Below, one piece after another: positions 1-64,000 of a DNA stretch of 64,000 nucleotides; the first letter of the stretch is position 1, and every line of letters starts with the position of its first letter. The notes below the pieces were generated by a model that searched no databases, was not told the DNA's origin, and was given only the letters and a program-made list of their open reading frames with translations. A program made the translations under genes and the position numbers. Location of the stretch: NCBI GenBank assembly GCA_020630915.1, contig JAHDIF010000001.1:141073-205072 (forward strand). Direction: 5' to 3'. Source of the stretch: Dokdonia sp. (GTDB taxonomy: Bacteria; Bacteroidota; Bacteroidia; Flavobacteriales; Flavobacteriaceae).

Positions 1-138
1 AACTTATAAAACAAATAACCATTGCGAAGAGTTGGATGAGATTTCCGCCTTCGCGTTTCAATACAATTCCCACGAAGGTGGGAAACTTATAAAACAAATA
101 ACCATTGCGAAGAGTTGGATGAGATTTCCGCCTTCGCG
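1..138. repeat. Tandem direct repeat, 83-bp period, cut by window edge
   Basis: Positions 1-55 and 84-138 are identical. The units are separated by 28 bp that hold a small hairpin (67-84, TTCCCAC/GTGGGAA). Each unit ends in a GC-rich ATTTCCGCCTTCGCG motif, and the second completes it into a full inverted repeat at 124-143. More units may lie to the left of the window. No coding function is visible. Confidence 0.9.
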
Positions 139-143
139 GAAAT
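124..143. repeat. REP-like hairpin before a start codon
   Basis: Perfect 8-bp stem ATTTCCGC/GCGGAAAT around CTTC. It lies only 9 bases before the ATG at 153. The same 20-mer occurs in the opposite orientation at 21070-21089, also just upstream of a start codon (paaA), and the flanking bases match as well. Confidence 0.85.
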
Positions 144-152
144 TTAAATGAT

Positions 153-1793
153 ATGATAGAACGTAACATGGCACTTACAGGACAACCCGTAAGTCTCAAT
201 ACCACTCAAAAAATAGGCGTCCTGATCGGGATGGCTGGATTGTTTATTCTTGTGCTAGCGATGCTAGGTGTAGAGTTAGGAAGTAATGCCTTATGGCTTA
301 CCCTTTCTTTAGGTGGTATTACGGCAGGTGTGATTATTTTTTCCAAAGGTGCCTATGCCCATAAACTGCCAGGAATTAAAAACGACGGTGTCTGGTTTAA
401 ATCTATGTCTTCTCGTGGTGTTTTAGGATGGCTCGCAGGAATCGCCCTTACCGGGTTTTATGTCGTGCTCTACTTTTTTGCCGAAACACTAGGCCTGGGA
501 CAAGGAGCAGATGGGACGAATACCGGACTTGTAGGCCTTTTTGACCCGTTGAGTTTCTTCTTAAAAGGAAGTCAGGCTAGCCAGTGGTTTATGTACGGAA
601 CGCTGTATACGGTAGCCATTATAGCCTTTGGCATCAAGTTTATGTGGAAGTATAAGCACAACCGCTACGAGCAGTTACGTACGATAAGCGTGATGTTTTT
701 CCAGACGGCTTTTGCTTTTGTAATACCAGAACTGATGGCGCGTCTTAATTCTGACTCGTTCTCGCTACCCTATAACGATCTTAAACTTATGTGGCCCTTA
801 AACTACTATGCCTTTGACCAATGGCGTGTAGACCAGTTTATCAATGCACAAACTATTGGGCTGGCGTTTTTAATATTTGGCGTACTCACGATTTTTGTGA
901 TCTCTCCTTTCCTTACCTATAAGTACGGAAAGCGCTGGTATTGCTCTTGGGTGTGTGGTTGTGGTGGCCTTGCCGAAACTGCTGGAGATCCCTACCGCCA
1001 CTTATCTTCTAAAAAGATGAGCGCCTGGAAGCTAGAACGCTGGATGATCAATGCTGTTTTGGTTTTTTCTGTGGTGATGACTACGGCGGTAATCTCTACC
1101 TATTTAGGCTATGACGATACCAAGTACTGGTTTACAAAAAATACCTTCTTACTAAGTGCGGGCGTTTTTCTAGTCGTACTATTTGCCATCATTGCTTATT
1201 TTAAAAGAGACCAACTCAAGAGTGATGCATTTAAAGGTGCCGTAGTAGCCCTTGTGATCACACTTGCCGCTTTTGTAGCGATGTCCTTTTTAAGATTTCA
1301 CGAGATACAGGTAAATGCCGCGTATTTTTCCTTTGGCCTTAACACCAATACCTATGGTCTGGATGGCGCGATGCGCACCTTTTATGGCTTTGGGATAGGC
1401 TCTATCTTTTCTGGAGTAATTGGTACAGGTTTCTACCCTATACTGGGCAATCGTGTATGGTGTCGTATGGGATGCCCTATGGCAGGAATTCTTGGGATCC
1501 AGCAACGTTTGTTTTCTAAGTTTAGAATTACTACTAACGGCGGGCAATGTATCTCTTGTGGGAACTGCTCTACCCACTGTGAGATGGGAATAGATGTACG
1601 TGCCTATGCACAAAAAGGAGAAAACATCGTTCGTTCTAGCTGTGTAGGATGTGGCATTTGTAGTGCGGTATGCCCTCGCGGTGTCCTCAAACTAGAGAAC
1701 GATACCATGGAAGGGCGTATCAACCCTAAAGACGTATTGCTAGGTCAGGACGTAGACTTAATGAATTATGTAAACAGCAAGTACGAGGCATAA
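153..1793 (+). CDS. Polytopic membrane 4Fe-4S ferredoxin-type protein (NapH/NosR/CcoG-like)
   Basis: A 546-residue inner-membrane electron-transfer protein. About eight hydrophobic segments fill residues 20-400. The cysteines are C264/C268/C270 (CSWVCGCGG), C437 and C441 (WCRMGCP), then two ferredoxin CxxCxxCxxxC clusters at C466-C476 and C497-C507, each the kind that holds a [4Fe-4S] centre. The layout of two membrane CxxxC motifs followed by a C-terminal 2x[4Fe-4S] domain is that of the NapH/NosR/CcoG superfamily, which pass electrons from quinol or assemble metal centres. The physiological partner cannot be told: no nos, nap or cco gene is next to it. The start is at 153; an ATG at 168 (MALTG) is an alternative. 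A terminator follows at 1851. Confidence 0.8.
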   Translation: MIERNMALTGQPVSLNTTQKIGVLIGMAGLFILVLAMLGVELGSNALWLTLSLGGITAGVIIFSKGAYAHKLPGIKNDGVWFKSMSSRGVLGWLAGIALTGFYVVLYFFAETLGLGQGADGTNTGLVGLFDPLSFFLKGSQASQWFMYGTLYTVAIIAFGIKFMWKYKHNRYEQLRTISVMFFQTAFAFVIPELMARLNSDSFSLPYNDLKLMWPLNYYAFDQWRVDQFINAQTIGLAFLIFGVLTIFVISPFLTYKYGKRWYCSWVCGCGGLAETAGDPYRHLSSKKMSAWKLERWMINAVLVFSVVMTTAVISTYLGYDDTKYWFTKNTFLLSAGVFLVVLFAIIAYFKRDQLKSDAFKGAVVALVITLAAFVAMSFLRFHEIQVNAAYFSFGLNTNTYGLDGAMRTFYGFGIGSIFSGVIGTGFYPILGNRVWCRMGCPMAGILGIQQRLFSKFRITTNGGQCISCGNCSTHCEMGIDVRAYAQKGENIVRSSCVGCGICSAVCPRGVLKLENDTMEGRINPKDVLLGQDVDLMNYVNSKYEA

Positions 1794-1850
1794 AAGACTC
1801 CTGTTGCTCCTTCCAGCCGGCAGGTAGGTACGCGAAAAAAATAAAATCAT

Positions 1851-1882
1851 AAACCATCTTTAGAAACTAAGATGGTTTTTTT
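1851..1882 (+). terminator. Intrinsic terminator
   Basis: Stem AAACCATCTT/AAGATGGTTT with a short loop, followed by a run of T. It lies 58 bases after the stop of the 4Fe-4S protein gene and fits as its terminator. Confidence 0.85.
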
Positions 1883-2204
1883 ATGAGTGCTGTTGAAATC
1901 TTTATGGGAGCAGGGCTAATTATTTGGGAATGAGTAGATTTAATTCTGTATTTTCATTGAAAATTATGTAAACTAGTTGGCAGTAATTAAACCAGAACTA
2001 TGGTACATAAATATTTTATAACATTCAAAACACTGTATATAAAAATAGCGTAAGTCATTGCTAACAATAAGGTTTGCGTATTTTTAAAAAGTCACCCAAT
2101 TTTTAATCCAAAAAGCAACAGCTTGTTTTGAGTGTTGCTTTTGATATAGGGAGCTGTTGACAACAAGTTAGATTAAATCAGCATGTAACGTACGAACTAA
2201 CAAC
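1883..2204. other. AT-rich non-coding stretch ahead of acyltransferase
   Basis: No open frame or RNA gene is evident. Its right part (2051-2170) is the first copy of the island repeat described separately; the left part (1883-2050) shows nothing recognisable. Confidence 0.6.
2051..2170 (+). repeat. Island repeat copy A
   Basis: Shares with copy B (3435-3583) the phrases AAAGTC-C-CC-AATTTTTAATCC, AAAAAGCAA, TTTTGAGTGTTGCTTTT and ATATAGGGAGCT. AAAAGCAAC and GTTGCTTTT form a hairpin arm pair. It lies just before the acyltransferase gene. The repeats separate unrelated small genes, as cassette junctions would. Confidence 0.75.
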
Positions 2205-3431
2205 ATGAAAATACAACCAAAAAAATCTGAAAGGATTCACGCAATGGATTCATTAAGAGCAATTATGATGCTCTTAGGAATTGTTTTGCATACAACAATA
2301 ACATATATGGGCGGAGAACCAAATAGTGGTTGGCCACTTCGAGACCCAAATACGTTTAGTCAATTTCAAGAATGGTTACTATATTATATACACGTCTTTA
2401 GAATGCCCATTTTTATGGTTGTTGCTGGCTTTTTTGCAGCGCTATTATTTTATGAACGCTCACCAAGAAAGATGATAATAAATCGAGTAAAACGAATACT
2501 ATATCCCTTTGTAGTCGCAATACTCATTTTATGGCCTCTCACAACCCTAGCATTTTCCTATTCGAATAATGTTTTTTCCTGGACTACCTCTTTTGACTCA
2601 CCTATAGGACGGATGTTTATTGGTACAACATTGAGCTCATTCGAAAACTTAAATTCATTTATCCCTCAAAGAACTATGCACCTTTGGTTTTTGTACTATC
2701 TGATTATGTTCTCTCTAGTGTCTTATTTACTCGGATTATTGTTTAAAAAAACACCTTTCTTAACCTCTACAATCACAACCCTCTTTAACAAAATAATACA
2801 AAACCCTATTCTTAAGTTGGTTTTCTTTACAGGCCTTACCTATGGCTTACTTCAAATTATTGATAAAGAAACATCGTTTGCTTTTCTACCAAATTTTAAC
2901 ACTTTTGCCTTCTATTTCTCTTTCTACATTTTTGGTTGGATTCTGTTTAAATCTAAAACGCTGTTAACCACTTTTATGAATTTTGACTGGCTGTTTTTTA
3001 TAATAGGAACAGCTATTTATACCTCATATTTCTTGATACCTATAGAGTATCATCCAGCAGTTAAAACATTAATAAATTCTACTTGCATATGGCTCTTTAT
3101 TTTTGGAATAACCGGATTATTTTTAAGATATGGTAGCAACCATTCTGCGAGAATGCGATATATATCAGATGCTTCCTATTGGGTTTATTTATTGCACCTT
3201 CCATTGACAGCTTTAATACCAGGATTAATAGGAGACATAAAGTTGCCAGCTATCGTTAAGTTTTCAATTGTAGTTGTCGCTACAACAGTGATTTGTTTCA
3301 CTACCTATCATTACCTCGTAAGAGGTACATTTATTGGGAAATTTTTGAACGGAAGAAAATACTCGAGAAAACTATCTGATATTACAAAAGCAGAAGAATT
3401 GAATAGCTTAAAACCTATTTTAGACAATTAA
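2205..3431 (+). CDS. Acyltransferase family 3 membrane protein (OafA/OpgC-like)
   Basis: A 408-residue integral membrane O-acyltransferase. The N-terminus AMDSLRAIMMLLGIVLHTT carries the conserved Asp-x-x-Arg and the first-helix His typical of acyltransferase-3 proteins. About ten hydrophobic helices follow, and the last (residues 320-375) keeps the YWVYLLHLP motif. Members transfer acetyl or succinyl groups to surface sugars, glucans or peptidoglycan; the substrate here is unknown. It stands alone between island repeats rather than in a polysaccharide operon. Its AT-rich composition differs from the genes to the left, which suggests accessory or transferred DNA. The only strong start is the ATG at 2205. 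Confidence 0.85.
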   Translation: MKIQPKKSERIHAMDSLRAIMMLLGIVLHTTITYMGGEPNSGWPLRDPNTFSQFQEWLLYYIHVFRMPIFMVVAGFFAALLFYERSPRKMIINRVKRILYPFVVAILILWPLTTLAFSYSNNVFSWTTSFDSPIGRMFIGTTLSSFENLNSFIPQRTMHLWFLYYLIMFSLVSYLLGLLFKKTPFLTSTITTLFNKIIQNPILKLVFFTGLTYGLLQIIDKETSFAFLPNFNTFAFYFSFYIFGWILFKSKTLLTTFMNFDWLFFIIGTAIYTSYFLIPIEYHPAVKTLINSTCIWLFIFGITGLFLRYGSNHSARMRYISDASYWVYLLHLPLTALIPGLIGDIKLPAIVKFSIVVVATTVICFTTYHYLVRGTFIGKFLNGRKYSRKLSDITKAEELNSLKPILDN

Positions 3432-3434
3432 GAC

Positions 3435-3583
3435 CAGTTGCTAACCACGTGTGCATAGGGCATTACTAATCCGTTGCTTAATCGAAGTCAAGGTATTTGG
3501 AAAGTCGCCAAATTTTAATCCAAAAAGCAAAAGCTTCTTTTGAGTGTTGCTTTTATATAGGGAGCTATTAACCGTTAGTTAAA
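3435..3583 (+). repeat. Island repeat copy B
   Basis: The best-preserved copy. It starts with CAGTTGCTAACCACGTG just after the acyltransferase stop, contains GTTGCTTAATCGAAGTC, then the same AATTTTAATCCAAAAAGCAA, TGAGTGTTGCTTTT and ATATAGGGAGCT blocks as copy A, and ends near a TTAGTTAA motif ahead of the next gene. Confidence 0.8.
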
Positions 3584-3606
3584 AAAAACCAAGTCTTGAA
3601 ATTAAG

Positions 3607-4053
3607 ATGGAGAAATTTGAATTAAGAGGGCAAGATGGCTACATAAAAATGTGGATTCAACAAGTGTTTGGGTTTCCAAACAAAACAAGTTATTTAGGTG
3701 GCTACGAATGTATAGTAGGCATTGAAATAAATATCGGTAATTACAATGTAAAGAGTGAGTTTTTCTCTACAACTGTCGAACTGTTTAATTTTAGAAATAA
3801 ATTCAAAACATGCCACGATGAACTAAACGGAATTGCTGAGTTCAAGTCTTATGAAGACAATCTGGAATTAACAGTAAAATACTCGCTTGGAAAAGTTCTA
3901 ATTTGGGGTAAATTTCAAGAGAATATGTCAGTCGATACTATTTTAGAATACGATTTTAGCACAGACCAATCCTACTTGCAGAGCACCGTAAGTGAATTGA
4001 ACCAAATTGTTGAAAAGTATGGAGGAATGAAAGGAGTAAGGATCAAATACTAG
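3607..4053 (+). CDS. WapI-like immunity protein (tentative)
   Basis: A 148-residue soluble protein without signal peptide. The stretch GGYECIVGIEINIGNY, the later ELFNFRNKFKTCHDELNG and the C-terminal DQSYLQSTVSELNQIVEKYG resemble the WapI-type immunity family, which neutralises toxic C-terminal domains of contact-dependent toxins. This is family recollection, not a search result. No toxin gene lies beside it, so it would be an orphan immunity gene, a common state in accessory islands. It sits between island repeats B and C. The start is the ATG at 3607. Confidence 0.5.
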   Translation: MEKFELRGQDGYIKMWIQQVFGFPNKTSYLGGYECIVGIEINIGNYNVKSEFFSTTVELFNFRNKFKTCHDELNGIAEFKSYEDNLELTVKYSLGKVLIWGKFQENMSVDTILEYDFSTDQSYLQSTVSELNQIVEKYGGMKGVRIKY

Positions 4054-4160
4054 TTGCTAGTAAGCCATGTAAAAAAACAGCCCAAGTCTCTGCTAAAACA
4101 AAGGTTTACGTAATTTTGGAAAGACGGCCCAATTTTTAAATTTGGCCTCTTATGAGAACT
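4054..4160 (+). repeat. Island repeat copy C (degenerate)
   Basis: Begins with TAGTTGCTAGTAAGCC at the stop of the immunity-like gene. It keeps GCTAAAACAAAGGTTTACGT and GGAAAGACGGCCCAATTTTT in the same order as copies A and B, but has lost the AAAAGCAA hairpin part. Confidence 0.6.
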
Positions 4161-4204
4161 AAAACAAGGCACACTTTTTGAATTACTTTAAGAAACTCAA
4201 AATA

Positions 4205-4615
4205 ATGGCCAAAGTACTTACTCTATTATTTATACTCCTTACGACTACTATCTCTGCCCAAAAAGTAGATCATACAGGAATATACCGATGGGAATCCTCT
4301 GCTATTATAAAACCAGGAGAATCACAAATAACTCGTATACTTCGTATAGAAGCAGATGGTACATTTACTTTTGATAGACTACGCCCTTCTTGGGGTTTAA
4401 ATAAAGAAGATCACCTCTATGGCAAAGGCACTTGGACTGCAAAAGGTAAATACATCTATTTCACAACAAACCCTGAGATTGACTTGGATAACAAATACAC
4501 CCTAGATTTTACCAATACAAAAGGCCGCTGGGATGCACGCAAAAACAAGCTTATCCTTTATGAATCGGATATCTTTTGGTTACGTAGGTTTGCCATCGCA
4601 AAACAAGCCAACTAG
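4205..4615 (+). CDS. Small secreted protein of unknown function
   Basis: A 136-residue product with a clear signal peptide, MAKVLTLLFILLTTTISAQ, typical of Flavobacteriaceae exported proteins that are cleaved before Gln. An upstream TTG at 4178 is in frame but adds residues that spoil the signal, so the ATG at 4205 is preferred. The mature part is about 115 residues and beta-rich, with repeated short motifs of Trp, Gly and aromatic residues, compatible with a lipocalin-like fold. I do not recognise a family. Its end overlaps the convergent E1 gene by 4 bp in a shared CTAG. Confidence 0.7.
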   Translation: MAKVLTLLFILLTTTISAQKVDHTGIYRWESSAIIKPGESQITRILRIEADGTFTFDRLRPSWGLNKEDHLYGKGTWTAKGKYIYFTTNPEIDLDNKYTLDFTNTKGRWDARKNKLILYESDIFWLRRFAIAKQAN

Positions 4616-6657
4616 TAGTTAAGCAACTCTTCAATCTTGGCCTTTACCTTCTCAGTACTAGGAATCATTGTTTCTTCCAGAATACTATTGAGTGGGATTG
4701 CTGGCATATTTTCTGAACCTATCAGTAGCACAGGAGCATCTAACTCTTGAAAACATTCTTCCTGAATTCTTCCTTGAAGACCGCGACTGAATCCGTTGTT
4801 AGAAGGTTCTTCTGTGACCACAAGGCACTTCCCACATTTCTTAACAGATTTAAAAACCGTTTCATAATCTAGCGGGTGTAAGGTTCTTAAATCTACAACC
4901 TCGATTCGATCTTTCATTCCCAGTTCTGCACTGGCATTCATTGCCCAATGTACACCCATCCCGTAAGTAATGATTGAGACGGTTTCTTGATCTTCCTGTT
5001 TCCAGATTTCTTGTAGCACATTTGCCTTTCCAAAAGGTAGCATATACTCTTCATCTGGCATCACTGAGGTTGCGCCTTGTGTACCTGGCACCTTAGACCA
5101 ATACAAGCCCTTATGCTCAAAAATAACGACTGGATTAGGATCATAATAGGCAGCTTTTAATAACCCCTTTAAATCGGCACCATTAGATGGATAGGCTATT
5201 TTGAGTCCGCGTATGTTGGTGACCACACTCTCTACAGAAGAAGAGTGATAAGGTCCTCCAGAACCATACGCCCCAATAGGCACTCTTAAGATCATAGATA
5301 CAGGCCATTTACCATTGGATAAATAACATGATCTAGACACCTCTGTAAACAATTGGTTGAGTCCAGGCCAGATATAATCTGCAAATTGCACCTCAACAAT
5401 CGGTTTTAATCCTACGGCACTCATCCCAACCGTAGATCCTACTATAAATGCTTCTTGTATGGGTGTATTAAACACACGATTATCTCCAAATTTTTGCGCT
5501 AGTGTCGCGGCTTCTCTAAAAACACCGCCTAGTCTTCCTCCTACATCTTGCCCGTACATCAAGCATTCTGGATGCTTGCGCATTAACTCTTCTACAGCAA
5601 ATAGTGCGCAGTCTACCATCACTACTTTATCGCCATCCTTTGGAGAGCGTTCACCTACTTCTTCTGTAACTTGTGTTGGGACAAAATCGTGGGTAAACAA
5701 ATCTTCTGGTGAGGGATCTGCCGCCTGTAATGCTTTATCTAATGCTTTTTGAGTTTCTGCTTTCGCGAAAGCGTTAAACTCCTCTATATCATCATGAGAG
5801 AACCCCTGATCCAATAGCAATTGAACCATTTTAGGATACGGATCACGACTACGTGCTTCTTCCAAATCATCACGATACCACTCCATACGTACTCCAGAAG
5901 TATGGTGATTTAAGAGCGGTACTTTTGCGTGTACTAAGAATGGGCGACGCTCTTTTCTAATAGTTTGGATTACTTTTTCCAACGTATCATAACTCTCCTC
6001 AAAATCCGTCCCGTCTATAGAAACGGCTTCCAAGCCGTGAAAACCTGCTGCATATTCATAAGCATTTTGTGCTCTGGTTTCGGCTTCGTTTGCGCTTATA
6101 TCCCAACCGTTATCTTGTACGAGGTATAAAATCGGTAGCTGTTTGAGAGCTGCCATCTGGAAAGCCTCGGCTATCTCCCCTTCTGTGACAGATGCGTCCC
6201 CCAACGAACAGACCACAAAAGGAGCTTCACCATGGTCTTGTAAATCTTCTAATTCTTTATAAGCAAAACCCATTGCTACTCCGGTTGCAGGAATAGCTTG
6301 CATTCCTGTAGCACTACTTTGATGCGGAATCTTCGGCTTATCATCATCTCGTAAACTAGGATGTGAATAATATGTGCGTCCCGCCGAAAAAGGATCATCC
6401 TTTTTTGCTAGTACCTGTAACATCAAATCATAAGGCTTCATCCCAATCGCAAGCAGCATAGAGTCATCACGGTAATAAGGGAAAGCATAATCCTGAGGCT
6501 GGAGCTGCATCCCTATTGCGGTCTGAATGACTTCATGACCTCTACTCGTGGCGTGTACATACTTTGAAACTACTTTAAAATTGGCTTCGTATAACTCGGT
6601 CATTGCCTTTGCTGTACAAAGATTTACAAATGCCTTTTTGAGAATTTCTTTATTCAT
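4612..6657 (-). CDS. Branched-chain 2-oxoacid dehydrogenase E1, alpha-beta fusion
   Basis: A 681-residue thiamine-diphosphate enzyme that decarboxylates the 2-oxoacids of Leu, Ile and Val and transfers the acyl group to the E2 lipoyl arm. Residues 1-300 form the alpha part, with GDASVTEGE and DNGWDIS as the ThDP/Mg motif. Residues 345-681 form the beta part, with YGQDVG, PIQEAFIVG and a transketolase C-terminal domain. The linker contains an AFAKA segment encoded by a genome palindrome at 5759. Alpha-beta fusion in one chain is known in Bacteroidota; most bacteria have two genes. It is last in the operon E2-ilvE-E1. No E3 is present, so that subunit must come from elsewhere. Confidence 0.92.
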   Translation of the reverse strand: MNKEILKKAFVNLCTAKAMTELYEANFKVVSKYVHATSRGHEVIQTAIGMQLQPQDYAFPYYRDDSMLLAIGMKPYDLMLQVLAKKDDPFSAGRTYYSHPSLRDDDKPKIPHQSSATGMQAIPATGVAMGFAYKELEDLQDHGEAPFVVCSLGDASVTEGEIAEAFQMAALKQLPILYLVQDNGWDISANEAETRAQNAYEYAAGFHGLEAVSIDGTDFEESYDTLEKVIQTIRKERRPFLVHAKVPLLNHHTSGVRMEWYRDDLEEARSRDPYPKMVQLLLDQGFSHDDIEEFNAFAKAETQKALDKALQAADPSPEDLFTHDFVPTQVTEEVGERSPKDGDKVVMVDCALFAVEELMRKHPECLMYGQDVGGRLGGVFREAATLAQKFGDNRVFNTPIQEAFIVGSTVGMSAVGLKPIVEVQFADYIWPGLNQLFTEVSRSCYLSNGKWPVSMILRVPIGAYGSGGPYHSSSVESVVTNIRGLKIAYPSNGADLKGLLKAAYYDPNPVVIFEHKGLYWSKVPGTQGATSVMPDEEYMLPFGKANVLQEIWKQEDQETVSIITYGMGVHWAMNASAELGMKDRIEVVDLRTLHPLDYETVFKSVKKCGKCLVVTEEPSNNGFSRGLQGRIQEECFQELDAPVLLIGSENMPAIPLNSILEETMIPSTEKVKAKIEELLNY
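5759..5772. repeat. Palindrome GCTTTCGCGAAAGC (inside E1)
   Basis: Exact 14-bp copy, read in the host gene as AFAKA in the linker between the alpha and beta parts. Confidence 0.95.
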
Positions 6658-6690
6658 AGTTTGTGCTTATTTAGACAAGCCACTTTGTTT

Positions 6691-7776
6691 TTATACTAGT
6701 TCTTTTGACCCAACTGGCAACATCCAATTAAATGGATCTTCTCCTCCCGTTTTAATATCGTTAAGTGATTGATTGATATCCTTACCTACGGGATGTTCTG
6801 TGGACACGGGTATGGTCTCTTCACCCCAACCTATCTCCTGAATATATGTAATTCCTACAGCGGTTCCTGTTCCAAATGCTTCTTCCAAAGTTCCGTCTTG
6901 AGAGGCCGTCGCTATTTCTTGAAGGGTGATTTTACGTTCTGTTACTTCAAAGCCTTTATGGCGAAGTAAATCTATCACACTTTTACGTGTGATCCCGTGT
7001 AAGACAGAACCATCTAATTCTGGTGTAATAAATGCGCCGTCTATCTTGAAAAAGATATTCATCGTTCCTACTTCCTGAATGTATTTGTGTTCGTGGGCGT
7101 CTAACCATAGTACTTGATCATATCCTTTAGATTTTGCAATCTCGGTAGGTCGTATTGCAGCGGCGTAGTTCCCAGCGGCTTTAGCCTCGCCAGTTCCTCC
7201 ACTAGCAGCACGTATGTATTCTTTTTCTGCCCATAATTTTATAGGGGTACTAAAGAAAGGACCTGCTGGTGAAGCAATAATGATAAATTTAAAACTAGTC
7301 GCTGCTCGCATCCCAATAAAAGGCTCATCTGCATACATAAAAGGCCTTAAATACAATGCGCTTCCTTCGGCTGGCGGAATCCATCCTTTCTCTACATCTA
7401 CTAAGGATTTTAGTGCAGCTACAAAAAGATCTTCTGGAAAATCTGGCATTCCCATACGCCTTGCACTTTCATTAAGTCGTTTGGCATTTTCTTCCGGACG
7501 GAAAAGTAAAGGAGTTCCTGAGTCTGCTTTCGCGAAAGCGTTATCCTTAACAACAGTTGCCTTCATTCCTTCGAAAATGGCTTGTCCATAATGCAACGCC
7601 ATTGCCGCTGGATGTGTTGGCACAAGGGCAAGAGGTTCAACCCTTGGATTGTTCCACTGTCCATTTGCAAAATCACATATAAACATATGATCTGTAAAGG
7701 TTCTTCCCAATGGGATATTATCAAAATCGAGATGATCCAATTGGGAATTTCTAGTTTTTGTTATCGTTATATTCAT
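6691..7776 (-). CDS. ilvE: Branched-chain amino acid aminotransferase
   Basis: A 361-residue PLP fold-type IV aminotransferase that interconverts Leu/Ile/Val and their 2-oxoacids. The PLP lysine is in GEAKAAGNYAAA, and EVGTMNIFF follows as the phosphate-binding region. Its length and the ATVVKD...FRPEENAKRLN region fit the eukaryote-like BCAT2 subgroup. An extra NAFAKADSG segment, encoded by the palindrome at 7526, lies in the N-terminal domain where relatives have a short turn. It lies 33 bp upstream of the E1 gene and 66 bp downstream of the E2 gene, so its role here is catabolic and feeds the dehydrogenase. Confidence 0.92.
   Translation of the reverse strand: MNITITKTRNSQLDHLDFDNIPLGRTFTDHMFICDFANGQWNNPRVEPLALVPTHPAAMALHYGQAIFEGMKATVVKDNAFAKADSGTPLLFRPEENAKRLNESARRMGMPDFPEDLFVAALKSLVDVEKGWIPPAEGSALYLRPFMYADEPFIGMRAATSFKFIIIASPAGPFFSTPIKLWAEKEYIRAASGGTGEAKAAGNYAAAIRPTEIAKSKGYDQVLWLDAHEHKYIQEVGTMNIFFKIDGAFITPELDGSVLHGITRKSVIDLLRHKGFEVTERKITLQEIATASQDGTLEEAFGTGTAVGITYIQEIGWGEETIPVSTEHPVGKDINQSLNDIKTGGEDPFNWMLPVGSKELV
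7526..7539. repeat. Palindrome GCTTTCGCGAAAGC (inside ilvE)
   Basis: Exact copy, read as AFAKA within DNAFAKADSG. Confidence 0.95.
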
Positions 7777-7842
7777 AGTAGGACAATATTTTTATTCTAT
7801 GCTTCTGCAGCATCTCTTATCAAAGTAGAAAAGAGCTATGTT

Positions 7843-9141
7843 TTATATTTTTCGAGCAATATCAAACTGCTCAAGATTATCTGCTATTCTTCTCAAGAAA
7901 CTTCCACCTAGAAAACCATCTACAATACGATGATCAAAGCTTAAGGATAGATACATCATCTGTCTAATCTCTATCGTATCTCCTTCTGGACGCTCCATAA
8001 CTTCGGCTCTTTTCTTTATAATCCCAGTAGCGAGTATGGCAGCTTCGGGCTGATTTATAATAGGTGTTCCCATTACACTCCCAAAAGTCCCTACATTACT
8101 AATCGTAAAAGTGCTTCCCTTAATATCATCACCTCCTAATTTGTTTTCGCGCGCAAGCGCTGAAAGTCTATTTACTTCTGATGCTATTTCTACAAGGTTT
8201 TTCTTATCGGCATCCTTAACAACAGGAACAATTAAATTTCCAGAGGGCAGAGCGGTTGCCATTCCAATATTGATATGCTCTTTTACGATGATATTTTTAC
8301 CATCTACAGATACATTAATCATTGGAAAGTCTTTTACCGCTTTTGCTACTGCTTCTACAAAAAGTGGTGTAAACGTGAGTTTTTGACCATTCTTTTCTTG
8401 AAATGAAACTTTGTTTGCGTTACGCCAATTCACAAGTTCAGTAAGATCTGCCTCTACATAAGCCGTCACGTGTGGACTGGTGTGTTTACTATACACCATA
8501 TGATCTGCAATCATCTGGCGCATACGATCCATCTCTACAATCTTACCTTTTCCTTTATCTAAGCTAAGTTTAGGGATTTTGTATGCATCTAGATCCGGCT
8601 GGGCTACAGGCTGTACAAATTTATAAGGCCTACCATCAGAGATATATTGCATTATATCTGTTTTTCTAAGACGGCCTTTATTTCCTGTACCTGAAATACG
8701 TGCTAATTCTTCATATGATATATGATGCTTACGGGCAATACTATCTATAAGCGGACTTATGAAAGGATTAGAATTAGATACTGCGAAACTCTGCGAACGC
8801 GCTACTTTCGGTTTTTTAGTTGATACCGATGTTGCTAATTTTTTAGGTTGATTTATCGCAGTTTCTTTTTCTATATTTTTAGCAGCAACTCTTGTTGATA
8901 CTGTTTCTTGATAAATGGCTATAACTTCATTTACGGGTACTACGGTATTAGGTCCAAAAAGATGCTTTTGCATCACTCCATTACTAGGAGCTGGCACTTC
9001 ATTATCTACCTTATCTGTTGCAACCTCTAGAAGAATATCACCTTCTTCAAAGGCCTCTCCTTCTGCCACTATCCAATTTATGATGGTGCCCTCGGTAATA
9101 GACTCACCCATTTTGGGCATTAACAGTTGATTATCAGACAT
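7843..9141 (-). CDS. Dihydrolipoamide acyltransferase E2 (branched-chain type)
   Basis: A 432-residue core of the 2-oxoacid dehydrogenase complex. One lipoyl domain lies at residues 1-80, with lipoylated Lys in EVATDKVDNEV. It is followed by a Ser/Lys-rich linker, a peripheral-subunit-binding domain at about 130-170 (IARKHHISYEELARISGTG), and the catalytic acyltransferase domain from about 200 to the end, with the active-site SFDHRIVDG. It heads the operon with ilvE and E1, which argues for branched-chain acyl rather than acetyl or succinyl transfer. It is transcribed divergently from the Lrp/AsnC gene across a 169-bp AT-rich region. Confidence 0.9.
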   Translation of the reverse strand: MSDNQLLMPKMGESITEGTIINWIVAEGEAFEEGDILLEVATDKVDNEVPAPSNGVMQKHLFGPNTVVPVNEVIAIYQETVSTRVAAKNIEKETAINQPKKLATSVSTKKPKVARSQSFAVSNSNPFISPLIDSIARKHHISYEELARISGTGNKGRLRKTDIMQYISDGRPYKFVQPVAQPDLDAYKIPKLSLDKGKGKIVEMDRMRQMIADHMVYSKHTSPHVTAYVEADLTELVNWRNANKVSFQEKNGQKLTFTPLFVEAVAKAVKDFPMINVSVDGKNIIVKEHINIGMATALPSGNLIVPVVKDADKKNLVEIASEVNRLSALARENKLGGDDIKGSTFTISNVGTFGSVMGTPIINQPEAAILATGIIKKRAEVMERPEGDTIEIRQMMYLSLSFDHRIVDGFLGGSFLRRIADNLEQFDIARKI

Positions 9142-9235
9142 TTTTAAATTCTCTTTTAGCTTAGTTAAATTACTTTAAAATCAAAATATTATTACCTAAT
9201 CATCTACTTATTACTTCAATTATAGAATATTCAAC

Positions 9236-9252
9236 TATTAATACTATTAATA
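9236..9252. promoter_or_regulatory. 17-bp palindrome, candidate Lrp operator
   Basis: TATTAATACTATTAATA is symmetric about C9244. It sits in the divergent intergenic space between the E2 gene and the Lrp/AsnC gene, where an autoregulator that also controls the dehydrogenase would bind. AT-rich palindromes arise easily by chance, so this is suggestive only. Confidence 0.4.
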
Positions 9253-9265
9253 AAGTGTTTTATTC

Positions 9266-9273
9266 TATTTTTG
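9266..9273 (+). promoter_or_regulatory. -7 box for lrp-type gene
   Basis: TATTTTTG matches the Bacteroidota -7 consensus TAnnTTTG, 37 bases before the start codon at 9311. No clear TTG -33 element precedes it. Confidence 0.45.
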
Positions 9274-9310
9274 ATAAATAATAAAGCTGAGTTTAGCAAA
9301 ATAATAGCTT

Positions 9311-9781
9311 ATGCGACTAGATATAACAGATAAGAAACTACTTATCTTACTTCAAAAAGACTCTAACCAAACTGTAAAATCCCTAGCTCAACAATTAGGA
9401 AAAACAACAACACCCATTTTTGAGCGTATAAAAAAGCTTGAAAAAGAAGGTCTCATAGAAGGATATAGCGCCAGACTGAATGCAAAAAAAATCGGCCTAA
9501 AACAAACGGTTTTTATAGCCATCTCTCTGCAAGGCCATACTCGCAGTTATCTAGAGAAGTTTGTAAAGGAAATTAATGATTTTCCAGAGGTGGTAGAGTG
9601 TCACCGTGTGAGCGGAAATTTTGACTACTTGCTTAAACTCGTAGTACAGGACATTGAAGCTTACGAAAAATTTATTGTTACAAAACTCACGCTACTGCCC
9701 TATTTAGGAAACGTACAGAGCCACATTGCACTTTCCACAAGCAAAGAAACGAATCAATTAGATTTGAGCTTTCTAGGGTAG
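9311..9781 (+). CDS. Lrp/AsnC family transcriptional regulator
   Basis: A 156-residue protein. An N-terminal winged helix-turn-helix (about 5-55: DKKLLILLQKDSN...LAQQLGKTTTPIFERIKKLEKEG) is followed by a RAM/AsnC ligand-binding domain (about 65-150, with VVECHRVSGNFDYLLKLVVQD). These regulators sense amino acids and form octamers. Its divergent position next to the branched-chain catabolic operon suggests that it controls that operon in response to a branched-chain amino acid or its oxoacid. This is inferred from context. Confidence 0.9.
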   Translation: MRLDITDKKLLILLQKDSNQTVKSLAQQLGKTTTPIFERIKKLEKEGLIEGYSARLNAKKIGLKQTVFIAISLQGHTRSYLEKFVKEINDFPEVVECHRVSGNFDYLLKLVVQDIEAYEKFIVTKLTLLPYLGNVQSHIALSTSKETNQLDLSFLG

Positions 9782-9833
9782 TTTGATCCTAAATTTATAA
9801 TGTAAAAGGAGAATCTTCATGACCCCAAAAGTA

Positions 9834-10433
9834 TCATCTCGTGCGCTTTATTTCCCTTAAGGTTTTATAAAAATCTTCCTGCTCTGGTCTATTTTCTGGA
9901 ATTTCTCTAAGCGGCTCAACCTCTCTCAAAGATTCATGACAATCTGCAGGTAATTGCTGGTACAGTTTTGTGCCAGCCGTTTTCCAAGATATCATCTCGT
10001 CCGAGACTTCTTTTATGGCTTTTGCCGGATTCCCTACAATTAATTGACGTGCTTCAAATACGGTTTCGGCTTTTACAAATGCCATCGCCCCTACAATACA
10101 CTCATCTCCTATCACAGCATCATCCATAATCACACTATTCATCCCTATGAGACAGTTACGGCCTAAATTTGCGCCGTGTATTACAGCACCGTGTCCGATG
10201 TGTGCGCTTTCGCGAAAGCGTATACTCTTACCTGGAAACATATGAACTGTACAATTCTCTTGCACATTCACGCCATCTTCTAGAATGACCTCACCCCAAT
10301 CTCCACGGATGACAGCTCCAGGACCTATATAGCAATTTTTACCAATAATAACATTGCCTGTAACCGCGGCTAAGGGATGTACAAAACTAGATTCGTGTAC
10401 AACGGGTATATGACCTTTGAAGGAGTATATCAT
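9834..10433 (-). CDS. paaY: PaaY-type hexapeptide-repeat thioesterase/acyltransferase
   Basis: A 199-residue left-handed beta-helix protein of the gamma-carbonic-anhydrase/PaaY group. Hexapeptide repeats run from about residue 12 to 150 (for example VTGNVIIGKNCYIGPGAVIRGD), with metal-binding histidines in the VHMFPG, AHIGHG and VIHGAN parts. E. coli PaaY is 196 residues long and hydrolyses dead-end CoA thioesters formed when the oxepin pathway stalls. The C-terminal LREVEPLREIP tail is typical of PaaY rather than of carbonic anhydrases. It is the last gene of the paa operon; its ATG directly abuts the stop of the preceding gene. It contains the palindrome at 10206, read as RFRES. Confidence 0.85.
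   Translation of the reverse strand: MIYSFKGHIPVVHESSFVHPLAAVTGNVIIGKNCYIGPGAVIRGDWGEVILEDGVNVQENCTVHMFPGKSIRFRESAHIGHGAVIHGANLGRNCLIGMNSVIMDDAVIGDECIVGAMAFVKAETVFEARQLIVGNPAKAIKEVSDEMISWKTAGTKLYQQLPADCHESLREVEPLREIPENRPEQEDFYKTLREIKRTR
10206..10219. repeat. Palindrome GCTTTCGCGAAAGC (inside paaY)
   Basis: Exact copy with flanking C and G completing a 16-bp palindrome (10205-10220). It is read in an unusual phase as RFRES. Confidence 0.95.
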
Positions 10434-11186
10434 TTATTTAAATCGCTTAAGGGTCTCTTTAGTAAATTCAGAAAGTACCAATCGTCCTGATATCGCCGCT
10501 CGTTCTGCTAGCAACTCATCCCAATTCTCGGTTCCCGCCCACATGATTTTTTTCATTTCTTTCATAGCTTCTGGGTTATACGTACATAAATTTTCTGCAA
10601 ATGCTTGTACCGCTTCGTCTAGTTCCTCCGTACTTTCATATACTTGTGCATATAGCCCTTTGGCCCTAGCCCACTCAGCATCGTAAAAGGTATTTGCATC
10701 TATAGCTATTTGTGACATTCCTGTTAACCCGAGTTTGCGCTCTACCGCAGGACCTACTACAAAGGGGCCGATACCCACATTGAGTTCACTCAATTTAATA
10801 CTGGCATACTTGCTCGCCATACAATAATCTGTAGCACTGGCGACGCCTACACCACCACCTACTGTTTTTCCTTGGACGCGGCCTATAATAAACTTAGGAC
10901 ACTTGCGCATGGCATTGATCACATTTGCAAAGCCTGAGAAGAAAACGCGTCCTATCTCTGCGTCATTGATATTAATAAGCTCTTTAAAACTCGCTCCTGC
11001 ACAAAAAGTGCGATCCCCACCCGATTTAAGTACAATTACTTTTACATCATCATTTTTACCAGCTTCTTTTATGATATTTGCCAACTTTGCAAGAATATCT
11101 CCAGGCAAGCTATTGTGTGCTGGATGAAAGAATTCTATGGTCGATATTCCGTTTTGTATTTCTTCTTTTACGTAGGGTGCAGTCAT
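10434..11186 (-). CDS. Enoyl-CoA hydratase/isomerase family protein of paa operon (PaaF-like)
   Basis: A 250-residue crotonase-fold protein. FCAGASFKEL and GKTVGGGVGVASATD give the oxyanion-hole regions. By eye alignment, the second catalytic Glu of hydratases is kept (SELNVGIGP) but the first is replaced in GGGVGVAS. It may therefore be a hydratase with altered chemistry or an isomerase. In the paa pathway the PaaF hydratase acts on 2,3-dehydroadipyl-CoA; this is the only other crotonase besides PaaG and is the best candidate for that step. It is co-directional with the operon and flanked upstream by the GIY-YIG guest gene. Confidence 0.75.
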   Translation of the reverse strand: MTAPYVKEEIQNGISTIEFFHPAHNSLPGDILAKLANIIKEAGKNDDVKVIVLKSGGDRTFCAGASFKELININDAEIGRVFFSGFANVINAMRKCPKFIIGRVQGKTVGGGVGVASATDYCMASKYASIKLSELNVGIGPFVVGPAVERKLGLTGMSQIAIDANTFYDAEWARAKGLYAQVYESTEELDEAVQAFAENLCTYNPEAMKEMKKIMWAGTENWDELLAERAAISGRLVLSEFTKETLKRFK

Positions 11187-11194
11187 ATTAATCG

Positions 11195-11208
11195 CCCGCG
11201 TATGCGGG
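11195..11208. repeat. REP-like hairpin CCCGC-GTAT-GCGGG
   Basis: Perfect 5-bp GC stem followed on the + strand by TGTCTTTTT, between the hydratase gene start and the GIY-YIG gene stop. On the reverse strand it reads GACACCCGC, which mirrors GACACCCGA on the other side of the GIY-YIG gene. Confidence 0.75.
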
Positions 11209-11221
11209 TGTCTTTTTGATA

Positions 11222-11506
11222 TTAAACTTTATCGTATAAATCTTCCCATAAGGGATTCATTTCTTCTATGAGTTTTATTTTCCAAGCCCTATTCCATTTC
11301 TTCATCTGCCGTTCTCTTTTTAAAGCTAATTCTTTGTTATCAAGTTTTTCAAAATAGACAAGTTTGTCCAAATTATATCGAGCCGAAAATGTTCTAGGAT
11401 GTGCTTTATTTTTATGTTGTCTTATTCTATCTTTTAATCTTCCCGTTAATCCAATATACAGTGTTCCATTAGGTTTATTCGTTAGTATATAAACGTAATG
11501 CTTCAT
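11222..11506 (-). CDS. GIY-YIG nuclease domain protein (guest gene in paa operon)
   Basis: A 94-residue single-domain GIY-YIG protein of the UPF0213/YhbQ type. YVYILTNKPNGTLYIGLTG supplies the GIY and YIG strands. DRIRQHKN has the catalytic Arg, and Glu lies in YFEKLDNKELALKRERQMKKW. Its cellular role is unknown; relatives are DNA-structure nucleases. It interrupts the paa operon between paaZ and the hydratase gene and has nothing to do with phenylacetate. It is bordered by hairpin repeats on both sides (11195-11208 and 11521-11666), which suggests it arrived as a mobile unit. Confidence 0.9.
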   Translation of the reverse strand: MKHYVYILTNKPNGTLYIGLTGRLKDRIRQHKNKAHPRTFSARYNLDKLVYFEKLDNKELALKRERQMKKWNRAWKIKLIEEMNPLWEDLYDKV

Positions 11507-11520
11507 CCTTTTCTATCTTG

Positions 11521-11563
11521 AGACACTCGATTTCTCGGGTGCTTCGAGCAGTTTAATTTGTTA
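11521..11563. repeat. Direct repeat, copy 1, beside GIY-YIG gene
   Basis: A 43-bp sequence starting AGACACTCGATTTCTCGGGTG, a hairpin with TTTC loop, and continuing with CTTCGAGCAGTTTAATTTG. It matches 11602-11644 at all but one position. The second half is an inverted copy of the 3' end of paaZ. Confidence 0.9.
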
Positions 11564-11601
11564 TAATATAAAGAAAATAACACAATCTAATTGATTATTA
11601 A

Positions 11602-11644
11602 AGACACCCGATTTCTCGGGTGCTTCGAGCAGTTTAATTTGTTA
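11602..11644. repeat. Direct repeat, copy 2, joined to paaZ end
   Basis: Second copy of the 43-bp repeat. Its hairpin CACCCGA/TCGGGTG (11605-11622) is perfect. Its last bases overlap the paaZ stop codon. Confidence 0.9.
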
Positions 11645-11666
11645 CAACAAATTAAACTGCTCGAAG
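11623..11666. repeat. 21-bp inverted repeat over the paaZ 3' end
   Basis: CTTCGAGCAGTTTAATTTGTT (11623-11643) is the exact reverse complement of 11646-11666, with only 2 bases between. The right arm encodes the last residues of PaaZ (HFEQFNLL). It may act as a strong processing or termination hairpin on the operon mRNA, though there is no T-run. Confidence 0.9.
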
Positions 11667-14176
11667 TGATGATTTAAGTGTTTGCGTTCTTGTAGGTACC
11701 ATTCGTATTTATTTACGTGACCAAACACAGGACTTTTAGGGGTTGCCTTAGGGTTTTTCTTGAAAAATTCTTGGTACAATTTCCTAGCCTCCCAAAACTT
11801 GGTAATCGCGGTTTCTAAGTCAGGATGGTTTAGCTTTTCTACTTTGCCTTTTTGCATTAATGGCATTTCATAATTTTGAGGCATTTTTTCATAATTCCAC
11901 AAGGTAGCTGCTACTTTATCTATGTATTTCTCAGGAGTCGCAATCTCAAAATCTTGATCTTCATTTCCTGCAACTCGATAGCTCCATTCTAAATGCTCTA
12001 TCATATGTTGAGCAGTCATTATTCCCCAATTAGGCTTACTATCTTCAGACAATTTTGAAAGACATTCCTTAATCTTATCTTCCGTCATCTCCACAAAGGT
12101 TGTTTGCTTTTTCTCTACCATAGTGAGGATAGTCGCTACGGCTACTAGTGCTGTTGCTTCTTCATCTGTCTTGCCGTTTTCATAATCTACAGGCTCTGCA
12201 TCAAACACCTCTACATACCATTTTACAATTCCGCTTGGGTGTTCTCTTCCTGATACATCACGTTCACGTTTTTCCTTACAAGTAAGTCGTACATAGATAG
12301 TATCATTATGATATAATGGACGTAAAAAACGAATATCTTCCAATCCATAATTAGCACTTACTGGTCCTTTATTAGGGTAGACAAACAAGCCTGCCGCCGC
12401 CGAAATGATAAAATATCCATGCGCGGTTCTTTTCTTAAATATACTTCCATCCAGACTTGTGATATCTGTATGCGCATAAAAATGGTCCCACGTAAGATTT
12501 GCAAAATTCTGGATATCGGTATCAGTAAGGGTACGTTTATGCGTCTGCAAACTCATTCCTGGTTTGATATCTTCATAATGATAGGCAAACGGATGCTTTT
12601 CTGCTTCGGTGTATGCGCCATTAGGTTGATAAATCCCTGTGATTTCGGTTAAGCTTGTTGGGCTTCCTTGCACGGCACATCGTTGCATATAATGCTTGAT
12701 ACCTCGCAATCCTCCCATTTCTTCACCACCTCCAGCTCGTCCTGGTCCGCCGTGTACCAATAAAGGTAATGGCGAGCCGTGTCCCGTACTTTGTGGGGCA
12801 CTTTCTCTATTGAGAGTTAATATCCTTCCGTGATGAGAAGCGGCTTCTACGGTATACGCTTTCGCGAAAGCATTATCTGCCGTCACCACACTACTCACTA
12901 ACGAGCCTTTACCCATTTGCGCCAGTTTGATCGCTTCCTCAATACCATCATAAGGGATAATAGTACTCACGGGTCCAAAGGCCTCTACCTCGTGCACCTG
13001 CGTATTTTTAAACGGTGCATCTTCACGCATTAAGATAGGGCTCATAAAAGCACCCTTTGCGCCATCTGCTCCCATAGCGTCGATAGTATCAAAAGAACCG
13101 TAGACGATTTCGGCAGTTTTAGCAATTTTTTCTATTTGAGATTTAAGAGCATCTCTTTGATCATTATTAATAAGGGCTCCCATTCTCACTTCTTTGAGTT
13201 TTGGGTCTCCTATAACAGTACCCTCGAGTTGTTTCCCGAGTGCAATTTGCACATCTTCTACCAGATTGGAAGGCACAATCACACGACGTATGGCGGTACA
13301 TTTCTGGCCACATTTAACCGTCATTTCCTTGCGGACTTCCTTTATAAAAATGTTGAATTCTGGAGTGCCAGGCACAGCATCAGGACCCAAAATACTTGCA
13401 TTTAAACTGTCTGCCTCCATTGTAAATGGTACACTTTCTTCCAGCAATCTAGAATGTGCTTTAAGCATTCTTCCCGTATGCGCACTTCCTGTAAAAGTAA
13501 CTACATCTTGGCTTTCTACTGTATCAAGAATGGAAGTTGTCAATCCTGAAAGCAATTGCAATGCTCCCTCTGGAAGAATACCACTATTGATAATTTCTTT
13601 TACCACGGCTTCCGTAAGAAAGGCGGTTTGTGGTGCAGGTAATACAATCGCTGGCATTCCTGCCATCCAATTTACAGCACATTTCTCTAACATTCCCCAA
13701 ACAGGGAAGTTAAACGCATTTATATGTACTGCCACTCCTTTTTTAGGGACCAAAATATGATGCGCCATAAAACGCCCTCCACGAGAAAGATCTATAGGAT
13801 CTCCTTCTACAGCATAGCTCTGATCTGGAAAGAGTTTGCGCAGTGAAGCGTTTGCAAACAGGTTACCAAATCCACCTTCAATATCAATCCAACTATCAAC
13901 TCGCGTAGCTCCTGTTTTATAACTTATATCATAAAACTGTTCTTTGCGTTTATTGAGATAGAGCGCGAGTTTTTTAATCATATTCCCTCGCTGTTGGAAG
14001 GTCATTTTACGCAATGTCCACCCGTGGTCACGACCATACTGCAAGGCGCCAGCAATATCCAGTCCTTCTGTACTGGTAAGGCCTATTACATCCCCTGTAA
14101 CGGCATCGTACATGTTTCGGGTATTGGTGTTGTCACCCGATACCCAGTTGCCGTTTATATAAGATTCTAAAATCAT
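11642..14176 (-). CDS. paaZ: Bifunctional oxepin-CoA hydrolase/aldehyde dehydrogenase PaaZ with extra C-terminal domain
   Basis: An 844-residue ring-cleaving enzyme. Residues 1-520 are the aldehyde dehydrogenase (EADSLN base region, catalytic Cys in [14 protein letters not shown]), which oxidises the 3-oxo-5,6-dehydrosuberyl-CoA semialdehyde. Residues 530-690 are a MaoC-like hotdog hydrolase ([19 protein letters not shown]) that opens the oxepin ring. E. coli PaaZ is 681 residues; the extra ~150 residues here are a helical DUF1569/DinB-like domain with [13 protein letters not shown] and FGHVNKYEW, whose histidines could bind metal. This C-terminal fusion is of unknown function. The palindrome at 12858 encodes NAFAKAY. 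Confidence 0.93.
12858..12871. repeat. Palindrome GCTTTCGCGAAAGC (inside paaZ)
   Basis: Exact copy, read as AFAKA in the aldehyde dehydrogenase domain. Confidence 0.95.
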
Positions 14177-14187
14177 ATTTCCAAAGT

Positions 14188-14218
14188 TGAAATCGAAATC
14201 GAAGCCGAAATCGAAAAA
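14188..14218. repeat. GAAATC simple repeat in paaZ-paaJ gap
   Basis: TGAAATCGAAATCGAAGCC followed by another GAAATCGAAAAA. It has the same motif and orientation as the repeat at 19386-19415 next to the S23 gene. It occupies much of the 75-bp gap between paaZ and the thiolase gene. Confidence 0.8.
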
Positions 14219-14251
14219 TATATTTAATTGTCTCTTCTGCTTTCCCTTGTG

Positions 14252-15463
14252 TTATACATTCACATTCTCAATAATCGCAGCATACCCTTGTCCTACACCT
14301 ATACACATTGTAATGAGTGCGAATTTTTTGTTTTGCTCTTTCAGCTCCAAAGCTGCTGAATATGCTATACGTGCTCCTGTCACACCAAGTGGATGTCCAA
14401 TCGCAATCGAGCCACCATTAGGATTGATGCGCGGGTCGTTATCTTCTAATCCCCATTCTCTAATACAAGCTAAGGCCTGTGATGCAAACGCTTCATTAAG
14501 CTCAATTACATCCATATCATCCATTGTTAAGCCAGCTTTTTCAAGTGCTTTATTAGATGCTTGTACAGGACCTATTCCCATAATGCGAGGCTCTACTCCC
14601 ACAACAGCAGAAGATACAATTCTTGCTAATGGTTTTAATCCATATTTTTTTACCGCTTCCTCCGAAGCAATGATGGTTGCAGCTGCACCATCATTTAGTC
14701 CAGAACTGTTTCCTGCAGTAACGCTACCTCCTTCTTTCTTGAAAGCTGGACGTAATTTTGCCAATACTTCTTTAGAGGTAGATGGTTTTACAAATTCATC
14801 CTCTTTAAAGACAATTGGATCTTTTTTACGCTGCGGAATTTCTACAGGAACTATTTCTTTTGCGAGTCTCCCATTTTTTTGGGCAGCAGTAGCCTTCATC
14901 TGACTGTGATACGCAAAAGCATCTTGGTCTTCTCTGGAAATTTTATATTTTTCTACTAGATTTTCGGCAGTACTTCCCATTCCGTCAGTGCCATACAATT
15001 CGTGCATTTTAGGATTGACAAAACGCCATCCAAAGGTGGAATCATACATCTTACTATCTCCTCCAAAAGCCGTACTTGGCTTTGCCATAACGTATGGACC
15101 ACGTGTCATATTCTCTACGCCTCCAGAGATAAAAAGATCTCCATCACCTGACTTAATCGCTCGGTTTGCGTGAATGATCGCACTCAATCCAGAACTACAT
15201 AAACGGTTTACTGTCTCTCCAGGTACAGAAAATGGCAATCCGGCAAGAAGCAAACTCATACGCGCTACATTGCGGTTATCTTCTCCTGCTTGATTAGCAC
15301 AACCCATAATGACATCGTCATATGCTTCCTTTGGAATATTTGGATTTCGTTTTACAACTTCACGAATCACGTGTGCGCCTAAATCGTCTGTGCGAACTGC
15401 ACTTAAAGTGCCTTTATAATTTCCTATTGGAGTACGAACTCCGTCTATTATATATGCTTCCAT
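14252..15463 (-). CDS. paaJ: 3-oxoadipyl-CoA/3-oxo-5,6-dehydrosuberyl-CoA thiolase
   Basis: A 403-residue thiolase with acylated Cys in NRLCSSGLSAI, NEAFASQ, the GGSIAIGHPLG His motif, and CIGVGQG with the second Cys. In the paa pathway it performs both thiolytic steps, releasing acetyl-CoA and finally succinyl-CoA. Its length equals that of E. coli PaaJ (401). It follows PaaI with a 2-bp gap, so the two are translationally close. Confidence 0.92.
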   Translation of the reverse strand: MEAYIIDGVRTPIGNYKGTLSAVRTDDLGAHVIREVVKRNPNIPKEAYDDVIMGCANQAGEDNRNVARMSLLLAGLPFSVPGETVNRLCSSGLSAIIHANRAIKSGDGDLFISGGVENMTRGPYVMAKPSTAFGGDSKMYDSTFGWRFVNPKMHELYGTDGMGSTAENLVEKYKISREDQDAFAYHSQMKATAAQKNGRLAKEIVPVEIPQRKKDPIVFKEDEFVKPSTSKEVLAKLRPAFKKEGGSVTAGNSSGLNDGAAATIIASEEAVKKYGLKPLARIVSSAVVGVEPRIMGIGPVQASNKALEKAGLTMDDMDVIELNEAFASQALACIREWGLEDNDPRINPNGGSIAIGHPLGVTGARIAYSAALELKEQNKKFALITMCIGVGQGYAAIIENVNV

Positions 15464-15465
15464 AA

Positions 15466-15873
15466 TTATTCTTGCCAGTCTTTTTGAGTTCTATATACCA
15501 CTCCTTTAAAAAGAGCTACTAATTCATCATTTCGTTTTACCTCAACAATATTGAACCCTACTTTAGTCTTTTGAAGATTTACAGTGGCCTCTGCCGTAAT
15601 GTAATCTCCTTCTTCTAAGGCCTCTATATGATTAATACTTGTCTCAATTGAAACGGCATATTTGCCGTGCGTATTTGCTGTAAACCCAAAAGCTGTATCG
15701 GCCAGAGAATACGTTATACCACCATGAGCTTTGTTCATACTATTAAGCATTTCATTTCTGATGGTCATTCCTACTTTTACATAGCCCACCTTACTCTCTA
15801 AAATCTCAATCCCTAACCAGGTACTGAACGGATCTTGGGATAGCATTTTATGTGGAATCTTAGCGCCATCCAT
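15466..15873 (-). CDS. paaI: Hydroxyphenylacetyl-CoA thioesterase
   Basis: A 135-residue hotdog-fold thioesterase. AHGGITYSLADTAFGFTAN carries the PaaI-type HGG and catalytic Asp motif. PaaI rescues CoA from non-productive hydroxylated or stalled thioesters in the paa pathway. Its length matches family members (about 140). Its ATG overlaps the stop of paaH in a TAATG arrangement, indicating translational coupling. Confidence 0.92.
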   Translation of the reverse strand: MDGAKIPHKMLSQDPFSTWLGIEILESKVGYVKVGMTIRNEMLNSMNKAHGGITYSLADTAFGFTANTHGKYAVSIETSINHIEALEEGDYITAEATVNLQKTKVGFNIVEVKRNDELVALFKGVVYRTQKDWQE

Positions 15874-17096
15874 TAAAAGAAAGTGTTTTTTTCTTTATTC
15901 ATTTTTCTGAGTAAAGATGAACATCGATACCTATCTTCTCTGTACTCATCATATAAGGCATCCATCTTATTTACACACCAATCGATACCTTTCTCATCTG
16001 CCCAAGCCAGTAACCCTTTAGGGTAATTAACTCCTTTAGTCATAGCATTATCAATATCCTCTGCACTTGCTATATTCAAAAACAATGCGTCTGCTGCTTC
16101 ATTAATAAGCATGACTAATATGCGATCAAAGATTGCTTTTTCGTCTGCTTTATCGCTTTGCTCTCCCTTCGGTCGTGAATCTCGCGAGCTCGATTTCGCG
16201 AAAGCGTTGGTATCCTTAGTAGTATCCTCTACTTTTTTCCCATTATCATCATACTCATAATATCCTATTCCCGCTTTTCTTCCCAAATAACCTGCTTCTG
16301 AAAAACGTTTCTGAGTAAATGAAGGTTTGTATCTAGGGTCAAAATAAAAGGCTTTAAATACGGTCTCTGTCACTGTATAATTAACATCATTCCCTATAAA
16401 ATCCATCAATTCAAATGGCCCCATTCTAAAACCACCTACACTCTTCATGGCGTGATCTATTATAGCAAAATCTGCAATACCTTCGTCATACATACGGAGT
16501 GCTTCTCCATAAAAGGGACGTGCTACACGATTTACAATAAACCCAGGCGTGTCTTTTGCAACCGCAACTGTTTTATTCCAGCTGGCAATCGTGTCTATAG
16601 TCATCTCTAAAGTCTCGTAAGACGTTTGTATGGCAGGAATTACCTCAACTAATTTCATTAAAGGTGCTGGATTAAAGAAGTGAATCCCAACACAGCGCTT
16701 TGGTTCATTTAAAGATGACGCAATAGATGCAATAGACAAACTTGATGTATTAGACGCGATAATACACTTAGTATTTACATATCCTTCAAGTTCTTGAAAG
16801 ACCTTTTTCTTAATGTCTAGATTTTCAACAATCGCCTCAATAGTTAGATCTGAATCTGATAGTTCTTTAAGTGAATTTACATATCGGATATTTTGTTGAA
16901 TACGATTTTTCTCCTTTTCATCAATACGTCCTTTTTCTATAAGGCGGCTGAGTATTTTTTCCAGAGCCGCTTTGGCTCTTTCCAATGCGTCTTGATTAAG
17001 GTCAAAAAGTTTCACCTTACAATCTGCAGTAGCTGCTACTTGAGCAATTCCAGAACCCATGGTTCCGGCGCCAATTATGCCTACTTTTTTTATCAT
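15873..17096 (-). CDS. paaH: 3-hydroxyadipyl-CoA dehydrogenase
   Basis: A 407-residue NAD-dependent 3-hydroxyacyl-CoA dehydrogenase. The Rossmann motif GIIGAGTMGSGIAQ is at the N-terminus, the catalytic region is GIHFFNPAPLMKLVE, and a first C-terminal helical domain spans about 190-280. It then carries a charged insert of about 30 residues around 285-320 (NAFAKSSSRDSRPKG...), partly encoded by a degenerate palindrome at 16194, before a second C-terminal domain copy. E. coli PaaH is 475 residues. It overlaps paaG by 4 bp (ATGA). The insert looks like a disordered linker extended by repeat DNA. Confidence 0.9.
   Translation of the reverse strand: MIKKVGIIGAGTMGSGIAQVAATADCKVKLFDLNQDALERAKAALEKILSRLIEKGRIDEKEKNRIQQNIRYVNSLKELSDSDLTIEAIVENLDIKKKVFQELEGYVNTKCIIASNTSSLSIASIASSLNEPKRCVGIHFFNPAPLMKLVEVIPAIQTSYETLEMTIDTIASWNKTVAVAKDTPGFIVNRVARPFYGEALRMYDEGIADFAIIDHAMKSVGGFRMGPFELMDFIGNDVNYTVTETVFKAFYFDPRYKPSFTQKRFSEAGYLGRKAGIGYYEYDDNGKKVEDTTKDTNAFAKSSSRDSRPKGEQSDKADEKAIFDRILVMLINEAADALFLNIASAEDIDNAMTKGVNYPKGLLAWADEKGIDWCVNKMDALYDEYREDRYRCSSLLRKMNKEKNTFF
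16194..16206. repeat. Degenerate palindrome inside paaH
   Basis: TTTCGCGAAAGCG with the left arm changed to GA instead of GC, read as AFAKS within a low-complexity insert. Confidence 0.7.
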
Positions 17097-17875
17097 TTAC
17101 CTTTAAAATTAGGGTTGCGTTTTTCTATAAAAGCCGAAACACCTTCTGCATAATCATCACTTTGTGCTGCTTCTATTTGATATTTAGATTCCATATCTAG
17201 TTGTTCTTTTAACGAATTATTCATTGATTCGTTCATTAAATGCTTCATCATTCCCAAAGCTTTGGTAGGCATTTGAGACAAGGTAGAGGCTGTAGTGCTA
17301 ACAACAGCTTCAAAATCTTCTAAACTTGTTACCTTGTAGACCATACCCATCTTTTCGGCATCTACGGCAGATACTTTATCTCCTAACATCATCAGGGCGT
17401 TTGCTTTTCCAAAGCCTATTAATCGTGGTAAAAAAAATGTGCCTCCACTATCTGGTATGAGTCCTATTTTACTAAACGCTTGTATAAAGCTCACTTTTTC
17501 GTGGGCAATAACAATATCACAAGCTAATGCAATGTTTGCACCAGCTCCAGCAGCTACACCATTAACAGCAGCTATAATAGGCTTTTCTATTTCACGGATT
17601 TTAGTGATTATAGGATTATAATGCTCCTCTAGAATTTTTTTAAATCCCGGATTTAATTCTGGTGTGGTTACTTCTTTTAAGTCTTGACCTGCACAAAACG
17701 CTTTACCACTACCTGTGAGAACAATGGTTCTCACACCTTCGTTATTTGCACAAGCATCAAGTTCATCTTGAAGCATCAACGCCATCTCACGATTAAAGCT
17801 ATTAAAGACTTCTGGACGATTGAAGGTGAGGGTTGCTACGCCGTTCTGTATTTCTTTGAGTATTGGTTGGGTCAT
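17093..17875 (-). CDS. paaG: 1,2-epoxyphenylacetyl-CoA isomerase
   Basis: A 260-residue crotonase-fold enzyme that converts the ring epoxide into oxepin-CoA. FCAGQDLKEV and GAGANIALACD form the oxyanion hole. FSKIGLIPDSGGTFFLPRL carries the PaaG-specific Asp in place of a hydratase Glu. Length and motif agree with E. coli PaaG (262). Its upstream gap holds two REP-like hairpins separating it from paaD. Confidence 0.92.
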   Translation of the reverse strand: MTQPILKEIQNGVATLTFNRPEVFNSFNREMALMLQDELDACANNEGVRTIVLTGSGKAFCAGQDLKEVTTPELNPGFKKILEEHYNPIITKIREIEKPIIAAVNGVAAGAGANIALACDIVIAHEKVSFIQAFSKIGLIPDSGGTFFLPRLIGFGKANALMMLGDKVSAVDAEKMGMVYKVTSLEDFEAVVSTTASTLSQMPTKALGMMKHLMNESMNNSLKEQLDMESKYQIEAAQSDDYAEGVSAFIEKRNPNFKGK

Positions 17876-17882
17876 AATATTG

Positions 17883-17896
17883 CCCGCGTAGGCGGT
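17883..17896. repeat. REP-like hairpin before paaG
   Basis: CCGC-GTAG-GCGG followed on the + strand by TATCTTTTT. It closely resembles the element at 11195, and both sit just upstream of crotonase-gene start codons. Confidence 0.7.
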
Positions 17897-17934
17897 ATCT
17901 TTTTATTTAAAGTATTTCTCTTTCATTTATGAGA

Positions 17935-17952
17935 TTCCCGCGAAGGCGAGAA
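17935..17952. repeat. REP-like hairpin abutting paaD stop
   Basis: TTCCCGCGAAGGCGAGAA, an imperfect version of the 21070 element with the same GAAG loop and the neighbouring ATGAGAT. It ends one base before the paaD stop codon. Confidence 0.75.
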
Positions 17953-18453
17953 CTATTTAAGACATTTAAAATAATCAAATGGTTCTTGACATACATCACA
18001 TTTAAATAATGCTTTACAGGCCGTAGACCCAAACTGACTTACCAAGTGTGTTTCTGTAGATCCACAATTGGTGCATTTTACTATTTTCTTATTTCCTAAT
18101 AGCGCTTCCTTATCGGCTTCTGGTGATAGTGGAGCCGCTATTCCATAGTCTTCCAGAGCCTTTCGTCCACGTGGAGTGATCCAATCTGTGGTCCAAGCCG
18201 GTGATAATACCAACTGTATTTTTGCAGTTTTACCCGCTTTCGCGAAAGCAGAAACGATATCATCTCCTATGACATCCATTGCTGGACATCCAGAATAGGT
18301 AGGAGTTATTTTTACTTTTACAACACCATCTATCTCAATTGCCTCTCGCACTACGCCCATATCCATAATAGACAGCACAGGAATTTCTGGGTCTGAAACT
18401 CCTTCTAAAACTGGTAATAAATGTGATTCTATATGTTGGGTTGTCAGGTTCAT
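17953..18453 (-). CDS. paaD: Phenylacetyl-CoA epoxidase assembly protein PaaD
   Basis: A 166-residue protein with an N-terminal MIP18/DUF59 domain (VSDPEIPVLSIMDMGVVRE, TPTYSGCPAMDVI) and a C-terminal zinc-ribbon (CTNCGSTET, CDVCQEPFDYFKC). PaaD is thought to help mature the iron centres of the epoxidase. The ATG at 18453 gives the family length (E. coli about 165); an in-frame ATG at 18516 would add 21 non-conserved residues. The palindrome at 18236 encodes SAFAKAGK. Confidence 0.88.
   Translation of the reverse strand: MNLTTQHIESHLLPVLEGVSDPEIPVLSIMDMGVVREAIEIDGVVKVKITPTYSGCPAMDVIGDDIVSAFAKAGKTAKIQLVLSPAWTTDWITPRGRKALEDYGIAAPLSPEADKEALLGNKKIVKCTNCGSTETHLVSQFGSTACKALFKCDVCQEPFDYFKCLK
18236..18249. 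repeat. Palindrome GCTTTCGCGAAAGC (inside paaD)
   Basis: Exact copy, read as AFAKA. Confidence 0.95.
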
Positions 18454-18539
18454 ATATAACTCGGTAGTTTCGATACTATTTTCATTTTCGCTGTTGCTGC
18501 AATGAAAATCACTCAACCACCTATATTTAATTTATTGCT

Positions 18540-18565
18540 TTCTGTGCTTTCGCGAAAGCACAGAA
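18540..18565. repeat. 26-bp perfect palindrome in paaC-paaD gap
   Basis: The 14-bp core at 18546-18559 is extended by TTCTGT on the left and ACAGAA on the right to a perfect 26-bp palindrome, the longest of the family in this window. It lies between paaC and paaD. Confidence 0.95.
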
Positions 18566-18580
18566 TCAGCGAATTCTTTT

Positions 18581-18616
18581 CAAACTTCGATTTTAGTTTC
18601 GTCTTCGGTTTCAAGG
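18581..18616. repeat. GATTTC-type simple repeat after paaC
   Basis: Reads TTCGATTTTAGTTTCGTC and GGTTTC on the + strand, the opposite orientation to 14188-14218. It directly follows the paaC stop and may be a remnant of a guest-gene border. Confidence 0.55.
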
Positions 18617-19372
18617 TCACCATTCCATATTAGGATAGGTGCGTTGCATATACTGCATATCTGATAATATGTATCCCATATGCTCTGAGTGAATACCTTG
18701 CTTGCCTCCTTTATGCCAATACTTACTTTCTGGCACTTCTAAGGTTGCTTCTTCTAGCACCTCAGTAATCATCTGGTAATACCTTTCTTTGAGGGCAGAA
18801 GTGTTTACTCCAACACCTGTAGCGATCATTGCCTGATCTGCGTCTGTTTGATGAAAAAGTTCATCTGTATACATCCACAAATCAGTTACTGCTTCTTGCA
18901 CACGTCCGTGACTTTCTGTAGTTCCGTCGCCTAGTCTTCTCACCCAATCTGAAGAGAAACGCCAGTGATAACTAACCTCTTTCACAGACTTCTTTGCAAT
19001 AGCTACTAGCGTCTGGTCTTTACTGTTTTCTAATTCTCTAAGGAATAAAAGATGATACGCATCAAATAGAAACTGTCTTACAATAGTGTATCCAAAATCT
19101 GTATTAGGCTGTTCTACCAACAACACATTCTTATACTCACGCTCGATACGTAAAAAGGCAAGTGTATCTTCTGTGGTCTTTTCATCTCCACTCACTTGTG
19201 CGGCATATTGAAAGTAACTTCTTACTTGACCAAAAAGGTCTAATGAGATATTAGTACAGGCAATATCTGTTTCTAAACTTGGTCCGTGACCGCAAAGTTC
19301 TCCTAGGCGCTGGCCAAGAATCAGACTGTTATCGGCTATTCCAATGATGTAGTTATATAAGTTGTTATTCAT
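18617..19372 (-). CDS. paaC: Phenylacetyl-CoA epoxidase structural subunit PaaC
   Basis: A 251-residue ferritin-like helical subunit that holds PaaA in the PaaA-PaaC core. The N-terminal NNLYNYIIGIADNSLILGQRLGELCGHGP and the C-terminal SEHMGYILSDMQYMQRTYP are typical. Length matches E. coli PaaC (248). In the expected order paaA-paaB-paaC-paaD it is separated from paaB by the S23 guest gene. Confidence 0.93.
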   Translation of the reverse strand: MNNNLYNYIIGIADNSLILGQRLGELCGHGPSLETDIACTNISLDLFGQVRSYFQYAAQVSGDEKTTEDTLAFLRIEREYKNVLLVEQPNTDFGYTIVRQFLFDAYHLLFLRELENSKDQTLVAIAKKSVKEVSYHWRFSSDWVRRLGDGTTESHGRVQEAVTDLWMYTDELFHQTDADQAMIATGVGVNTSALKERYYQMITEVLEEATLEVPESKYWHKGGKQGIHSEHMGYILSDMQYMQRTYPNMEW

Positions 19373-19385
19373 CTTCCATTCTTAA

Positions 19386-19415
19386 ATTCGAAAACGAAAT
19401 CGAAATCGAAATCGA
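19386..19415. repeat. CGAAAT tandem repeat, left border of S23 gene
   Basis: Three tandem CGAAAT units at 19395-19412 preceded by ATTCGAAAA. It is inverted relative to 19778-19802, so the S23 gene is bracketed by inverted repeats. Confidence 0.85.
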
Positions 19416-19427
19416 GTTCAATATTAT

Positions 19428-19772
19428 TTATTCATATTTTTTGAGAAGCGTAACCAAAATTCTAATGAGTTCGTCATTCTCCTGACGTATACTTTCAACT
19501 TCATTAAGTTCGAGAATTTTACTCTTCAATTGAATATTTAAATTTCTCAAAGATTCTCGAAGCTCTTTTAATGCTATTCTTAATTTATTTGCCTTGTCTC
19601 TATCTGACCTAGCTCCCTCAAACTCTCCAAAATTAAGCGCCGAAGAACAGGCAGAGCGAATTAATTGTTTAGCAAGATAATCTGCTGCAAATGTTTTAGG
19701 TTGTTTTTGAAAAACGATTATAACTGAAGCAGCAAAATCTTCAAAACGATTATCTAAATCATATTTCTTCAT
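19428..19772 (-). CDS. S23-type four-helix-bundle protein (guest gene in paa operon)
   Basis: A 114-residue all-helical protein of the 23S-rRNA-intervening-sequence family. The N-terminal YDLDNRFEDFAASVI, central AKQLIRSACSSALNFGEFEGA and the helical tail are typical of family members. The name comes from copies found inside rRNA genes; cellular function is unknown. Here it splits paaB from paaC, genes for subunits of one enzyme, and it is flanked by inverted CGAAAT-type repeats a few bases outside both ends. Both facts suggest insertion as a small mobile unit. Confidence 0.88.
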   Translation of the reverse strand: MKKYDLDNRFEDFAASVIIVFQKQPKTFAADYLAKQLIRSACSSALNFGEFEGARSDRDKANKLRIALKELRESLRNLNIQLKSKILELNEVESIRQENDELIRILVTLLKKYE

Positions 19773-19777
19773 TTTTT

Positions 19778-19802
19778 GATTTCAGTTTCGATTTTGATTT
19801 CA
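19778..19802. repeat. GATTTC repeat, right border of S23 gene
   Basis: GATTTCAGTTTCGATTTTGA followed by TTTCA, lying between the S23 start codon and the paaB stop. It is the inverted partner of 19386-19415. Confidence 0.8.
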
Positions 19803-19805
19803 AGC

Positions 19806-20090
19806 CTACATATGCTTTACCTCATCTGGCAAATCATAAAAAGTAGGATGACGATATACTTTATCTGCCGCTGGTTCAAACATCTCACCATTGTTTTCTG
19901 GATTGCTCGCGGTAATATGACTACTCTCTACTACCCAAATACTCACACCTTCACTTCGTCTAGTATATACATCACGAGCATTTGCCATTGCCATCTGAGC
20001 ATCTGCTGCGTGAAGACTTCCACAATGTCTATGCTCTAATCCATTCTTGCTTCGCACGAAGACTTCCCAAAGGGGCCAATTCTTACTCAT
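19806..20090 (-). CDS. paaB: Phenylacetyl-CoA epoxidase subunit PaaB
   Basis: A 94-residue small subunit. The ATG at 20090 gives MSKNWPLWEVFVRSKNG and the family length (E. coli 95). An open frame continues upstream to 20171, but that part only overlaps paaA in another phase. The motif HCGSLHAADAQMAMANARDVYTRR matches the PaaB signature. PaaB is needed for activity and likely bridges PaaAC dimers or helps electron transfer. It starts 7 bp after the paaA stop. Confidence 0.93.
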   Translation of the reverse strand: MSKNWPLWEVFVRSKNGLEHRHCGSLHAADAQMAMANARDVYTRRSEGVSIWVVESSHITASNPENNGEMFEPAADKVYRHPTFYDLPDEVKHM

Positions 20091-20097
20091 ACTACTA

Positions 20098-21054
20098 CTA
20101 TATTGCTTTTTTAACTTTTCTATTCTCGTTCTTCTCTGCATAAGCCATTGCGGCATCACGCACCCAAGCACCCCGTTCCCAAGCTCCTACTCTGTCTTTC
20201 ATACGCTTCTTGTTACTAGGCCCATGACCTTTAACCACTTGCCAGAATTCGTCCCAATTAATTTCTCCAAAATCGTAACTACCTCTTGCTTCATTCCACT
20301 TTAAATCTGGATCAGGTATAGTAAGTCCAAGCAGGTCTGCCTGTGGCACTGTCTGGTCAATAAATTGCTGACGTAACTCATCATTGGTTTTACGCTTGAG
20401 CTTCCATCGCATAGATTGCTCTGTGTGCACAGACTCGGCATCTGTTGGTCCTAACATCATTAATGAAGGCCACCACCATCTATTAAGCGCATCTTGTGCC
20501 ATATCTTTTTGCTCTGGAGTTCCATTTGCCAGTTTGAGCATAATCTCAAACCCTTGTCGCTGGTGAAAACTTTCTTCTTTACATACTCTAATCATTGCAC
20601 GTGCATACGGCCCATAAGAAGTACTGCATAATGGCACTTGATTGATAATTGCCGCACCGTCTACCAGCCAACCTATGGCTCCCATATCTGCCCAAGTAAC
20701 TGTTGGGTAATTAAAAATAGAAGAATACTTTGCTTTACCTGAGTGCAATTGCTCATACAACTCATCACGAGAGATCCCTAAAGTTTCACAGGCCGAATAC
20801 AGATACAAACCGTGACCCGCTTCATCCTGTACTTTAGCGAGTAATGCTACCTTGCGACGTAGCGATGGTGCTCTTGAAATCCAATTCCCTTCTGGCAACA
20901 TCCCAACTATTTCAGAATGTGCGTGCTGACTGATTTGACGAATGTTTGTCTTGCGATACTTCTCCGGCATCCAGTCTTTTGGTTCAATCTTTTCATCACG
21001 TGCGATACGTGCTTCAAAAATTTCTTCTAAATTCTTTACTTCTTTTTCACTCAT
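20098..21054 (-). CDS. paaA: Phenylacetyl-CoA epoxidase catalytic subunit PaaA
   Basis: A 318-residue diiron monooxygenase subunit that epoxidises the aromatic ring of phenylacetyl-CoA. Iron ligands are visible as two ExxH-type motifs, [10 protein letters not shown] and [11 protein letters not shown], together with SEIVGMLPE upstream. Length is close to E. coli PaaA (309). A REP-like hairpin lies 15 bp upstream of its ATG, in the same context as that before the gene at 153. Confidence 0.95.
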
Positions 21055-21069
21055 AATCCTTTCATTTAA

Positions 21070-21089
21070 ATTTCCGCGAAGGCGGAAAT
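21070..21089. repeat. REP-like hairpin before paaA
   Basis: ATTTCCGC-GAAG-GCGGAAAT, the exact reverse complement of 124-143. More than 30 bp around both copies match, including TTTAAATGA on the start-codon side. A weaker hairpin CTACC-TTCTTC-GGTAG is nearby at 21132-21147. Confidence 0.85.
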
Positions 21090-21153
21090 CTCATTAATGA
21101 CTTGACCTAATTATTATTATTTCGCCAAAGCCTACCTTCTTCGGTAGACAAGC

Positions 21154-22227
21154 TTACACATCAAAATTTACAGTCACTTTATCAGAAGTTGGGACTGCCT
21201 GACAACTCAACACTAAGTTTTGTGCCACTTCCTTTTCTTCTAAAGCATAATTTATTTTCATCTCAACATTTCCATCTTCTACTCTACATTTACAAGTGGA
21301 ACAAACGCCTCCTTTGCAGGCAAACGGCAAGTCTGCTCCAGCACTTAGTGCTGCGTCCAGTATATTATCATATTCATCTGTCATGGTAAATAGAAATTCT
21401 TTTCCTCCATCTACAATCACAACCTCTACACCTTCTACTTTTTGTTGAGCGAGGCGCTCTGCTCTTTCTTTATCTTCTTCTGAAAGCCCTGTAACGAACA
21501 ATTCAAAATGGACAAGATCTTTAGACAAGCCTTGATTTACCAAATACTCACTCACATAATTGACCATCGATTCTGGACCGCAAAGGAATACTTCATTAGT
21601 GTCTGGTATATCTATGAAGGTTTTAGTTAAAACTTCCATCTTCTCATCGTCAAAACGACCATTAAACAACTCAATGTCTCTGCGTTCTTTGGTTAAGAAA
21701 TAATAAATCTCAAACCGTCCAAAATATTGATTGCGAAGCTGTTCCAGCTCTTCTTTAAAGATAATGGATTTTGCCGTTTTATTCACATAAAAGAGCTTGC
21801 AGGTCGCTTGAGGCTCTTGAGCAAGGTGCGTTTTAACCATTGAGAATACAGGAGTGATACCACTGCCTGCTGCAAAAAAGAGATAATTCTTTGCTTGATT
21901 AGGAGTACAGTCTACACCAAATCGGCCACTAGGCGCCATGACTTCAATACTATCTCCTATTTTTACCTGCTCATTAATATAGGTAGAAAACAAACCTCCA
22001 GGAATCTGTTTTACCGCTACTTTCCACTCCTTATCCAATGGACTCGAACACAAGCTATAGGAACGACGCGTGTCCTCACCGTTAAGCAGTGCCTTAAGCG
22101 TAAGGTGTTGTCCTTGACGAAAATAGAAGTCTGTTTTTAAATCATCTGGAACCTCAAAGGCGACCACCGAACAATCGGATGTTTCTTTATAAATGTCTTT
22201 TACCTTCAACGTATGAAAAAGTGCCAT
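21154..22227 (-). CDS. paaE: Phenylacetyl-CoA epoxidase reductase PaaE
   Basis: A 357-residue ferredoxin-NADP reductase-like protein that supplies electrons to PaaA. FAD-binding RRSYSLCSSP lies near residue 55, followed by GSGITPVFSMVK and LCGPESMVNYV of the NAD(P) domain. The C-terminal plant-type [2Fe-2S] domain has CKGGVCSTCKC and LSCQ. The ATG at 22227 is preferred to an in-frame TTG two codons earlier. As first gene of the operon it follows a 20-bp palindromic operator. Confidence 0.93.
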   Translation of the reverse strand: MALFHTLKVKDIYKETSDCSVVAFEVPDDLKTDFYFRQGQHLTLKALLNGEDTRRSYSLCSSPLDKEWKVAVKQIPGGLFSTYINEQVKIGDSIEVMAPSGRFGVDCTPNQAKNYLFFAAGSGITPVFSMVKTHLAQEPQATCKLFYVNKTAKSIIFKEELEQLRNQYFGRFEIYYFLTKERRDIELFNGRFDDEKMEVLTKTFIDIPDTNEVFLCGPESMVNYVSEYLVNQGLSKDLVHFELFVTGLSEEDKERAERLAQQKVEGVEVVIVDGGKEFLFTMTDEYDNILDAALSAGADLPFACKGGVCSTCKCRVEDGNVEMKINYALEEKEVAQNLVLSCQAVPTSDKVTVNFDV

Positions 22228-22248
22228 AATCAATCTTAAAATCTTGTA

Positions 22249-22268
22249 AAACTAACAATTGTTAGTTT
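22249..22268. promoter_or_regulatory. 20-bp palindrome, likely TetR/PaaR operator
   Basis: AAACTAACAATTGTTAGTTT is perfectly symmetric. It lies between the tetR stop and the paaE start, where the paa promoter should be. TetR operators are usually palindromes of this size. The inducer would be expected to be phenylacetyl-CoA. Confidence 0.75.
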
Positions 22269-22294
22269 AGTTTGCAACTATTTAACACAAACTA

Positions 22295-22864
22295 CTAAAT
22301 TTCAATACCTTGTAATAAGGTTTGATTGAGAGAATTAATAATCTTGTCACGATCTACCACACCTTTTTTAGGAATCCAGATATATAAATTTCTCAATGTT
22401 ACCAGGGTTGAAAAAAGAATTACTTCTTCGTCTATATTTTTTAAGACACCCTCTGATTTACCTTGTTTTATGATCTCACGAAAATGCAGTTCATATTCGT
22501 CTCTGAGATTTAGGTATTCCTTTTTTCCTTCTCCTAAGTGCATCCAATCATTATTTAGAGAAGCCATTTCAAAGGGGTAATCTGCCGTTAGATTCACATG
22601 CTGCGCAATGACGGCTTGGAGTTTTTCGGTGATTTTGTCTTCGCTCGAGCGTATATTCCTAATTCCTTTTGTAAAACTTTTGGCTATGGCCAAAATTACT
22701 TCATTAAGGATCTCTTCTTTAGAAGAAATATGATTATAAAGACTGGCTGCTTTTATACCCATCTCTGCAGCAAGGTCTCGCATAGTAACTGCTGCATACC
22801 CTTTACTTTTAAAAAGACGAGCTGCCGTAATACAAATTTCTTGTTTGCGGGTTAGACCATTCAT
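22295..22864 (-). CDS. TetR/AcrR family regulator of the paa operon
   Basis: A 189-residue repressor. The N-terminal HTH (residues 6-52: KQEICITAARLFKSKGYAAV...GIKAASLYNHISSKEEIL) is classical TetR, and the rest is the helical ligand domain. It lies immediately upstream of paaE on the same strand with 67 bp between, containing the palindromic operator. It resembles PaaR-type repressors that sense phenylacetyl-CoA. The inference rests on position and operator, not on a search. Confidence 0.88.
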   Translation of the reverse strand: MNGLTRKQEICITAARLFKSKGYAAVTMRDLAAEMGIKAASLYNHISSKEEILNEVILAIAKSFTKGIRNIRSSEDKITEKLQAVIAQHVNLTADYPFEMASLNNDWMHLGEGKKEYLNLRDEYELHFREIIKQGKSEGVLKNIDEEVILFSTLVTLRNLYIWIPKKGVVDRDKIINSLNQTLLQGIEI

Positions 22865-22894
22865 TATTTCGAAGATACTAATTTCAGAATTCTA

Positions 22895-22902
22895 TATATT
22901 TG
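22895..22902 (+). promoter_or_regulatory. -7 box for rhodanese gene
   Basis: TATATTTG matches TAnnTTTG, 16 bases before the start codon at 22919; no obvious TTG at -33. Confidence 0.5.
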
Positions 22903-22918
22903 GTCAAACTAAAATGAT

Positions 22919-23224
22919 ATGGGATTTTTAAGTGCACTTTTTGGTAATAAATCAGCTAAGATCGACGACTTCGTATCAAGAGGTGCCATCATAATAGATG
23001 TTCGTTCTAAAGGCGAGTATAATGGCGGAGCCATTCCTGGCTCTAAAAATATTCCTTTACCTCAAATTAATAGTAAGGTTGCGACCATAAAAAAATGGAA
23101 TAAACCCGTAATCACGTGCTGTGCTTCTGGAATGAGGAGTGGCAGTGCAGCATCCATACTTCGCTCTCAGGGTATAGAAACTATAAATGGTGGGGGATGG
23201 TTTTCCTTGAGTAAGAAGTTGTAA
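22919..23224 (+). CDS. Rhodanese-like domain protein
   Basis: A 101-residue single rhodanese domain. DVRSKGEYNGGAIPGSKNIP and the active-site loop CCASGMRSGSAA, where the second Cys would carry the persulfide, are clear. Single-domain rhodaneses move sulfane sulfur or act in thiosulfate handling; the partner is unknown. It stands alone, divergent from the TetR gene and convergent with the next gene across a 3-bp gap. Confidence 0.88.
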   Translation: MGFLSALFGNKSAKIDDFVSRGAIIIDVRSKGEYNGGAIPGSKNIPLPQINSKVATIKKWNKPVITCCASGMRSGSAASILRSQGIETINGGGWFSLSKKL

Positions 23225-23227
23225 TTG

Positions 23228-23731
23228 CTATTGCACTTCAACTGTCATGGTCCCATTTGAAAATACCAGCGTACTATCCTCGCTCTCATTAAACAGCGTA
23301 AATGAGAATGTTCCTGCTACAGAAGTCTCACTTGCCTCTGTTATCGTAACTTGCCCCTGACTTGAATCATCTGATATTATATCCCACGTTCTATCTGGCG
23401 CGCCCTCATTAGATGTTATTACGTAATTAGCATCAAGACTAATCGTTGGGTCTCCTGCCTCGAGAGAATACAAACCTGTACCTGTATACCCTTCAATTAA
23501 AATCTCTACATAAGAAAGTCCCTCTCTTCCTACAATTCTTAATGAAGACTCATTAGTAATCTGGGCAAAAGTATTAGAATCTGTAGAGGCAAAATCAGAT
23601 CCATTAATTTGAGCTTGTACAGAATTATTTTCATTAACAGGATCTACAGGTACAGATACCTGACCGTCATCATCAACATCGCAAGAAACAGCAAAAGCTA
23701 AAAATAAAACTAAATATTTAAACGATTTCAT
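23228..23731 (-). CDS. Lipoprotein of unknown function (DUF6252-like)
   Basis: A 167-residue protein with a signal peptide and lipobox ending AVSC (Cys17), followed by an acidic spacer DVDDDGQ. The mature part is beta-rich with SVQAQINGSDFAS at the start and VAGTFSFTLFNES near the end, which recalls the DUF6252 family of Bacteroidota surface lipoproteins. Function is unknown. It is co-directional with the GSCFA gene 49 bp away. Confidence 0.7.
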   Translation of the reverse strand: MKSFKYLVLFLAFAVSCDVDDDGQVSVPVDPVNENNSVQAQINGSDFASTDSNTFAQITNESSLRIVGREGLSYVEILIEGYTGTGLYSLEAGDPTISLDANYVITSNEGAPDRTWDIISDDSSQGQVTITEASETSVAGTFSFTLFNESEDSTLVFSNGTMTVEVQ

Positions 23732-23780
23732 ATGTATAAGATTTTGAATGTGAAGATAAAACTAAAAACACTTTCTTGTG

Positions 23781-24725
23781 TTAAAAATTAATTAAAGGGT
23801 ACTCCTCCTGAAGTAAACGCATATCTTCCTGCATCCTTTCAATAAAGTCCTTATGAGCAGCACTCTCGGGATTAAAAGGTTTATGGTTTAATCTATTTTG
23901 AATCGAGGTTACTTTTTTAAGGATCTCTTTTGCTTTCGCGAAAGCGTATACCTCCACAAACCGCTCCCAAACATAATCTACCGCCTGATCCGAAGGATGT
24001 AGCATATCACTTTTATAAAAACGGTAGTCTCGCAACTCATCCATTAATATCTCATATGACGGAAAATATTGAATGTTATTTCCATTTACCAATTGATGCA
24101 CAGCCGCAATTAAATGCGATTTACTTAAAGAATTCTCCACAATTCCATCCTTAATATGACGCACTGGCGAAACAGTAAATGTGATATTGATGGCAGGGTT
24201 AAAAGTGCTTACTAACCTGCATATCTTAGACAAGCTCTGTAATACATCACCTACCGACAACAGTTCTTTTGAGAATTCTTTTTGAGGCACCTTATGGCAA
24301 TTTGCAACGATCATATTAGTTTTAATATGCTTGTACACCCAAGCGCTTCCTAAAGTGATAAAAAGGTGAGAAGACTTTTTGAGATAATTGCGAAGCAGTT
24401 GCTGAGCCTCTTGTAATTTAATTACAATCTCCAGCCTGCTTAATGCATTTAACTCACTATGAGCGACAAATGACTTCCATATACCCTGATACTCAAAGAC
24501 ATCTTCTTCTTTATACGTTTTATCAAGAATTGCATCCTCAATAAGTCGCTCTATCGCAATAGGATTAAAGATAATCCCAAATGGATTTGTTATAGAGTGA
24601 AATTTATAAAAGTCTAACTTCTTCCAAATATTTTCGGCAAAACAGGACCCTAATAATAATAGTGCATCATCATAACCAAATTGGTTTTTTGAAGGCTCTA
24701 GTGGTATATGGGTTTGTAGTTTCAT
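23781..24725 (-). CDS. GSCFA domain protein
   Basis: A 314-residue cytoplasmic protein with the defining LLGSCFAENIWKKLDF motif near residue 25, PFGIIFNP, and the later TVSPVRH and DMLHPSDQAVDYVWERF motifs. GSCFA proteins are SGNH-hydrolase relatives: Ser in GSCF, the Asp/His pair in HPSDQ. Substrate unknown. Its start abuts the alaS stop, so they are co-transcribed. The palindrome at 23932 encodes YAFAKAKEI. Confidence 0.88.
   Translation of the reverse strand: MKLQTHIPLEPSKNQFGYDDALLLLGSCFAENIWKKLDFYKFHSITNPFGIIFNPIAIERLIEDAILDKTYKEEDVFEYQGIWKSFVAHSELNALSRLEIVIKLQEAQQLLRNYLKKSSHLFITLGSAWVYKHIKTNMIVANCHKVPQKEFSKELLSVGDVLQSLSKICRLVSTFNPAINITFTVSPVRHIKDGIVENSLSKSHLIAAVHQLVNGNNIQYFPSYEILMDELRDYRFYKSDMLHPSDQAVDYVWERFVEVYAFAKAKEILKKVTSIQNRLNHKPFNPESAAHKDFIERMQEDMRLLQEEYPLINF
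23932..23945. repeat. Palindrome GCTTTCGCGAAAGC (inside GSCFA gene)
   Basis: Exact copy, read as AFAKA near the C-terminus. Confidence 0.95.
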
Positions 24726-27338
24726 CTAAGTAAGATACTTCTTCACCTCTTCTAGTGCTTTCTCTATTCCTGCTGGGTTTTTACCTCCTGCAGTTGCAAA
24801 GAAAGGTTGACCTCCGCCACCACCTTGAATGTGCTTGCCTAATTCACGAACAACAGTACCTGCGTTTAAGCTTCTTGAAGCAACTAGTTCTTTTGATATA
24901 TAACAGCTCAATAATGCCTTCCCTTTTTGTTCAGTTCCGAAGAGTAGGAATACATTATTTTTATTTTCGCCTAGCTTAAATGAGAGGTCCTTTATGGCTC
25001 CAGCATCTAAGTCCAGTTTTTTTGCTAAGAATTGTGTTCCGTTAATCTCTTGAAATTCTTTCTCTAAATCCCCACTTAGGTTTTGAGCCTTTTCTTTAAT
25101 AAGGGCTTCTACTTGCTTTTTAAGCGCTGTGTTCTCATCCATTAAACTAGTAATGGCTTTTACTGGATCTTGATTTCCTTTTAAAGTCGCTTTTACTTGA
25201 TTATAAGCTTCTGTCTCTGAAGTAAAGTAATCCTTTGCCGCGTCGCTTGTAATAGCCTCTATGCGTCGTATTCCGGAAGCCACCGCTCCTTCTGAAGTGA
25301 TCTTACAATGCCAGATTGCTCCCGTACTCTCTACGTGCGTCCCTCCACAGAGTTCCATAGATTTCCCAAAGCGAATTGTCCTAACAGCATCTCCGTATTT
25401 TTCCCCAAAAAGAGCTATCGCTCCTTCCTTAATTGCTTGGTCATAAGGAATACCTCTTTGTTCTTCTAGTTTTAAATTTTCGCGTATGCGGGCATTTACA
25501 AAATCTTCTACTTCCTTAAGCTCCTCTTGAGTGACCTTGGAGAAATGTGAGAAGTCAAAACGAAGATTACGACTATGCACCATACTTCCTTTTTGCTCAA
25601 CATGTGTTCCTAGAACTTTTCTTAATCCTTGATGCAACAGGTGTGTCGCCGTATGGTTTGCTGCCGTTCTAGAACGTTGTTTTGTATCTACAACTGCTTT
25701 GAACATGCCGTCTGTAGATCGAGGTAGGTTTTTAGCCAGATGAATAATCAAGTTATTTTCCTTCTTGGTGTCTATTATGTATACTACTTCCCCGTTAGGT
25801 GCCTCCAGATATCCCTTATCACCTACCTGGCCACCACCTTCTGGATAAAACGGAGTAAGATTAAACACAAGCTGATATAACTCTCCATCCTTTTTACTCT
25901 CCGTCTTACGATAGCGAGTGATTTTTACATCTGTCTCCAGTGTATCGTACCCTACAAATTCTTGCTCTGCATCTTCGTGCAGGACATTCCAATCATCTGT
26001 CTCTACCTTAGTTGCCGCTCGCGAACGGTCTTTTTGCTCTTTTAAAGCTTTGTCAAAACCGGACTCGTCTAGTTGTAAATTTTTCTCGCTTAAAATAAGC
26101 GCCGTCAAGTCTATTGGAAATCCATAGGTGTCATATAACTCAAAAGCCTTATCACCAGAAATGGTATCACCTTGAGTGGTGGCAATGATATTATCTAGGA
26201 GGATAAGTCCTTTTTCGAGCGTTCTTAGAAAAGACGCTTCTTCTTCTTTTATAACATTAACGATTAGATTTTTCTCGCGTTTAAGCTCTGGAAAAGCGTC
26301 GCCCATTTGTTTTACAAGCGTAGATACCAATTTATAAATAAACGGCTCTTTTGTATCTAAAAAAGTAAACCCATAACGTATGGCTCTACGCAAGATGCGG
26401 CGTATGACATATCCCGCTCCTGTATTAGATGGCAACTGCCCATCTGCAATCGAAAAAGACACGGCTCTCAAGTGATCTGCAATAACACGCACTGCAATGT
26501 CTGTCTCTTCTTTCTGACCACATTTAGAACTTGTAATGGTCTCTATCTCTCGCATAAGCGGTGTAAATACATCTGTATCATAGTTGGATTGTACTCCTTG
26601 CAAGACCATACAGAGGCGCTCAAAGCCCATTCCAGTATCTACGTGTTGTGCCGGCAACTTTTCTAAGGATCCATTTGCCAGACGGTTGTATTGCATGAAT
26701 ACAAGATTCCAAATCTCTACCACCTGCGGGTGATCCATATTTACGAGGGACTTCCCGTTTACTTTTGCTTTTTCTTCTGTAGATCTTATGTCTACGTGTA
26801 TTTCTGAACAAGGTCCACAAGGGCCTTGTGCCCCCATCTCCCAGAAATTATCTTTTTTATTTCCATCAAGAATACGGTCTTCTGAGATACGCTCTTTCCA
26901 GAAATCATAAGCTTCTTGATCGCGCTCTAGTCCATCTTCCTTGTCTCCCTCAAATATTGTAACGTACAGGCAATCTTTATCTATATTCACCTCTTCGGTT
27001 AGAAACTCCCAAGCCCAAGAGATGGCCTCTTCTTTAAAATAATCTCCAAAAGACCAATTTCCCAACATCTCAAACATGGTGTGGTGATAGGTATCCTTTC
27101 CTACTTCTTCAAGATCATTATGTTTGCCCGAAACACGTAAGCACTTTTGCGTATCGGTAAGTCGTGTATTTTTGGGCACTCCATTACCTAGAAAGTATTC
27201 CTTAAACGGTACCATCCCTGCATTGGTAAACATTAGGGTAGGATCGTTTTTAAGCACCATAGGCGCAGATGGCACAATCGTATGTTTTTTAGATTCAAAA
27301 AACTCTAAAAATTTTGCGCGAATATCTTGAGATTTCAT
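24726..27338 (-). CDS. alaS: Alanyl-tRNA synthetase
   Basis: An 870-residue class II aminoacyl-tRNA synthetase. The N-terminal catalytic core includes [14 protein letters not shown] and GCTFLDTKE-type linker regions. The editing domain has the zinc motif HTATHLL and CGGTHVE. A C-terminal C-Ala domain with [15 protein letters not shown] ends the protein. Length is standard (E. coli 876). It is divergent from the M23 peptidase gene and upstream of GSCFA. Confidence 0.97.
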
Positions 27339-27460
27339 CTGGTGGTTTTAAGGGTATTCAAAAAAAGGTTAGTTTTCTAAAAAAAGACCTTCTTTGATTC
27401 ACTATTTTTTGCTTATTCTTACCGTCATTTCATAAAAAGAAATGATCGTAAAATTATTTT

Positions 27461-27468
27461 TATCTTTG
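27461..27468 (+). promoter_or_regulatory. -7 box for M23 peptidase gene
   Basis: TATCTTTG fits TAnnTTTG. It would place the start of transcription near 27475, leaving the 27491 palindrome inside the 5' leader. Confidence 0.5.
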
Positions 27469-27490
27469 AGCGTTAGCATAGTTGATATAC

Positions 27491-27504
27491 GCTTTCGCGA
27501 AAGC
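27491..27504. repeat. Palindrome GCTTTCGCGAAAGC (5' of M23 gene)
   Basis: Exact intergenic copy, extended to 16 bp (27490-27505), 22 bp before the start codon at 27527. Confidence 0.95.
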
Positions 27505-27526
27505 GCAAAAATACGCATTTTAACTT

Positions 27527-28501
27527 ATGTCAAAAGTAAAATATTACTACGATAGCGAGACGCTTTCTTACCGAAAAGTAGAAAGAAAAAGAGGTCGTAC
27601 GATTCGAAAAATATCACTATTTATAGGCGCCTCCTTGATTATGGGCGCACTATTAACGATTGCAGTTTTTAACTTTGGTCTAGACACACCAAAAGAAAGA
27701 AGACTAGAAAGAGAAAATGCAAATTTACAATTGCAATATTCCCTTCTTGAATCTAAAATGGATGTTGCGAGCAAAGTTCTTGAGAATATTCAAGAAAGGG
27801 ATAATGAGATTTACAGAGTACTTCTGGATGCAAACCCTATTCCTAATGAGGTAAGGACCGCTGGTTTTGGAGGTGTAAATAGGTATCAAAACCTTGAAGG
27901 GTTTGACAATTCTGAAATGATCATTAGCTCAACAAAGCGTATTGACCAAATCACCAAACAATTAGTGATCCAGTCTAAATCCCTAGACGAAATAGCAAAG
28001 CTCACTGAGGATAAAGAAAAACTACTTGCCGCCATACCTGCCATACAACCAGTAAGTAATGAAGACTTAACTCGTATGGCCTCTGGATTTGGGTATAGAA
28101 CAGACCCTTTTACCAAAAAGAGAAAAAAACATTGGGGAATGGATTTTACCGCACCTCGCGGCACTCCTGTATATGCTACAGGAGATGGAAAAGTAACAAG
28201 GGCAGATGCCTCTGCCGCTGGGTATGGAAAGCACATAAGGATAGAACACGGCTACGGGTACCAAAGTTTATATGCCCACCTCTCAAAGTACAATGTAAAG
28301 AAAGGTCAAAAGGTAAAACGTGGTGATCTTATAGGGTTTGTAGGAAGCACCGGGAGATCTGAAGCACCTCACCTGCACTATGAGATTTTTAAGGATGGAA
28401 ATAAAATTAATCCTATCCATTTTTATTACGGAAAACTATCTGCAGCAGAGTTTTATGAACTCTTAGAGCAATCGCAACAAGAAAATCAATCTTTAGATTA
28501 A
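27527..28501 (+). CDS. M23 family metallopeptidase, membrane-anchored
   Basis: A 324-residue LytM-type zinc endopeptidase acting on peptidoglycan cross-bridges. It has a short cytoplasmic tail, one transmembrane helix at about 29-49, a coiled coil at 60-90 (RRLERENANLQLQYSLLESK), and the M23 domain at about 190-300 with H202/D206 (HWGMD) and H282/H284 (HLH) zinc ligands. The architecture suggests a division or cell-separation enzyme or an activator like EnvC. The next gene, merR, starts 3 bp after its stop. Confidence 0.92.
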   Translation: MSKVKYYYDSETLSYRKVERKRGRTIRKISLFIGASLIMGALLTIAVFNFGLDTPKERRLERENANLQLQYSLLESKMDVASKVLENIQERDNEIYRVLLDANPIPNEVRTAGFGGVNRYQNLEGFDNSEMIISSTKRIDQITKQLVIQSKSLDEIAKLTEDKEKLLAAIPAIQPVSNEDLTRMASGFGYRTDPFTKKRKKHWGMDFTAPRGTPVYATGDGKVTRADASAAGYGKHIRIEHGYGYQSLYAHLSKYNVKKGQKVKRGDLIGFVGSTGRSEAPHLHYEIFKDGNKINPIHFYYGKLSAAEFYELLEQSQQENQSLD

Positions 28502-28504
28502 TCT

Positions 28505-28834
28505 ATGCACGTCCAACTTCCAGAAAAGCTCTATTATACAATAGGTGAAGTAGCAAAGGCCTTCAAGGTAAACGCCTCGCTTATACGTTTCTGGGAGAAA
28601 GAATTTGACGTTATACAGCCTAAAAAAAATGCGAAAGGCACTAGAAGATTTACACCTAGCGATATCAAAAATCTAGAACTCATTTATCACCTCGTTAAAG
28701 AACGTGGTTTTACTCTAGAAGGGGCAAAAACACACCTTAAAGAAGGTAAGAAAGAAACGCTGGATAATTTTGAGATTATTAGAAAACTTGAAGGGGTAAA
28801 AGCTCAATTGTTAGAGTTAAAAGGAAACTTATAA
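28505..28834 (+). CDS. MerR family transcriptional regulator
   Basis: A 109-residue protein that is mainly a MerR winged helix: KLYYTIGEVAKAFKVNASLIRFWEKEF at 9-36 and RFTPSDIKNLELIYHLVKERGFTLEGAK after it. It lacks a long effector domain, as in the short MerR-like regulators of Bacteroidota. It is co-transcribed with the M23 gene. The target is unknown. Confidence 0.9.
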   Translation: MHVQLPEKLYYTIGEVAKAFKVNASLIRFWEKEFDVIQPKKNAKGTRRFTPSDIKNLELIYHLVKERGFTLEGAKTHLKEGKKETLDNFEIIRKLEGVKAQLLELKGNL

Positions 28835-29002
28835 CTTCTTTTTTCCAAGCTTCTCGTTACTACTAAAACTAAAATATACTAAACACAAAGAACTCACTAA
28901 ACCACTTGTGCCTATTAATAGATCTTTTTGAAATAATAAATAGAGTCCAGCAAGTACCCCTAAGGACCCAAGAATAATTAAAATATTCCCTCCTGTTTTC
29001 AT
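28829..29002 (-). CDS. Small two-helix membrane protein, 57 residues
   Basis: An open frame with ATG at 29002 encodes MKTGGNILIILGSLGVLAGL, then YLLF-QKDLL, a second hydrophobic helix, and ends with KLGKKKL. Two transmembrane stretches separated by a short QKD turn and a positive C-terminus look like a real small membrane protein rather than chance. It converges with merR, overlapping by 6 bp. A competing frame at 28869-29054 lacks such a pattern. Function unknown. The remaining gap to 29165 shows nothing else. Confidence 0.6.
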   Translation of the reverse strand: MKTGGNILIILGSLGVLAGLYLLFQKDLLIGTSGLVSSLCLVYFSFSSNEKLGKKKL

Positions 29003-29164
29003 AAACGTAATTTTCGATATAAGTAGCTTTTTTTGGATATACGTTACAATTCAACCGTATTAAGCAGTTCTCCGCACCCGCTTTTCTAACCGATTAAGTT
29101 TTTTAGTACATTGCAAATAAGAACATTTATTGTAACATTTACGAACAAACTAAACTAACTAGGT

Positions 29165-29773
29165 ATGAAAAAAGGATTAATCGTTATCATAGCCATTGCA
29201 GCAGTTCTTGCAATCATTGGATTTGCTGTAGGACCAAAATTTTATAACACAGCAATCACGCTTCAAGAAGATGCTACATCTCAATGGGCCAATGTAGAAA
29301 GCTCATATCAACGTAGAGCAGATCTTATTCCTAATATTGTAAATACAGCAAAGGGCTATGCAGAGTTTGAGCAGTCTACGCTTATTAAAGTAACCGAGGC
29401 GCGTTCTAAAGCTACTTCTATTCAAATAGATCCTTCTAATATAACACCGGCACAACTTCAACAATTCCAACAGGCGCAGCAAGGACTTACTTCTGCCCTA
29501 TCTCGCTTACTAGCTGTCTTTGAACGCTATCCAGATCTGAAAGCAAATGAGAATTTCAAGGAACTTATCAATGAGTTAGAACGCACAGAAAATCGTATAA
29601 ATGTAGAGCGTAACCGCTTTAATGAATCCGTTAAACCTTTCAACAAACACCTCAAGGTGTTTCCAAATAATTTGGTAAATAAGTTTATTGGTAAATTTTC
29701 TGAAATGGAATATTTCGAAGCCGATGAAGGTACCGACGCCGCACCAGAAGTAGAATTTGATTTTAGTAACTAA
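29165..29773 (+). CDS. lemA: LemA family protein
   Basis: A 202-residue protein with an N-terminal transmembrane helix (GLIVIIAIAAVLAIIGFAV) and the LemA domain of long helices: YQRRADLIPNIVNTAKGYAEFEQ and NRINVERNRFNESVKPFNK. The function of the family is unsettled, but it is often linked to TPM-domain proteins. Its stop overlaps the next start (TAATG), forming a tight three-gene unit. Confidence 0.93.
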   Translation: MKKGLIVIIAIAAVLAIIGFAVGPKFYNTAITLQEDATSQWANVESSYQRRADLIPNIVNTAKGYAEFEQSTLIKVTEARSKATSIQIDPSNITPAQLQQFQQAQQGLTSALSRLLAVFERYPDLKANENFKELINELERTENRINVERNRFNESVKPFNKHLKVFPNNLVNKFIGKFSEMEYFEADEGTDAAPEVEFDFSN

Positions 29774-30213
29774 TGGCCTCTTCTGTAGAAGACTTTCTCA
29801 CGCAACAAGAAGAACAAGAAATTGTTGAAGCTATCCGTGTGGCAGAGCTTGCTACTTCTGGAGAGATACGCGTCCATCTTGAGAGACATACAGAATTACC
29901 CAGTTTACAAAGAGCACAACAGTTATTTCATCTTTTAAAAATGGACAATACCAAAGATGAAAACGGTGTACTTATTTATATAGCTGTAGATGATCATCAA
30001 CTAGCGATATGTGGAGATCGAGGGATTAACCGAAAAGTACCATCAGACTTCTGGGAAACCACTAAAGATAAAATGATTTCAGCCTTTAAAAATGGACATT
30101 TTAAACAAGGGATTATTGACGGCGTAACCTGTGCTGGAGAAAAACTGGGTGCGTTTTTTCCGTGGGAGCACGGAGATGAGAATGAACTTCCAAATGAGAT
30201 AACGACATCATAG
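29773..30213 (+). CDS. TPM domain protein, cytosolic form
   Basis: A 146-residue TPM_phosphatase-fold (PF04536-type) protein without signal or membrane helix. RVAELATSGEIRVHLERH at the start and VLIYIAVDDHQLAICGDRGINRKVP are typical. Second gene of the lemA-TPM-TPM set; these sets are widespread in Bacteroidota and proposed to act in envelope maintenance. The last two bases sit within the next start region. Confidence 0.85.
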   Translation: MASSVEDFLTQQEEQEIVEAIRVAELATSGEIRVHLERHTELPSLQRAQQLFHLLKMDNTKDENGVLIYIAVDDHQLAICGDRGINRKVPSDFWETTKDKMISAFKNGHFKQGIIDGVTCAGEKLGAFFPWEHGDENELPNEITTS

Positions 30214-31022
30214 TGCGCTTTCGCGAAAGCATATATCATCCATTCATTACGCTACTATTGATTATTAGTAGTGGTATTTCTTATGGACAATTTGAGATTC
30301 CAGAGAAACCCGCAAAAGCAAATCCAGATGCTGTCTATGATTATATTGGTTTACTCACCAATAGCCAAAAACAAGCCTTAGAGGAAAAATTAATTCGCTA
30401 CAGTGATACCACCTCTACCCAAATTGTTATTGCCATCATATCCTCTACAAACGATGATGATATTGCGATGGTAGGAGCACGCTGGGGACAAAAGTGGGGA
30501 ATAGGACAAGCTAAGGAAGACAACGGCATACTGATCACCCTTGCCAAGGACGACCGTATGGTAGACATCAATACGGGTTATGGTATTGAGTATATTCTTT
30601 CTGACCGCGATGCTGAGCGTATTATTAATCGGGTGATGGTACCTCAATTTAAAAAAGGGAATTTTTATGCAGGTCTTGACCAAGCGACCGATACCATATT
30701 TGATACACTACAAGGAAATTATAAAGGCACTAGGCAGGAAAACACTTCTTTTCATATCCAGCCACTTATTATGTTCATTGTCTTTCTCGTCATTTTTATT
30801 ATTCTGAGTAGAAAGAATAGGGACAACGGCCACGGAAATGGCAAAAGGCGCGCTGCCGAATCATTACTGGACGTTATTATCTTGAGTAATATGGGTCGTG
30901 GCGGTTTTGGCGGAGGAAGTAGCTGGGGCGGCGGCGGTGGCTCTTTTGGCGGTGGCGGTGGTTTTGGCGGTGGCTTTGGCGGCGGTGGCTTTGGAGGTGG
31001 CGGTGCTTCTGGAGGATGGTAA
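30213..31022 (+). CDS. TPM domain membrane protein with Gly-rich tail (YgcG-like)
   Basis: A 269-residue exported protein. The signal peptide is FITLLLIISSGISYGQ, the TPM domain spans about 40-170 (AVYDYIGLLTNSQKQALEEKL...VDINTGYGIEYILSD), one transmembrane helix follows at about 183-200, and a Gly/Phe/Ser-rich tail closes it. The only start at the junction is a GTG at 30213 overlapping the preceding TAG. The palindrome at 30217 follows at once and gives the N-terminal RFRES. No ATG is available, so this start is moderately certain. Confidence 0.85.
   Translation: MRFRESIYHPFITLLLIISSGISYGQFEIPEKPAKANPDAVYDYIGLLTNSQKQALEEKLIRYSDTTSTQIVIAIISSTNDDDIAMVGARWGQKWGIGQAKEDNGILITLAKDDRMVDINTGYGIEYILSDRDAERIINRVMVPQFKKGNFYAGLDQATDTIFDTLQGNYKGTRQENTSFHIQPLIMFIVFLVIFIILSRKNRDNGHGNGKRRAAESLLDVIILSNMGRGGFGGGSSWGGGGGSFGGGGGFGGGFGGGGFGGGGASGGW
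30217..30230. repeat. Palindrome GCTTTCGCGAAAGC (start region of TPM gene)
   Basis: Exact copy that begins two bases after the GTG start codon; read as RFRES. It may affect initiation by folding across the start. Confidence 0.95.
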
Positions 31023-31056
31023 TTTACTTCCTATTAGTAATCAGTTTTTAGTCAGA

Positions 31057-31533
31057 TCAATTCGTATTAATTACTCGATACCAAAAACCCGTTTTCTTTT
31101 GAGTAGATCCTAAGGCATTAACTTTTAACAACTCTGGAGAATACCCTAGAGAAACAAGATAATTCGCTACCGTAATGGCTCTTTCTCGGGACTCAATAAC
31201 ATTATCTGGTATTGAAGCGCTCGAAGTATAGTAGCTATCTAGTTGTAGTTTATAACCCTCCTTAATAAATTTCTTGAATACTTTGGAAAGCTCTTTCTTA
31301 TCCTTTTTAGATAATTCATCTCTGGATAGCACCTCCAATTTCTGAAATTGAACAAGTGCACAATCAACATCTCTCCATTTCTGAAAGCTACCATTTACTT
31401 GACAACGCACATAGCAATGGCCTGATTGAGGATTAGGAGGCAAATCTATCTCCTTGTTTTGAGCACTGGTAATAAAAGCTGCCAACAAACTAATAATAAG
31501 AGTGAGAGAATATTTCACCTTCTTTTTTCTCAA
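31057..31533 (-). CDS. Secreted OmpA-like domain protein
   Basis: A 158-residue protein with a signal peptide ending ITSAQ and a degenerate OmpA C-terminal-like domain at about 85-155 (ESRERAITVANYLVSLGYSPELLKVNALGSTQ). Upstream, NPQSGHCYVRCQV carries two cysteines. OmpA domains bind peptidoglycan; here the usual NxxLSxxRA is altered to ESRERA. Probably periplasmic. Convergent with the TPM gene. Confidence 0.75.
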   Translation of the reverse strand: MRKKKVKYSLTLIISLLAAFITSAQNKEIDLPPNPQSGHCYVRCQVNGSFQKWRDVDCALVQFQKLEVLSRDELSKKDKKELSKVFKKFIKEGYKLQLDSYYTSSASIPDNVIESRERAITVANYLVSLGYSPELLKVNALGSTQKKTGFWYRVINTN

Positions 31534-31557
31534 ATATAATAATTACTAGCTATACTG

Positions 31558-31565
31558 TACTTTTG
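31558..31565 (+). promoter_or_regulatory. -7 box for CotH gene
   Basis: TACTTTTG matches TAnnTTTG, 22 bases before the ATG at 31588. Confidence 0.5.
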
Positions 31566-31587
31566 TAACACAACACAACACCACATC

Positions 31588-32997
31588 ATGAAAATCCTAT
31601 TTATACTATCAGTGCTTTTTACGAGCACCATACTTAATGGACAACAAACTATAGATAACCAGCGCCTCGCTCTAGATGATTCTCTTAATATAGCTGTGTT
31701 TCAAATACAAGATTCGGTTTTTTCTAATGACCGTAATCTTACTTGGAAAGGCCTTCCTTTAAAACTGAGTGGGCAAGACTCTGTAATGACGGCCACTATC
31801 AATAACAAAACATATAAGGCATACAATACTACTTTACCACTCATCACAATAGATGCACCCAATGGTATTGTAAATGAACCTAAACGAATGTCCTCCATAC
31901 ACTATGCCGATAGTTCACAAGCCCTAACCAGTTTTGCCGGCATAGAACTTCGCGGCAGTAGCTCCCAGTTTTTTCCTAAAAAAACATACGATATCAATTT
32001 TCACGAAGACAGTGCAGGAGCAAAAAATAGAGACCTACAGTTTGGCAGCATGCGCAAAGATGATGATTGGATTCTTGATGGGTTGTATAATGAACCACTA
32101 CGATTACGTTCTTATATCTCTCTTGCATTATGGAAAAAAATACACAAACCCGCATATCTAGATAAAGAGCCCAAAGCCCAATCTGGAGTGGAGACACACT
32201 TCTGTGAAGTTTTTGTAAATGGTCACTATAAGGGAATTTATCTTCTTTCTGAGCAGGTAGACAGGAAGTTACTAAAACTTGCAAAAGAGGATAGTACTGG
32301 AGTTCGTGGCGAGCTATTTCAAGGATCTTCTTATGATGGAGCCGTTACTTTTGACTCCATACCTCCTAAAAAGAACTTTATGCGCAGATGGGGTGGTTAT
32401 GATATAGAGTATCCATATCCTAGTAATATCCCTTGGGATAATCTCTACCCTTTTACGCAAGTTGTTGTAAACGGGGATAAGACCGCTTTCGCGAAAGCGG
32501 TAAAAGAACAATTACAACTAGACAACATTATAGATTACTTTCTCTTTGTAAATGCAGTGCGTGCACCAGACAATCTCGGGAAGAATATTTACCTCGCACG
32601 ATACGATAGAAACGAACCCTATTTTTACGTGCCTTGGGATCTAGACGGAACATTTGGGACTGTCTTTTCTGGCAAACGCGTGAATAAAACAACAGATTTT
32701 CTCACCAACGGCCTCTTAAGAAGGCTACTTACAGAAAATCCAGAAGATTTTATTGCTCGTTTTAAAGAACGTTGGACTGCCTTAAGAAATACGACCCTAC
32801 AAACCGAATTTCTTGTAGAGTGGCAAGAAAAAGAATATCATAACCTTATAGAGAGTGGAGCTTACGAGAGAGAACAAAGTGCTTGGACATCTTTTAACTG
32901 CGAGAAGGAACAGCTTGACTATATGACCCAGTGGACAAAAAAGCGATTGGAGTTTTTAGATACGTATATCGCAGATTTAGTCCCTAAAACTGACTAA
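31588..32997 (+). CDS. CotH kinase family protein
   Basis: A 469-residue secreted protein: signal peptide ending TILNGQ, then a CotH-type protein-kinase-like fold. The signatures are FAGIELRGSSSQFFPKKTYDI near residue 110, DDDWILDGLYNEPLRLRSY, GHYKGIYLLSEQ and YVPWDLDGTFG, whose Asp residues should bind metal/ATP. CotH in Bacillus phosphorylates coat proteins; the target in Bacteroidota is unknown. The palindrome at 32485 encodes AFAKA. The 3' end overlaps the convergent folK gene by 14 bp. Confidence 0.88.
   Translation: MKILFILSVLFTSTILNGQQTIDNQRLALDDSLNIAVFQIQDSVFSNDRNLTWKGLPLKLSGQDSVMTATINNKTYKAYNTTLPLITIDAPNGIVNEPKRMSSIHYADSSQALTSFAGIELRGSSSQFFPKKTYDINFHEDSAGAKNRDLQFGSMRKDDDWILDGLYNEPLRLRSYISLALWKKIHKPAYLDKEPKAQSGVETHFCEVFVNGHYKGIYLLSEQVDRKLLKLAKEDSTGVRGELFQGSSYDGAVTFDSIPPKKNFMRRWGGYDIEYPYPSNIPWDNLYPFTQVVVNGDKTAFAKAVKEQLQLDNIIDYFLFVNAVRAPDNLGKNIYLARYDRNEPYFYVPWDLDGTFGTVFSGKRVNKTTDFLTNGLLRRLLTENPEDFIARFKERWTALRNTTLQTEFLVEWQEKEYHNLIESGAYEREQSAWTSFNCEKEQLDYMTQWTKKRLEFLDTYIADLVPKTD
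32485..32498. repeat. Palindrome GCTTTCGCGAAAGC (inside CotH gene)
   Basis: Extends to a perfect 20-bp palindrome (32482-32501). Read as TAFAKAV. Confidence 0.95.
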
Positions 32998-34093
32998 TTA
33001 CGTTTAGATAATCCTCTCTATTCTTAACAAAATCAAGATCAGAAATATCAATAATCTTAACGTTGAGATGATGTTGGTTTTTTATAAATTTTAGATATCC
33101 CTTATTAATTTTATCGAGATACTCTGCCTTAATTCCTTTTTCGTAATCACGCCCTCTTTTTTTAATATTGGCAATTAAACGATCTGTACTTTGAAATAAA
33201 TAGACATACAGATCTGGCTTAGGCATATCTCTGTACATCATCTCGTGTAATCTTTTGTAGAGAACAAATTCTTCTTCCTGCAAAGTTACCTGGGCAAAAA
33301 TAAGGGACTTATATCTATCATAATCTGCAATCATAAAGTCTTTGAATAGATCAAACTGACCTATATCATCCAGCAATTGTTGGTACCTATCTGCTAAGAA
33401 AGACATCTCTAGCGGAAACGCATATCGGTCTGGCTCTTCATAAAATTTAGGTAAAAAAGGATTATCCTTAAATCGTTCTAATATGAGTTTTGCATTAAAC
33501 TCTTGCGAAATCAAGGTAGCAAGACTGGTCTTTCCCGCTCCAATGTTACCTTCTATAGCGATATAGTTATACTTTAATAAATCTATGGTATCCTTTGGGT
33601 TTTTGAGCCATTTAGGTTGCTTTGTGAGTATACTGGTATCTTCGCAACATTCTAAAGCTTCTTTTACAGAAATAGAAGCTTTAGGTATCAAGGTCTCTCC
33701 TGCGATATCTGCTAGAGGTTGTAACACAAACCTACGTTCTAAAATTGCCCTGTGAGGAACCGTCAATAAATTATTTTTAATAATATTATCGTTATAAAGC
33801 AATATATCTATGTCAATAATTCTCGATGCATAACCCTCTCCTTTTCTTTCCCTCCCTAGCGATTCTTCTATAGCCAGGGTTTTATCTAATAATTCTTCGG
33901 GATGTAAATTGGTTAAGACTTTTATAGCACAGTTGTGAAAGTCTGGACCTTCAAACCCTAACGCAGGGCTGGCATATACTGGAGATATCTTTACTACACA
34001 TCCCACTTTATTAAACAGTTCTAAAACTGCTTTATTGAGATGTTCGTAGGTGTTCCCTAGATTACTTCCTAATGAGAAAAAAACTGTATTCAA
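32984..34093 (-). CDS. folK: FolK-deoxynucleoside kinase fusion
   Basis: A 369-residue bifunctional protein. Residues 1-150 are 6-hydroxymethyl-dihydropterin pyrophosphokinase (FFSLGSNLGNTYEHL, SRIIDIDILLYND, VPHRAILERRFVLQPLADI) for folate synthesis. Residues about 170-369 are a P-loop deoxynucleoside kinase (AIEGNIGAGKTSLATLI, ERFKDNPFLPKFYE, LYVYLFQSTDRLIANIKKRGR). The fusion joins folate and nucleotide salvage and is known in Bacteroidota. No ATG precedes the FolK motif. The TTG at 34093 (MNTVFFSLGSN) fits best; an upstream TTG at 34138 is less likely. Confidence 0.88.
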   Translation of the reverse strand: MNTVFFSLGSNLGNTYEHLNKAVLELFNKVGCVVKISPVYASPALGFEGPDFHNCAIKVLTNLHPEELLDKTLAIEESLGRERKGEGYASRIIDIDILLYNDNIIKNNLLTVPHRAILERRFVLQPLADIAGETLIPKASISVKEALECCEDTSILTKQPKWLKNPKDTIDLLKYNYIAIEGNIGAGKTSLATLISQEFNAKLILERFKDNPFLPKFYEEPDRYAFPLEMSFLADRYQQLLDDIGQFDLFKDFMIADYDRYKSLIFAQVTLQEEEFVLYKRLHEMMYRDMPKPDLYVYLFQSTDRLIANIKKRGRDYEKGIKAEYLDKINKGYLKFIKNQHHLNVKIIDISDLDFVKNREDYLNVISQF

Positions 34094-34193
34094 ACTAACG
34101 TATTTATATGCAAAGACTTTGCACACATTTAATATCAAATTAAGGAAAAGAAACTCACAATACCTTAATTTTACAATTGAAGTTATTAATAAT

Positions 34194-34907
34194 ATGAATA
34201 ATCAAGCAACTGCTCGACCCCTGCGAGATGTGCAACAAGCATATAGAATATATTTTATTTTAGGTGCTCTTTTTATTTGTGCTCTCGTTGTTAGTAACCT
34301 CATCTTTCAAAAATTCTTTACTTGGGATTTTTTTGGGCTATACACCTTTGAGATTTCTGTAGGAATTCTTCCTTATCCCATCACCTTTTTAATTACAGAC
34401 ATTATTAGTGAAGTTTATGGCAAGAAAAAGGCAAATCAAGTAGTAACCGCCGGTATTTTTGCTTCGCTATTTTCACTGCTCATTGTTTACGTAGCTCAAG
34501 CTGTACCAGCTACCGAGTGGAGCCCAGTGCAGGATTCTTTATTTACAAAAGTTTTTGGAGCCACGGCAGTAGCGGTTTTTGCTAGTATGATAGCATACTT
34601 GCTTGCACAGTATGTAGACATACAAATTTTTCATTTTTGGAAACGCCTCACTAAGGGCAAGCACTTATGGCTGCGCAATAATTTTTCGACATTTTTAAGT
34701 CAGTTTATAGACACTGCCGCTGTACTCTTACTTTTGTGCTCCTTCGGCAAGATTGAATGGGAGCGTTTTTCTAGTCTTTTGCTCAGTGGGTTCTTATTTA
34801 AAGTACTCATCGCAGCATTAGACACACCACTACTTTACTTAGGAGTTGCATTTTTTAGAAAGAAATTTAACCTTGCCCAAGGCGAAGAACTAGAGCTAGA
34901 CATATAA
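34194..34907 (+). CDS. Queuosine precursor transporter (YhhQ family)
   Basis: A 237-residue membrane protein with about six helices. The signatures are FEISVGILPYPITFLITDIISEVYGKK and SQFIDTAAVLLLL of the VUT/YhhQ family, which imports queuosine precursors such as preQ0 or preQ1. The ATG at 34194 (MNNQATARP) is chosen; the open frame to 34050 would overlap folK. It is followed 6 bp later by the AsmA gene. Confidence 0.88.
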   Translation: MNNQATARPLRDVQQAYRIYFILGALFICALVVSNLIFQKFFTWDFFGLYTFEISVGILPYPITFLITDIISEVYGKKKANQVVTAGIFASLFSLLIVYVAQAVPATEWSPVQDSLFTKVFGATAVAVFASMIAYLLAQYVDIQIFHFWKRLTKGKHLWLRNNFSTFLSQFIDTAAVLLLLCSFGKIEWERFSSLLLSGFLFKVLIAALDTPLLYLGVAFFRKKFNLAQGEELELDI

Positions 34908-34913
34908 CAACAT

Positions 34914-37634
34914 ATGAAACGTATATTAAAAATAGTAGGTATTACATTTATTGTGGTACTTATTGCTGCCATAGCAAGTCCCTTCTTATTTAAAGACAAG
35001 TTAGAAGACCTACTCAAAAAAACTATTAATCAAAATCTTAATGCTACGGTCTCTTGGGAGTCATTAGACGTAAGTTTGCTCTCCAATTTTCCAAAAGCTA
35101 CTGTCGCCTTAAATGATTTTCTGATAGTAAATAACACTCCCTTTAAAGGAGATACACTCGCTCAAGGAAAGGATCTCAAAATCGAAATGGGCATTAAACA
35201 ACTGTTTAAAAAAGCTTCTCAAGATCCTATAAAGATAGATGCACTACAGCTAGATGAAGCGATTGTCCATCTTAAAATAAATAAAGAGGGCAAAGCAAAC
35301 TATGATATCGTTAAGACTTCTACAGTAGATTCTCCCGCTATCGCGAAAGATACCAACATAGCAGAACCCTTTGTATTTGATCTTGCCCACTATGAGATAA
35401 ATAACAGTACCATTGCGTATAGTGATGAAGCGTCAAATACTTTTTTTGTGATCAATAATCTGGATCACGAAGGAAATGGAGATTTTTCTGCGGTGGAAAG
35501 TACGCTATCTACCTCAACAAAAGGCGATGTATCACTTGATATTGAAGATACAAATTACATCCGTGGTCAGCATATAGAGCTAGATGCGGCTATTGAGCTA
35601 GATCTAGAAAATCAAAAATATACGTTCAAAGAAAACAAAGGAACTATTAATGCGTTACCCCTCACATTTGATGGATTCGTTCAACTTGTTGATGACAATA
35701 CAACTATGGATATCACCTTTGAAACACCTGACTCAAATTTCAAAAACTTTCTGGCAGTTATTCCTCAAGAATACGCAAGAAATCTGGATGGAGTGGATAC
35801 CAGTGGTGATTTTCGCGTAAGCGGAAAAATAAAGGGAAACGTTACAGAAAATACGATCCCTACATTAGATATTGCGATTATGTCTAATAACGCTTCATTT
35901 AAATATCCCGACCTCCCTAAACGTATGGAGGGTATTAATATAGACGCGCGCATCATTAATACTACTGGAATTGCAGACAATACGTATATACTTATTAATG
36001 CGCTTAATTTTAGAATAGATGATGATGTATTTTCGGCTAACGGTAGTGTAAAGAACCTCACGGCCAATATGCTTGTGAATCTCGCGTTAAAAGGGCGTCT
36101 TAATCTTGCTAATATTGAAAAGGTATACCCCATAGGCCTAGAAGAGCCTCTTCTAGGGATTATAAATGCAGATTTTTCTACCAATTTTGATATGGCCAGT
36201 GTCGAAAATAAGAACTATCAAAACATCAAGAGTTCTGGTACAGCCAGCCTTCAAGATTTTAATTATAGCTCGCCAGAACTAGCACGACCTATCGCAATCT
36301 CAAATGCTTCGGTTAATTTTAAACCTGGAATTATATCCTTAGATCGTTTTAACGGAACAACAGGGGCTACGGATATTAATGCAACTGGGACTATAGAAAA
36401 TTTAATTCCTTTTGTAATGTCACAGGAGGACCTAAAAGGACGGTTTAAGGTGACCTCAAATGTGTTTGATATGAACGATTTTATGGTTCTAGAGAGTGGA
36501 AGTACTGGACAGAGCGATACTGATAATGAAGAAAGAAATACGGGCGCCTCTAGTGTAAAAATACCTGACTTTCTAAATGCTGGTCTCGATTTTACTGCAA
36601 ATAAAGTGATCTATGATGATCTAACACTTACAGAGGTTGCTGGGAGTGTTACTATACAGAATGAAAGTGCTAATTTGAGAGATCTAACTTCTTCTATTTT
36701 TGGCGGTAAAGCAGGACTTTCTGGCAATGTATCGACCAAAAATAACACCCCTGTTTTTAATGTGGCATTGGATCTTAGCAAGATAGATATAGACCAATCT
36801 TTTAGCAATTTACCACTTCTTAAAAGTCTTGCGCCTATTGCAAAAGCTCTACAAGGAGCACTTTCTACAAAGATATCGCTACAAGGAAGACTAGATGAAA
36901 ATCTATCACCTATACTTAATACAATTGAAGGAAATGCCATTGCTCAAGTAGAAACAACTGACATACAAACAAGCAATATGCCTTTACTTGCTGCACTGGA
37001 CAGCAAACTAGATTTTATCAATATTGCAGATTTAAATCTTGAAACATTAACTACTAGATTAGATTTTAAAGATGGACACGTAATTGTCTCACCCTTTGAT
37101 TTTAAAATAAAAGGGGTTACCGTGAATGTGAATGGAGGGCACAGCTTTGAGAATGTTATGGACTACACTATTGATTTAGACGTACCCGCAAGCTACCTAG
37201 GCAAGGATGTAAGCGGTTTACTATCTAAATTAACTGCTCAGGAGAGAGAGCGTCTTCACGTACCCTTACCCATTGTACTCTCTGGTAGTTTTACAAACCC
37301 AACGATTAAAGTTAACTCACAGGCGGCAATTTCTAATTTGAGTAATCAAATTATAGAAATACAAAAACAGCATCTTAAGGACAAGGGTAATGATATTTTA
37401 CAAGATGTACTTTCAGAAAAAGTAGGTGGTGGTGCTGGAACGATACTAAAAGATGTTGCTGGTGAGATATTAGGAGGAAATTCTAGCACTAAGGACAGTA
37501 CAGCGGTAGCTACACCACCTACCAATACAACCTCTACAACTGACGAGGTCATTAAAGATGTAGCAACTGATATATTAGGTGGACTTCTGGGAAGTAAAAA
37601 GAAAAAAGAAGTTAAAAAAGATTCTGTTTATTAG
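34914..37634 (+). CDS. AsmA-like protein
   Basis: A 906-residue envelope protein anchored by an N-terminal helix (IVGITFIVVLIAAIASPFLF), then an AsmA/repeating beta-groove-type periplasmic part. The start (LEDLLKKTINQNLNATVSWE) and the near-C-terminal HVIVSPFDFKIKGVTVNVNGGHSF are typical of AsmA proteins, thought to carry lipids to the outer membrane. A low-complexity Thr/Ser/Lys tail ends it. It contains a degenerate palindrome near 35337. Confidence 0.85.
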   Translation: MKRILKIVGITFIVVLIAAIASPFLFKDKLEDLLKKTINQNLNATVSWESLDVSLLSNFPKATVALNDFLIVNNTPFKGDTLAQGKDLKIEMGIKQLFKKASQDPIKIDALQLDEAIVHLKINKEGKANYDIVKTSTVDSPAIAKDTNIAEPFVFDLAHYEINNSTIAYSDEASNTFFVINNLDHEGNGDFSAVESTLSTSTKGDVSLDIEDTNYIRGQHIELDAAIELDLENQKYTFKENKGTINALPLTFDGFVQLVDDNTTMDITFETPDSNFKNFLAVIPQEYARNLDGVDTSGDFRVSGKIKGNVTENTIPTLDIAIMSNNASFKYPDLPKRMEGINIDARIINTTGIADNTYILINALNFRIDDDVFSANGSVKNLTANMLVNLALKGRLNLANIEKVYPIGLEEPLLGIINADFSTNFDMASVENKNYQNIKSSGTASLQDFNYSSPELARPIAISNASVNFKPGIISLDRFNGTTGATDINATGTIENLIPFVMSQEDLKGRFKVTSNVFDMNDFMVLESGSTGQSDTDNEERNTGASSVKIPDFLNAGLDFTANKVIYDDLTLTEVAGSVTIQNESANLRDLTSSIFGGKAGLSGNVSTKNNTPVFNVALDLSKIDIDQSFSNLPLLKSLAPIAKALQGALSTKISLQGRLDENLSPILNTIEGNAIAQVETTDIQTSNMPLLAALDSKLDFINIADLNLETLTTRLDFKDGHVIVSPFDFKIKGVTVNVNGGHSFENVMDYTIDLDVPASYLGKDVSGLLSKLTAQERERLHVPLPIVLSGSFTNPTIKVNSQAAISNLSNQIIEIQKQHLKDKGNDILQDVLSEKVGGGAGTILKDVAGEILGGNSSTKDSTAVATPPTNTTSTTDEVIKDVATDILGGLLGSKKKKEVKKDSVY

Positions 37635-37729
37635 AATATTGCTTTTGCGCAAGCATCATTAAAAACATAGCTCATCTAACGTTCTATAACATTAGAAGAT
37701 CCTGCATTAGTCCCTAATGCGCTTAGGAA
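37635..37729. other. Gap between convergent genes
   Basis: Contains a degenerate palindrome GCTTTTGCGCAAGC near 37641, but no clear terminator or gene. Confidence 0.5.
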
Positions 37730-40279
37730 TTAGCTTTCTTTATTTATATTTTTAGGTCTATTGACAAATGTCTCTTTTACTCTCTTAGAAATTAGGAAAT
37801 AAGGAATCCATATAGCAGCTCTTACAATAGACATTATTATCTCTTTTGCCGTTTCATAATTGTCTTCACTAGTATAGACATCTCCATTAATTGCATAGGC
37901 AGCAATAGCATCAAGAATTATAAATGCTGCTGTACTTGCAAACAGAATTACCATTAATCTAGGGACCGTAGATCTCCTTTCAAAAAATAGTATAACTAAT
38001 ATAAGAGCAAAAATTATTCTTGCTATATTGATCATAAGCTCTAAAGCAACAAGGAAGACTGTAGCCTTGCCAGCTGTTCCTTCTGTATTCCATAACGTAG
38101 ACCAGGTATAAGCATCATAAAAACCATTTTCACCCAATAGATCTACTAGAATTATTATGGGTGTAAGTATAAGTCCTATCGCAATAAGAATTAACCAACC
38201 TCCTATGGGCTTTGCACGCACGTTTTGTATTTCTGGAACAACATCATAGTCAAAATATAGTCTATAAGCACCGTAACAAGAGAGTAGTAGTGCTACTATG
38301 GTTAAAATTATGGCGACCCAACTCAAGCCTGATCCTCCGGCACCTTGAGCAAGTCCTTGATCATAACTGACAAAATACGATAACTCCTCCTGAATTTTTT
38401 CATGATCTGTTATATACTTCGCTACATCCTCTGCCGGAACATAATCTTTCTTTCTCTTGTAAGTATGTGATATATTTACTTTGTTTAGATAACTGTCTAC
38501 CTCGTTAGTATACTCATAATAATCACTCTCCATAGAAATATTTACAGGTTCTGCAGACCATTCCTCCGGAAGGTTTACAGATATATCATAAGAGATATTT
38601 GCAGGATAAGAGATATAGTACGGTGATGTTCTGGTAGGAGATTTTGTGGTAGAAATATAACTCTCTAAGGATAGTGGATATAATTCAACATATATCAAGT
38701 TTTCATTATCTGAAGACTTTTGCCAAATAGAATCTATGGTATAAGATTCACGTACTTTAAAGGTATTTGAGGTGTCGCGAAAGTCTTCAATAGTAATTTT
38801 TTCATCTACTTCTAGACTGGGAAATAACACACTGTAAAACTGTAAATACTCTTTTTGAATAACCGCATTACTCCGTTGAGCAAAATCTGCTCTTATAGCA
38901 TCTGCATTACTCCCTTTATAAGTTGTAATTACCGTTAAGGCCCCGCTACCATTGATCTCATTTACATCATAAATCTCTTGTACTTCTACTGCGCTTTCCT
39001 GATTAAAAGGTAGCGTTACCAGGTCCTTTACTCCAGGTTTGAGAACAAGGCCTTTTTTGTAATCTGGAAAGGGTCGTTTTTCTATTCCCCCTCCTTGATT
39101 AGATATGGTCGGGTCTACATAAAATTCTTGATTATTATAGGAATAATTAACTACACAATGATCGAAGGAATTAGGTGAAGGCATTCTATCTCCTACAATT
39201 TCACCTTTAGAAGAGCTTACTAACATAGGATATGCCTCTACTCCAATGTGATTAAGCAACTCTACAAGTAACAATGATTTACCCTTGCAGTCGCCATAGC
39301 GCTGATTAAGTACCTTGAGTGGGGACTCTGGCGTATGAGAACTCAATCCATTTTCAAAACCAAAATACCTGATGTCGTCCTGCACAAAATCTATGAGTTG
39401 TTTTATCTGTTTTCTCTTAGGAAGCTCTATATCCTTTGGAGTCGAAACATTTTGATCAATGAGCTTTTTTAATTGCGTTCTTTCAGCTTTGGATAGTCTG
39501 TACAATTCTCCGTATTGCTTCACAATATCCTCCCAAGATCCATGTGTGCTCAAATAGACCTGTGGGTAATCATCATACCAAATGGGGGTATTGGAATCAT
39601 AATACTTAGCAGCCACATTTTTCTCAGACCAGGTATAGATTTTTATATTTCCTTCTTCTGTAACCTCAGGTTTAGATGCGTTATTTCTATATTGAAATAG
39701 AGGTGGATTGGACTTTTCTGTAAGTATTCTGTAATATATTTTTCCAAAAGGAAGACCATACTGCAAATTGAGAATATTGCCATAATCACCTTTGTAAACC
39801 GGATTACTTCCACTAATACTATATGAGTACTCAAGAATGTCACCCTCACGTATATCTAAAAGGTTTACAATGCTGGTAAGTCTACCATCGTATAATTTAC
39901 GTTCCAGATTAGACTCTCTCTGTACTGTCTGAATCTGGTTAAGATCTAATTTATCTATTACCTCGCCATCTCTAAGAACTTCTATTTTATGAAATACAAA
40001 TTTTTCATAGGCCGGATCAAATTCAAAAGTAAGATCTGATAGTTCAGAAATCCCTTCTGTATTAAGGACTTTTACGATAATATGTGCATAATAAGCATCA
40101 AGAATCGCGTTAAACTGTTTATCTGATAAGAGATAGTAGTATGCAGCATCGTCATCATTATTTACAGTTGTATCATAGGCAACTTCTGTTACCCATTTAG
40201 GTGTTGGCCCTTGTATAGGCTTTTGAGAAAAAATATGTAATGAAAAAAGGATACAAAGGAAAAGTGATATTTGCTTCAA
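37730..40279 (-). CDS. DUF3857-transglutaminase-DUF2569 membrane protein
   Basis: An 849-residue exported protein starting with a TTG and the signal peptide ISLFLCILFSLHIFSQ. It has a DUF3857 domain at about 50-230, a transglutaminase-like domain at about 290-410 with the Cys-His-Asp triad (RYGDCKGKS, FDHCVVNY, YVDPT), a beta region, and a membrane part at 650-830 with a DUF2569 motif (AKPIGGWLILIAIGLIL) and four helices. DUF3857-transglutaminase pairs are frequent in Bacteroidota; the DUF2569 fusion at the C-terminus is less common in my experience. Enzyme substrate unknown. Confidence 0.85.
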   Translation of the reverse strand: MKQISLFLCILFSLHIFSQKPIQGPTPKWVTEVAYDTTVNNDDDAAYYYLLSDKQFNAILDAYYAHIIVKVLNTEGISELSDLTFEFDPAYEKFVFHKIEVLRDGEVIDKLDLNQIQTVQRESNLERKLYDGRLTSIVNLLDIREGDILEYSYSISGSNPVYKGDYGNILNLQYGLPFGKIYYRILTEKSNPPLFQYRNNASKPEVTEEGNIKIYTWSEKNVAAKYYDSNTPIWYDDYPQVYLSTHGSWEDIVKQYGELYRLSKAERTQLKKLIDQNVSTPKDIELPKRKQIKQLIDFVQDDIRYFGFENGLSSHTPESPLKVLNQRYGDCKGKSLLLVELLNHIGVEAYPMLVSSSKGEIVGDRMPSPNSFDHCVVNYSYNNQEFYVDPTISNQGGGIEKRPFPDYKKGLVLKPGVKDLVTLPFNQESAVEVQEIYDVNEINGSGALTVITTYKGSNADAIRADFAQRSNAVIQKEYLQFYSVLFPSLEVDEKITIEDFRDTSNTFKVRESYTIDSIWQKSSDNENLIYVELYPLSLESYISTTKSPTRTSPYYISYPANISYDISVNLPEEWSAEPVNISMESDYYEYTNEVDSYLNKVNISHTYKRKKDYVPAEDVAKYITDHEKIQEELSYFVSYDQGLAQGAGGSGLSWVAIILTIVALLLSCYGAYRLYFDYDVVPEIQNVRAKPIGGWLILIAIGLILTPIIILVDLLGENGFYDAYTWSTLWNTEGTAGKATVFLVALELMINIARIIFALILVILFFERRSTVPRLMVILFASTAAFIILDAIAAYAINGDVYTSEDNYETAKEIIMSIVRAAIWIPYFLISKRVKETFVNRPKNINKES

Positions 40280-40378
40280 AATATATATCGTAAGTTAGAT
40301 GTAGGAAAGATAATAGGATTATTTCTATCTAACAACAAGTATCTATTGGTCCTATATGCTTTTGCGAAAGTGTTCCTT

Positions 40379-43159
40379 CTAAAAAAAGAAAAAAGAGTCA
40401 TTACCCGTCTCACCCCCTTTTCCTAAGGTGTTAAACTTCCAGCTAAGGCTCAACATAAAATATTGCTGCAAGACCGTACTTTGAACGTCTTGAATAAAGT
40501 TTGCATTTGCCGTCCTTCTAGCATTAGTATTCTGATTGAGCACATCGTATACCTTAAAAGTAAGCGTAGCATTGTCCTTAAGGAAACTATAGGCTACCGT
40601 GGTATTCCAAAACCAAGAACTTCTCTGAAAGCCTTCTGCCACATTAGGGTTATAATTGTATAGCATATCATTGCGCCACTCTACATGCTTTATGGCAAAA
40701 AAGCCAGTATTAATTCTCAAGTTGTGATTTACAAACTCTTGATCATCAAAGGCCTCAATTCCAAACTGTGTAGTTGAAAAAGAAATATTATACCTCGGAC
40801 GTATTTCAAATAGATCTTTCCAGGTAAAAGATATGCTTGCATTAGGTGTTAACGAGCTTGTCTTACTGGCATACTGCACACCATTATTGAAATTTATATT
40901 ACGATTAAAGTTACCATAAAGTCCTGCCCCATATTTAAACGTACGCAGGGAGTCCAGTTTGACAGACTTATCATACCCAGTACTCGCGTTAAGACTATAG
41001 TTGCCATCTACATTTACATAGGTAGTATTTCTTACCAAATTCTCATCTACAATAGTCCTACTTGTTACAGCGTCATTAGTAATATTACCATTTAGGTTTG
41101 CATAGTAACTACCACCTTTTTGAAAATCGTAGTTATTAAAACCTGCGTATAGACTATGATTATTAGAAGGTCCTAAGTTGGGGTTTCCTTGAATAATATT
41201 TAGAGGATCAGATACATCAACAAAAGGATTGAGCTGGGATACGTCTGGAGGTGTATTTGTTAAATTATATCCAAGATATGTAGACATTTTTGGACTAAAG
41301 CGATAATTAAAATAAGAAGATAATTCTACTGCTTCAAAGTTTTGTGATATATTAAGTTCAGGTCGCAAGACATCTTCGTTTTCTAGAGTTCGAAAAACAT
41401 ACCCTCCACCAAAACTTAAGTTCATTTTCTCCGTATTCCATCGCATAGATAATTGAGGGGTTGTACGTATATTTCGAGCACTAAAATCTGTACTCAAAAG
41501 CTCATTAAACATTGTAAATCCCTGCGTTGTCTCATCAAAATCAAATGTACTTCGCCTCCTGTCTCTTTGGTCATTTCTGTAAGAAAATTTTGCATCTATA
41601 AATAATTTTTTTGCCACTACAGGAATTCTATAGGTAATATCCCCATTAAATCCATCTAAATTTGTCTCGCCGTCTGTAAACTGGTTTCTTTCTATAAGTA
41701 CAGGATCACCACCAAAAACTTCTGTCGTAGAATTTAAAAACTCTTCAGAGTCTGCTCTATTGACCTCATTAGACACCCGTAATTTCAAGAATGCACCTCT
41801 ATTTCCAAAACGTTTTGTTACACTAATTGTATTGCTAAAATCACGCCCTATGTTTTCTCTGTTAGAAGCCAATGAACTGTTATTTATCAATACGCCTTGT
41901 TCATTAAATGACTCTTCCTTGTTACCATTAAAATTGCGTGCTCTCGCAGCAGAAAAGGAAGGCCTAATGTTTATAAATAAAGTGCTATCTGGTTTAATAT
42001 TTACAGTAAGATTTACGTCTTGATTATCGTTATTACCCCTAGTGCGTGAGTTGCTATTCGTAAAGAATCTGCTATCTGGTAAGATACTTTCTCTTTCAGT
42101 ACGAGTGTCATTTGTGCTGTTTGCGCCAGAATAAAAATAATCTGCGTTCACATCTACCTTCTCACTTATTTCATCGGTATAATTTGCTCCAACATTACGG
42201 CTATTTATAATACCATTACCTCCACCAAAACGCCGTCCTCCTATCCCAAAAGAGCCGTTACTATTCACGTACATACTACCTCCATTCCCAAACATTTTCT
42301 GGATCTCACCAAAGCTAAACCCTGGCGAATTAATATTATTCCCTCCAGCGAGCACACTTATACGTCTATCATTATTAAAAAGATTAACGATTCCAGCATA
42401 TTCAAAACGATCATCTGTGCCACCTCCGGCATTAAGTCTTCCAAAAACACCTTTATTATTTTCTTCGGCAATGGTCAGGTTAATCGTTTTATTTTCTCTA
42501 TCGCCTTCTTCACCTGAGAAAGCTTCATCATCTGTTTTTGTGTCCGTAATCTGTATTTTTTCTACTATTTCTTTGGTGAGATTACGAGTTGCAATTGTAG
42601 GGTCGTCACCGAAAAATGGCTTCCCATTTACTAATATCTTATTAACCTCCTTGCCATTTACTCGTATTTTACCTTCCTCATCTACCTCAACACCAGGGAG
42701 CTCCTTAAGTAAGTCTTCTATATTGGCATCTTTTTTAGTCTTAAAAGATTTCACATTAAATTCTAATGTGTCTTTCTTAACGGTGATAGGAGCTCTACTC
42801 TTTACAACTACTTCGTCTAGGGTTGCAGTTTCATAGTCCAATAGGATATCTCCCACGTTTACAGAACCTTGAGAAAGGTCTAAAACTTTCCTGTAATTTT
42901 CATAACCCACAAAAGAGATATTGAGAGCGACCTTTTTTAAAGGAGTTCTTCCTTCTAACTCAAAAATACCTTTGGCGTTTGTTATGGTGTAAGTAACTAA
43001 TGTGGTATCTTTTGTAGTCTCCACAAAAACCGTTGCGGCTTCTAGTGGTTGTTGTGTCGTTTTATCTTTAAGAGTTCCTTTAACTGAGAAGGTTTGAGCT
43101 TTCGCGAAAGCAAAAACAAACATAAACGCAAATAGCGTTAGTGCACGCAATTGTGTCAT
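40379..43159 (-). CDS. Outer-membrane beta-barrel protein, TonB-receptor-like
   Basis: A 926-residue protein: signal peptide, N-terminal carboxypeptidase-regulatory-like beta-sandwich (FSVKGTLKDKTTQQPLEAATVFV), plug region (LKELPGVEVDEEGKIRVNGKEV, ILVNGKPFFGDDP), then a long beta-barrel of the Outer membrane protein beta-barrel (OMP_b-brl_3) type with C-terminal LSWKFNT. Expected in the outer membrane, transporting an unknown ligand. It has no SusD partner here. The cleavage site of its signal peptide (AFAKAQ) is encoded by the palindrome at 43098. Confidence 0.9.
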   Translation of the reverse strand: MTQLRALTLFAFMFVFAFAKAQTFSVKGTLKDKTTQQPLEAATVFVETTKDTTLVTYTITNAKGIFELEGRTPLKKVALNISFVGYENYRKVLDLSQGSVNVGDILLDYETATLDEVVVKSRAPITVKKDTLEFNVKSFKTKKDANIEDLLKELPGVEVDEEGKIRVNGKEVNKILVNGKPFFGDDPTIATRNLTKEIVEKIQITDTKTDDEAFSGEEGDRENKTINLTIAEENNKGVFGRLNAGGGTDDRFEYAGIVNLFNNDRRISVLAGGNNINSPGFSFGEIQKMFGNGGSMYVNSNGSFGIGGRRFGGGNGIINSRNVGANYTDEISEKVDVNADYFYSGANSTNDTRTERESILPDSRFFTNSNSRTRGNNDNQDVNLTVNIKPDSTLFINIRPSFSAARARNFNGNKEESFNEQGVLINNSSLASNRENIGRDFSNTISVTKRFGNRGAFLKLRVSNEVNRADSEEFLNSTTEVFGGDPVLIERNQFTDGETNLDGFNGDITYRIPVVAKKLFIDAKFSYRNDQRDRRRSTFDFDETTQGFTMFNELLSTDFSARNIRTTPQLSMRWNTEKMNLSFGGGYVFRTLENEDVLRPELNISQNFEAVELSSYFNYRFSPKMSTYLGYNLTNTPPDVSQLNPFVDVSDPLNIIQGNPNLGPSNNHSLYAGFNNYDFQKGGSYYANLNGNITNDAVTSRTIVDENLVRNTTYVNVDGNYSLNASTGYDKSVKLDSLRTFKYGAGLYGNFNRNINFNNGVQYASKTSSLTPNASISFTWKDLFEIRPRYNISFSTTQFGIEAFDDQEFVNHNLRINTGFFAIKHVEWRNDMLYNYNPNVAEGFQRSSWFWNTTVAYSFLKDNATLTFKVYDVLNQNTNARRTANANFIQDVQSTVLQQYFMLSLSWKFNTLGKGGETGNDSFFFF
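43098..43111. repeat. Palindrome GCTTTCGCGAAAGC (in TonB-like gene signal peptide)
   Basis: Exact copy, read as AFAKA. The Ala-Lys-Ala just before Gln fits a signal peptidase I site. Confidence 0.95.
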
Positions 43160-43272
43160 AGATGATGGTTGATTGATTGATGTCCCCTAATGTAGCCAAT
43201 CCCTCTATAAAGGTTTCTGCAACCCATTAAAGATTAGCAAACTATTAACACAACGTGTTTAAGACCAATCTA

Positions 43273-44577
43273 TTACTTCTTTCTAAAATAAATAGAAATA
43301 GGCACCCCAGAAAAATCATATGCTTGTCTGAGCTTGTTCTCTAGAAAACGTCTGTAAGCCTCTTTTAGATACTGAGGAAGATTACAAAAGAGCGCAAACT
43401 GGGGCTGAGGTGTGGGTAGCTGCGTTGCGTATTTAATTTTAATGTACTTTCCTTTGTAAGCGGGAGGTGGGAACGCTTCTACAAGGGGTAAGAAAAAGTT
43501 GTTGAGTTCGCTCGTTTTAAGCTTTCTTGTTTTATTCTCGTATACTTTTACCGCTGTTTCTATGGCTTTAAAAATACGCTGCTTGTTAAGTACTGATATA
43601 AATACGATAGGTACATCTGTAAAAGGCTCTATTTGTTGTCTAATGTGCTTCTCAAACTCCTTCATGGTATTAGTTTCCTTATCTACCAGATCCCATTTGT
43701 TTACGAGAATAACAACACCTTTTCTATTGCGTTCTGCGAGCCAAAAAATATTTTGAACCTGTCCGTCAAAACCTCGTGTGGCATCTACTACAAGCAAACA
43801 AACATCTGCATGTTCAATAGCACGTACACTTCTCATTACAGAATAAAATTCGAGGTCTTCCTTTACTTTAGATTTACGGCGTATTCCTGCCGTATCTACC
43901 AGATTAAACTCAAAACCAAATCTATTATACTTTGTATCAATCGCATCTCTTGTCGTTCCAGCGATATCTGTAACAATATATCTTTCTTCTCCTATAAGTG
44001 CGTTTATGAATGATGATTTTCCTGCATTAGGACGACCTACCACCGCAAAACGTGGCAGTTCATCATCTTCTCGATCTTCTTTTTCTGGCAAGGCTTCTAC
44101 AACTGCATCAAGCAAGTCTCCAGTACCACTGCCATTAGTAGCTGCAATCGTGAAGTAGTCTCCTAATCCCAAATTATAGAACTCTACAGCATCTTCTGCA
44201 CGTTTATTATTATCTACTTTGTTTACGGCAAGAAATAAAGGTTTCTTTGACTTACGTAAAAGTTTTGCAACGTCTTCATCCATTCCTGTGATCCCGTGCT
44301 CTACATCTACCATAAAGATGATCACGTCTGCCTCCTCTATAGCGAGTTCAACCTGCTTATCTATTTCGGCTTCAAAGACATCGTCGCTTCCTACTACATA
44401 TCCTCCAGTATCAATTACCGTAAAGTCGCGACCATTCCAATCGGTCTTTCCATAGTGGCGATCACGTGTCACCCCGCTCACGGCGTCTACAATCGCCTCA
44501 CGACGTTGTATCAAACGATTAAAAAAGGTAGACTTTCCTACGTTAGGTCTTCCTACTATAGCTACAATGGCACTCAT
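43273..44577 (-). CDS. der: Ribosome-associated GTPase Der (EngA)
   Basis: A 434-residue tandem GTPase for 50S subunit maturation. The first G domain has [14 protein letters not shown] and NKVD; the second has [14 protein letters not shown] and NKWD; a KH-like C-terminal domain ends with [18 protein letters not shown]. The ATG at 44577 ([14 protein letters not shown]) is preferred to the longer open frame. Confidence 0.96.
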
Positions 44578-44656
44578 ATACTTAGGTTGAAAGCGCAAAG
44601 ATACATTTTAAAGTAGGAGAGACATACGATTACGTTAAAATCATTGAGAGATGTAA

Positions 44657-44670
44657 GCTTTCGCGAAAGC
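44657..44670. repeat. Palindrome GCTTTCGCGAAAGC (5' of LysE gene)
   Basis: Exact intergenic copy between der and the divergent LysE gene, 16 bp before the ATG at 44687. Confidence 0.95.
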
Positions 44671-44686
44671 GTACTACTAACACCCT

Positions 44687-45295
44687 ATGATTTATTCTAT
44701 CTTTTTTATAGGTCTTATAGCTACCGTTATAGGCGCAGTTCCGCCAGGAGCTTCTAATCTTGCTGTGATTAAAACTACAATTCAAGAAGGTATCCAAGAA
44801 TCACTTAAAATAAGCTATGGTGCAGGAATAGGCGAAGCAGTACTTGCACTTATTGCCCTATCATTTGGAATGATGGTACACGATTTTATCACTATGAATA
44901 GCTGGGTGCAAGTTGCTGTATTTGTAGCACTAGCAATTGCAGGTGTTTATTTACTCAAAAGAAAAAAAGAGAAGGAAAAATCTTCAAGATCTTTAGGATC
45001 AAAATACGTTACTGGATTTTTATTAAGTGCTATAAATCCGCCTGTACTCTTCTACTGGGCATTAGTATTTTCTTTTTTACGAGCAACGCTTGATTTTCAT
45101 CTAGATGCGACATTGCTATTACTATTTGTGGCAGGAATCTTCACTGGAAAAGTAGTAACCCTTTACGGTTACAGTAAACTAGGGACACACCTCGCAAACA
45201 AACAACCCAGTAAAAAGTCCAACATTAACTCCCTTATAGGCTCTGTATTAATAGGCTTATCACTTATCCAAGGGATAAAGTTGTTACTATTTTAA
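44687..45295 (+). CDS. LysE family transporter
   Basis: A 202-residue membrane exporter with about six helices: IGAVPPGASNLAVIKTTIQEG at the start (the family P-G-P/N region) and SAINPPVLFYWALVFSFLRA in the middle. Members export amino acids such as lysine or threonine; the substrate is unknown. Overlaps the convergent DUF2797 gene by 4 bp. Confidence 0.85.
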   Translation: MIYSIFFIGLIATVIGAVPPGASNLAVIKTTIQEGIQESLKISYGAGIGEAVLALIALSFGMMVHDFITMNSWVQVAVFVALAIAGVYLLKRKKEKEKSSRSLGSKYVTGFLLSAINPPVLFYWALVFSFLRATLDFHLDATLLLLFVAGIFTGKVVTLYGYSKLGTHLANKQPSKKSNINSLIGSVLIGLSLIQGIKLLLF

Positions 45296-46086
45296 AGAAC
45301 CTCTATCCTCACCACATATCCTTCCCAACTACGTACATTAAAAACGGTATCATCTTCAAAAAGTAAATACTGTCCTTTAATCCCTTTGAGAACTCCTTCA
45401 TAGGCTGGAGTTTTATCCAGATTAAGAGTTTTAAGTTTTTCTGGATAACGCACTACGGGAAAGGTAATAGTCGTTTCTTCGTTGTGATCTATAAAATATT
45501 GCTGTGCTTCTTCTGGGATATATTGTTTAAGCGCATCTCTGTGAGACTTTAGATTCTCATCTTTAATATCATTTTTAAGCATCGCTCGCCAATTGGTTTT
45601 ATCTGCAATATGCTCTTTTAAGGCAATTTCTGTAATACCAGCGAGGTAACGATTAGGCACTTCTACTATTTCTAAAGCTTCGTGCGCGCCTTGATCTATC
45701 CAGCGAGTAGGTACTTGCTGCTTTCTAGTGACCCCTACTTTTACATTACTAGAATTAGCTAGATACACAATATGGGGTTGTAACTGCACACTCTTTTCGT
45801 AGTCTAAGTCACGATCTTCTATATCCAGATGTGCTTTAGACAGCTCCGGTTTCATAATCCAATCAGCTGCTTGGGGTACTTTATAAAAATCATCGTAGCA
45901 GTATCCTTGTCTATATATTTTTTTATTCTCTTCGCATGCAAGGCATTGAAATTTTACAAACTCAATATGAATTTTTTTTTCGATTAATTGATTCATATTA
46001 ATATAACTATCCTCAACCTCTAAGTAATAATTAATAGGTGTTGTATGCTCTGTACGCATTTTTCGTAATACCCCTTGATACTTCAT
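45292..46086 (-). CDS. DUF2797 family protein
   Basis: A 264-residue protein of the DUF2797 family. Four cysteines (CLACEENKK...GYCYDDF) may form a zinc-binding region. IVYLANSSNVKVGVTRKQQVPTRWIDQGA resembles a GIY-YIG-like core, though the nuclease residues look incomplete. Function unknown. Convergent with the LysE gene and divergent from GH3. Confidence 0.82.
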   Translation of the reverse strand: MKYQGVLRKMRTEHTTPINYYLEVEDSYINMNQLIEKKIHIEFVKFQCLACEENKKIYRQGYCYDDFYKVPQAADWIMKPELSKAHLDIEDRDLDYEKSVQLQPHIVYLANSSNVKVGVTRKQQVPTRWIDQGAHEALEIVEVPNRYLAGITEIALKEHIADKTNWRAMLKNDIKDENLKSHRDALKQYIPEEAQQYFIDHNEETTITFPVVRYPEKLKTLNLDKTPAYEGVLKGIKGQYLLFEDDTVFNVRSWEGYVVRIEVL

Positions 46087-46207
46087 GAAAGAACTTTTCT
46101 ATTTTTGAATGAGAAGAAAATGGTTAATTTTGTATTATCGCCCAGCTATTCTTGTGGTTATTAATCTCACAGGAACCATATTGCGAAAGCGTAAATATAC
46201 CAACTTT

Positions 46208-47725
46208 ATGCCTATCCCTTTTGTACATTCTATCGCTTCTTGGTTCTTAAAAAAGCGTATACACCAGATGGAACTTTTCTTAAAGTATCCAGATGAAGTA
46301 CAAAATGAGCTCCTACTTAAGCTTATTGATAAAGCAAAACAAACGGAGATAGGGAAGAAATATGGTTTTGAGGATATTAAAAGCTATACAGATTTTGCAT
46401 CGATAGTTCCAATTACAACCTATGAAGAAAATCAAGAATTTATAGAGCGTAGCAGAAGAGGGGAGAATAACATTCTCTGGCCTACTCCTATAAAGTGGTT
46501 TGCTCAGAGCAGTGGTACTACAAATGCGCGAAGCAAGTATATTCCCGTAAGTCCAGAATCTTTAGAAGATTGCCACTATGCAGCAAGTAAGGATTTATTA
46601 TGCATGTATCTTAACAATAATGAAGGTTCTCAACTATTTTCAGGTAAAGGGTTACGTCTAGGAGGAAGCAAAGAGTTATATAAATCTAATGGTACTGTTT
46701 ATGGTGACCTTTCGGCTATTTTGATAGATAATATGCCTTTTTGGGCAGAGTTTAGTAGCACGCCCAGTAGCGAGGTTTCCCTTTTAAGTGATTGGGAAGT
46801 AAAGATGCAAGCTATCGTTGATGAGACCATACAAGAGAATGTAACAAGTCTTGCTGGAGTACCCTCGTGGATGCTTGTACTACTCAATAATGTGCTCGAA
46901 ACAACTGGTAAAAATTCTATACTTGAAGTATGGCCTAACTTGGAAGTATATTTTCACGGTGGGGTAAGTTTTGATCCCTATGTAGATCAATATCAAAAAA
47001 TACTTTCTTCTAACAAAGTAAGTTATTATGAGATTTATAACGCTTCTGAAGGTTTCTTTGCGATACAGGATCAAAATGACAGCAACGATTTACTTCTTAT
47101 GCTTGACTACGGGATCTTTTATGAATTTATACCAATGGACAATTACGGTACTCCCTTTGAGACGATCATTCCCTTAACCGATGTAGAAGCTGGTAAAAAT
47201 TATGCCGTAGTCATCACTACAAATGCGGGCCTATGGCGTTATAAAATAGGAGACACGGTTCGGTTTATATCTACGAATCCCTACAGAATAAGAGTAAGTG
47301 GTCGTACCAAACACCATATAAACGTTTTTGGCGAAGAACTCATTATAGAAAATGCAGAGGAAGCTCTTAAGAGTGCTTCTCGAGAAGCAGCTTGCGAAAT
47401 CAAAGATTATACAGCCGCTCCCATTTTTATGGAAGGAAATGAAAAAGGTGCTCACGAATGGATTATCGAGTTTAAAAAACAGCCAGATGATTTTAACGCT
47501 TTCGCGAAAGCGCTAGACCAAAAATTACAGGATATCAATAGTGATTATGCAGCTAAACGTTTTAATAATATCACCCTTAAAGAACCTACTATAAACGCCG
47601 CACGAGAAAATCTATTTTACGACTGGCTCAAGGGAAAAAATAAGTTGGGAGGACAACATAAGGTACCTAGACTTTCTAATTCTCGATCTTTCTTAGAAGA
47701 GTTAAACGCTCTTAATCGTAGATAA
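46208..47725 (+). CDS. GH3 family protein (adenylating enzyme)
   Basis: A 505-residue protein of the ANL-superfamily GH3 family, which in plants couples hormones to amino acids. ATP motif SSGTTNARSKYIPVS, later YEIYNASEGFFAIQD and GRTKHHINVFGEEL are clear. The bacterial substrate is unknown. The ATG at 46208 (MPIPFVHSIASWFLKKR) is typical; an open frame to 46109 adds unrelated sequence. The palindrome at 47498 encodes AFAKA. It is not a phenylacetate-CoA ligase. Confidence 0.88.
   Translation: MPIPFVHSIASWFLKKRIHQMELFLKYPDEVQNELLLKLIDKAKQTEIGKKYGFEDIKSYTDFASIVPITTYEENQEFIERSRRGENNILWPTPIKWFAQSSGTTNARSKYIPVSPESLEDCHYAASKDLLCMYLNNNEGSQLFSGKGLRLGGSKELYKSNGTVYGDLSAILIDNMPFWAEFSSTPSSEVSLLSDWEVKMQAIVDETIQENVTSLAGVPSWMLVLLNNVLETTGKNSILEVWPNLEVYFHGGVSFDPYVDQYQKILSSNKVSYYEIYNASEGFFAIQDQNDSNDLLLMLDYGIFYEFIPMDNYGTPFETIIPLTDVEAGKNYAVVITTNAGLWRYKIGDTVRFISTNPYRIRVSGRTKHHINVFGEELIIENAEEALKSASREAACEIKDYTAAPIFMEGNEKGAHEWIIEFKKQPDDFNAFAKALDQKLQDINSDYAAKRFNNITLKEPTINAARENLFYDWLKGKNKLGGQHKVPRLSNSRSFLEELNALNRR
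47498..47511. repeat. Palindrome GCTTTCGCGAAAGC (inside GH3 gene)
   Basis: Exact copy, 16 bp with flanks (47497-47512), read as NAFAKAL. Confidence 0.95.
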
Positions 47726-47944
47726 TGCTCACTTAATCCATACAAATAGACCAAAATTATTTCTTGAAAGAAAAGCGCCTATTAAAAAGTAGGAATACTC
47801 ACTAAAACCATAGAAATACTGCATTTTACCAAAACAATAAAGTAATTAATCTAAAACATTGTAAAACGCTTCATTAGAAGCTCTTTTACATTTATCTTTA
47901 CTGTGCTAAGAAAAATCAACAGAAATTTTCTTTGTTAATTATAA

Positions 47945-47987
47945 AAAGCAGTTATCAATTGGGGGATTGATGGCTGCTTCTTTTTTT
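47945..47987. terminator. Bidirectional intrinsic terminator between GH3 and clpX
   Basis: AAAGCAGTTATCAAT pairs with ATTGATGGCTGCTT (two G-U pairs) around GGGGG, followed by T9 on the + strand; on the other strand the stem is followed by TTTTTA. The preceding 220 bp after GH3 show no gene. Confidence 0.8.
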
Positions 47988-47992
47988 GACAT

Positions 47993-49225
47993 CTATGATA
48001 CTGCTTTAAGCTTCTTAAGGGTAGATTTATTAAGTTTGCCTTCTGCATATGACCTTGTGACTTCTAATTCCTTTTCTGTAGTGCTGGGCAGTTCAAACAT
48101 TGCATCAGTAAGTACTGCTTCACACAAAGAACGCAAACCTCTAGCCCCTAGTTTATATTCTATAGCCTTTTCTACTAAATATTCTAAAGCGCCATCTGTA
48201 ATTGTAAATTGAATATCATCCATGGCAAACAGTTTAATATACTGCTTGATAATGGCGTTTTTAGGTTCTGTAAGGATCGCTCTCAATGTCCCTGAATCTA
48301 ATGGATTCATATGGGTTAGAACAGGCAATCTGCCTATAATTTCTGGTATTAAACCAAAATCCTTTAAGTCTTTAGGGATAATATATTTTAGAAGGTTGTC
48401 GCTGTCCACAACGTTGTCGCTCTTACTAGCGCTAAAACCCATTGCTTGCATATTCATACGCTTTCCTATGTGACGTTCAATACCGTCAAAAGCGCCTCCT
48501 GCTATAAATAATATATGCTCTGTATTTACCTCAATAAATTTTTGATCAGGATGCTTACGCCCTCCTTTAGGTGGCACATTAACCACGGTTCCTTCCAGTA
48601 GTTTTAGCAATGCTTGTTGCACACCTTCTCCAGATACGTCTCTCGTTATAGAAGGATTATCGCTCTTACGAGCAATTTTATCAATCTCGTCTATAAAGAC
48701 AATACCACGTTGTGCCTTTTCTAAATTATAGTCTGCAGATTGCAGTAGTCTTGTCAAAATACTCTCTACATCTTCTCCCACATAACCGGCCTCTGTTAGC
48801 ACAGTAGCATCTACAATAGCTAGTGGTACATTAAGCATTTTTGCAATAGTTTTGGCGATTAGGGTTTTTCCTGTACCCGTTTGCCCTACCATTACAATAT
48901 TACTTTTTTGTATTTCTATTTCGTCTTCATTATTGGGTTGTAATAGTCTTTTATAATGGTTGTAAACCGCAACAGACATTACTTTTTTTGTGTACTCCTG
49001 TCCAATCACATACTCATCAAGAAATGCTTTTATTTCTTGTGGTTTTTTAAGCATAAGCTCCCCTTCTAATTCTTGACTGCTTGTATCTTTAGATTCCTCT
49101 AAAACAATACCGTGGGCCTGCTCTATGCAGCGATCACAAATGTGTGCGTCTAGACCCGCAATTAATAAATTAGTCTCTGGCTTTTTTCTACCACAAAATG
49201 AACATTCTAACTCTTCTTTAGCCAT
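47993..49225 (-). CDS. clpX: ATP-dependent unfoldase ClpX
   Basis: A 410-residue AAA+ unfoldase that feeds substrates to ClpP. N-terminal zinc finger CSFCGRKK...CDRC, Walker A GQTGTGKT, Walker [12 protein letters not shown], and C-terminal sensor region [13 protein letters not shown]. The clp-loop IGF is expected in the middle. It follows clpP; the 22-bp palindrome 49245-49266 lies in the 52-bp gap. Confidence 0.97.
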
Positions 49226-49248
49226 AATACACTATTTGTGTTTATTAC

Positions 49249-49262
49249 GCTTTCGCGAAAGC
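49249..49262. repeat. Palindrome GCTTTCGCGAAAGC (clpP-clpX gap)
   Basis: Core of a 22-bp perfect palindrome, TTACGC on the left and GCGTAA on the right (49245-49266). Confidence 0.95.
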
Positions 49263-49277
49263 GTAAACTACTATTAC

Positions 49278-49952
49278 TTAATCTCTTTTTAAGATTTCAT
49301 CTATCATTCCGTACTCCAGAGCTTTATCTGCCTTCATCCAGTAATCACGGTCACTATCTGCATATACTTTGTCGTAATCTTGACCAGAATGCTTTGCGAT
49401 TATCTTGTATAACTCTTCTTTGAGTATTAATATTTCTCTCGCTGTAATCTCAATATCTGTAGCCTGTCCTTGCGCTCCTCCCATAGGCTGGTGTATCATC
49501 ACTCTAGAATGTGGCAAACCACTACGTTTTCCTTTCTCACCCGCACATAATAATACTGCTCCCATAGATGCTGCCATCCCTGTACAGATAGTCGCCACAT
49601 CTGGTTTTATAAATTGCATAGTGTCGTAAATACCTAATCCAGCGTACACGCTTCCTCCTGGAGAGTTTATATATATCTGTATATCTTTTTGGGCATCTGT
49701 ACTTTCAAGAAACAATAACTGCGCCTGTACAATATTTGCTACTTGATCATTGATTCCTGTTCCTAAAAAAATGATTCGATCCATCATTAATCTAGAAAAA
49801 ACATCAAAGATGGCAATGTTCATCTGACGCTCTTCTATAATATTAGGTGTAAGACCCACTGGCATCATACTACTCACAATTTTCTCGTAGTACATAGAGT
49901 TAACGCCTTGATCTTTTGTCGCAAACTTTTTAAATTCTTTTCCGTAATCCAT
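49278..49952 (-). CDS. clpP: ClpP protease subunit
   Basis: A 224-residue serine protease. Catalytic Ser in GMAASMGAVLL and His in SRVMIHQPMGG are clear; YINSPGGSVYAGLGIYD precedes them. N-terminal extension of about 25 residues compared with E. coli before the propeptide region. Together with ClpX and trigger factor it forms the standard tig-clpP-clpX proteostasis operon. Confidence 0.97.
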   Translation of the reverse strand: MDYGKEFKKFATKDQGVNSMYYEKIVSSMMPVGLTPNIIEERQMNIAIFDVFSRLMMDRIIFLGTGINDQVANIVQAQLLFLESTDAQKDIQIYINSPGGSVYAGLGIYDTMQFIKPDVATICTGMAASMGAVLLCAGEKGKRSGLPHSRVMIHQPMGGAQGQATDIEITAREILILKEELYKIIAKHSGQDYDKVYADSDRDYWMKADKALEYGMIDEILKRD

Positions 49953-49984
49953 ATAGATATTCCTGCAAATTTTATTAAAACAAA

Positions 49985-50012
49985 AGCGTTTTACTGATCA
50001 CAGTAAAACGCT
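49985..50012 (-). terminator. Terminator after tig
   Basis: AGCGTTTTACTG/CAGTAAAACGCT, a perfect 12-bp stem with an ATCA loop, followed on the minus strand by TTTTGTTTT. It sits between tig and clpP and may attenuate read-through into clpP. Confidence 0.75.
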
Positions 50013-50041
50013 ATAAAGATACTTATAAATACACTAGTATT

Positions 50042-51364
50042 CTAATTGTATACTTCCTTTACAAATTGATCAAATGTCACCTTCTTAGTCTTAAGTTTTA
50101 CATTTTCCTTAAAGAAGTTAAGCATTTTAACATTCATTAATTGCTCTGACAGTCTTTTTACTTCGTCCTGATTACCTAATATTCTTGCGGCAATATCTTC
50201 TAGTTCCTTATCCTCAGGATTCATCTGACCATATTGCATCATTTGAGATTTGATCATGTCTTTTGCGTAGTCTTTCAGCTCATCAAAGGTTACTTGCAGC
50301 TTGTTGTCATTTACAATTTTTCCCTCTATCAGTTGATACCTAAGTCCTTTTTCTGAACGCTCATACTCTGCTTTTGCATCATCCAGAGACATCTCTTTTT
50401 CTCCCGTAGATTGTATCCATCTCTGTAAAAACTCTCCTGGTAGATCAAACTTAGTATCTTCAATTAAACGCTCAGTAACATCATTCATTAACTGCTGATC
50501 GCTTTGCTGTACAAACTGACGTTCTGCATCTTCCTTAATTTTTTCTTTAAGTTCTGTAGCAGACTTCACAACATCTTTTCCAAATAACTTGTCAAAAAGT
50601 TCCTGATCTAGATCTGCTAACTCTCTATTGCTCACTTCTGTAATTGTAAATGCAAGGTCTGCATTCAACTCTTTAGCCTTATCCTCAGAAATCTTCAAAT
50701 GTGCTTGATAATCACCAGGCTCCTCAAACAATGCTTTAGATTTTACCGTTATCACGTCTCCTACCTTAGCACCTACAAAGGCCTTTTCATTTTTCTTCCC
50801 CTTAAGGCGTTTTATCTCAAATGTAGTTGCAGCCTCTATTCCAGCCTCTTCATTTCTAAAAGATCCAGTAACTTCATCGTTTACAGACACTTCATTCTTA
50901 GCTACTAGCTTACCATATTGCTTTCGGATTGAAAGAATCTGATTGTCAATCATCTTATCATCTGCCGTAATTTGGTATGCTGCTATTGCTTTTTTAGGCT
51001 GAAGATTTATATCAAACTTCGGGGCCATTCCAAGATCAAACTCAAAAGTATAATCATCTTGATTCCAGTCAAAATCATCCTGGTTTTTAGGCAATGGATT
51101 TCCTAAGACATCTATTTTCTCCTCAGATAAAAATTTACCCAATGCTTCTTGTAGTAATTTATTTACCTCATCTACACGTACAGCCATTCCATATTGTTTT
51201 TGAACAAGACCCATAGGCACGTGTCCTTTTCTAAAACCTGGAATATTTGCTGTTTTTCTATAGTCTTTTAGGATAGACACCACTTTTTCTTGGTAATCAT
51301 CTTTTGCGATGTCTACCTTTACTACTGCATTAAGATCGTCTATTTGTTCTTTTGTAATATTCAT
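50042..51364 (-). CDS. tig: Trigger factor
   Basis: A 440-residue ribosome-bound chaperone. The N-terminal ribosome-binding part has IPGFRKGHVPMGLVQKQYG (the GFRK signature). A PPIase-like insert and C-terminal arms follow. Length is typical (E. coli 432), and position with clpP-clpX confirms it. Confidence 0.95.
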   Translation of the reverse strand: MNITKEQIDDLNAVVKVDIAKDDYQEKVVSILKDYRKTANIPGFRKGHVPMGLVQKQYGMAVRVDEVNKLLQEALGKFLSEEKIDVLGNPLPKNQDDFDWNQDDYTFEFDLGMAPKFDINLQPKKAIAAYQITADDKMIDNQILSIRKQYGKLVAKNEVSVNDEVTGSFRNEEAGIEAATTFEIKRLKGKKNEKAFVGAKVGDVITVKSKALFEEPGDYQAHLKISEDKAKELNADLAFTITEVSNRELADLDQELFDKLFGKDVVKSATELKEKIKEDAERQFVQQSDQQLMNDVTERLIEDTKFDLPGEFLQRWIQSTGEKEMSLDDAKAEYERSEKGLRYQLIEGKIVNDNKLQVTFDELKDYAKDMIKSQMMQYGQMNPEDKELEDIAARILGNQDEVKRLSEQLMNVKMLNFFKENVKLKTKKVTFDQFVKEVYN

Positions 51365-51434
51365 TGCTTACTTTATTTGAGGGCGCAAAAATACAATTTT
51401 TTTTTACACCTCAACAATCTTCAAAGCATTGAAT

Positions 51435-51785
51435 TTAAGACCTTTTATCACTTTTAAGGAAAGTATATAGGATACTTTGAAAAATACTAAGTAACACACT
51501 AAAAAGAATCCCGTACCATATATTTTTTACACCAAATCCATCTACAAAGTAATCTGCCATAAGGATTATAAAAGCATTTATAAAAAGTAAAAATATACCT
51601 AAAGTAAGAATTGTTATAGGTAAAGTAAGCACAACTAATATAGGCTTTACAATTAATCGCAAAACTCCAAGCACAAGTGCTACAATCAAAGCAGAAATAT
51701 ATCCATCTACTTGTACACCAGGCAAAATATGAGCAAGAATAAAAACAGCCACGGCCGTTAACAACAGCTTTAATATAATTTTCAT
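51435..51785 (-). CDS. Phage holin family (PF04020-type) membrane protein
   Basis: A 116-residue protein with four hydrophobic helices and the motif LILVVALVLGVLRLIVKPILVVLT-like segment (residues 33-55), typical of the YvlD family. Despite the family name, these are chromosomal membrane proteins, not phage genes. Function unknown. Separated from the SGNH gene by a terminator. Confidence 0.82.
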   Translation of the reverse strand: MKIILKLLLTAVAVFILAHILPGVQVDGYISALIVALVLGVLRLIVKPILVVLTLPITILTLGIFLLFINAFIILMADYFVDGFGVKNIWYGILFSVLLSIFQSILYTFLKSDKRS

Positions 51786-51812
51786 AGCAAAAGATTTAAT
51801 TTAAATATACAA

Positions 51813-51843
51813 AAAAGCGCATTGATAGGATCAATGCGCTTTT
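51813..51843 (-). terminator. Terminator after fadL-lipase operon
   Basis: AAAAGCGCATTGAT / ATCAATGCGCTTTT, a perfect 14-bp stem with a 3-base loop, followed by T on the minus strand. Confidence 0.88.
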
Positions 51844-51866
51844 CTAAAAACTATTAGATTTATGTA

Positions 51867-53450
51867 CTAGTTTACATCATTACTTAGCGTAATCGTCGCA
51901 TAATCACCTAAATCCACGTTAGGAATTGTAGATCCATACTGTGTATTTACAGCATCTATAATTGTATTGGCCGTAAGTGCATACCCTCTTGGCGTAGGGT
52001 GAACCCCGTCAAGTGAGAAAGCTCCACCAGTTACAAATGTAGAAGTAAGAACCCCTCCATTAAAACTAGTGCCGCCAGAAGCTACTTGTTGCAATGCCGC
52101 TCGAGCATCTACATAAGCCAAATCTAAATTGGAAGCTAACTCTTGTATTGTTGCATTGTAAGCTTGCTGCGCAGTTGTTATTCTAGCCTGTTCAGTTGTA
52201 CTTAATACAAACTGATCTGCTAGAGGAACAGTAACTCCATTAATAGACTGTTGTGCAGCTTGCTCTGCAGGCACACCAAGTGAAGTTAATAAATTAAAAG
52301 TTTCTTCATTTTGAGTACCCAAAACCCCTGCTGCTGTAAGTGGCACTAAATCAGATGCTGTTGCCTGACGTAATGTTGCCAATACTCCCGCAGTAATAGG
52401 ATCTAAGTTAAAAGGAGGCCCCTGTATAATTGCTGAGATATCCGTAAGATCATCATCTTGCATAGTAACAAAATTAGCTCCTTCTGCAAAGTTTATCTGT
52501 CTTGCGGCGGCCTCTGCTGGTGTAATAACACCAAACTGAGCTAAACCAGGTAATACTTGCGTATTATATGCTCCAAAAGCTGCATTAAGTGTCGCTGCTG
52601 TTGCTGCATCTAGAGGTATTGCTTGAGCAGGAACAGTTGTAAAGAAAGGTATTGAGGTAACATCCGGTAAATTAACAAGTGCTCCCTGTGCTCCAGTACC
52701 CACTAAAGTAGATACTTGTTGCTCGTAAACACTAGCAAATACATTAGGATCTGTAATATCATTAGATCCATAAGTAGTCGGATCAAAATTACCTGTTTGA
52801 TCCACTCCCGATCCTCCTGAAGTAGCGTACCCCAAAATATCATTATTTCCTATCCATAAAGAAAAGAATGTAGGATTTTGCGCTATAGCATCTCCTAAAA
52901 CTGTAGCATCAGGTGATGATGCAAAACGAGCATAATAAGGATTTGCTTGTCCTGTTGGTACTCCTGCGACATTTCCATAACCTGGTGCCACAAGATGAAA
53001 ACTCTTTGCTCCAGGAACACCCATATTGTTAAAGTTTCCAGAAAGAACATTACCTACATCTGTAGTAGGCATACCAGCCAAAATAGCAGGTCCTGGATTG
53101 CCATTCTCATCTGTCGCCAATACAAATCTGTTTTGAGTAATCTGGTTCCCTCCTAAAAGCAATCCACCAAGATTATCATTCATAAGTGGTTGGGAAAAAT
53201 CCCCTCCTCCTGCTAGCGCAAACTGCTGCGCCATAATATTTGGATAAGAGTTTTCTTGTCCAGTTATATAAAGAGCACTATCTGCAAATCCCGCTGTAAG
53301 AGAGTTTCCCAATGCTACATAGTTAGAAAAATCTGCCTCTCCACTTGTGTAGAAAGTACCATCGTCAATAGGTGTGTCAAATTCTGGCTCACAAGCCACA
53401 AATCCGAAAGCAACAACTGGTATTGCTATATATTTTATAAATTTTTTCAT
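51867..53450 (-). CDS. SGNH/GDSL-family lipoprotein hydrolase
   Basis: A 527-residue surface lipoprotein: signal and lipobox ending FGFVAC, then an SGNH hydrolase. Block I VALGNSLTAGF carries Ser, WIGNNDILG gives the Asn, DGVHPTPRGYAL the catalytic Asp/His. It resembles esterase or lipase lipoproteins paired with FadL porins in Bacteroidota. It is 11 bp downstream of the FadL-type gene; together they may release and import fatty acids or alkanes. Confidence 0.85.
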   Translation of the reverse strand: MKKFIKYIAIPVVAFGFVACEPEFDTPIDDGTFYTSGEADFSNYVALGNSLTAGFADSALYITGQENSYPNIMAQQFALAGGGDFSQPLMNDNLGGLLLGGNQITQNRFVLATDENGNPGPAILAGMPTTDVGNVLSGNFNNMGVPGAKSFHLVAPGYGNVAGVPTGQANPYYARFASSPDATVLGDAIAQNPTFFSLWIGNNDILGYATSGGSGVDQTGNFDPTTYGSNDITDPNVFASVYEQQVSTLVGTGAQGALVNLPDVTSIPFFTTVPAQAIPLDAATAATLNAAFGAYNTQVLPGLAQFGVITPAEAAARQINFAEGANFVTMQDDDLTDISAIIQGPPFNLDPITAGVLATLRQATASDLVPLTAAGVLGTQNEETFNLLTSLGVPAEQAAQQSINGVTVPLADQFVLSTTEQARITTAQQAYNATIQELASNLDLAYVDARAALQQVASGGTSFNGGVLTSTFVTGGAFSLDGVHPTPRGYALTANTIIDAVNTQYGSTIPNVDLGDYATITLSNDVN

Positions 53451-53461
53451 CGCTTATCGTA

Positions 53462-54745
53462 TTATAGTTTGTAACTCAATCCTAAACCAGCGACTACAGC
53501 GCTAGATTTATAGGTCCCAGCAAAAGGTGCTGGTGTTCCATCAGATTCTAAAAATGCATCATATGAAGCGTCTACTTCTTTAAACTTTAGGTATAAGAAA
53601 GATGCATCTATAGCTAGTTTTTCACTTACGTTAAAAGATAGACCCGCTGTAAATCCATCAGAATCATTACGCGGAGTTTCTGGTGCAAAAAATCCATCTT
53701 GCACAGGAGACTCATCAAAGTAGTAACCTACTCTTAAGTCTAACTTATCCATAGGAGAATACTGCATACCAAATCTTATGGTACTTGCATCTTTATAATT
53801 ACGAGGATTTATAGACTCTAAAGCTACAGAACCATCTGCTGCTAAGAAATTTAAATCTAAAGAATCGTAAGCGCTCCACTCTGCGTAGTTATAATCAAAA
53901 GCAAATAACCACTTGTCATTAGGCTTATAAGACAAACCCCAGGTCCACTCGGCCGGAAGAGGTAAAGATGCTGTAAAGTCAAATGTGCCATTTGCGATAG
54001 GAGCTAGTGGTGAATTAGGAATGTTTGCAAAAACAGCCTCTCCATCTCCAGCTTCTACTTGTACATCAATTTGTGAACGGTAGTTAAAACCTAACTTCCA
54101 TTTGTCTTGGTTATCTATATTAAGCATTGCACTAACAGAATAACCAAATTCTGTTATTCCAGCAGCGTCAATAGTTACATTAGATCTATTTCCGTCTATA
54201 TCTGTAAGATTACGCGTAAGATTTCTATTAAAGTTTACAGACCCGATAGCTAGAATTGGCCCTCCTCCTATGCTAAATCTTCCTTCTACAACTTCCCAAG
54301 AGAACAAAGGCTGTACATAGATAGATGATAATTCGATAGAATTTACTAGGTGTGATCCAGACCAATCTGTAGGATACTCAACTGTACTTCCGTAAGGTGT
54401 GTATACAGCAAGGCCTAAGGCAAATTTCTCACTCACTTTGTAACTTGCATAAAGGTACACTGGAGTTCCAACTGGACTTTCTGTTTGTGCAGATGTTCCA
54501 AACTGAGTGTTTTGGTAAGCTACATCCGAAAATACGCCAAAACCTCCAACAGAGATATTCAACTTATTTTCTAAATGGATAAGACCTGCCGGGTTAAAAA
54601 AGGCAAGCTCTGCGCTGTTTACTACGGCAACACCTGTGTGGCCCATAGCCAGAGATTTTTGTCCTTGCAAACTCACACGGTATCCACCTGCATAGGTGAC
54701 CGCACAAACAAGAAGGAGTACTAAAACGCTTAATACTTTTTTCAT
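53462..54745 (-). CDS. OmpP1/FadL-type outer-membrane transporter
   Basis: A 427-residue beta-barrel with signal peptide (VLSVLVLLLVCAVTYAGG) and the N-terminal plug motif GYRVSLQGQKSLAMGHTGVAV, with FNPAGL, as in the FadL/TodX family. It carries long-chain fatty acids or hydrophobic compounds across the outer membrane. Co-transcribed with the SGNH lipoprotein. Confidence 0.9.
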   Translation of the reverse strand: MKKVLSVLVLLLVCAVTYAGGYRVSLQGQKSLAMGHTGVAVVNSAELAFFNPAGLIHLENKLNISVGGFGVFSDVAYQNTQFGTSAQTESPVGTPVYLYASYKVSEKFALGLAVYTPYGSTVEYPTDWSGSHLVNSIELSSIYVQPLFSWEVVEGRFSIGGGPILAIGSVNFNRNLTRNLTDIDGNRSNVTIDAAGITEFGYSVSAMLNIDNQDKWKLGFNYRSQIDVQVEAGDGEAVFANIPNSPLAPIANGTFDFTASLPLPAEWTWGLSYKPNDKWLFAFDYNYAEWSAYDSLDLNFLAADGSVALESINPRNYKDASTIRFGMQYSPMDKLDLRVGYYFDESPVQDGFFAPETPRNDSDGFTAGLSFNVSEKLAIDASFLYLKFKEVDASYDAFLESDGTPAPFAGTYKSSAVVAGLGLSYKL

Positions 54746-54876
54746 AATTTAATTTAGGTTAAGGGTATATTTATGAATTACTTAATAAAATGTGTGTAAA
54801 AATATACTATTTTCAAGAGTTTATCATTTATTAACACAATTTATTATGCATACATAATAAATTTATTTACGCAATG

Positions 54877-55644
54877 TTATAAAAAATTTATCACTTCTTG
54901 ATAGAATTCTTTAGGATTTTCGGCGTGCAGCCAGTGCCCAGCTTTAGAAATTGTTTTGATTTCCGCTTTCGCGAAAGCCTTATACAACTCCTCCTCATCT
55001 TCTGGAAGAATATAATTAGACCGTGCTCCTTTTAAAAAAAGAGTGTTGCCAGAAAAGGTCTTGAAAGATGCAAGAGGTTTTCCTATTTCTTCAATATTGT
55101 TTATCAACGAAGGTAAGTTAACGCGCAGCCCTAACTTCTTAGGCTCCTTCCAAAAAAGGTTTTTAAGCAAAAACATACGTATTCCTATCTCCTTAATATA
55201 GCCACTTAAAAATGCATCTGCATTTTTACGACTGCTAAGGGCCTCTTCACTCTGTGATAGTGCGTTGAGACCTTTTAAGATTTCTTGATGATGTTGAGGG
55301 TAAAATTTTGGAGCGATATCTGCAATAATTAAAGCGTCTACCATTTGAGGATAATCACAAGCAAATAGCATGGCTGTTTTACCTCCCATAGAGTGCCCTA
55401 ACAAAGAAAATGTCTCTAGATTATAATAATTTGCATATTGAAAAAGATCCTCAACCATTAATTCATAGCTAAAATTGTCTGAATGAAAACTCCTCCCATG
55501 ATTACGTTGATCGATTAAATGGACTTGAAAACCATCATGACTAAATTGCTTTGCCAGAGTCTTCCAATTATCTCCCATTCCTAAAAAACCATGAAGAATT
55601 AGTAATGGCCTTCCTTCTCCTATTATCTTACTATGTAATTGCAC
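54877..55644 (-). CDS. Alpha/beta hydrolase (YbfF-like)
   Basis: A 255-residue alpha/beta hydrolase. LHGFLGMGDNWKTLA, the nucleophile elbow GHSMGG and the final His in GHWLH are visible; RNHGRS is typical of the YbfF/esterase group. It starts at a GTG (55644) that overlaps the pdxJ stop. Substrate unknown. The palindrome at 54965 encodes AFAKA. Confidence 0.88.
   Translation of the reverse strand: MQLHSKIIGEGRPLLILHGFLGMGDNWKTLAKQFSHDGFQVHLIDQRNHGRSFHSDNFSYELMVEDLFQYANYYNLETFSLLGHSMGGKTAMLFACDYPQMVDALIIADIAPKFYPQHHQEILKGLNALSQSEEALSSRKNADAFLSGYIKEIGIRMFLLKNLFWKEPKKLGLRVNLPSLINNIEEIGKPLASFKTFSGNTLFLKGARSNYILPEDEEELYKAFAKAEIKTISKAGHWLHAENPKEFYQEVINFL
54965..54978. repeat. Palindrome GCTTTCGCGAAAGC (inside hydrolase gene)
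   Basis: Exact copy, read as KAFAKAEI just before the catalytic His region. Confidence 0.95.
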
Positions 55645-56360
55645 TAGTCTGCCAGTTTTTGTAAATACCGCGCTATTACAGTCTCAAAACCGTGATATAA
55701 TGCCTCAGAAATAAGAGCATGGCCTATAGAAACCTCCAATAATTGTGGAATACTATTTTTAAAAAACTCAATATTAAGCAATGACAAATCGTGCCCTGCA
55801 TTGATTCCTAACCCAAGATCGTTTGCAGCCAGAGCACTCTCTATATATGGAGCAATAACCTTTTCTTTATTGTCCATATAGCCAAGAGCGTATGCCTCTG
55901 TGTACAACTCTATTCTGTCGGTACCAGTTTTTTTTGCCCCTTCGACCATAGCGACTACTGGATCTACAAAAATAGAAGTCCTAATACCTTGTTCTTTAAA
56001 AATAGCTATCACATCTTTTAAAAAATCCAAATTCTTGATCGTGTCCCAACCTGCGTTACTCGTAATCGCATCTACTGCATCTGGAACGAGCGTTACCTGA
56101 TCCGGTTTTGTTTCCAACACAAGATCAATAAATTTTTGATTGGGATTTCCCTCTACATTAAACTCAGTGCTCACTATTTGGGCAAGGTCCCTAGTATCTT
56201 GATACCTAATGTGTCTTTCATCTGGCCTAGGGTGCACCGTGATTCCTTGAGCTCCAAAACTTTCAAGATCCTTAGCTACTTGAAGAAGATCGGGAACATT
56301 TCCTCCTCTTGCATTACGCAATGTAGCCACCTTATTTATATTAACACTAAGTTTAGTCAT
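55644..56360 (-). CDS. pdxJ: Pyridoxine 5'-phosphate synthase
   Basis: A 238-residue TIM-barrel enzyme that condenses 1-deoxyxylulose-5-phosphate and 3-amino-1-hydroxyacetone phosphate to vitamin B6 phosphate. SVNINKVATLRNARGG, GITVHPRPDERHI, NVEGNP and IELYTEAYA are the family motifs; GINAGHDLS follows. The ATG at 56360 removes 12 extra residues of the open frame. Confidence 0.95.
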   Translation of the reverse strand: MTKLSVNINKVATLRNARGGNVPDLLQVAKDLESFGAQGITVHPRPDERHIRYQDTRDLAQIVSTEFNVEGNPNQKFIDLVLETKPDQVTLVPDAVDAITSNAGWDTIKNLDFLKDVIAIFKEQGIRTSIFVDPVVAMVEGAKKTGTDRIELYTEAYALGYMDNKEKVIAPYIESALAANDLGLGINAGHDLSLLNIEFFKNSIPQLLEVSIGHALISEALYHGFETVIARYLQKLAD

Positions 56361-56438
56361 CAGTATTTGGTATGTTTTTTGACTACAAAAATACAAAGAG
56401 ACTACGCTCGAGCAGTTAATTTTTCATTATTTTGCATT

Positions 56439-57095
56439 ATGAACATTACAGACTTCATAATAAACGACATACAACCCGTTCTTGTCACCCAAGAGATGGG
56501 TGATGTTCAATCCATTTTTACGCAAACCACATACTCTCATGTTCCTGTGAGTAAAGAAGGTGTATACCTAGGAAGTCTAGATGAAAACGATGTGCATTGC
56601 TACGATGCAAGCTGTATAGTAGAAGATTACACCCACGCACTACAGCCATTTTATGTTCGTTATGAGACTAACTGGCTAGATATTCTAGAAATGTTTGCCC
56701 AACAACGCACTAATATCATGCCCGTTCTAGACAGTAAGGGTAAATATTTGGGCTATTACGAGCTAGAAGACGTAATGAATTTTTTTAACAACACACCCTT
56801 TATAAGTGAGCCAGGCAGTGTTGTAATCATTGAGAAAGGCATACACGATTACTCCTTTAGTGAAATTAGCCAGATCGTAGAGTCTAATGATGGAAGGATA
56901 TGGGGTTTGTTCATCTCTAAAATAGAAAATGACGTAGCAGAGATTTCTATAAAATTAGGACGAGCAAACTTTAATGATATACTTTCTACTTTTAGAAGAT
57001 ATAGTTACAATGTGATTTCTAGCCACCAGGAAGACACTTTCTTAAAAGATCTTAGAAAACGCTCTCAATATTTAGAAAAATACCTTAATATTTAA
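56439..57095 (+). CDS. CBS domain protein
   Basis: A 218-residue protein with an N-terminal CBS pair (residues 1-120: VLVTQEMGDVQSIFTQTTYSHVPV and RTNIMPVLDSKGKYLGYYELEDV) and a C-terminal ACT-like segment. Acts as an adenosyl-ligand sensor in other proteins; no partner domain is present here. ATG at 56439; divergent from pdxJ, 4 bp before nadK, so likely in an operon with it. Confidence 0.8.
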   Translation: MNITDFIINDIQPVLVTQEMGDVQSIFTQTTYSHVPVSKEGVYLGSLDENDVHCYDASCIVEDYTHALQPFYVRYETNWLDILEMFAQQRTNIMPVLDSKGKYLGYYELEDVMNFFNNTPFISEPGSVVIIEKGIHDYSFSEISQIVESNDGRIWGLFISKIENDVAEISIKLGRANFNDILSTFRRYSYNVISSHQEDTFLKDLRKRSQYLEKYLNI

Positions 57096-57099
57096 ACAT

Positions 57100-57984
57100 A
57101 TGAAAGTAGGCATTTACGGCCAGTTTTATCATAAAGAAGCTGCACGTTATGTGCAAGAGCTATTAGATATATTAGGGAAAAAACAAATTGAGGTCATTAT
57201 AGAAAAGAATTTCTTAAAGCTCATTAATGCAAACGATGCTATTAAGGTTAATTACGACCATTTTAGCACCTTTGAAGAGCTAGATAGCACTTATGACCTA
57301 TTCTTTAGTATAGGAGGAGATGGTACTATACTCAAAACCGCCACATATATACGGGACCTAAATATTCCTATTGCTGGAATTAATACTGGAAGATTAGGAT
57401 TTCTAGCAACCATTAAAAAACAAGAAATAGCAAAATCTATTGATAAAATACTCGCTGGGCAGTACCAGATCTCAAACAGAAGCTTACTACAAGCTTCTTT
57501 TAATGGAGACACTACAGTATTGGGAGATTTAAATTTTGCACTCAATGAGATTGCCTTAAACAGAAAAAACACAACAAGTATGATCTCGGTCACCACACAC
57601 CTTGACGGAGAACCACTTACAAATTACTGGGCAGATGGTCTTATTGTCGCAACACCTACAGGATCTACAGGCTACTCTTTAAGTTGTGGCGGCCCTGTAA
57701 TCACTCCAGAAACATCAAGTATTGTCCTTACACCTATTGCTCCTCATAATCTTAATGCAAGACCTTTGATCATTCCAGACGAAACTGTGATCACCTTACA
57801 AGTATCTGGAAGAGAAGAACAACACCTCATCTCACTAGATTCAAGAATCGTAACACTTGACAATGATACACTTGTAAGGATTGAAAAAGCACCTTTTTCA
57901 ATTAAACTCATTACACTAGAAGGAGACACATTTTTGAAGACGCTAAGAAAGAAACTATTGTGGGGCGAAGATAAGCGTAACTAG
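57100..57984 (+). CDS. nadK: NAD kinase
   Basis: A 294-residue ATP-NAD kinase. FSIGGDGTILKTATY carries the GGDGT motif; TPTGSTGYSLSCGGP is the second conserved loop. Makes NADP for biosynthesis. Forms a pair with the CBS gene, 4 bp upstream. Confidence 0.95.
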   Translation: MKVGIYGQFYHKEAARYVQELLDILGKKQIEVIIEKNFLKLINANDAIKVNYDHFSTFEELDSTYDLFFSIGGDGTILKTATYIRDLNIPIAGINTGRLGFLATIKKQEIAKSIDKILAGQYQISNRSLLQASFNGDTTVLGDLNFALNEIALNRKNTTSMISVTTHLDGEPLTNYWADGLIVATPTGSTGYSLSCGGPVITPETSSIVLTPIAPHNLNARPLIIPDETVITLQVSGREEQHLISLDSRIVTLDNDTLVRIEKAPFSIKLITLEGDTFLKTLRKKLLWGEDKRN

Positions 57985-58047
57985 GGACAATATTTTCGTA
58001 TTAAATCTGTTACTTCTACGGGTATTAAAAAATGTTTTACGGGTTTT

Positions 58048-58061
58048 GCTTTCGCGAAAGC
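58048..58061. repeat. Palindrome GCTTTCGCGAAAGC (nadK-DUF6089 gap)
   Basis: Exact intergenic copy, upstream of the DUF6089 promoter. Confidence 0.95.
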
Positions 58062-58092
58062 GCACTACTATTTAATACTACATGTACTTATA

Positions 58093-58124
58093 TTGTTAAT
58101 AGGTACACATTATTGTTATATTTG
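58093..58124 (+). promoter_or_regulatory. Promoter of DUF6089-uppS-bamA operon
   Basis: TTG at 58093-58095 and TATATTTG at 58117-58124, 21 bases apart, match the Bacteroidota -33/-7 consensus. Start codon at 58142. Confidence 0.75.
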
Positions 58125-58141
58125 CAAACTTTTACAGCTAT

Positions 58142-58825
58142 ATGAAGTATTTGACGGTTGTTATTTTCGCCGTGTTATTAAGTTCTATTTCCCATGCGCA
58201 AACCTATGAATTAGGATTGTATGCTGGCGGAGCTAATTTTATAGGAGACGTTGGGTCAACGAGTTACATAGCCCCTAATGCTCCTGTGGTAGGATTAATT
58301 GCCAAGTGGAACCGAAGCTCGAGACACTCATTTAGATTTACAGCCTTATTTGCTGAGCTAGATGTAGACGACAGGGAAAGTGCTGAGTCAAGAAGGCAAT
58401 CTCGTGGTTACAATTTTAAAAATAGTGTAAAAGAAGTATCGTTAGGCCTAGAGTATACGTTCTGGGATTTTGACATGTTTAACCAGCGTAACCCGTCTAC
58501 ACCTTATTTGTATACAGGGTTTACCTACTTTAATCACGACGAGTTTGTGCTTGATGGAGATATGCTGGTTGACGCAGGAGCATACTGGGATATTGCAATC
58601 CCTATGATTATTGGTTACAAGGCTGTTATAAGTCAAAATCTTATTTTTGCCTTTGAGATTGGCGCTAGATACACCTTTACTGACAATCTGGATGGTAGCG
58701 CTCCTCAAAATGATCCTGACGGAGTATTAAGTTTTGGAAATATAAATAATGATGATTGGTATATGTTTACAGGGATCACCTTAACATATTCCTTTGGGCG
58801 TAAACCTTGTTTTTGCGCATTTTAA
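58142..58825 (+). CDS. DUF6089 family outer-membrane protein
   Basis: A 227-residue protein with signal peptide (VVIFAVLLSSISHAQ) and a small beta-barrel ending FGRKPCFCAF. LGLYAGGANFIGDVG and VKEVSLGLEYTFWDFD are typical of DUF6089, usually encoded with uppS and bamA in Flavobacteriaceae. Likely in the outer membrane; function unknown. Confidence 0.85.
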   Translation: MKYLTVVIFAVLLSSISHAQTYELGLYAGGANFIGDVGSTSYIAPNAPVVGLIAKWNRSSRHSFRFTALFAELDVDDRESAESRRQSRGYNFKNSVKEVSLGLEYTFWDFDMFNQRNPSTPYLYTGFTYFNHDEFVLDGDMLVDAGAYWDIAIPMIIGYKAVISQNLIFAFEIGARYTFTDNLDGSAPQNDPDGVLSFGNINNDDWYMFTGITLTYSFGRKPCFCAF

Positions 58826-58832
58826 TATAAAA

Positions 58833-59573
58833 ATGGATTTTTTAGAGCAAATTGATCGCGACAAATTACCGCAGCATGTGGCCATAATTATGGATGGCAA
58901 TGGTCGATGGGCTAAAAAACAAGGCTTATTGAGAGCAGCCGGACACAAACGTGGTACGGCGGGTGTGAAACAGGCAGTAGAAGGTTGTGCAGAGTTAGGT
59001 ATACCCTTCCTTACCCTATACGCATTCTCCACTGAGAATTGGAACCGTCCTAAAAAAGAAGTAGATACGCTTATGAATCTTCTTGTGTCTTCACTTAAAA
59101 AGGAAATACTAACATTACAGGATAATGATGTATCACTTCACACCATAGGAAATATAAATACACTTCCATCTAAGGCACAGAAAGAGTTATCTGAGGTTAT
59201 TGAGAAAACAAAATCTAACAAAAGATTAAGAGTTACACTAGCTTTAAGCTACGGTGGACGTGAAGAAATTCTTAAATCCTTACAAGAAATAAGTGTTAAA
59301 GTTAAAAATAACATAATTTCGCCAGCTGAGATTGATGAGTCTCTTATTAATAATCATCTTTACACCCACGACATGCCTGATGTGGATTTACTCATTAGGA
59401 CCAGTGGAGAACAACGAGTGAGTAATTTTTTGCTTTGGCAAATAGCCTATGCGGAGTTTTATTTTACTCCAGTATTGTGGCCAGATTTCAAAAAAGAACA
59501 TCTACACGATGCCATTTACAATTATCAGAAAAGAGAACGACGATTTGGAAAGACGAGTGAACAGATTAAATAA
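58833..59573 (+). CDS. uppS: Undecaprenyl diphosphate synthase
   Basis: A 246-residue cis-prenyltransferase that makes the C55 lipid carrier for peptidoglycan and O-antigen. MDGNGRWAKKQGLLRAAGH near the N-terminus, TLYAFSTENW, and DLLIRTSGEQRVSNFLLWQ are diagnostic. ATG at 58833, 7 bp after DUF6089, gives the family start. Confidence 0.96.
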   Translation: MDFLEQIDRDKLPQHVAIIMDGNGRWAKKQGLLRAAGHKRGTAGVKQAVEGCAELGIPFLTLYAFSTENWNRPKKEVDTLMNLLVSSLKKEILTLQDNDVSLHTIGNINTLPSKAQKELSEVIEKTKSNKRLRVTLALSYGGREEILKSLQEISVKVKNNIISPAEIDESLINNHLYTHDMPDVDLLIRTSGEQRVSNFLLWQIAYAEFYFTPVLWPDFKKEHLHDAIYNYQKRERRFGKTSEQIK

Positions 59574-59586
59574 AAAAAAGCAGACT

Positions 59587-62166
59587 TTGACAATAAAAAA
59601 AATTACCCTTATACTATTGCTCTTTATTAGCATAGCTGCGCAAGCTCAAAGAGACTTACCTCTAGATCCTAATGTAAAATATGAGATAAGTGATATTACA
59701 GTTACGGGCACAACAACCTATAATGAAAATACGGTAATCGCTTTTACTGGATTAAGAGTAGGTGAAAAACTTTATTTACCAGGAGAAAAAATAAGTAACG
59801 TTATAAAAAAATTATGGGGCCTAGAATTATTTTCCGACATTAACTTGTATGTTACTGATTTACAGGGTGATAAGGTAAAGTTAAATCTAGACATAAAAGA
59901 GGTTCCGGAGCTCAACGAAGTAAAGTTTAGAGGTATTAAAGAAAAGAAAGGCTCTACTTTTGTTAAAGACAACGGTCTCAATAAAGGTGCTAAGGTCACG
60001 GAAAACCTTATTACAACAACCAAAAACTATATAGAAAACAATTACAAAAAGAAGGGATACCTCAATTCTAAAGTATTTATCAATACTATTCCCAGAAAAG
60101 ATAGCACGTCAAAAAACAAAGTAGACCTTGTTGTAAATATAGATAAAGGAGATCGTGTAAAAATAAAGGACATTATTTTTGATGGTAGAGAACAACTTAA
60201 AGAAGGGAAGCTCACCTCTGCGATGAAAAACACAAAAAAGAAGAAGTTTTGGCGTCTTTGGAAAAGATCCAAATTTATTCAAGCAGATTTTGAAGAAGAT
60301 AAAGTATCTCTTGTAGATAAGTATAAAGAGAAAGGCTATAGAGATGCTCGTATTGTTTCAGACACCATCTATAATGAAGCAGGTGATGAAATCACTCTAA
60401 AACTGGCTTTAGAGGAAGGGAAACGTTATTACATAGGAGATATAGATTTCTTAGGCAACACAGTATACTCAGATGCGATGTTAGAAAGGAAATTAGGACT
60501 TAAAAAAGGGGATGTTTACAATGGCGTTTTACTAAAAGAACGGGTTCAAAAAGACGGAGATCCAGACGCAGATGACCTTGCAAACTTATATCAAAACAGC
60601 GGATACCTTTTCTCAACAATTAATGCAGTAGAGACTGGCGTAGATAAAGATACTATTAATTTTGAGGTGCGTATTTCTGAAGGTAAATTAGCCTACTTTA
60701 ATAGGATTGAAGTAAAAGGAAACGACAAAACGAAAGATAAAGTAATCTATAGAGAACTCCTTACAAAGCCCGGTCAGAAATATAGCAAGGATGCTGTCGT
60801 TGGGACGATTAGAGAGTTAGGACAATTAGGATTTTTTGATCCTCAACAACTTACACCAGAATTTAAAAATTTTGATCAAATAGGTGGGACAGTAGATCTA
60901 GAATATAATGTAGTAGAGCAAGGTGCTAGCCAGATTGAACTCCAAGGAGGTTTTGGAGGAGGGGGTTTTGTAGGAACACTTGGATTATCTTTTAACAATT
61001 TTTCGATTCAGAATATATTTAATAAAGAGGCATACAAGCCGCTGCCTATGGGAGACGGACAACGCTTTTCACTAAGAGCTCAGGCGAGTCAGTTTTTCCA
61101 GACATACAGTATTTCCCTTACAGACCCGTGGTTTGGAGGTAAACAACCCGTACAGTTCAGTACGTCATTTTCACACACTGTTCAATTCTTATTTAACAAT
61201 CTTGCCACGAGCCAGGCAGATCGTGTAGACAGGGATAGACGCTTTTTAATAACAGGAGGTTCTGTGGGATTAGCCAAAAGACTAAGCTGGCCAGATCGTA
61301 ATTTTACATTATCACACGCATTAAGTTTCCAACATTTTGATTTACAAAATTATAATACTGGACTCTTTACTTTTGGAGATGGGTCATCAGAAAACTTAGC
61401 CTATACTATAGGATTAAGCAGAAACAACACTTTTAATAATCCTATTTTTCCAACAGGAGGTTCAGAATGGACCGTCTCTGCAAAGCTTACACTACCATAT
61501 TCTGCATGGAACGGTATTGACTATGGCGCGCTTGGAGAACAGCGTATTACCGCGGTAGAAAATCAAGATTCGCAAGAAATTGCTAGGATAGATCAAGAGA
61601 GGTTTAAATGGCTAGAGTACTATAAGGTAAAAATGGCTGGAAAATGGTATCAAAGTCTAGGAGCCAAATTTGTATTACAATCTAATATTGAGTTTGGTTG
61701 GTTAGGCGCTTATAACCAAGATCGTGGAGTGCCACCATTTGAGCGTTTCTTTTTAGGGGGAGACGGTCTTGGAGGTTTTGCTCTGGATGGCCGTGAGATT
61801 ATACGATTAAGAGGTTATCCTAACCAATCTGTTACACCCTTAGATCGTGGAGCGGCGACTACAAATACTGCAAATGATGGAGCCACTATATATAATAAGT
61901 TTAGTTTAGAACTTAGATATCCTGTCACTTTTAGTCAAGCAGCGACAATTTATACACTAGCTTTTGTAGAAGGAGGTTCATCCTATGACAATTTTAGAGA
62001 CTATAACCCGTTTCAATTGAGTAGATCTGCTGGAGCAGGAATTCGTATATTTATGCCAGCTTTTGGATTATTAGGACTAGATTTCGGTTACGGATTCGAC
62101 CCTATTCCAGGGCTCACAGAGCCAAATGGTTGGGAAACGCATTTCATAATTGGACAGCAGTTTTAA
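59587..62166 (+). CDS. bamA: Outer-membrane assembly protein BamA
   Basis: An 859-residue Omp85 protein. After a signal peptide ending AAQAQ come five POTRA domains (about 30-450) and the C-terminal barrel, with GLSRNNTFNNPIFPTGG and the VFIMPAFGLL-type final strands. The TTG at 59587 (MTIKKITLILLLF) gives a clean signal peptide and starts 13 bp after uppS. Longer frames overlap uppS. Inserts outer-membrane beta-barrels. Confidence 0.93.
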   Translation: MTIKKITLILLLFISIAAQAQRDLPLDPNVKYEISDITVTGTTTYNENTVIAFTGLRVGEKLYLPGEKISNVIKKLWGLELFSDINLYVTDLQGDKVKLNLDIKEVPELNEVKFRGIKEKKGSTFVKDNGLNKGAKVTENLITTTKNYIENNYKKKGYLNSKVFINTIPRKDSTSKNKVDLVVNIDKGDRVKIKDIIFDGREQLKEGKLTSAMKNTKKKKFWRLWKRSKFIQADFEEDKVSLVDKYKEKGYRDARIVSDTIYNEAGDEITLKLALEEGKRYYIGDIDFLGNTVYSDAMLERKLGLKKGDVYNGVLLKERVQKDGDPDADDLANLYQNSGYLFSTINAVETGVDKDTINFEVRISEGKLAYFNRIEVKGNDKTKDKVIYRELLTKPGQKYSKDAVVGTIRELGQLGFFDPQQLTPEFKNFDQIGGTVDLEYNVVEQGASQIELQGGFGGGGFVGTLGLSFNNFSIQNIFNKEAYKPLPMGDGQRFSLRAQASQFFQTYSISLTDPWFGGKQPVQFSTSFSHTVQFLFNNLATSQADRVDRDRRFLITGGSVGLAKRLSWPDRNFTLSHALSFQHFDLQNYNTGLFTFGDGSSENLAYTIGLSRNNTFNNPIFPTGGSEWTVSAKLTLPYSAWNGIDYGALGEQRITAVENQDSQEIARIDQERFKWLEYYKVKMAGKWYQSLGAKFVLQSNIEFGWLGAYNQDRGVPPFERFFLGGDGLGGFALDGREIIRLRGYPNQSVTPLDRGAATTNTANDGATIYNKFSLELRYPVTFSQAATIYTLAFVEGGSSYDNFRDYNPFQLSRSAGAGIRIFMPAFGLLGLDFGYGFDPIPGLTEPNGWETHFIIGQQF

Positions 62167-62205
62167 TTTTTGGCACGATTATTTCTAAAACAACTTTGAC
62201 TAATT

Positions 62206-63204
62206 ATGAATAAGAAAGTTCTTTTATTGCTTGTAGGCACAATTTTATTGAGTCTAACCACTAATGCACAGAGAGGCATTAGAATAGGCTATATTGATAT
62301 GGATTACATTTTAGAAAATGTTCCTGAATATCAAGAAGCGTCGCAGCAGTTAGACGATAAAGTAAATAGATGGAAAGGTGAGATAGAAACCAAACTGGGA
62401 GAAGTGCGCGAAATGAAAAAGCAGCTAGACAATGAAAGACCTCTTTTAACAAAAGAACTCATTGAAGAACGCAATGAAGAAATCAAATTTGAAGAAGATC
62501 AGATATTAGACTATCAGCAAAAACGTTTTGGACCTGGAGGAGATCTAGCCATTCAAAAAAGACAGCTCGTAGAACCCGTACAAGATCAAGTATTTAATGC
62601 GGTACAAGAAATTTCTACAAATAAAAAATATGACTTTGTGTTTGACAAATCCGCAGATGTGGTAATGCTTTACTCAGCAGATAGGCACGATATAAGTGAT
62701 CAAGTATTGAGAAGTATTACGAGATCTGCAAAGCGTAAGCAAATTAATAGTCGTAAAGACGAAGATGCCTTTGATAGAGATGAGTCTAAAACTGTAGAGC
62801 AAGATAAAGCCACCCTCGAAAGACAAAAGCAAATAGAAGAAAAGAAAAACGCTAGAGAAGCAGCGTTAGAAGAAAGAGCACAATCAAGAGAAGCTCAAAA
62901 GGCCGAACGTCAAAAAGCCTTTGAAGAAAGAAGACAGCGCCTCTTAGAAGAGAGACAACGAAAAAAAGATTCATTACAAGCTTTACGTTTAGCAAAAACT
63001 GAAGAAAACACTCCAAATGAACCAACAGGAGACCAAACGAACCCAGTAGATGCTAAACAAGCAGCTATCGAAGCTCGTAAAAGAAGAAAAGACTCCATTC
63101 TTAATGCAAGAAAAATAAGAAGAGACTCTATCTTGAACGCAAGAAAAAACAGAACAAAAACACCTCCTGTACCAGAGGACAGTGAAGGAGACGGAGGTAA
63201 TTAA
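62206..63204 (+). CDS. OmpH/Skp-like protein with charged C-terminal tail
   Basis: A 332-residue periplasmic protein: signal peptide ending TTNAQ, OmpH/Skp domain at about 20-170 (RIGYIDMDYILENVPEYQEASQQ), then a 150-residue Lys/Arg/Glu-rich tail with two KDSILNARK-type repeats. Standard Skp is about 160 residues, so the tail is an addition. Follows bamA, as the chaperone that delivers outer-membrane proteins. Confidence 0.88.
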   Translation: MNKKVLLLLVGTILLSLTTNAQRGIRIGYIDMDYILENVPEYQEASQQLDDKVNRWKGEIETKLGEVREMKKQLDNERPLLTKELIEERNEEIKFEEDQILDYQQKRFGPGGDLAIQKRQLVEPVQDQVFNAVQEISTNKKYDFVFDKSADVVMLYSADRHDISDQVLRSITRSAKRKQINSRKDEDAFDRDESKTVEQDKATLERQKQIEEKKNAREAALEERAQSREAQKAERQKAFEERRQRLLEERQRKKDSLQALRLAKTEENTPNEPTGDQTNPVDAKQAAIEARKRRKDSILNARKIRRDSILNARKNRTKTPPVPEDSEGDGGN

Positions 63205-63241
63205 TTTTAAATTTTATAACACTTAATAAATCCAGATTACA

Positions 63242-63757
63242 ATGAAACAAATTAAAAAAGTATTAGTGGCAGTTGCACTAGTAGTAGGAATGAGTAATGC
63301 AGTGCAAGCGCAAGAGTCTAAAGTTGCGCACATTAATACCCAAGAACTCGTAGAAGCCATGCCAAGTTATAAGGCTGCCCTTGCAGATCTTGATAAATTG
63401 CAACGTTCGTATGATAGCCAGATTAATGAGATGGGAACGGAATTACAAAAAACAATGGAACGTTACGGTCGTGAGGTAGAAACTCAGACAGATGAAGAAA
63501 ACTTAAGACGTCAGAAAGAAGTACAAGAAACAAATCAAAATATTGTTGCTTACCGTCAGAACGCACTTAAAGATCTTCAAACGAAAGAACAAGACCTTCT
63601 TAAGCCATTATTGGAAAAAGCTCGTGTAGCAATCCAAAAAGTAGCAAGAGCAAAAGGATACCAGTATGTATTAGATTCGACCCCTGGAGCAGGTGGTGTA
63701 ATTATGGCAGATGGTTATGATCTTTTAAATGATGTAAAAGCAGATCTTGGTATCTAA
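63242..63757 (+). CDS. OmpH/Skp-like periplasmic chaperone
   Basis: A 171-residue Skp-family protein of standard length: signal peptide ending AVQAQ, then VAHINTQELVEAMPSYKAALADL and long coiled-coil arms. Second of two adjacent ompH genes after bamA, likely a duplication of the first without its charged tail. Confidence 0.92.
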   Translation: MKQIKKVLVAVALVVGMSNAVQAQESKVAHINTQELVEAMPSYKAALADLDKLQRSYDSQINEMGTELQKTMERYGREVETQTDEENLRRQKEVQETNQNIVAYRQNALKDLQTKEQDLLKPLLEKARVAIQKVARAKGYQYVLDSTPGAGGVIMADGYDLLNDVKADLGI

Positions 63758-63763
63758 GAGTAC

Positions 63764-63777
63764 GCTTTCGCGAAAGC
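63764..63777. repeat. Palindrome GCTTTCGCGAAAGC (after ompH)
   Basis: Exact intergenic copy 7 bp after the ompH stop, just ahead of the terminator. Confidence 0.95.
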
Positions 63778-63791
63778 AAAAAACAATAACA

Positions 63792-63823
63792 AAAAACTGT
63801 TCTCAAATGAGAGCAGTTTTTTT
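63792..63823 (+). terminator. Terminator after ompH genes
   Basis: AAAACTGTTCTC/GAGAGCAGTTTT with an AAAT loop and a T run. It ends the bamA-ompH unit before murI. Confidence 0.85.
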
Positions 63824-63835
63824 ATTTTAGCCTAT

Positions 63836-64000
63836 ATGCAGTTGCACAATCCTATTGGTGTTTTTGATAGTGGTGTAGGCGGTACCTCAATCTGGAAAGA
63901 AATAGTATCTCTACTACCCAACGAATCGACCGTATACCTCGCAGACAGTCTTCATGCTCCCTATGGCAACAAGACCCAAGAGGAGATCAAACAACTATGC
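63836..64000 (+). CDS. murI: Glutamate racemase, 5' part only
   Basis: The first 55 codons of a gene cut by the window edge. PIGVFDSGVGGTSIWKEI, with catalytic-loop Ser of VFDSGVGG, and VYLADSLHAPYGNK match MurI, which makes D-glutamate for peptidoglycan. The remaining domains lie beyond the window. Confidence 0.9.
   Translation, partial: MQLHNPIGVFDSGVGGTSIWKEIVSLLPNESTVYLADSLHAPYGNKTQEEIKQLC

Follow-up and report, generated by a model that had tools for sequence, protein, structure and literature searches.

The question raised by this locus is why a single word, the 14-bp perfect palindrome GCTTTCGCGAAAGC, often prolonged to TACGCTTTCGCGAAAGCGTA, occurs in 17 exact copies in one 64,000-nucleotide stretch of a Dokdonia genome (the whole stretch analyzed, referred to here as the window). 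An initial annotation had listed these copies, all of which were found at the same starts, together with six degenerate ones. Four of the latter lie within two mismatches of the word (Table 1), whereas those placed at ∼38770 and ∼46180 were not found. Allowing up to two mismatches gave 21 matches in the window versus 0.15 expected, a number reached by none of 100 dinucleotide shuffles of the window. Few single-mismatch variants of the word are present. The annotation had also proposed a genome-wide count against a Markov background, for which the window and 19 further stretches of the same genome were used (415,537 bases). This sample contains 100 copies, compared to ∼0.001 expected with Markov orders 1 to 3 and 0.005 with order 4, giving an enrichment of ∼100,000-fold. 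Order 5 gives 0.6, but the word counts behind that estimate come from the copies themselves. The shuffles and the expectation of ∼0.001 rule out a chance origin, and the idea of a selected or driven palindrome spread through the genome is strongly supported. The source genome as a whole holds 685 exact copies.

Table 1. Exact and inexact copies of the word in the window. Gene names are from Pfam where indicated.
Positions	Match	Reading	Context	Basis and remarks
5759..5772	exact	AFAKA	E1-type dehydrogenase gene	Pfam E1_dh
7526..7539	exact	AFAKA	length-variable segment of class IV aminotransferase gene	Pfam
10206..10219	exact	RFRES	hexapeptide-repeat protein gene	Pfam; replaces VLEEG of outgroup relative, 87% identity, no gap
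12858..12871	exact	AFAKA	aldehyde dehydrogenase/MaoC fusion gene	Pfam; word at same place in Nonlabens xiamenensis L097
16192..16205	one mismatch		hydroxyacyl-CoA dehydrogenase-like gene	named by reading only
18236..18249	exact	AFAKA	PaaD-like gene	Pfam; outgroup 73% identity, no gap
18546..18559	exact		between ORFs	
23932..23945	exact	AFAKA	GSCFA-family gene	Pfam; homologous place in G008 holds word
27491..27504	exact		between divergent ORFs, one reading as alaS	
30217..30230	exact	RFRES	very start of TPM-domain ORF	Pfam; kept in G008 beside indel; may precede true start codon
32485..32498	exact	AFAKA	CotH-type gene	Pfam; kept in G012, 66% local identity
35337..35350	two mismatches			
37641..37654	two mismatches			
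40358..40371	two mismatches			
43098..43111	exact	AFAKA	signal-peptide-like ORF start	TonB-receptor-like by reading only
44657..44670	exact		between divergent ORFs	
47498..47511	exact	AFAKA	GH3-family gene	Pfam; ungapped replacement, 43% identity
49249..49262	exact		between ORFs reading as clpX and clpP	named by reading only
54965..54978	exact	AFAKA	alpha/beta hydrolase gene	Pfam
58048..58061	exact		between ORFs	
63764..63777	exact		just 3′ of an ORF	

High copy number is limited to three genera among those searched: 369 to 905 copies per genome in 18 Dokdonia, 578 to 664 in three Nonlabens, and 408 in one genome of a third genus. Mean density is one copy per ∼4 kb, or one per 7–8 kb in genome G230. 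Other genomes of the family that were searched hold 0 to 19 copies each, and a control word with the pattern reversed was found in none of 59 genomes and in one of 397 genomes in a second set. One 20-kb stretch from each of 12 genomes of other genera (six without the word and six with 4 to 17 copies) was scanned for iterated words, leaving out three more genera represented by fragments of just 1.3–2.5 kb; no comparable iterated palindrome was seen among the eight top-scoring words. In an AlaRS tree, Dokdonia and Nonlabens group together (93/88), and G230 falls in the neighboring group. This topology is compatible both with one origin followed by losses and with two origins, and the trait may have either history. 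Separately, of 12 low-copy loci inspected in other Flavobacteriaceae, five are efflux-gene regions (four checked by Pfam).

Conservation was scored using only copies in alignable DNA, with gaps counted as loss; most window copies lie in DNA that has no nucleotide-level alignment to sibling stretches. From G008 to G017, all 13 alignable copies (of 19 in G008) are exact, versus 7.4% of background 14-mers. The corresponding values are 12/12 versus 5.9% from G006 to G017, 13/17 versus 7.5% from G017 to G008, and 7/8 versus 3.1% from the window to G017 (8 of 17 window copies alignable). For G012, a more remote relative, 4 to 6 of the 7 to 8 window copies are exact, versus a background of about 2%. 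For the G008/G017 pair, identity is 0.95–1.00 in the core and 0.67–0.78 in the flanks. Of 19 coding copies in Dokdonia for which Nonlabens offers a relative, 7 are matched by a Nonlabens copy at most ∼20 nt away (three genes, in one of which the Nonlabens copy uses another phase), so turnover between genera is considerable. A comparison of orthologs for the AFAKA residues was also proposed initially. At 5759, the same five codons hold the word in 3/3 Nonlabens and in four of the five other Dokdonia that offer a close relative, the remaining one differing by a single mismatch, and all seven outgroup genomes have other residues over an equal length.

The eleven exact window copies described as lying in ORFs, nine read as AFAKA and two as RFRES, were confirmed in mechanically called ORFs, which also underlie all phase, replacement and residue-identity counts given here. 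The claim that only one reading phase is tolerated fails: 68 of the 100 copies in the 415,537 bases are coding, and these use all three phases (39 AFAKA, 14 xFRES and 15 xLSRK). The other 32 lie outside mechanical ORFs, in DNA that makes up just 9.4% of the sample. Comparisons with a spanning outgroup relative were made for 45 coding copies, a number that counts the same gene from several Dokdonia and includes some pairs below 40% identity; 35 are ungapped, and the gap is an insertion in 8 and a deletion in 2. At identities of at least 40%, in a slightly different set, 35 are ungapped and 7 show insertions. Among 27 distinct ungapped segments, identity at the five word residues is 0.28 (16 segments) and 0.35 (11 segments), compared to 0.51 and 0.52 in the flanks. 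Judged from these alignments, copies arise mostly by replacing existing codons and less often by insertion. The suggestion of a spreading insertion, in which a transposase would place a REP/MITE-like mobile micro-palindrome, is consistent with the minority of insertions. For example, the copy at 7526 sits within a 24-bp insertion; in this segment, three other Dokdonia have the word in another phase without the insertion, and a fourth has only half of it. Same-length replacement is the rule, however, the copies share flanks over about three bases at most and show no palindromic extension beyond composition, and their spacing is even with close pairs excluded (see below). The suggestion is thus mostly wrong, largely refuted by the ungapped replacements, and we consider a mobile element very improbable.

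The word is best read as a candidate DNA uptake (self-recognition) signal that is kept by biased transformation, one of four roles named in the initial annotation and the best supported of them; working from sequence comparisons, we put its chance slightly short of even. Dokdonia- and Nonlabens-type carriers would be naturally competent, and a putative, probably dimeric receptor would bind the palindrome on double-stranded DNA, perhaps needing the flanking arms described below for efficient loading or bending. Word-bearing DNA would be taken up preferentially, and recombination of imported fragments would then copy the word into alleles without it. We propose that such molecular drive, and not a benefit per copy, is why protein residues are overwritten, and that under drive a second copy within ∼1 kb, about one imported-fragment length, would gain nothing.

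The confinement of over-representation to specific genera, conservation in place far above the surroundings within Dokdonia, gain mostly by ungapped replacement, and the disproportionate share of copies in non-ORF DNA all favor an uptake signal. Like the DNA uptake sequences of Neisseria (DUS) and of Pasteurellaceae such as Haemophilus (USS), this is one fixed word in hundreds to thousands of copies that exceeds its flanks in conservation, originates by replacement, is evenly spread, prefers non-coding DNA and has flanking-base preferences. It differs in that the word is a perfect palindrome of 14 bp whose C-poor arms are symmetric and strand-polar, in occurring in Bacteroidota, and in having copies ∼4 kb apart instead of ∼1 kb; uptake bias is known for DUS and USS and is predicted here. 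We know of no strand-polar arms among uptake signals. PMC2397512 describes Neisseria DUS as 97% conserved versus about 85%, with slightly more divergent flanks, and ascribes to recombination the many recent DUS that are too unlike their homologues for single point mutations. In PMC1939737, USS are proposed to evolve via point mutation, not insertion, and known uptake signals are described as non-palindromic. The latter counts against our word, although it is a description of known signals and not a requirement. PMC7811141 treats a relatively even USS distribution as an expected outcome of drive, and states that in H. influenzae uptake is aided by AT-rich flanks and that preference there reaches up to 1000-fold. 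PMC7965970 states that Riemerella columbina, treated there as a family member, prefers its own DNA, and names k-mers for Riemerella and Flavobacterium as candidates only. A gene with a ComEC-type competence domain is present in 22/22 genomes, but equally in those without the word, and so does not discriminate between loaded and unloaded genomes. A literature search for work on competence or DNA uptake in Dokdonia or Nonlabens found none, which also weighs against this reading.

Foreign DNA provides a further comparison. Two related Nonlabens phages have no copies in 70.7 kb, which would fit an uptake signal, and a 10.7-kb integrase/coupling-protein stretch also has none. Other long copy-free stretches contain mostly ordinary genes, so the case for depletion in foreign DNA comes from this phage pair and this single island.

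Gaps shorter than 1 kb are rare: 1/91 in G000 (20.3 expected), 1/75 in a sibling Dokdonia (18.8 expected), 0/16 in Nonlabens (3.2 expected), 2/66 in the first 230 kb of G017 (606 and 867 bp; 16.5 expected) and 0/99 in G230 (12.6 expected). Density is uniform along the chromosome across 20 stretches of G017 (dispersion index 0.30, P = 0.002), with no evident trend in copy density from origin to terminus, a bias that the initial annotation had thought worth seeking. Close pairs are avoided below ∼1.0–1.3 kb in lineages whose site density differs ∼two-fold, which points to a physical length (import, resection or loop) and not to density alone. Even spacing with few short gaps supports an uptake signal, but according to PMC4390886, even spacing and an exclusion distance of ∼1 kb are also predicted by the repair model for HIP1. 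By analogy, an orphan methyltransferase or other strand-marking enzyme would act on the TCGCGA core, and methyl-directed repair would create and keep palindromes, saturating at the repair-tract length of ∼1 kb. The word resembles cyanobacterial HIP1 in being a perfect palindrome that is genome-wide and clade-specific, and the function of both is putative. HIP1 is 8–10 bp and occurs ∼1 per 1 kb, however, versus 14 bp and ∼1 per 4 kb here, and neither 14 near-invariant bases nor polar arms are expected from a methyltransferase. No consistent methyltransferase was found among three families tested: two loaded genomes, G009 with 808 copies and G281 with 664, gave no hit to PF00145, PF01555 or PF02086, the sole match in G006 (757), to PF01555, is below the cutoff, and genes of these families are also scattered in genomes without the word. 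The role of methylation target is weakened accordingly, and we regard a HIP1-like origin as unlikely.

The perfect dyad, the even chromosomal spread and the absence from the two phages would also suit a nucleoid or chromosome-organizing site, where a protein binding as a dimer would form bridges or loops. The word has the dyad-symmetric look of protein sites such as parS and those of Noc and MatP, but is present chromosome-wide in hundreds of copies. A cognate ParB-family paralogue was not found in any of nine loaded genomes: just one ParB-domain gene is present in each of them, and likewise in 9 of 12 control genomes with few or no copies. Together with the uniform density, this weakens the segregation role that had been suggested. 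Selection for each redundant site would, moreover, have to outweigh the cost of altered protein residues, and we judge such a site quite unlikely.

Averaged over copies, C is depleted on either strand across the 20–25 bases preceding the word on its 5′ side, at genic and intergenic sites alike, and these 5′ arms are G/T-rich; the arms are weaker in G230 (read at six sites). Beyond C depletion and runs of T or A, no fixed motif was seen in the arms, and similarity between the paired arms of a site does not exceed what composition predicts, which excludes a longer hairpin. The arms are not a by-product of the word, as control copies show no C depletion. This control comprised 161 copies, from 28 bacterial loci that do not belong to the loaded genera and 120 viral-contig stretches, among the matches listed; nine other or uncertain Flavobacteriia loci (L032, L038, L047, L049, L050, L062, L065, L089 and L111) were left out.

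Arms of this kind recall Chi. The word would switch an AddAB-type helicase-nuclease arriving from either direction, and RecA would be loaded on the G/T-rich 5′ arm, which lies on the would-be 3′-tail strand on both sides. GT-rich islands surround Chi, and the density of about one per 4 kb resembles that of E. coli Chi. Known Chi sites, however, are 5–8 nt and non-palindromic, and our word is longer, palindromic and far more enriched. RecC (PF04257) was found in 0/36 genomes, which would leave the task to a different enzyme, for instance AddAB. Nor would one expect ordinary selection on redundant sites to change protein residues in hundreds of places. We think a Chi-like role improbable, even though RecA prefers TGG repeats resembling Chi (PMC3763553).

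It is possible, if doubtful, that the palindrome and its strand-polar arms form a new kind of chromosome-wide site of ∼60 bp in Dokdonia, Nonlabens and the third genus, with a putative reader protein acting ∼1 kb either way, and that the word serves neither as the target of a methyltransferase nor for uptake in the conventional sense.

To our knowledge, no uptake signal is known outside Pasteurellaceae and Neisseriaceae, and our literature search listed no established one. If the word is an uptake signal, it would thus be the first known to us outside these families and the first palindromic one, and a pair of short DNA fragments would suffice to test biased DNA exchange in marine bacteria. 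Otherwise, a DNA-level process strong enough to override protein sequence has imposed five residues on many proteins of these genera. Either way, the word may act as a bar code for DNA that has passed through the Dokdonia/Nonlabens group.

Every start listed by the initial annotation was verified as an exact copy of the palindrome GCTTTCGCGAAAGC (n = 17 in the window); allowing up to two mismatches gave 21 places, compared with 0.15 expected. The genome as a whole (18 contigs, 2.97 Mb) contains 685 exact copies. The suggested count against a Markov background was performed on 415,537 bases of this genome and gave 100 copies, where orders 1 to 3 predict ∼0.001 and order 4 predicts 0.005. Note that the order 5 expectation of 0.6 is inflated, since the copies themselves feed the order 5 counts. 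All single-mismatch variants pooled numbered 19 in the same bases.

In a draw of 59 Flavobacteriaceae genomes, all 18 Dokdonia were “loaded” with hundreds of copies (369 to 905 each), one Nonlabens carried 578, one other family member carried six, and the remaining 39 carried none. When 397 genomes were drawn evenly from the family, 80 had at least one copy and just six had more than 19, namely two Dokdonia, three Nonlabens (578, 664 and 609) and one member of a third genus (G230, 408). A tree of AlaRS, a gene named by reading, places Dokdonia and Nonlabens as sisters (93/88), and G230 falls in the adjoining group. The exact 14-mer was not found in the open-licence papers searched, and among the matches listed there for palindromes in Dokdonia or Nonlabens, uptake sequences of Flavobacteria or Bacteroidetes, TCGCGA, and Dokdonia competence, none described the word.

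Conservation was counted only in DNA alignable between two Dokdonia. Alignable copies were exact in 13 of 13 cases from G008 to G017, 12 of 12 from G006 to G017, 13 of 17 from G017 to G008, 12 of 17 from G017 to G006, and 7 of 8 from the window to G017, versus 3–8% of background 14-mers in these five comparisons. Against the more distant Dokdonia G012, the values were 5/7, 6/8, 4/7 and 1/1, with a background of ∼2%.

For 230 coding copies from loaded genera, an outgroup relative spans the place in 45; of these, 35 are ungapped, 8 have an insertion in the loaded genus and 2 a deletion. In a hexapeptide protein, RFRES replaces VLEEG, the rest being 87% identical to the outgroup relative. The word occupies the same five codons of an E1 dehydrogenase gene in the window species and in 3/3 Nonlabens; among five further Dokdonia that have a close relative, four carry it there and one shows a single mismatch. 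All seven outgroup genomes have different residues of equal length at this place, and one of these genomes matches the word's right half. A counter-case is the aminotransferase gene (see table), where three other Dokdonia have the word in the same segment in another reading phase without the insertion and a further one (G016) retains it only in part. The proposal that a single reading phase is tolerated did not hold, as all three occur (39, 14 and 15 among 68 coding copies). The DNA outside mechanical ORFs, 9.4% of the total, holds 32 of 100 copies.

Features located by coordinates
Location	Coordinates	Feature	Content
Window	7526	Copy in aminotransferase gene	Word within a 24-bp insertion of the window species
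Window	∼10,400–22,200	Gene run reading like phenylacetate degradation	Several copies inside; Pfam assigns a PaaD-like zinc ribbon and an aldehyde dehydrogenase/MaoC fusion, other genes named by reading
L132 (start of contig C6, same genome)	1–10700	Zero copies over 10.7 kb	Integrase, Toprim protein, conjugative coupling protein

Copies are evenly spread and short gaps are rare. Gaps of less than 1 kb numbered 1 of 91 in the window's genome (20.3 expected; CV 0.56), 1 of 75 in sibling Dokdonia (18.8; CV 0.76), 0 of 16 in Nonlabens (3.2; CV 0.58) and 2 of 66 in the first 230 kb of G017 (16.5; CV 0.62); for the first 100 places listed in G230, 0 of 99 gaps were below 1,300 bp (16.1; CV 0.68). Twenty 20-kb stretches of G017 held three to nine copies each (total 129; dispersion index 0.30, P = 0.002), and no trend with chromosomal position was apparent. 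Similar exclusion is predicted by the repair model for HIP1, likewise a palindrome (PMC4390886). A word of that kind, created and kept by a methyltransferase together with repair, is nevertheless an unlikely explanation: C5, N6/N4 and D12 methyltransferases are patchy across genomes, and the link fails for these families in two loaded genomes (G009, a Dokdonia, and G281, a Nonlabens), where all three are absent.

On each strand, C per position 5' of the palindrome falls from ∼0.19 to 0.03–0.14 over −4 to −20 and climbs back gradually between about −25 and −40, with G and T increasing where C drops. The median length of the C-free run from −4 is 11 bases, versus 3 at random places. These C-poor arms occur within and between genes, and in other Dokdonia and Nonlabens, more weakly at six G230 sites; no depletion was found around 161 copies elsewhere. 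The innermost bases favor TAC/GTA. Arm sequence is itself unconserved (identity 0.67–0.75 near the site, G008/G017), and complementarity between the two arms of a site does not exceed that due to composition. A Chi-like role would account best for the polar arms, and is considered improbable; RecC was found in 0 of 36 genomes. In genus g164, scattered copies (nine in G184, six in G368) show little or no depletion at the four sites read, and may be either chance occurrences or relics of a lost system.

One ParB-domain gene is present in each loaded genome tested (9/9) and likewise in 9 of 12 unloaded controls. The ComEC-type competence domain, present in 22/22 genomes, does not discriminate. 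Two related Nonlabens phages (L453 and L454) have zero copies in 70.7 kb; they also lack even one TCGCGA, and each record annotates a DNA methyltransferase gene. The copy-free start of C6 proves little, because other copy-free stretches of that length carry ordinary genes. Among 12 low-copy loci read in other Flavobacteriaceae, five (L137, L049, L141, L143 and L001) are RND or outer-membrane efflux gene regions, assigned by Pfam for four of the five. Two copies separated by 933 bp are found repeatedly (in G141, G118, G254, G127 and L049). Arms at these efflux loci are often C-poor, and the loci look like DNA that once passed through a loaded genus.

Taken together, high copy number, conservation in place above the flanks, codon replacement, non-coding preference, and an even distribution subject to an exclusion length match reports of DNA uptake signals (PMC2397512, PMC7811141 and PMC1939737). 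We give close to an even chance to the word being such a signal, kept by biased transformation. The loaded bacteria would then be competent, would possess a receptor for the word, and would preferentially take up DNA containing it; self-preference in uptake is reported for Riemerella columbina (PMC7965970). A driven tag explains best how hundreds of redundant copies could overrule protein sequence.
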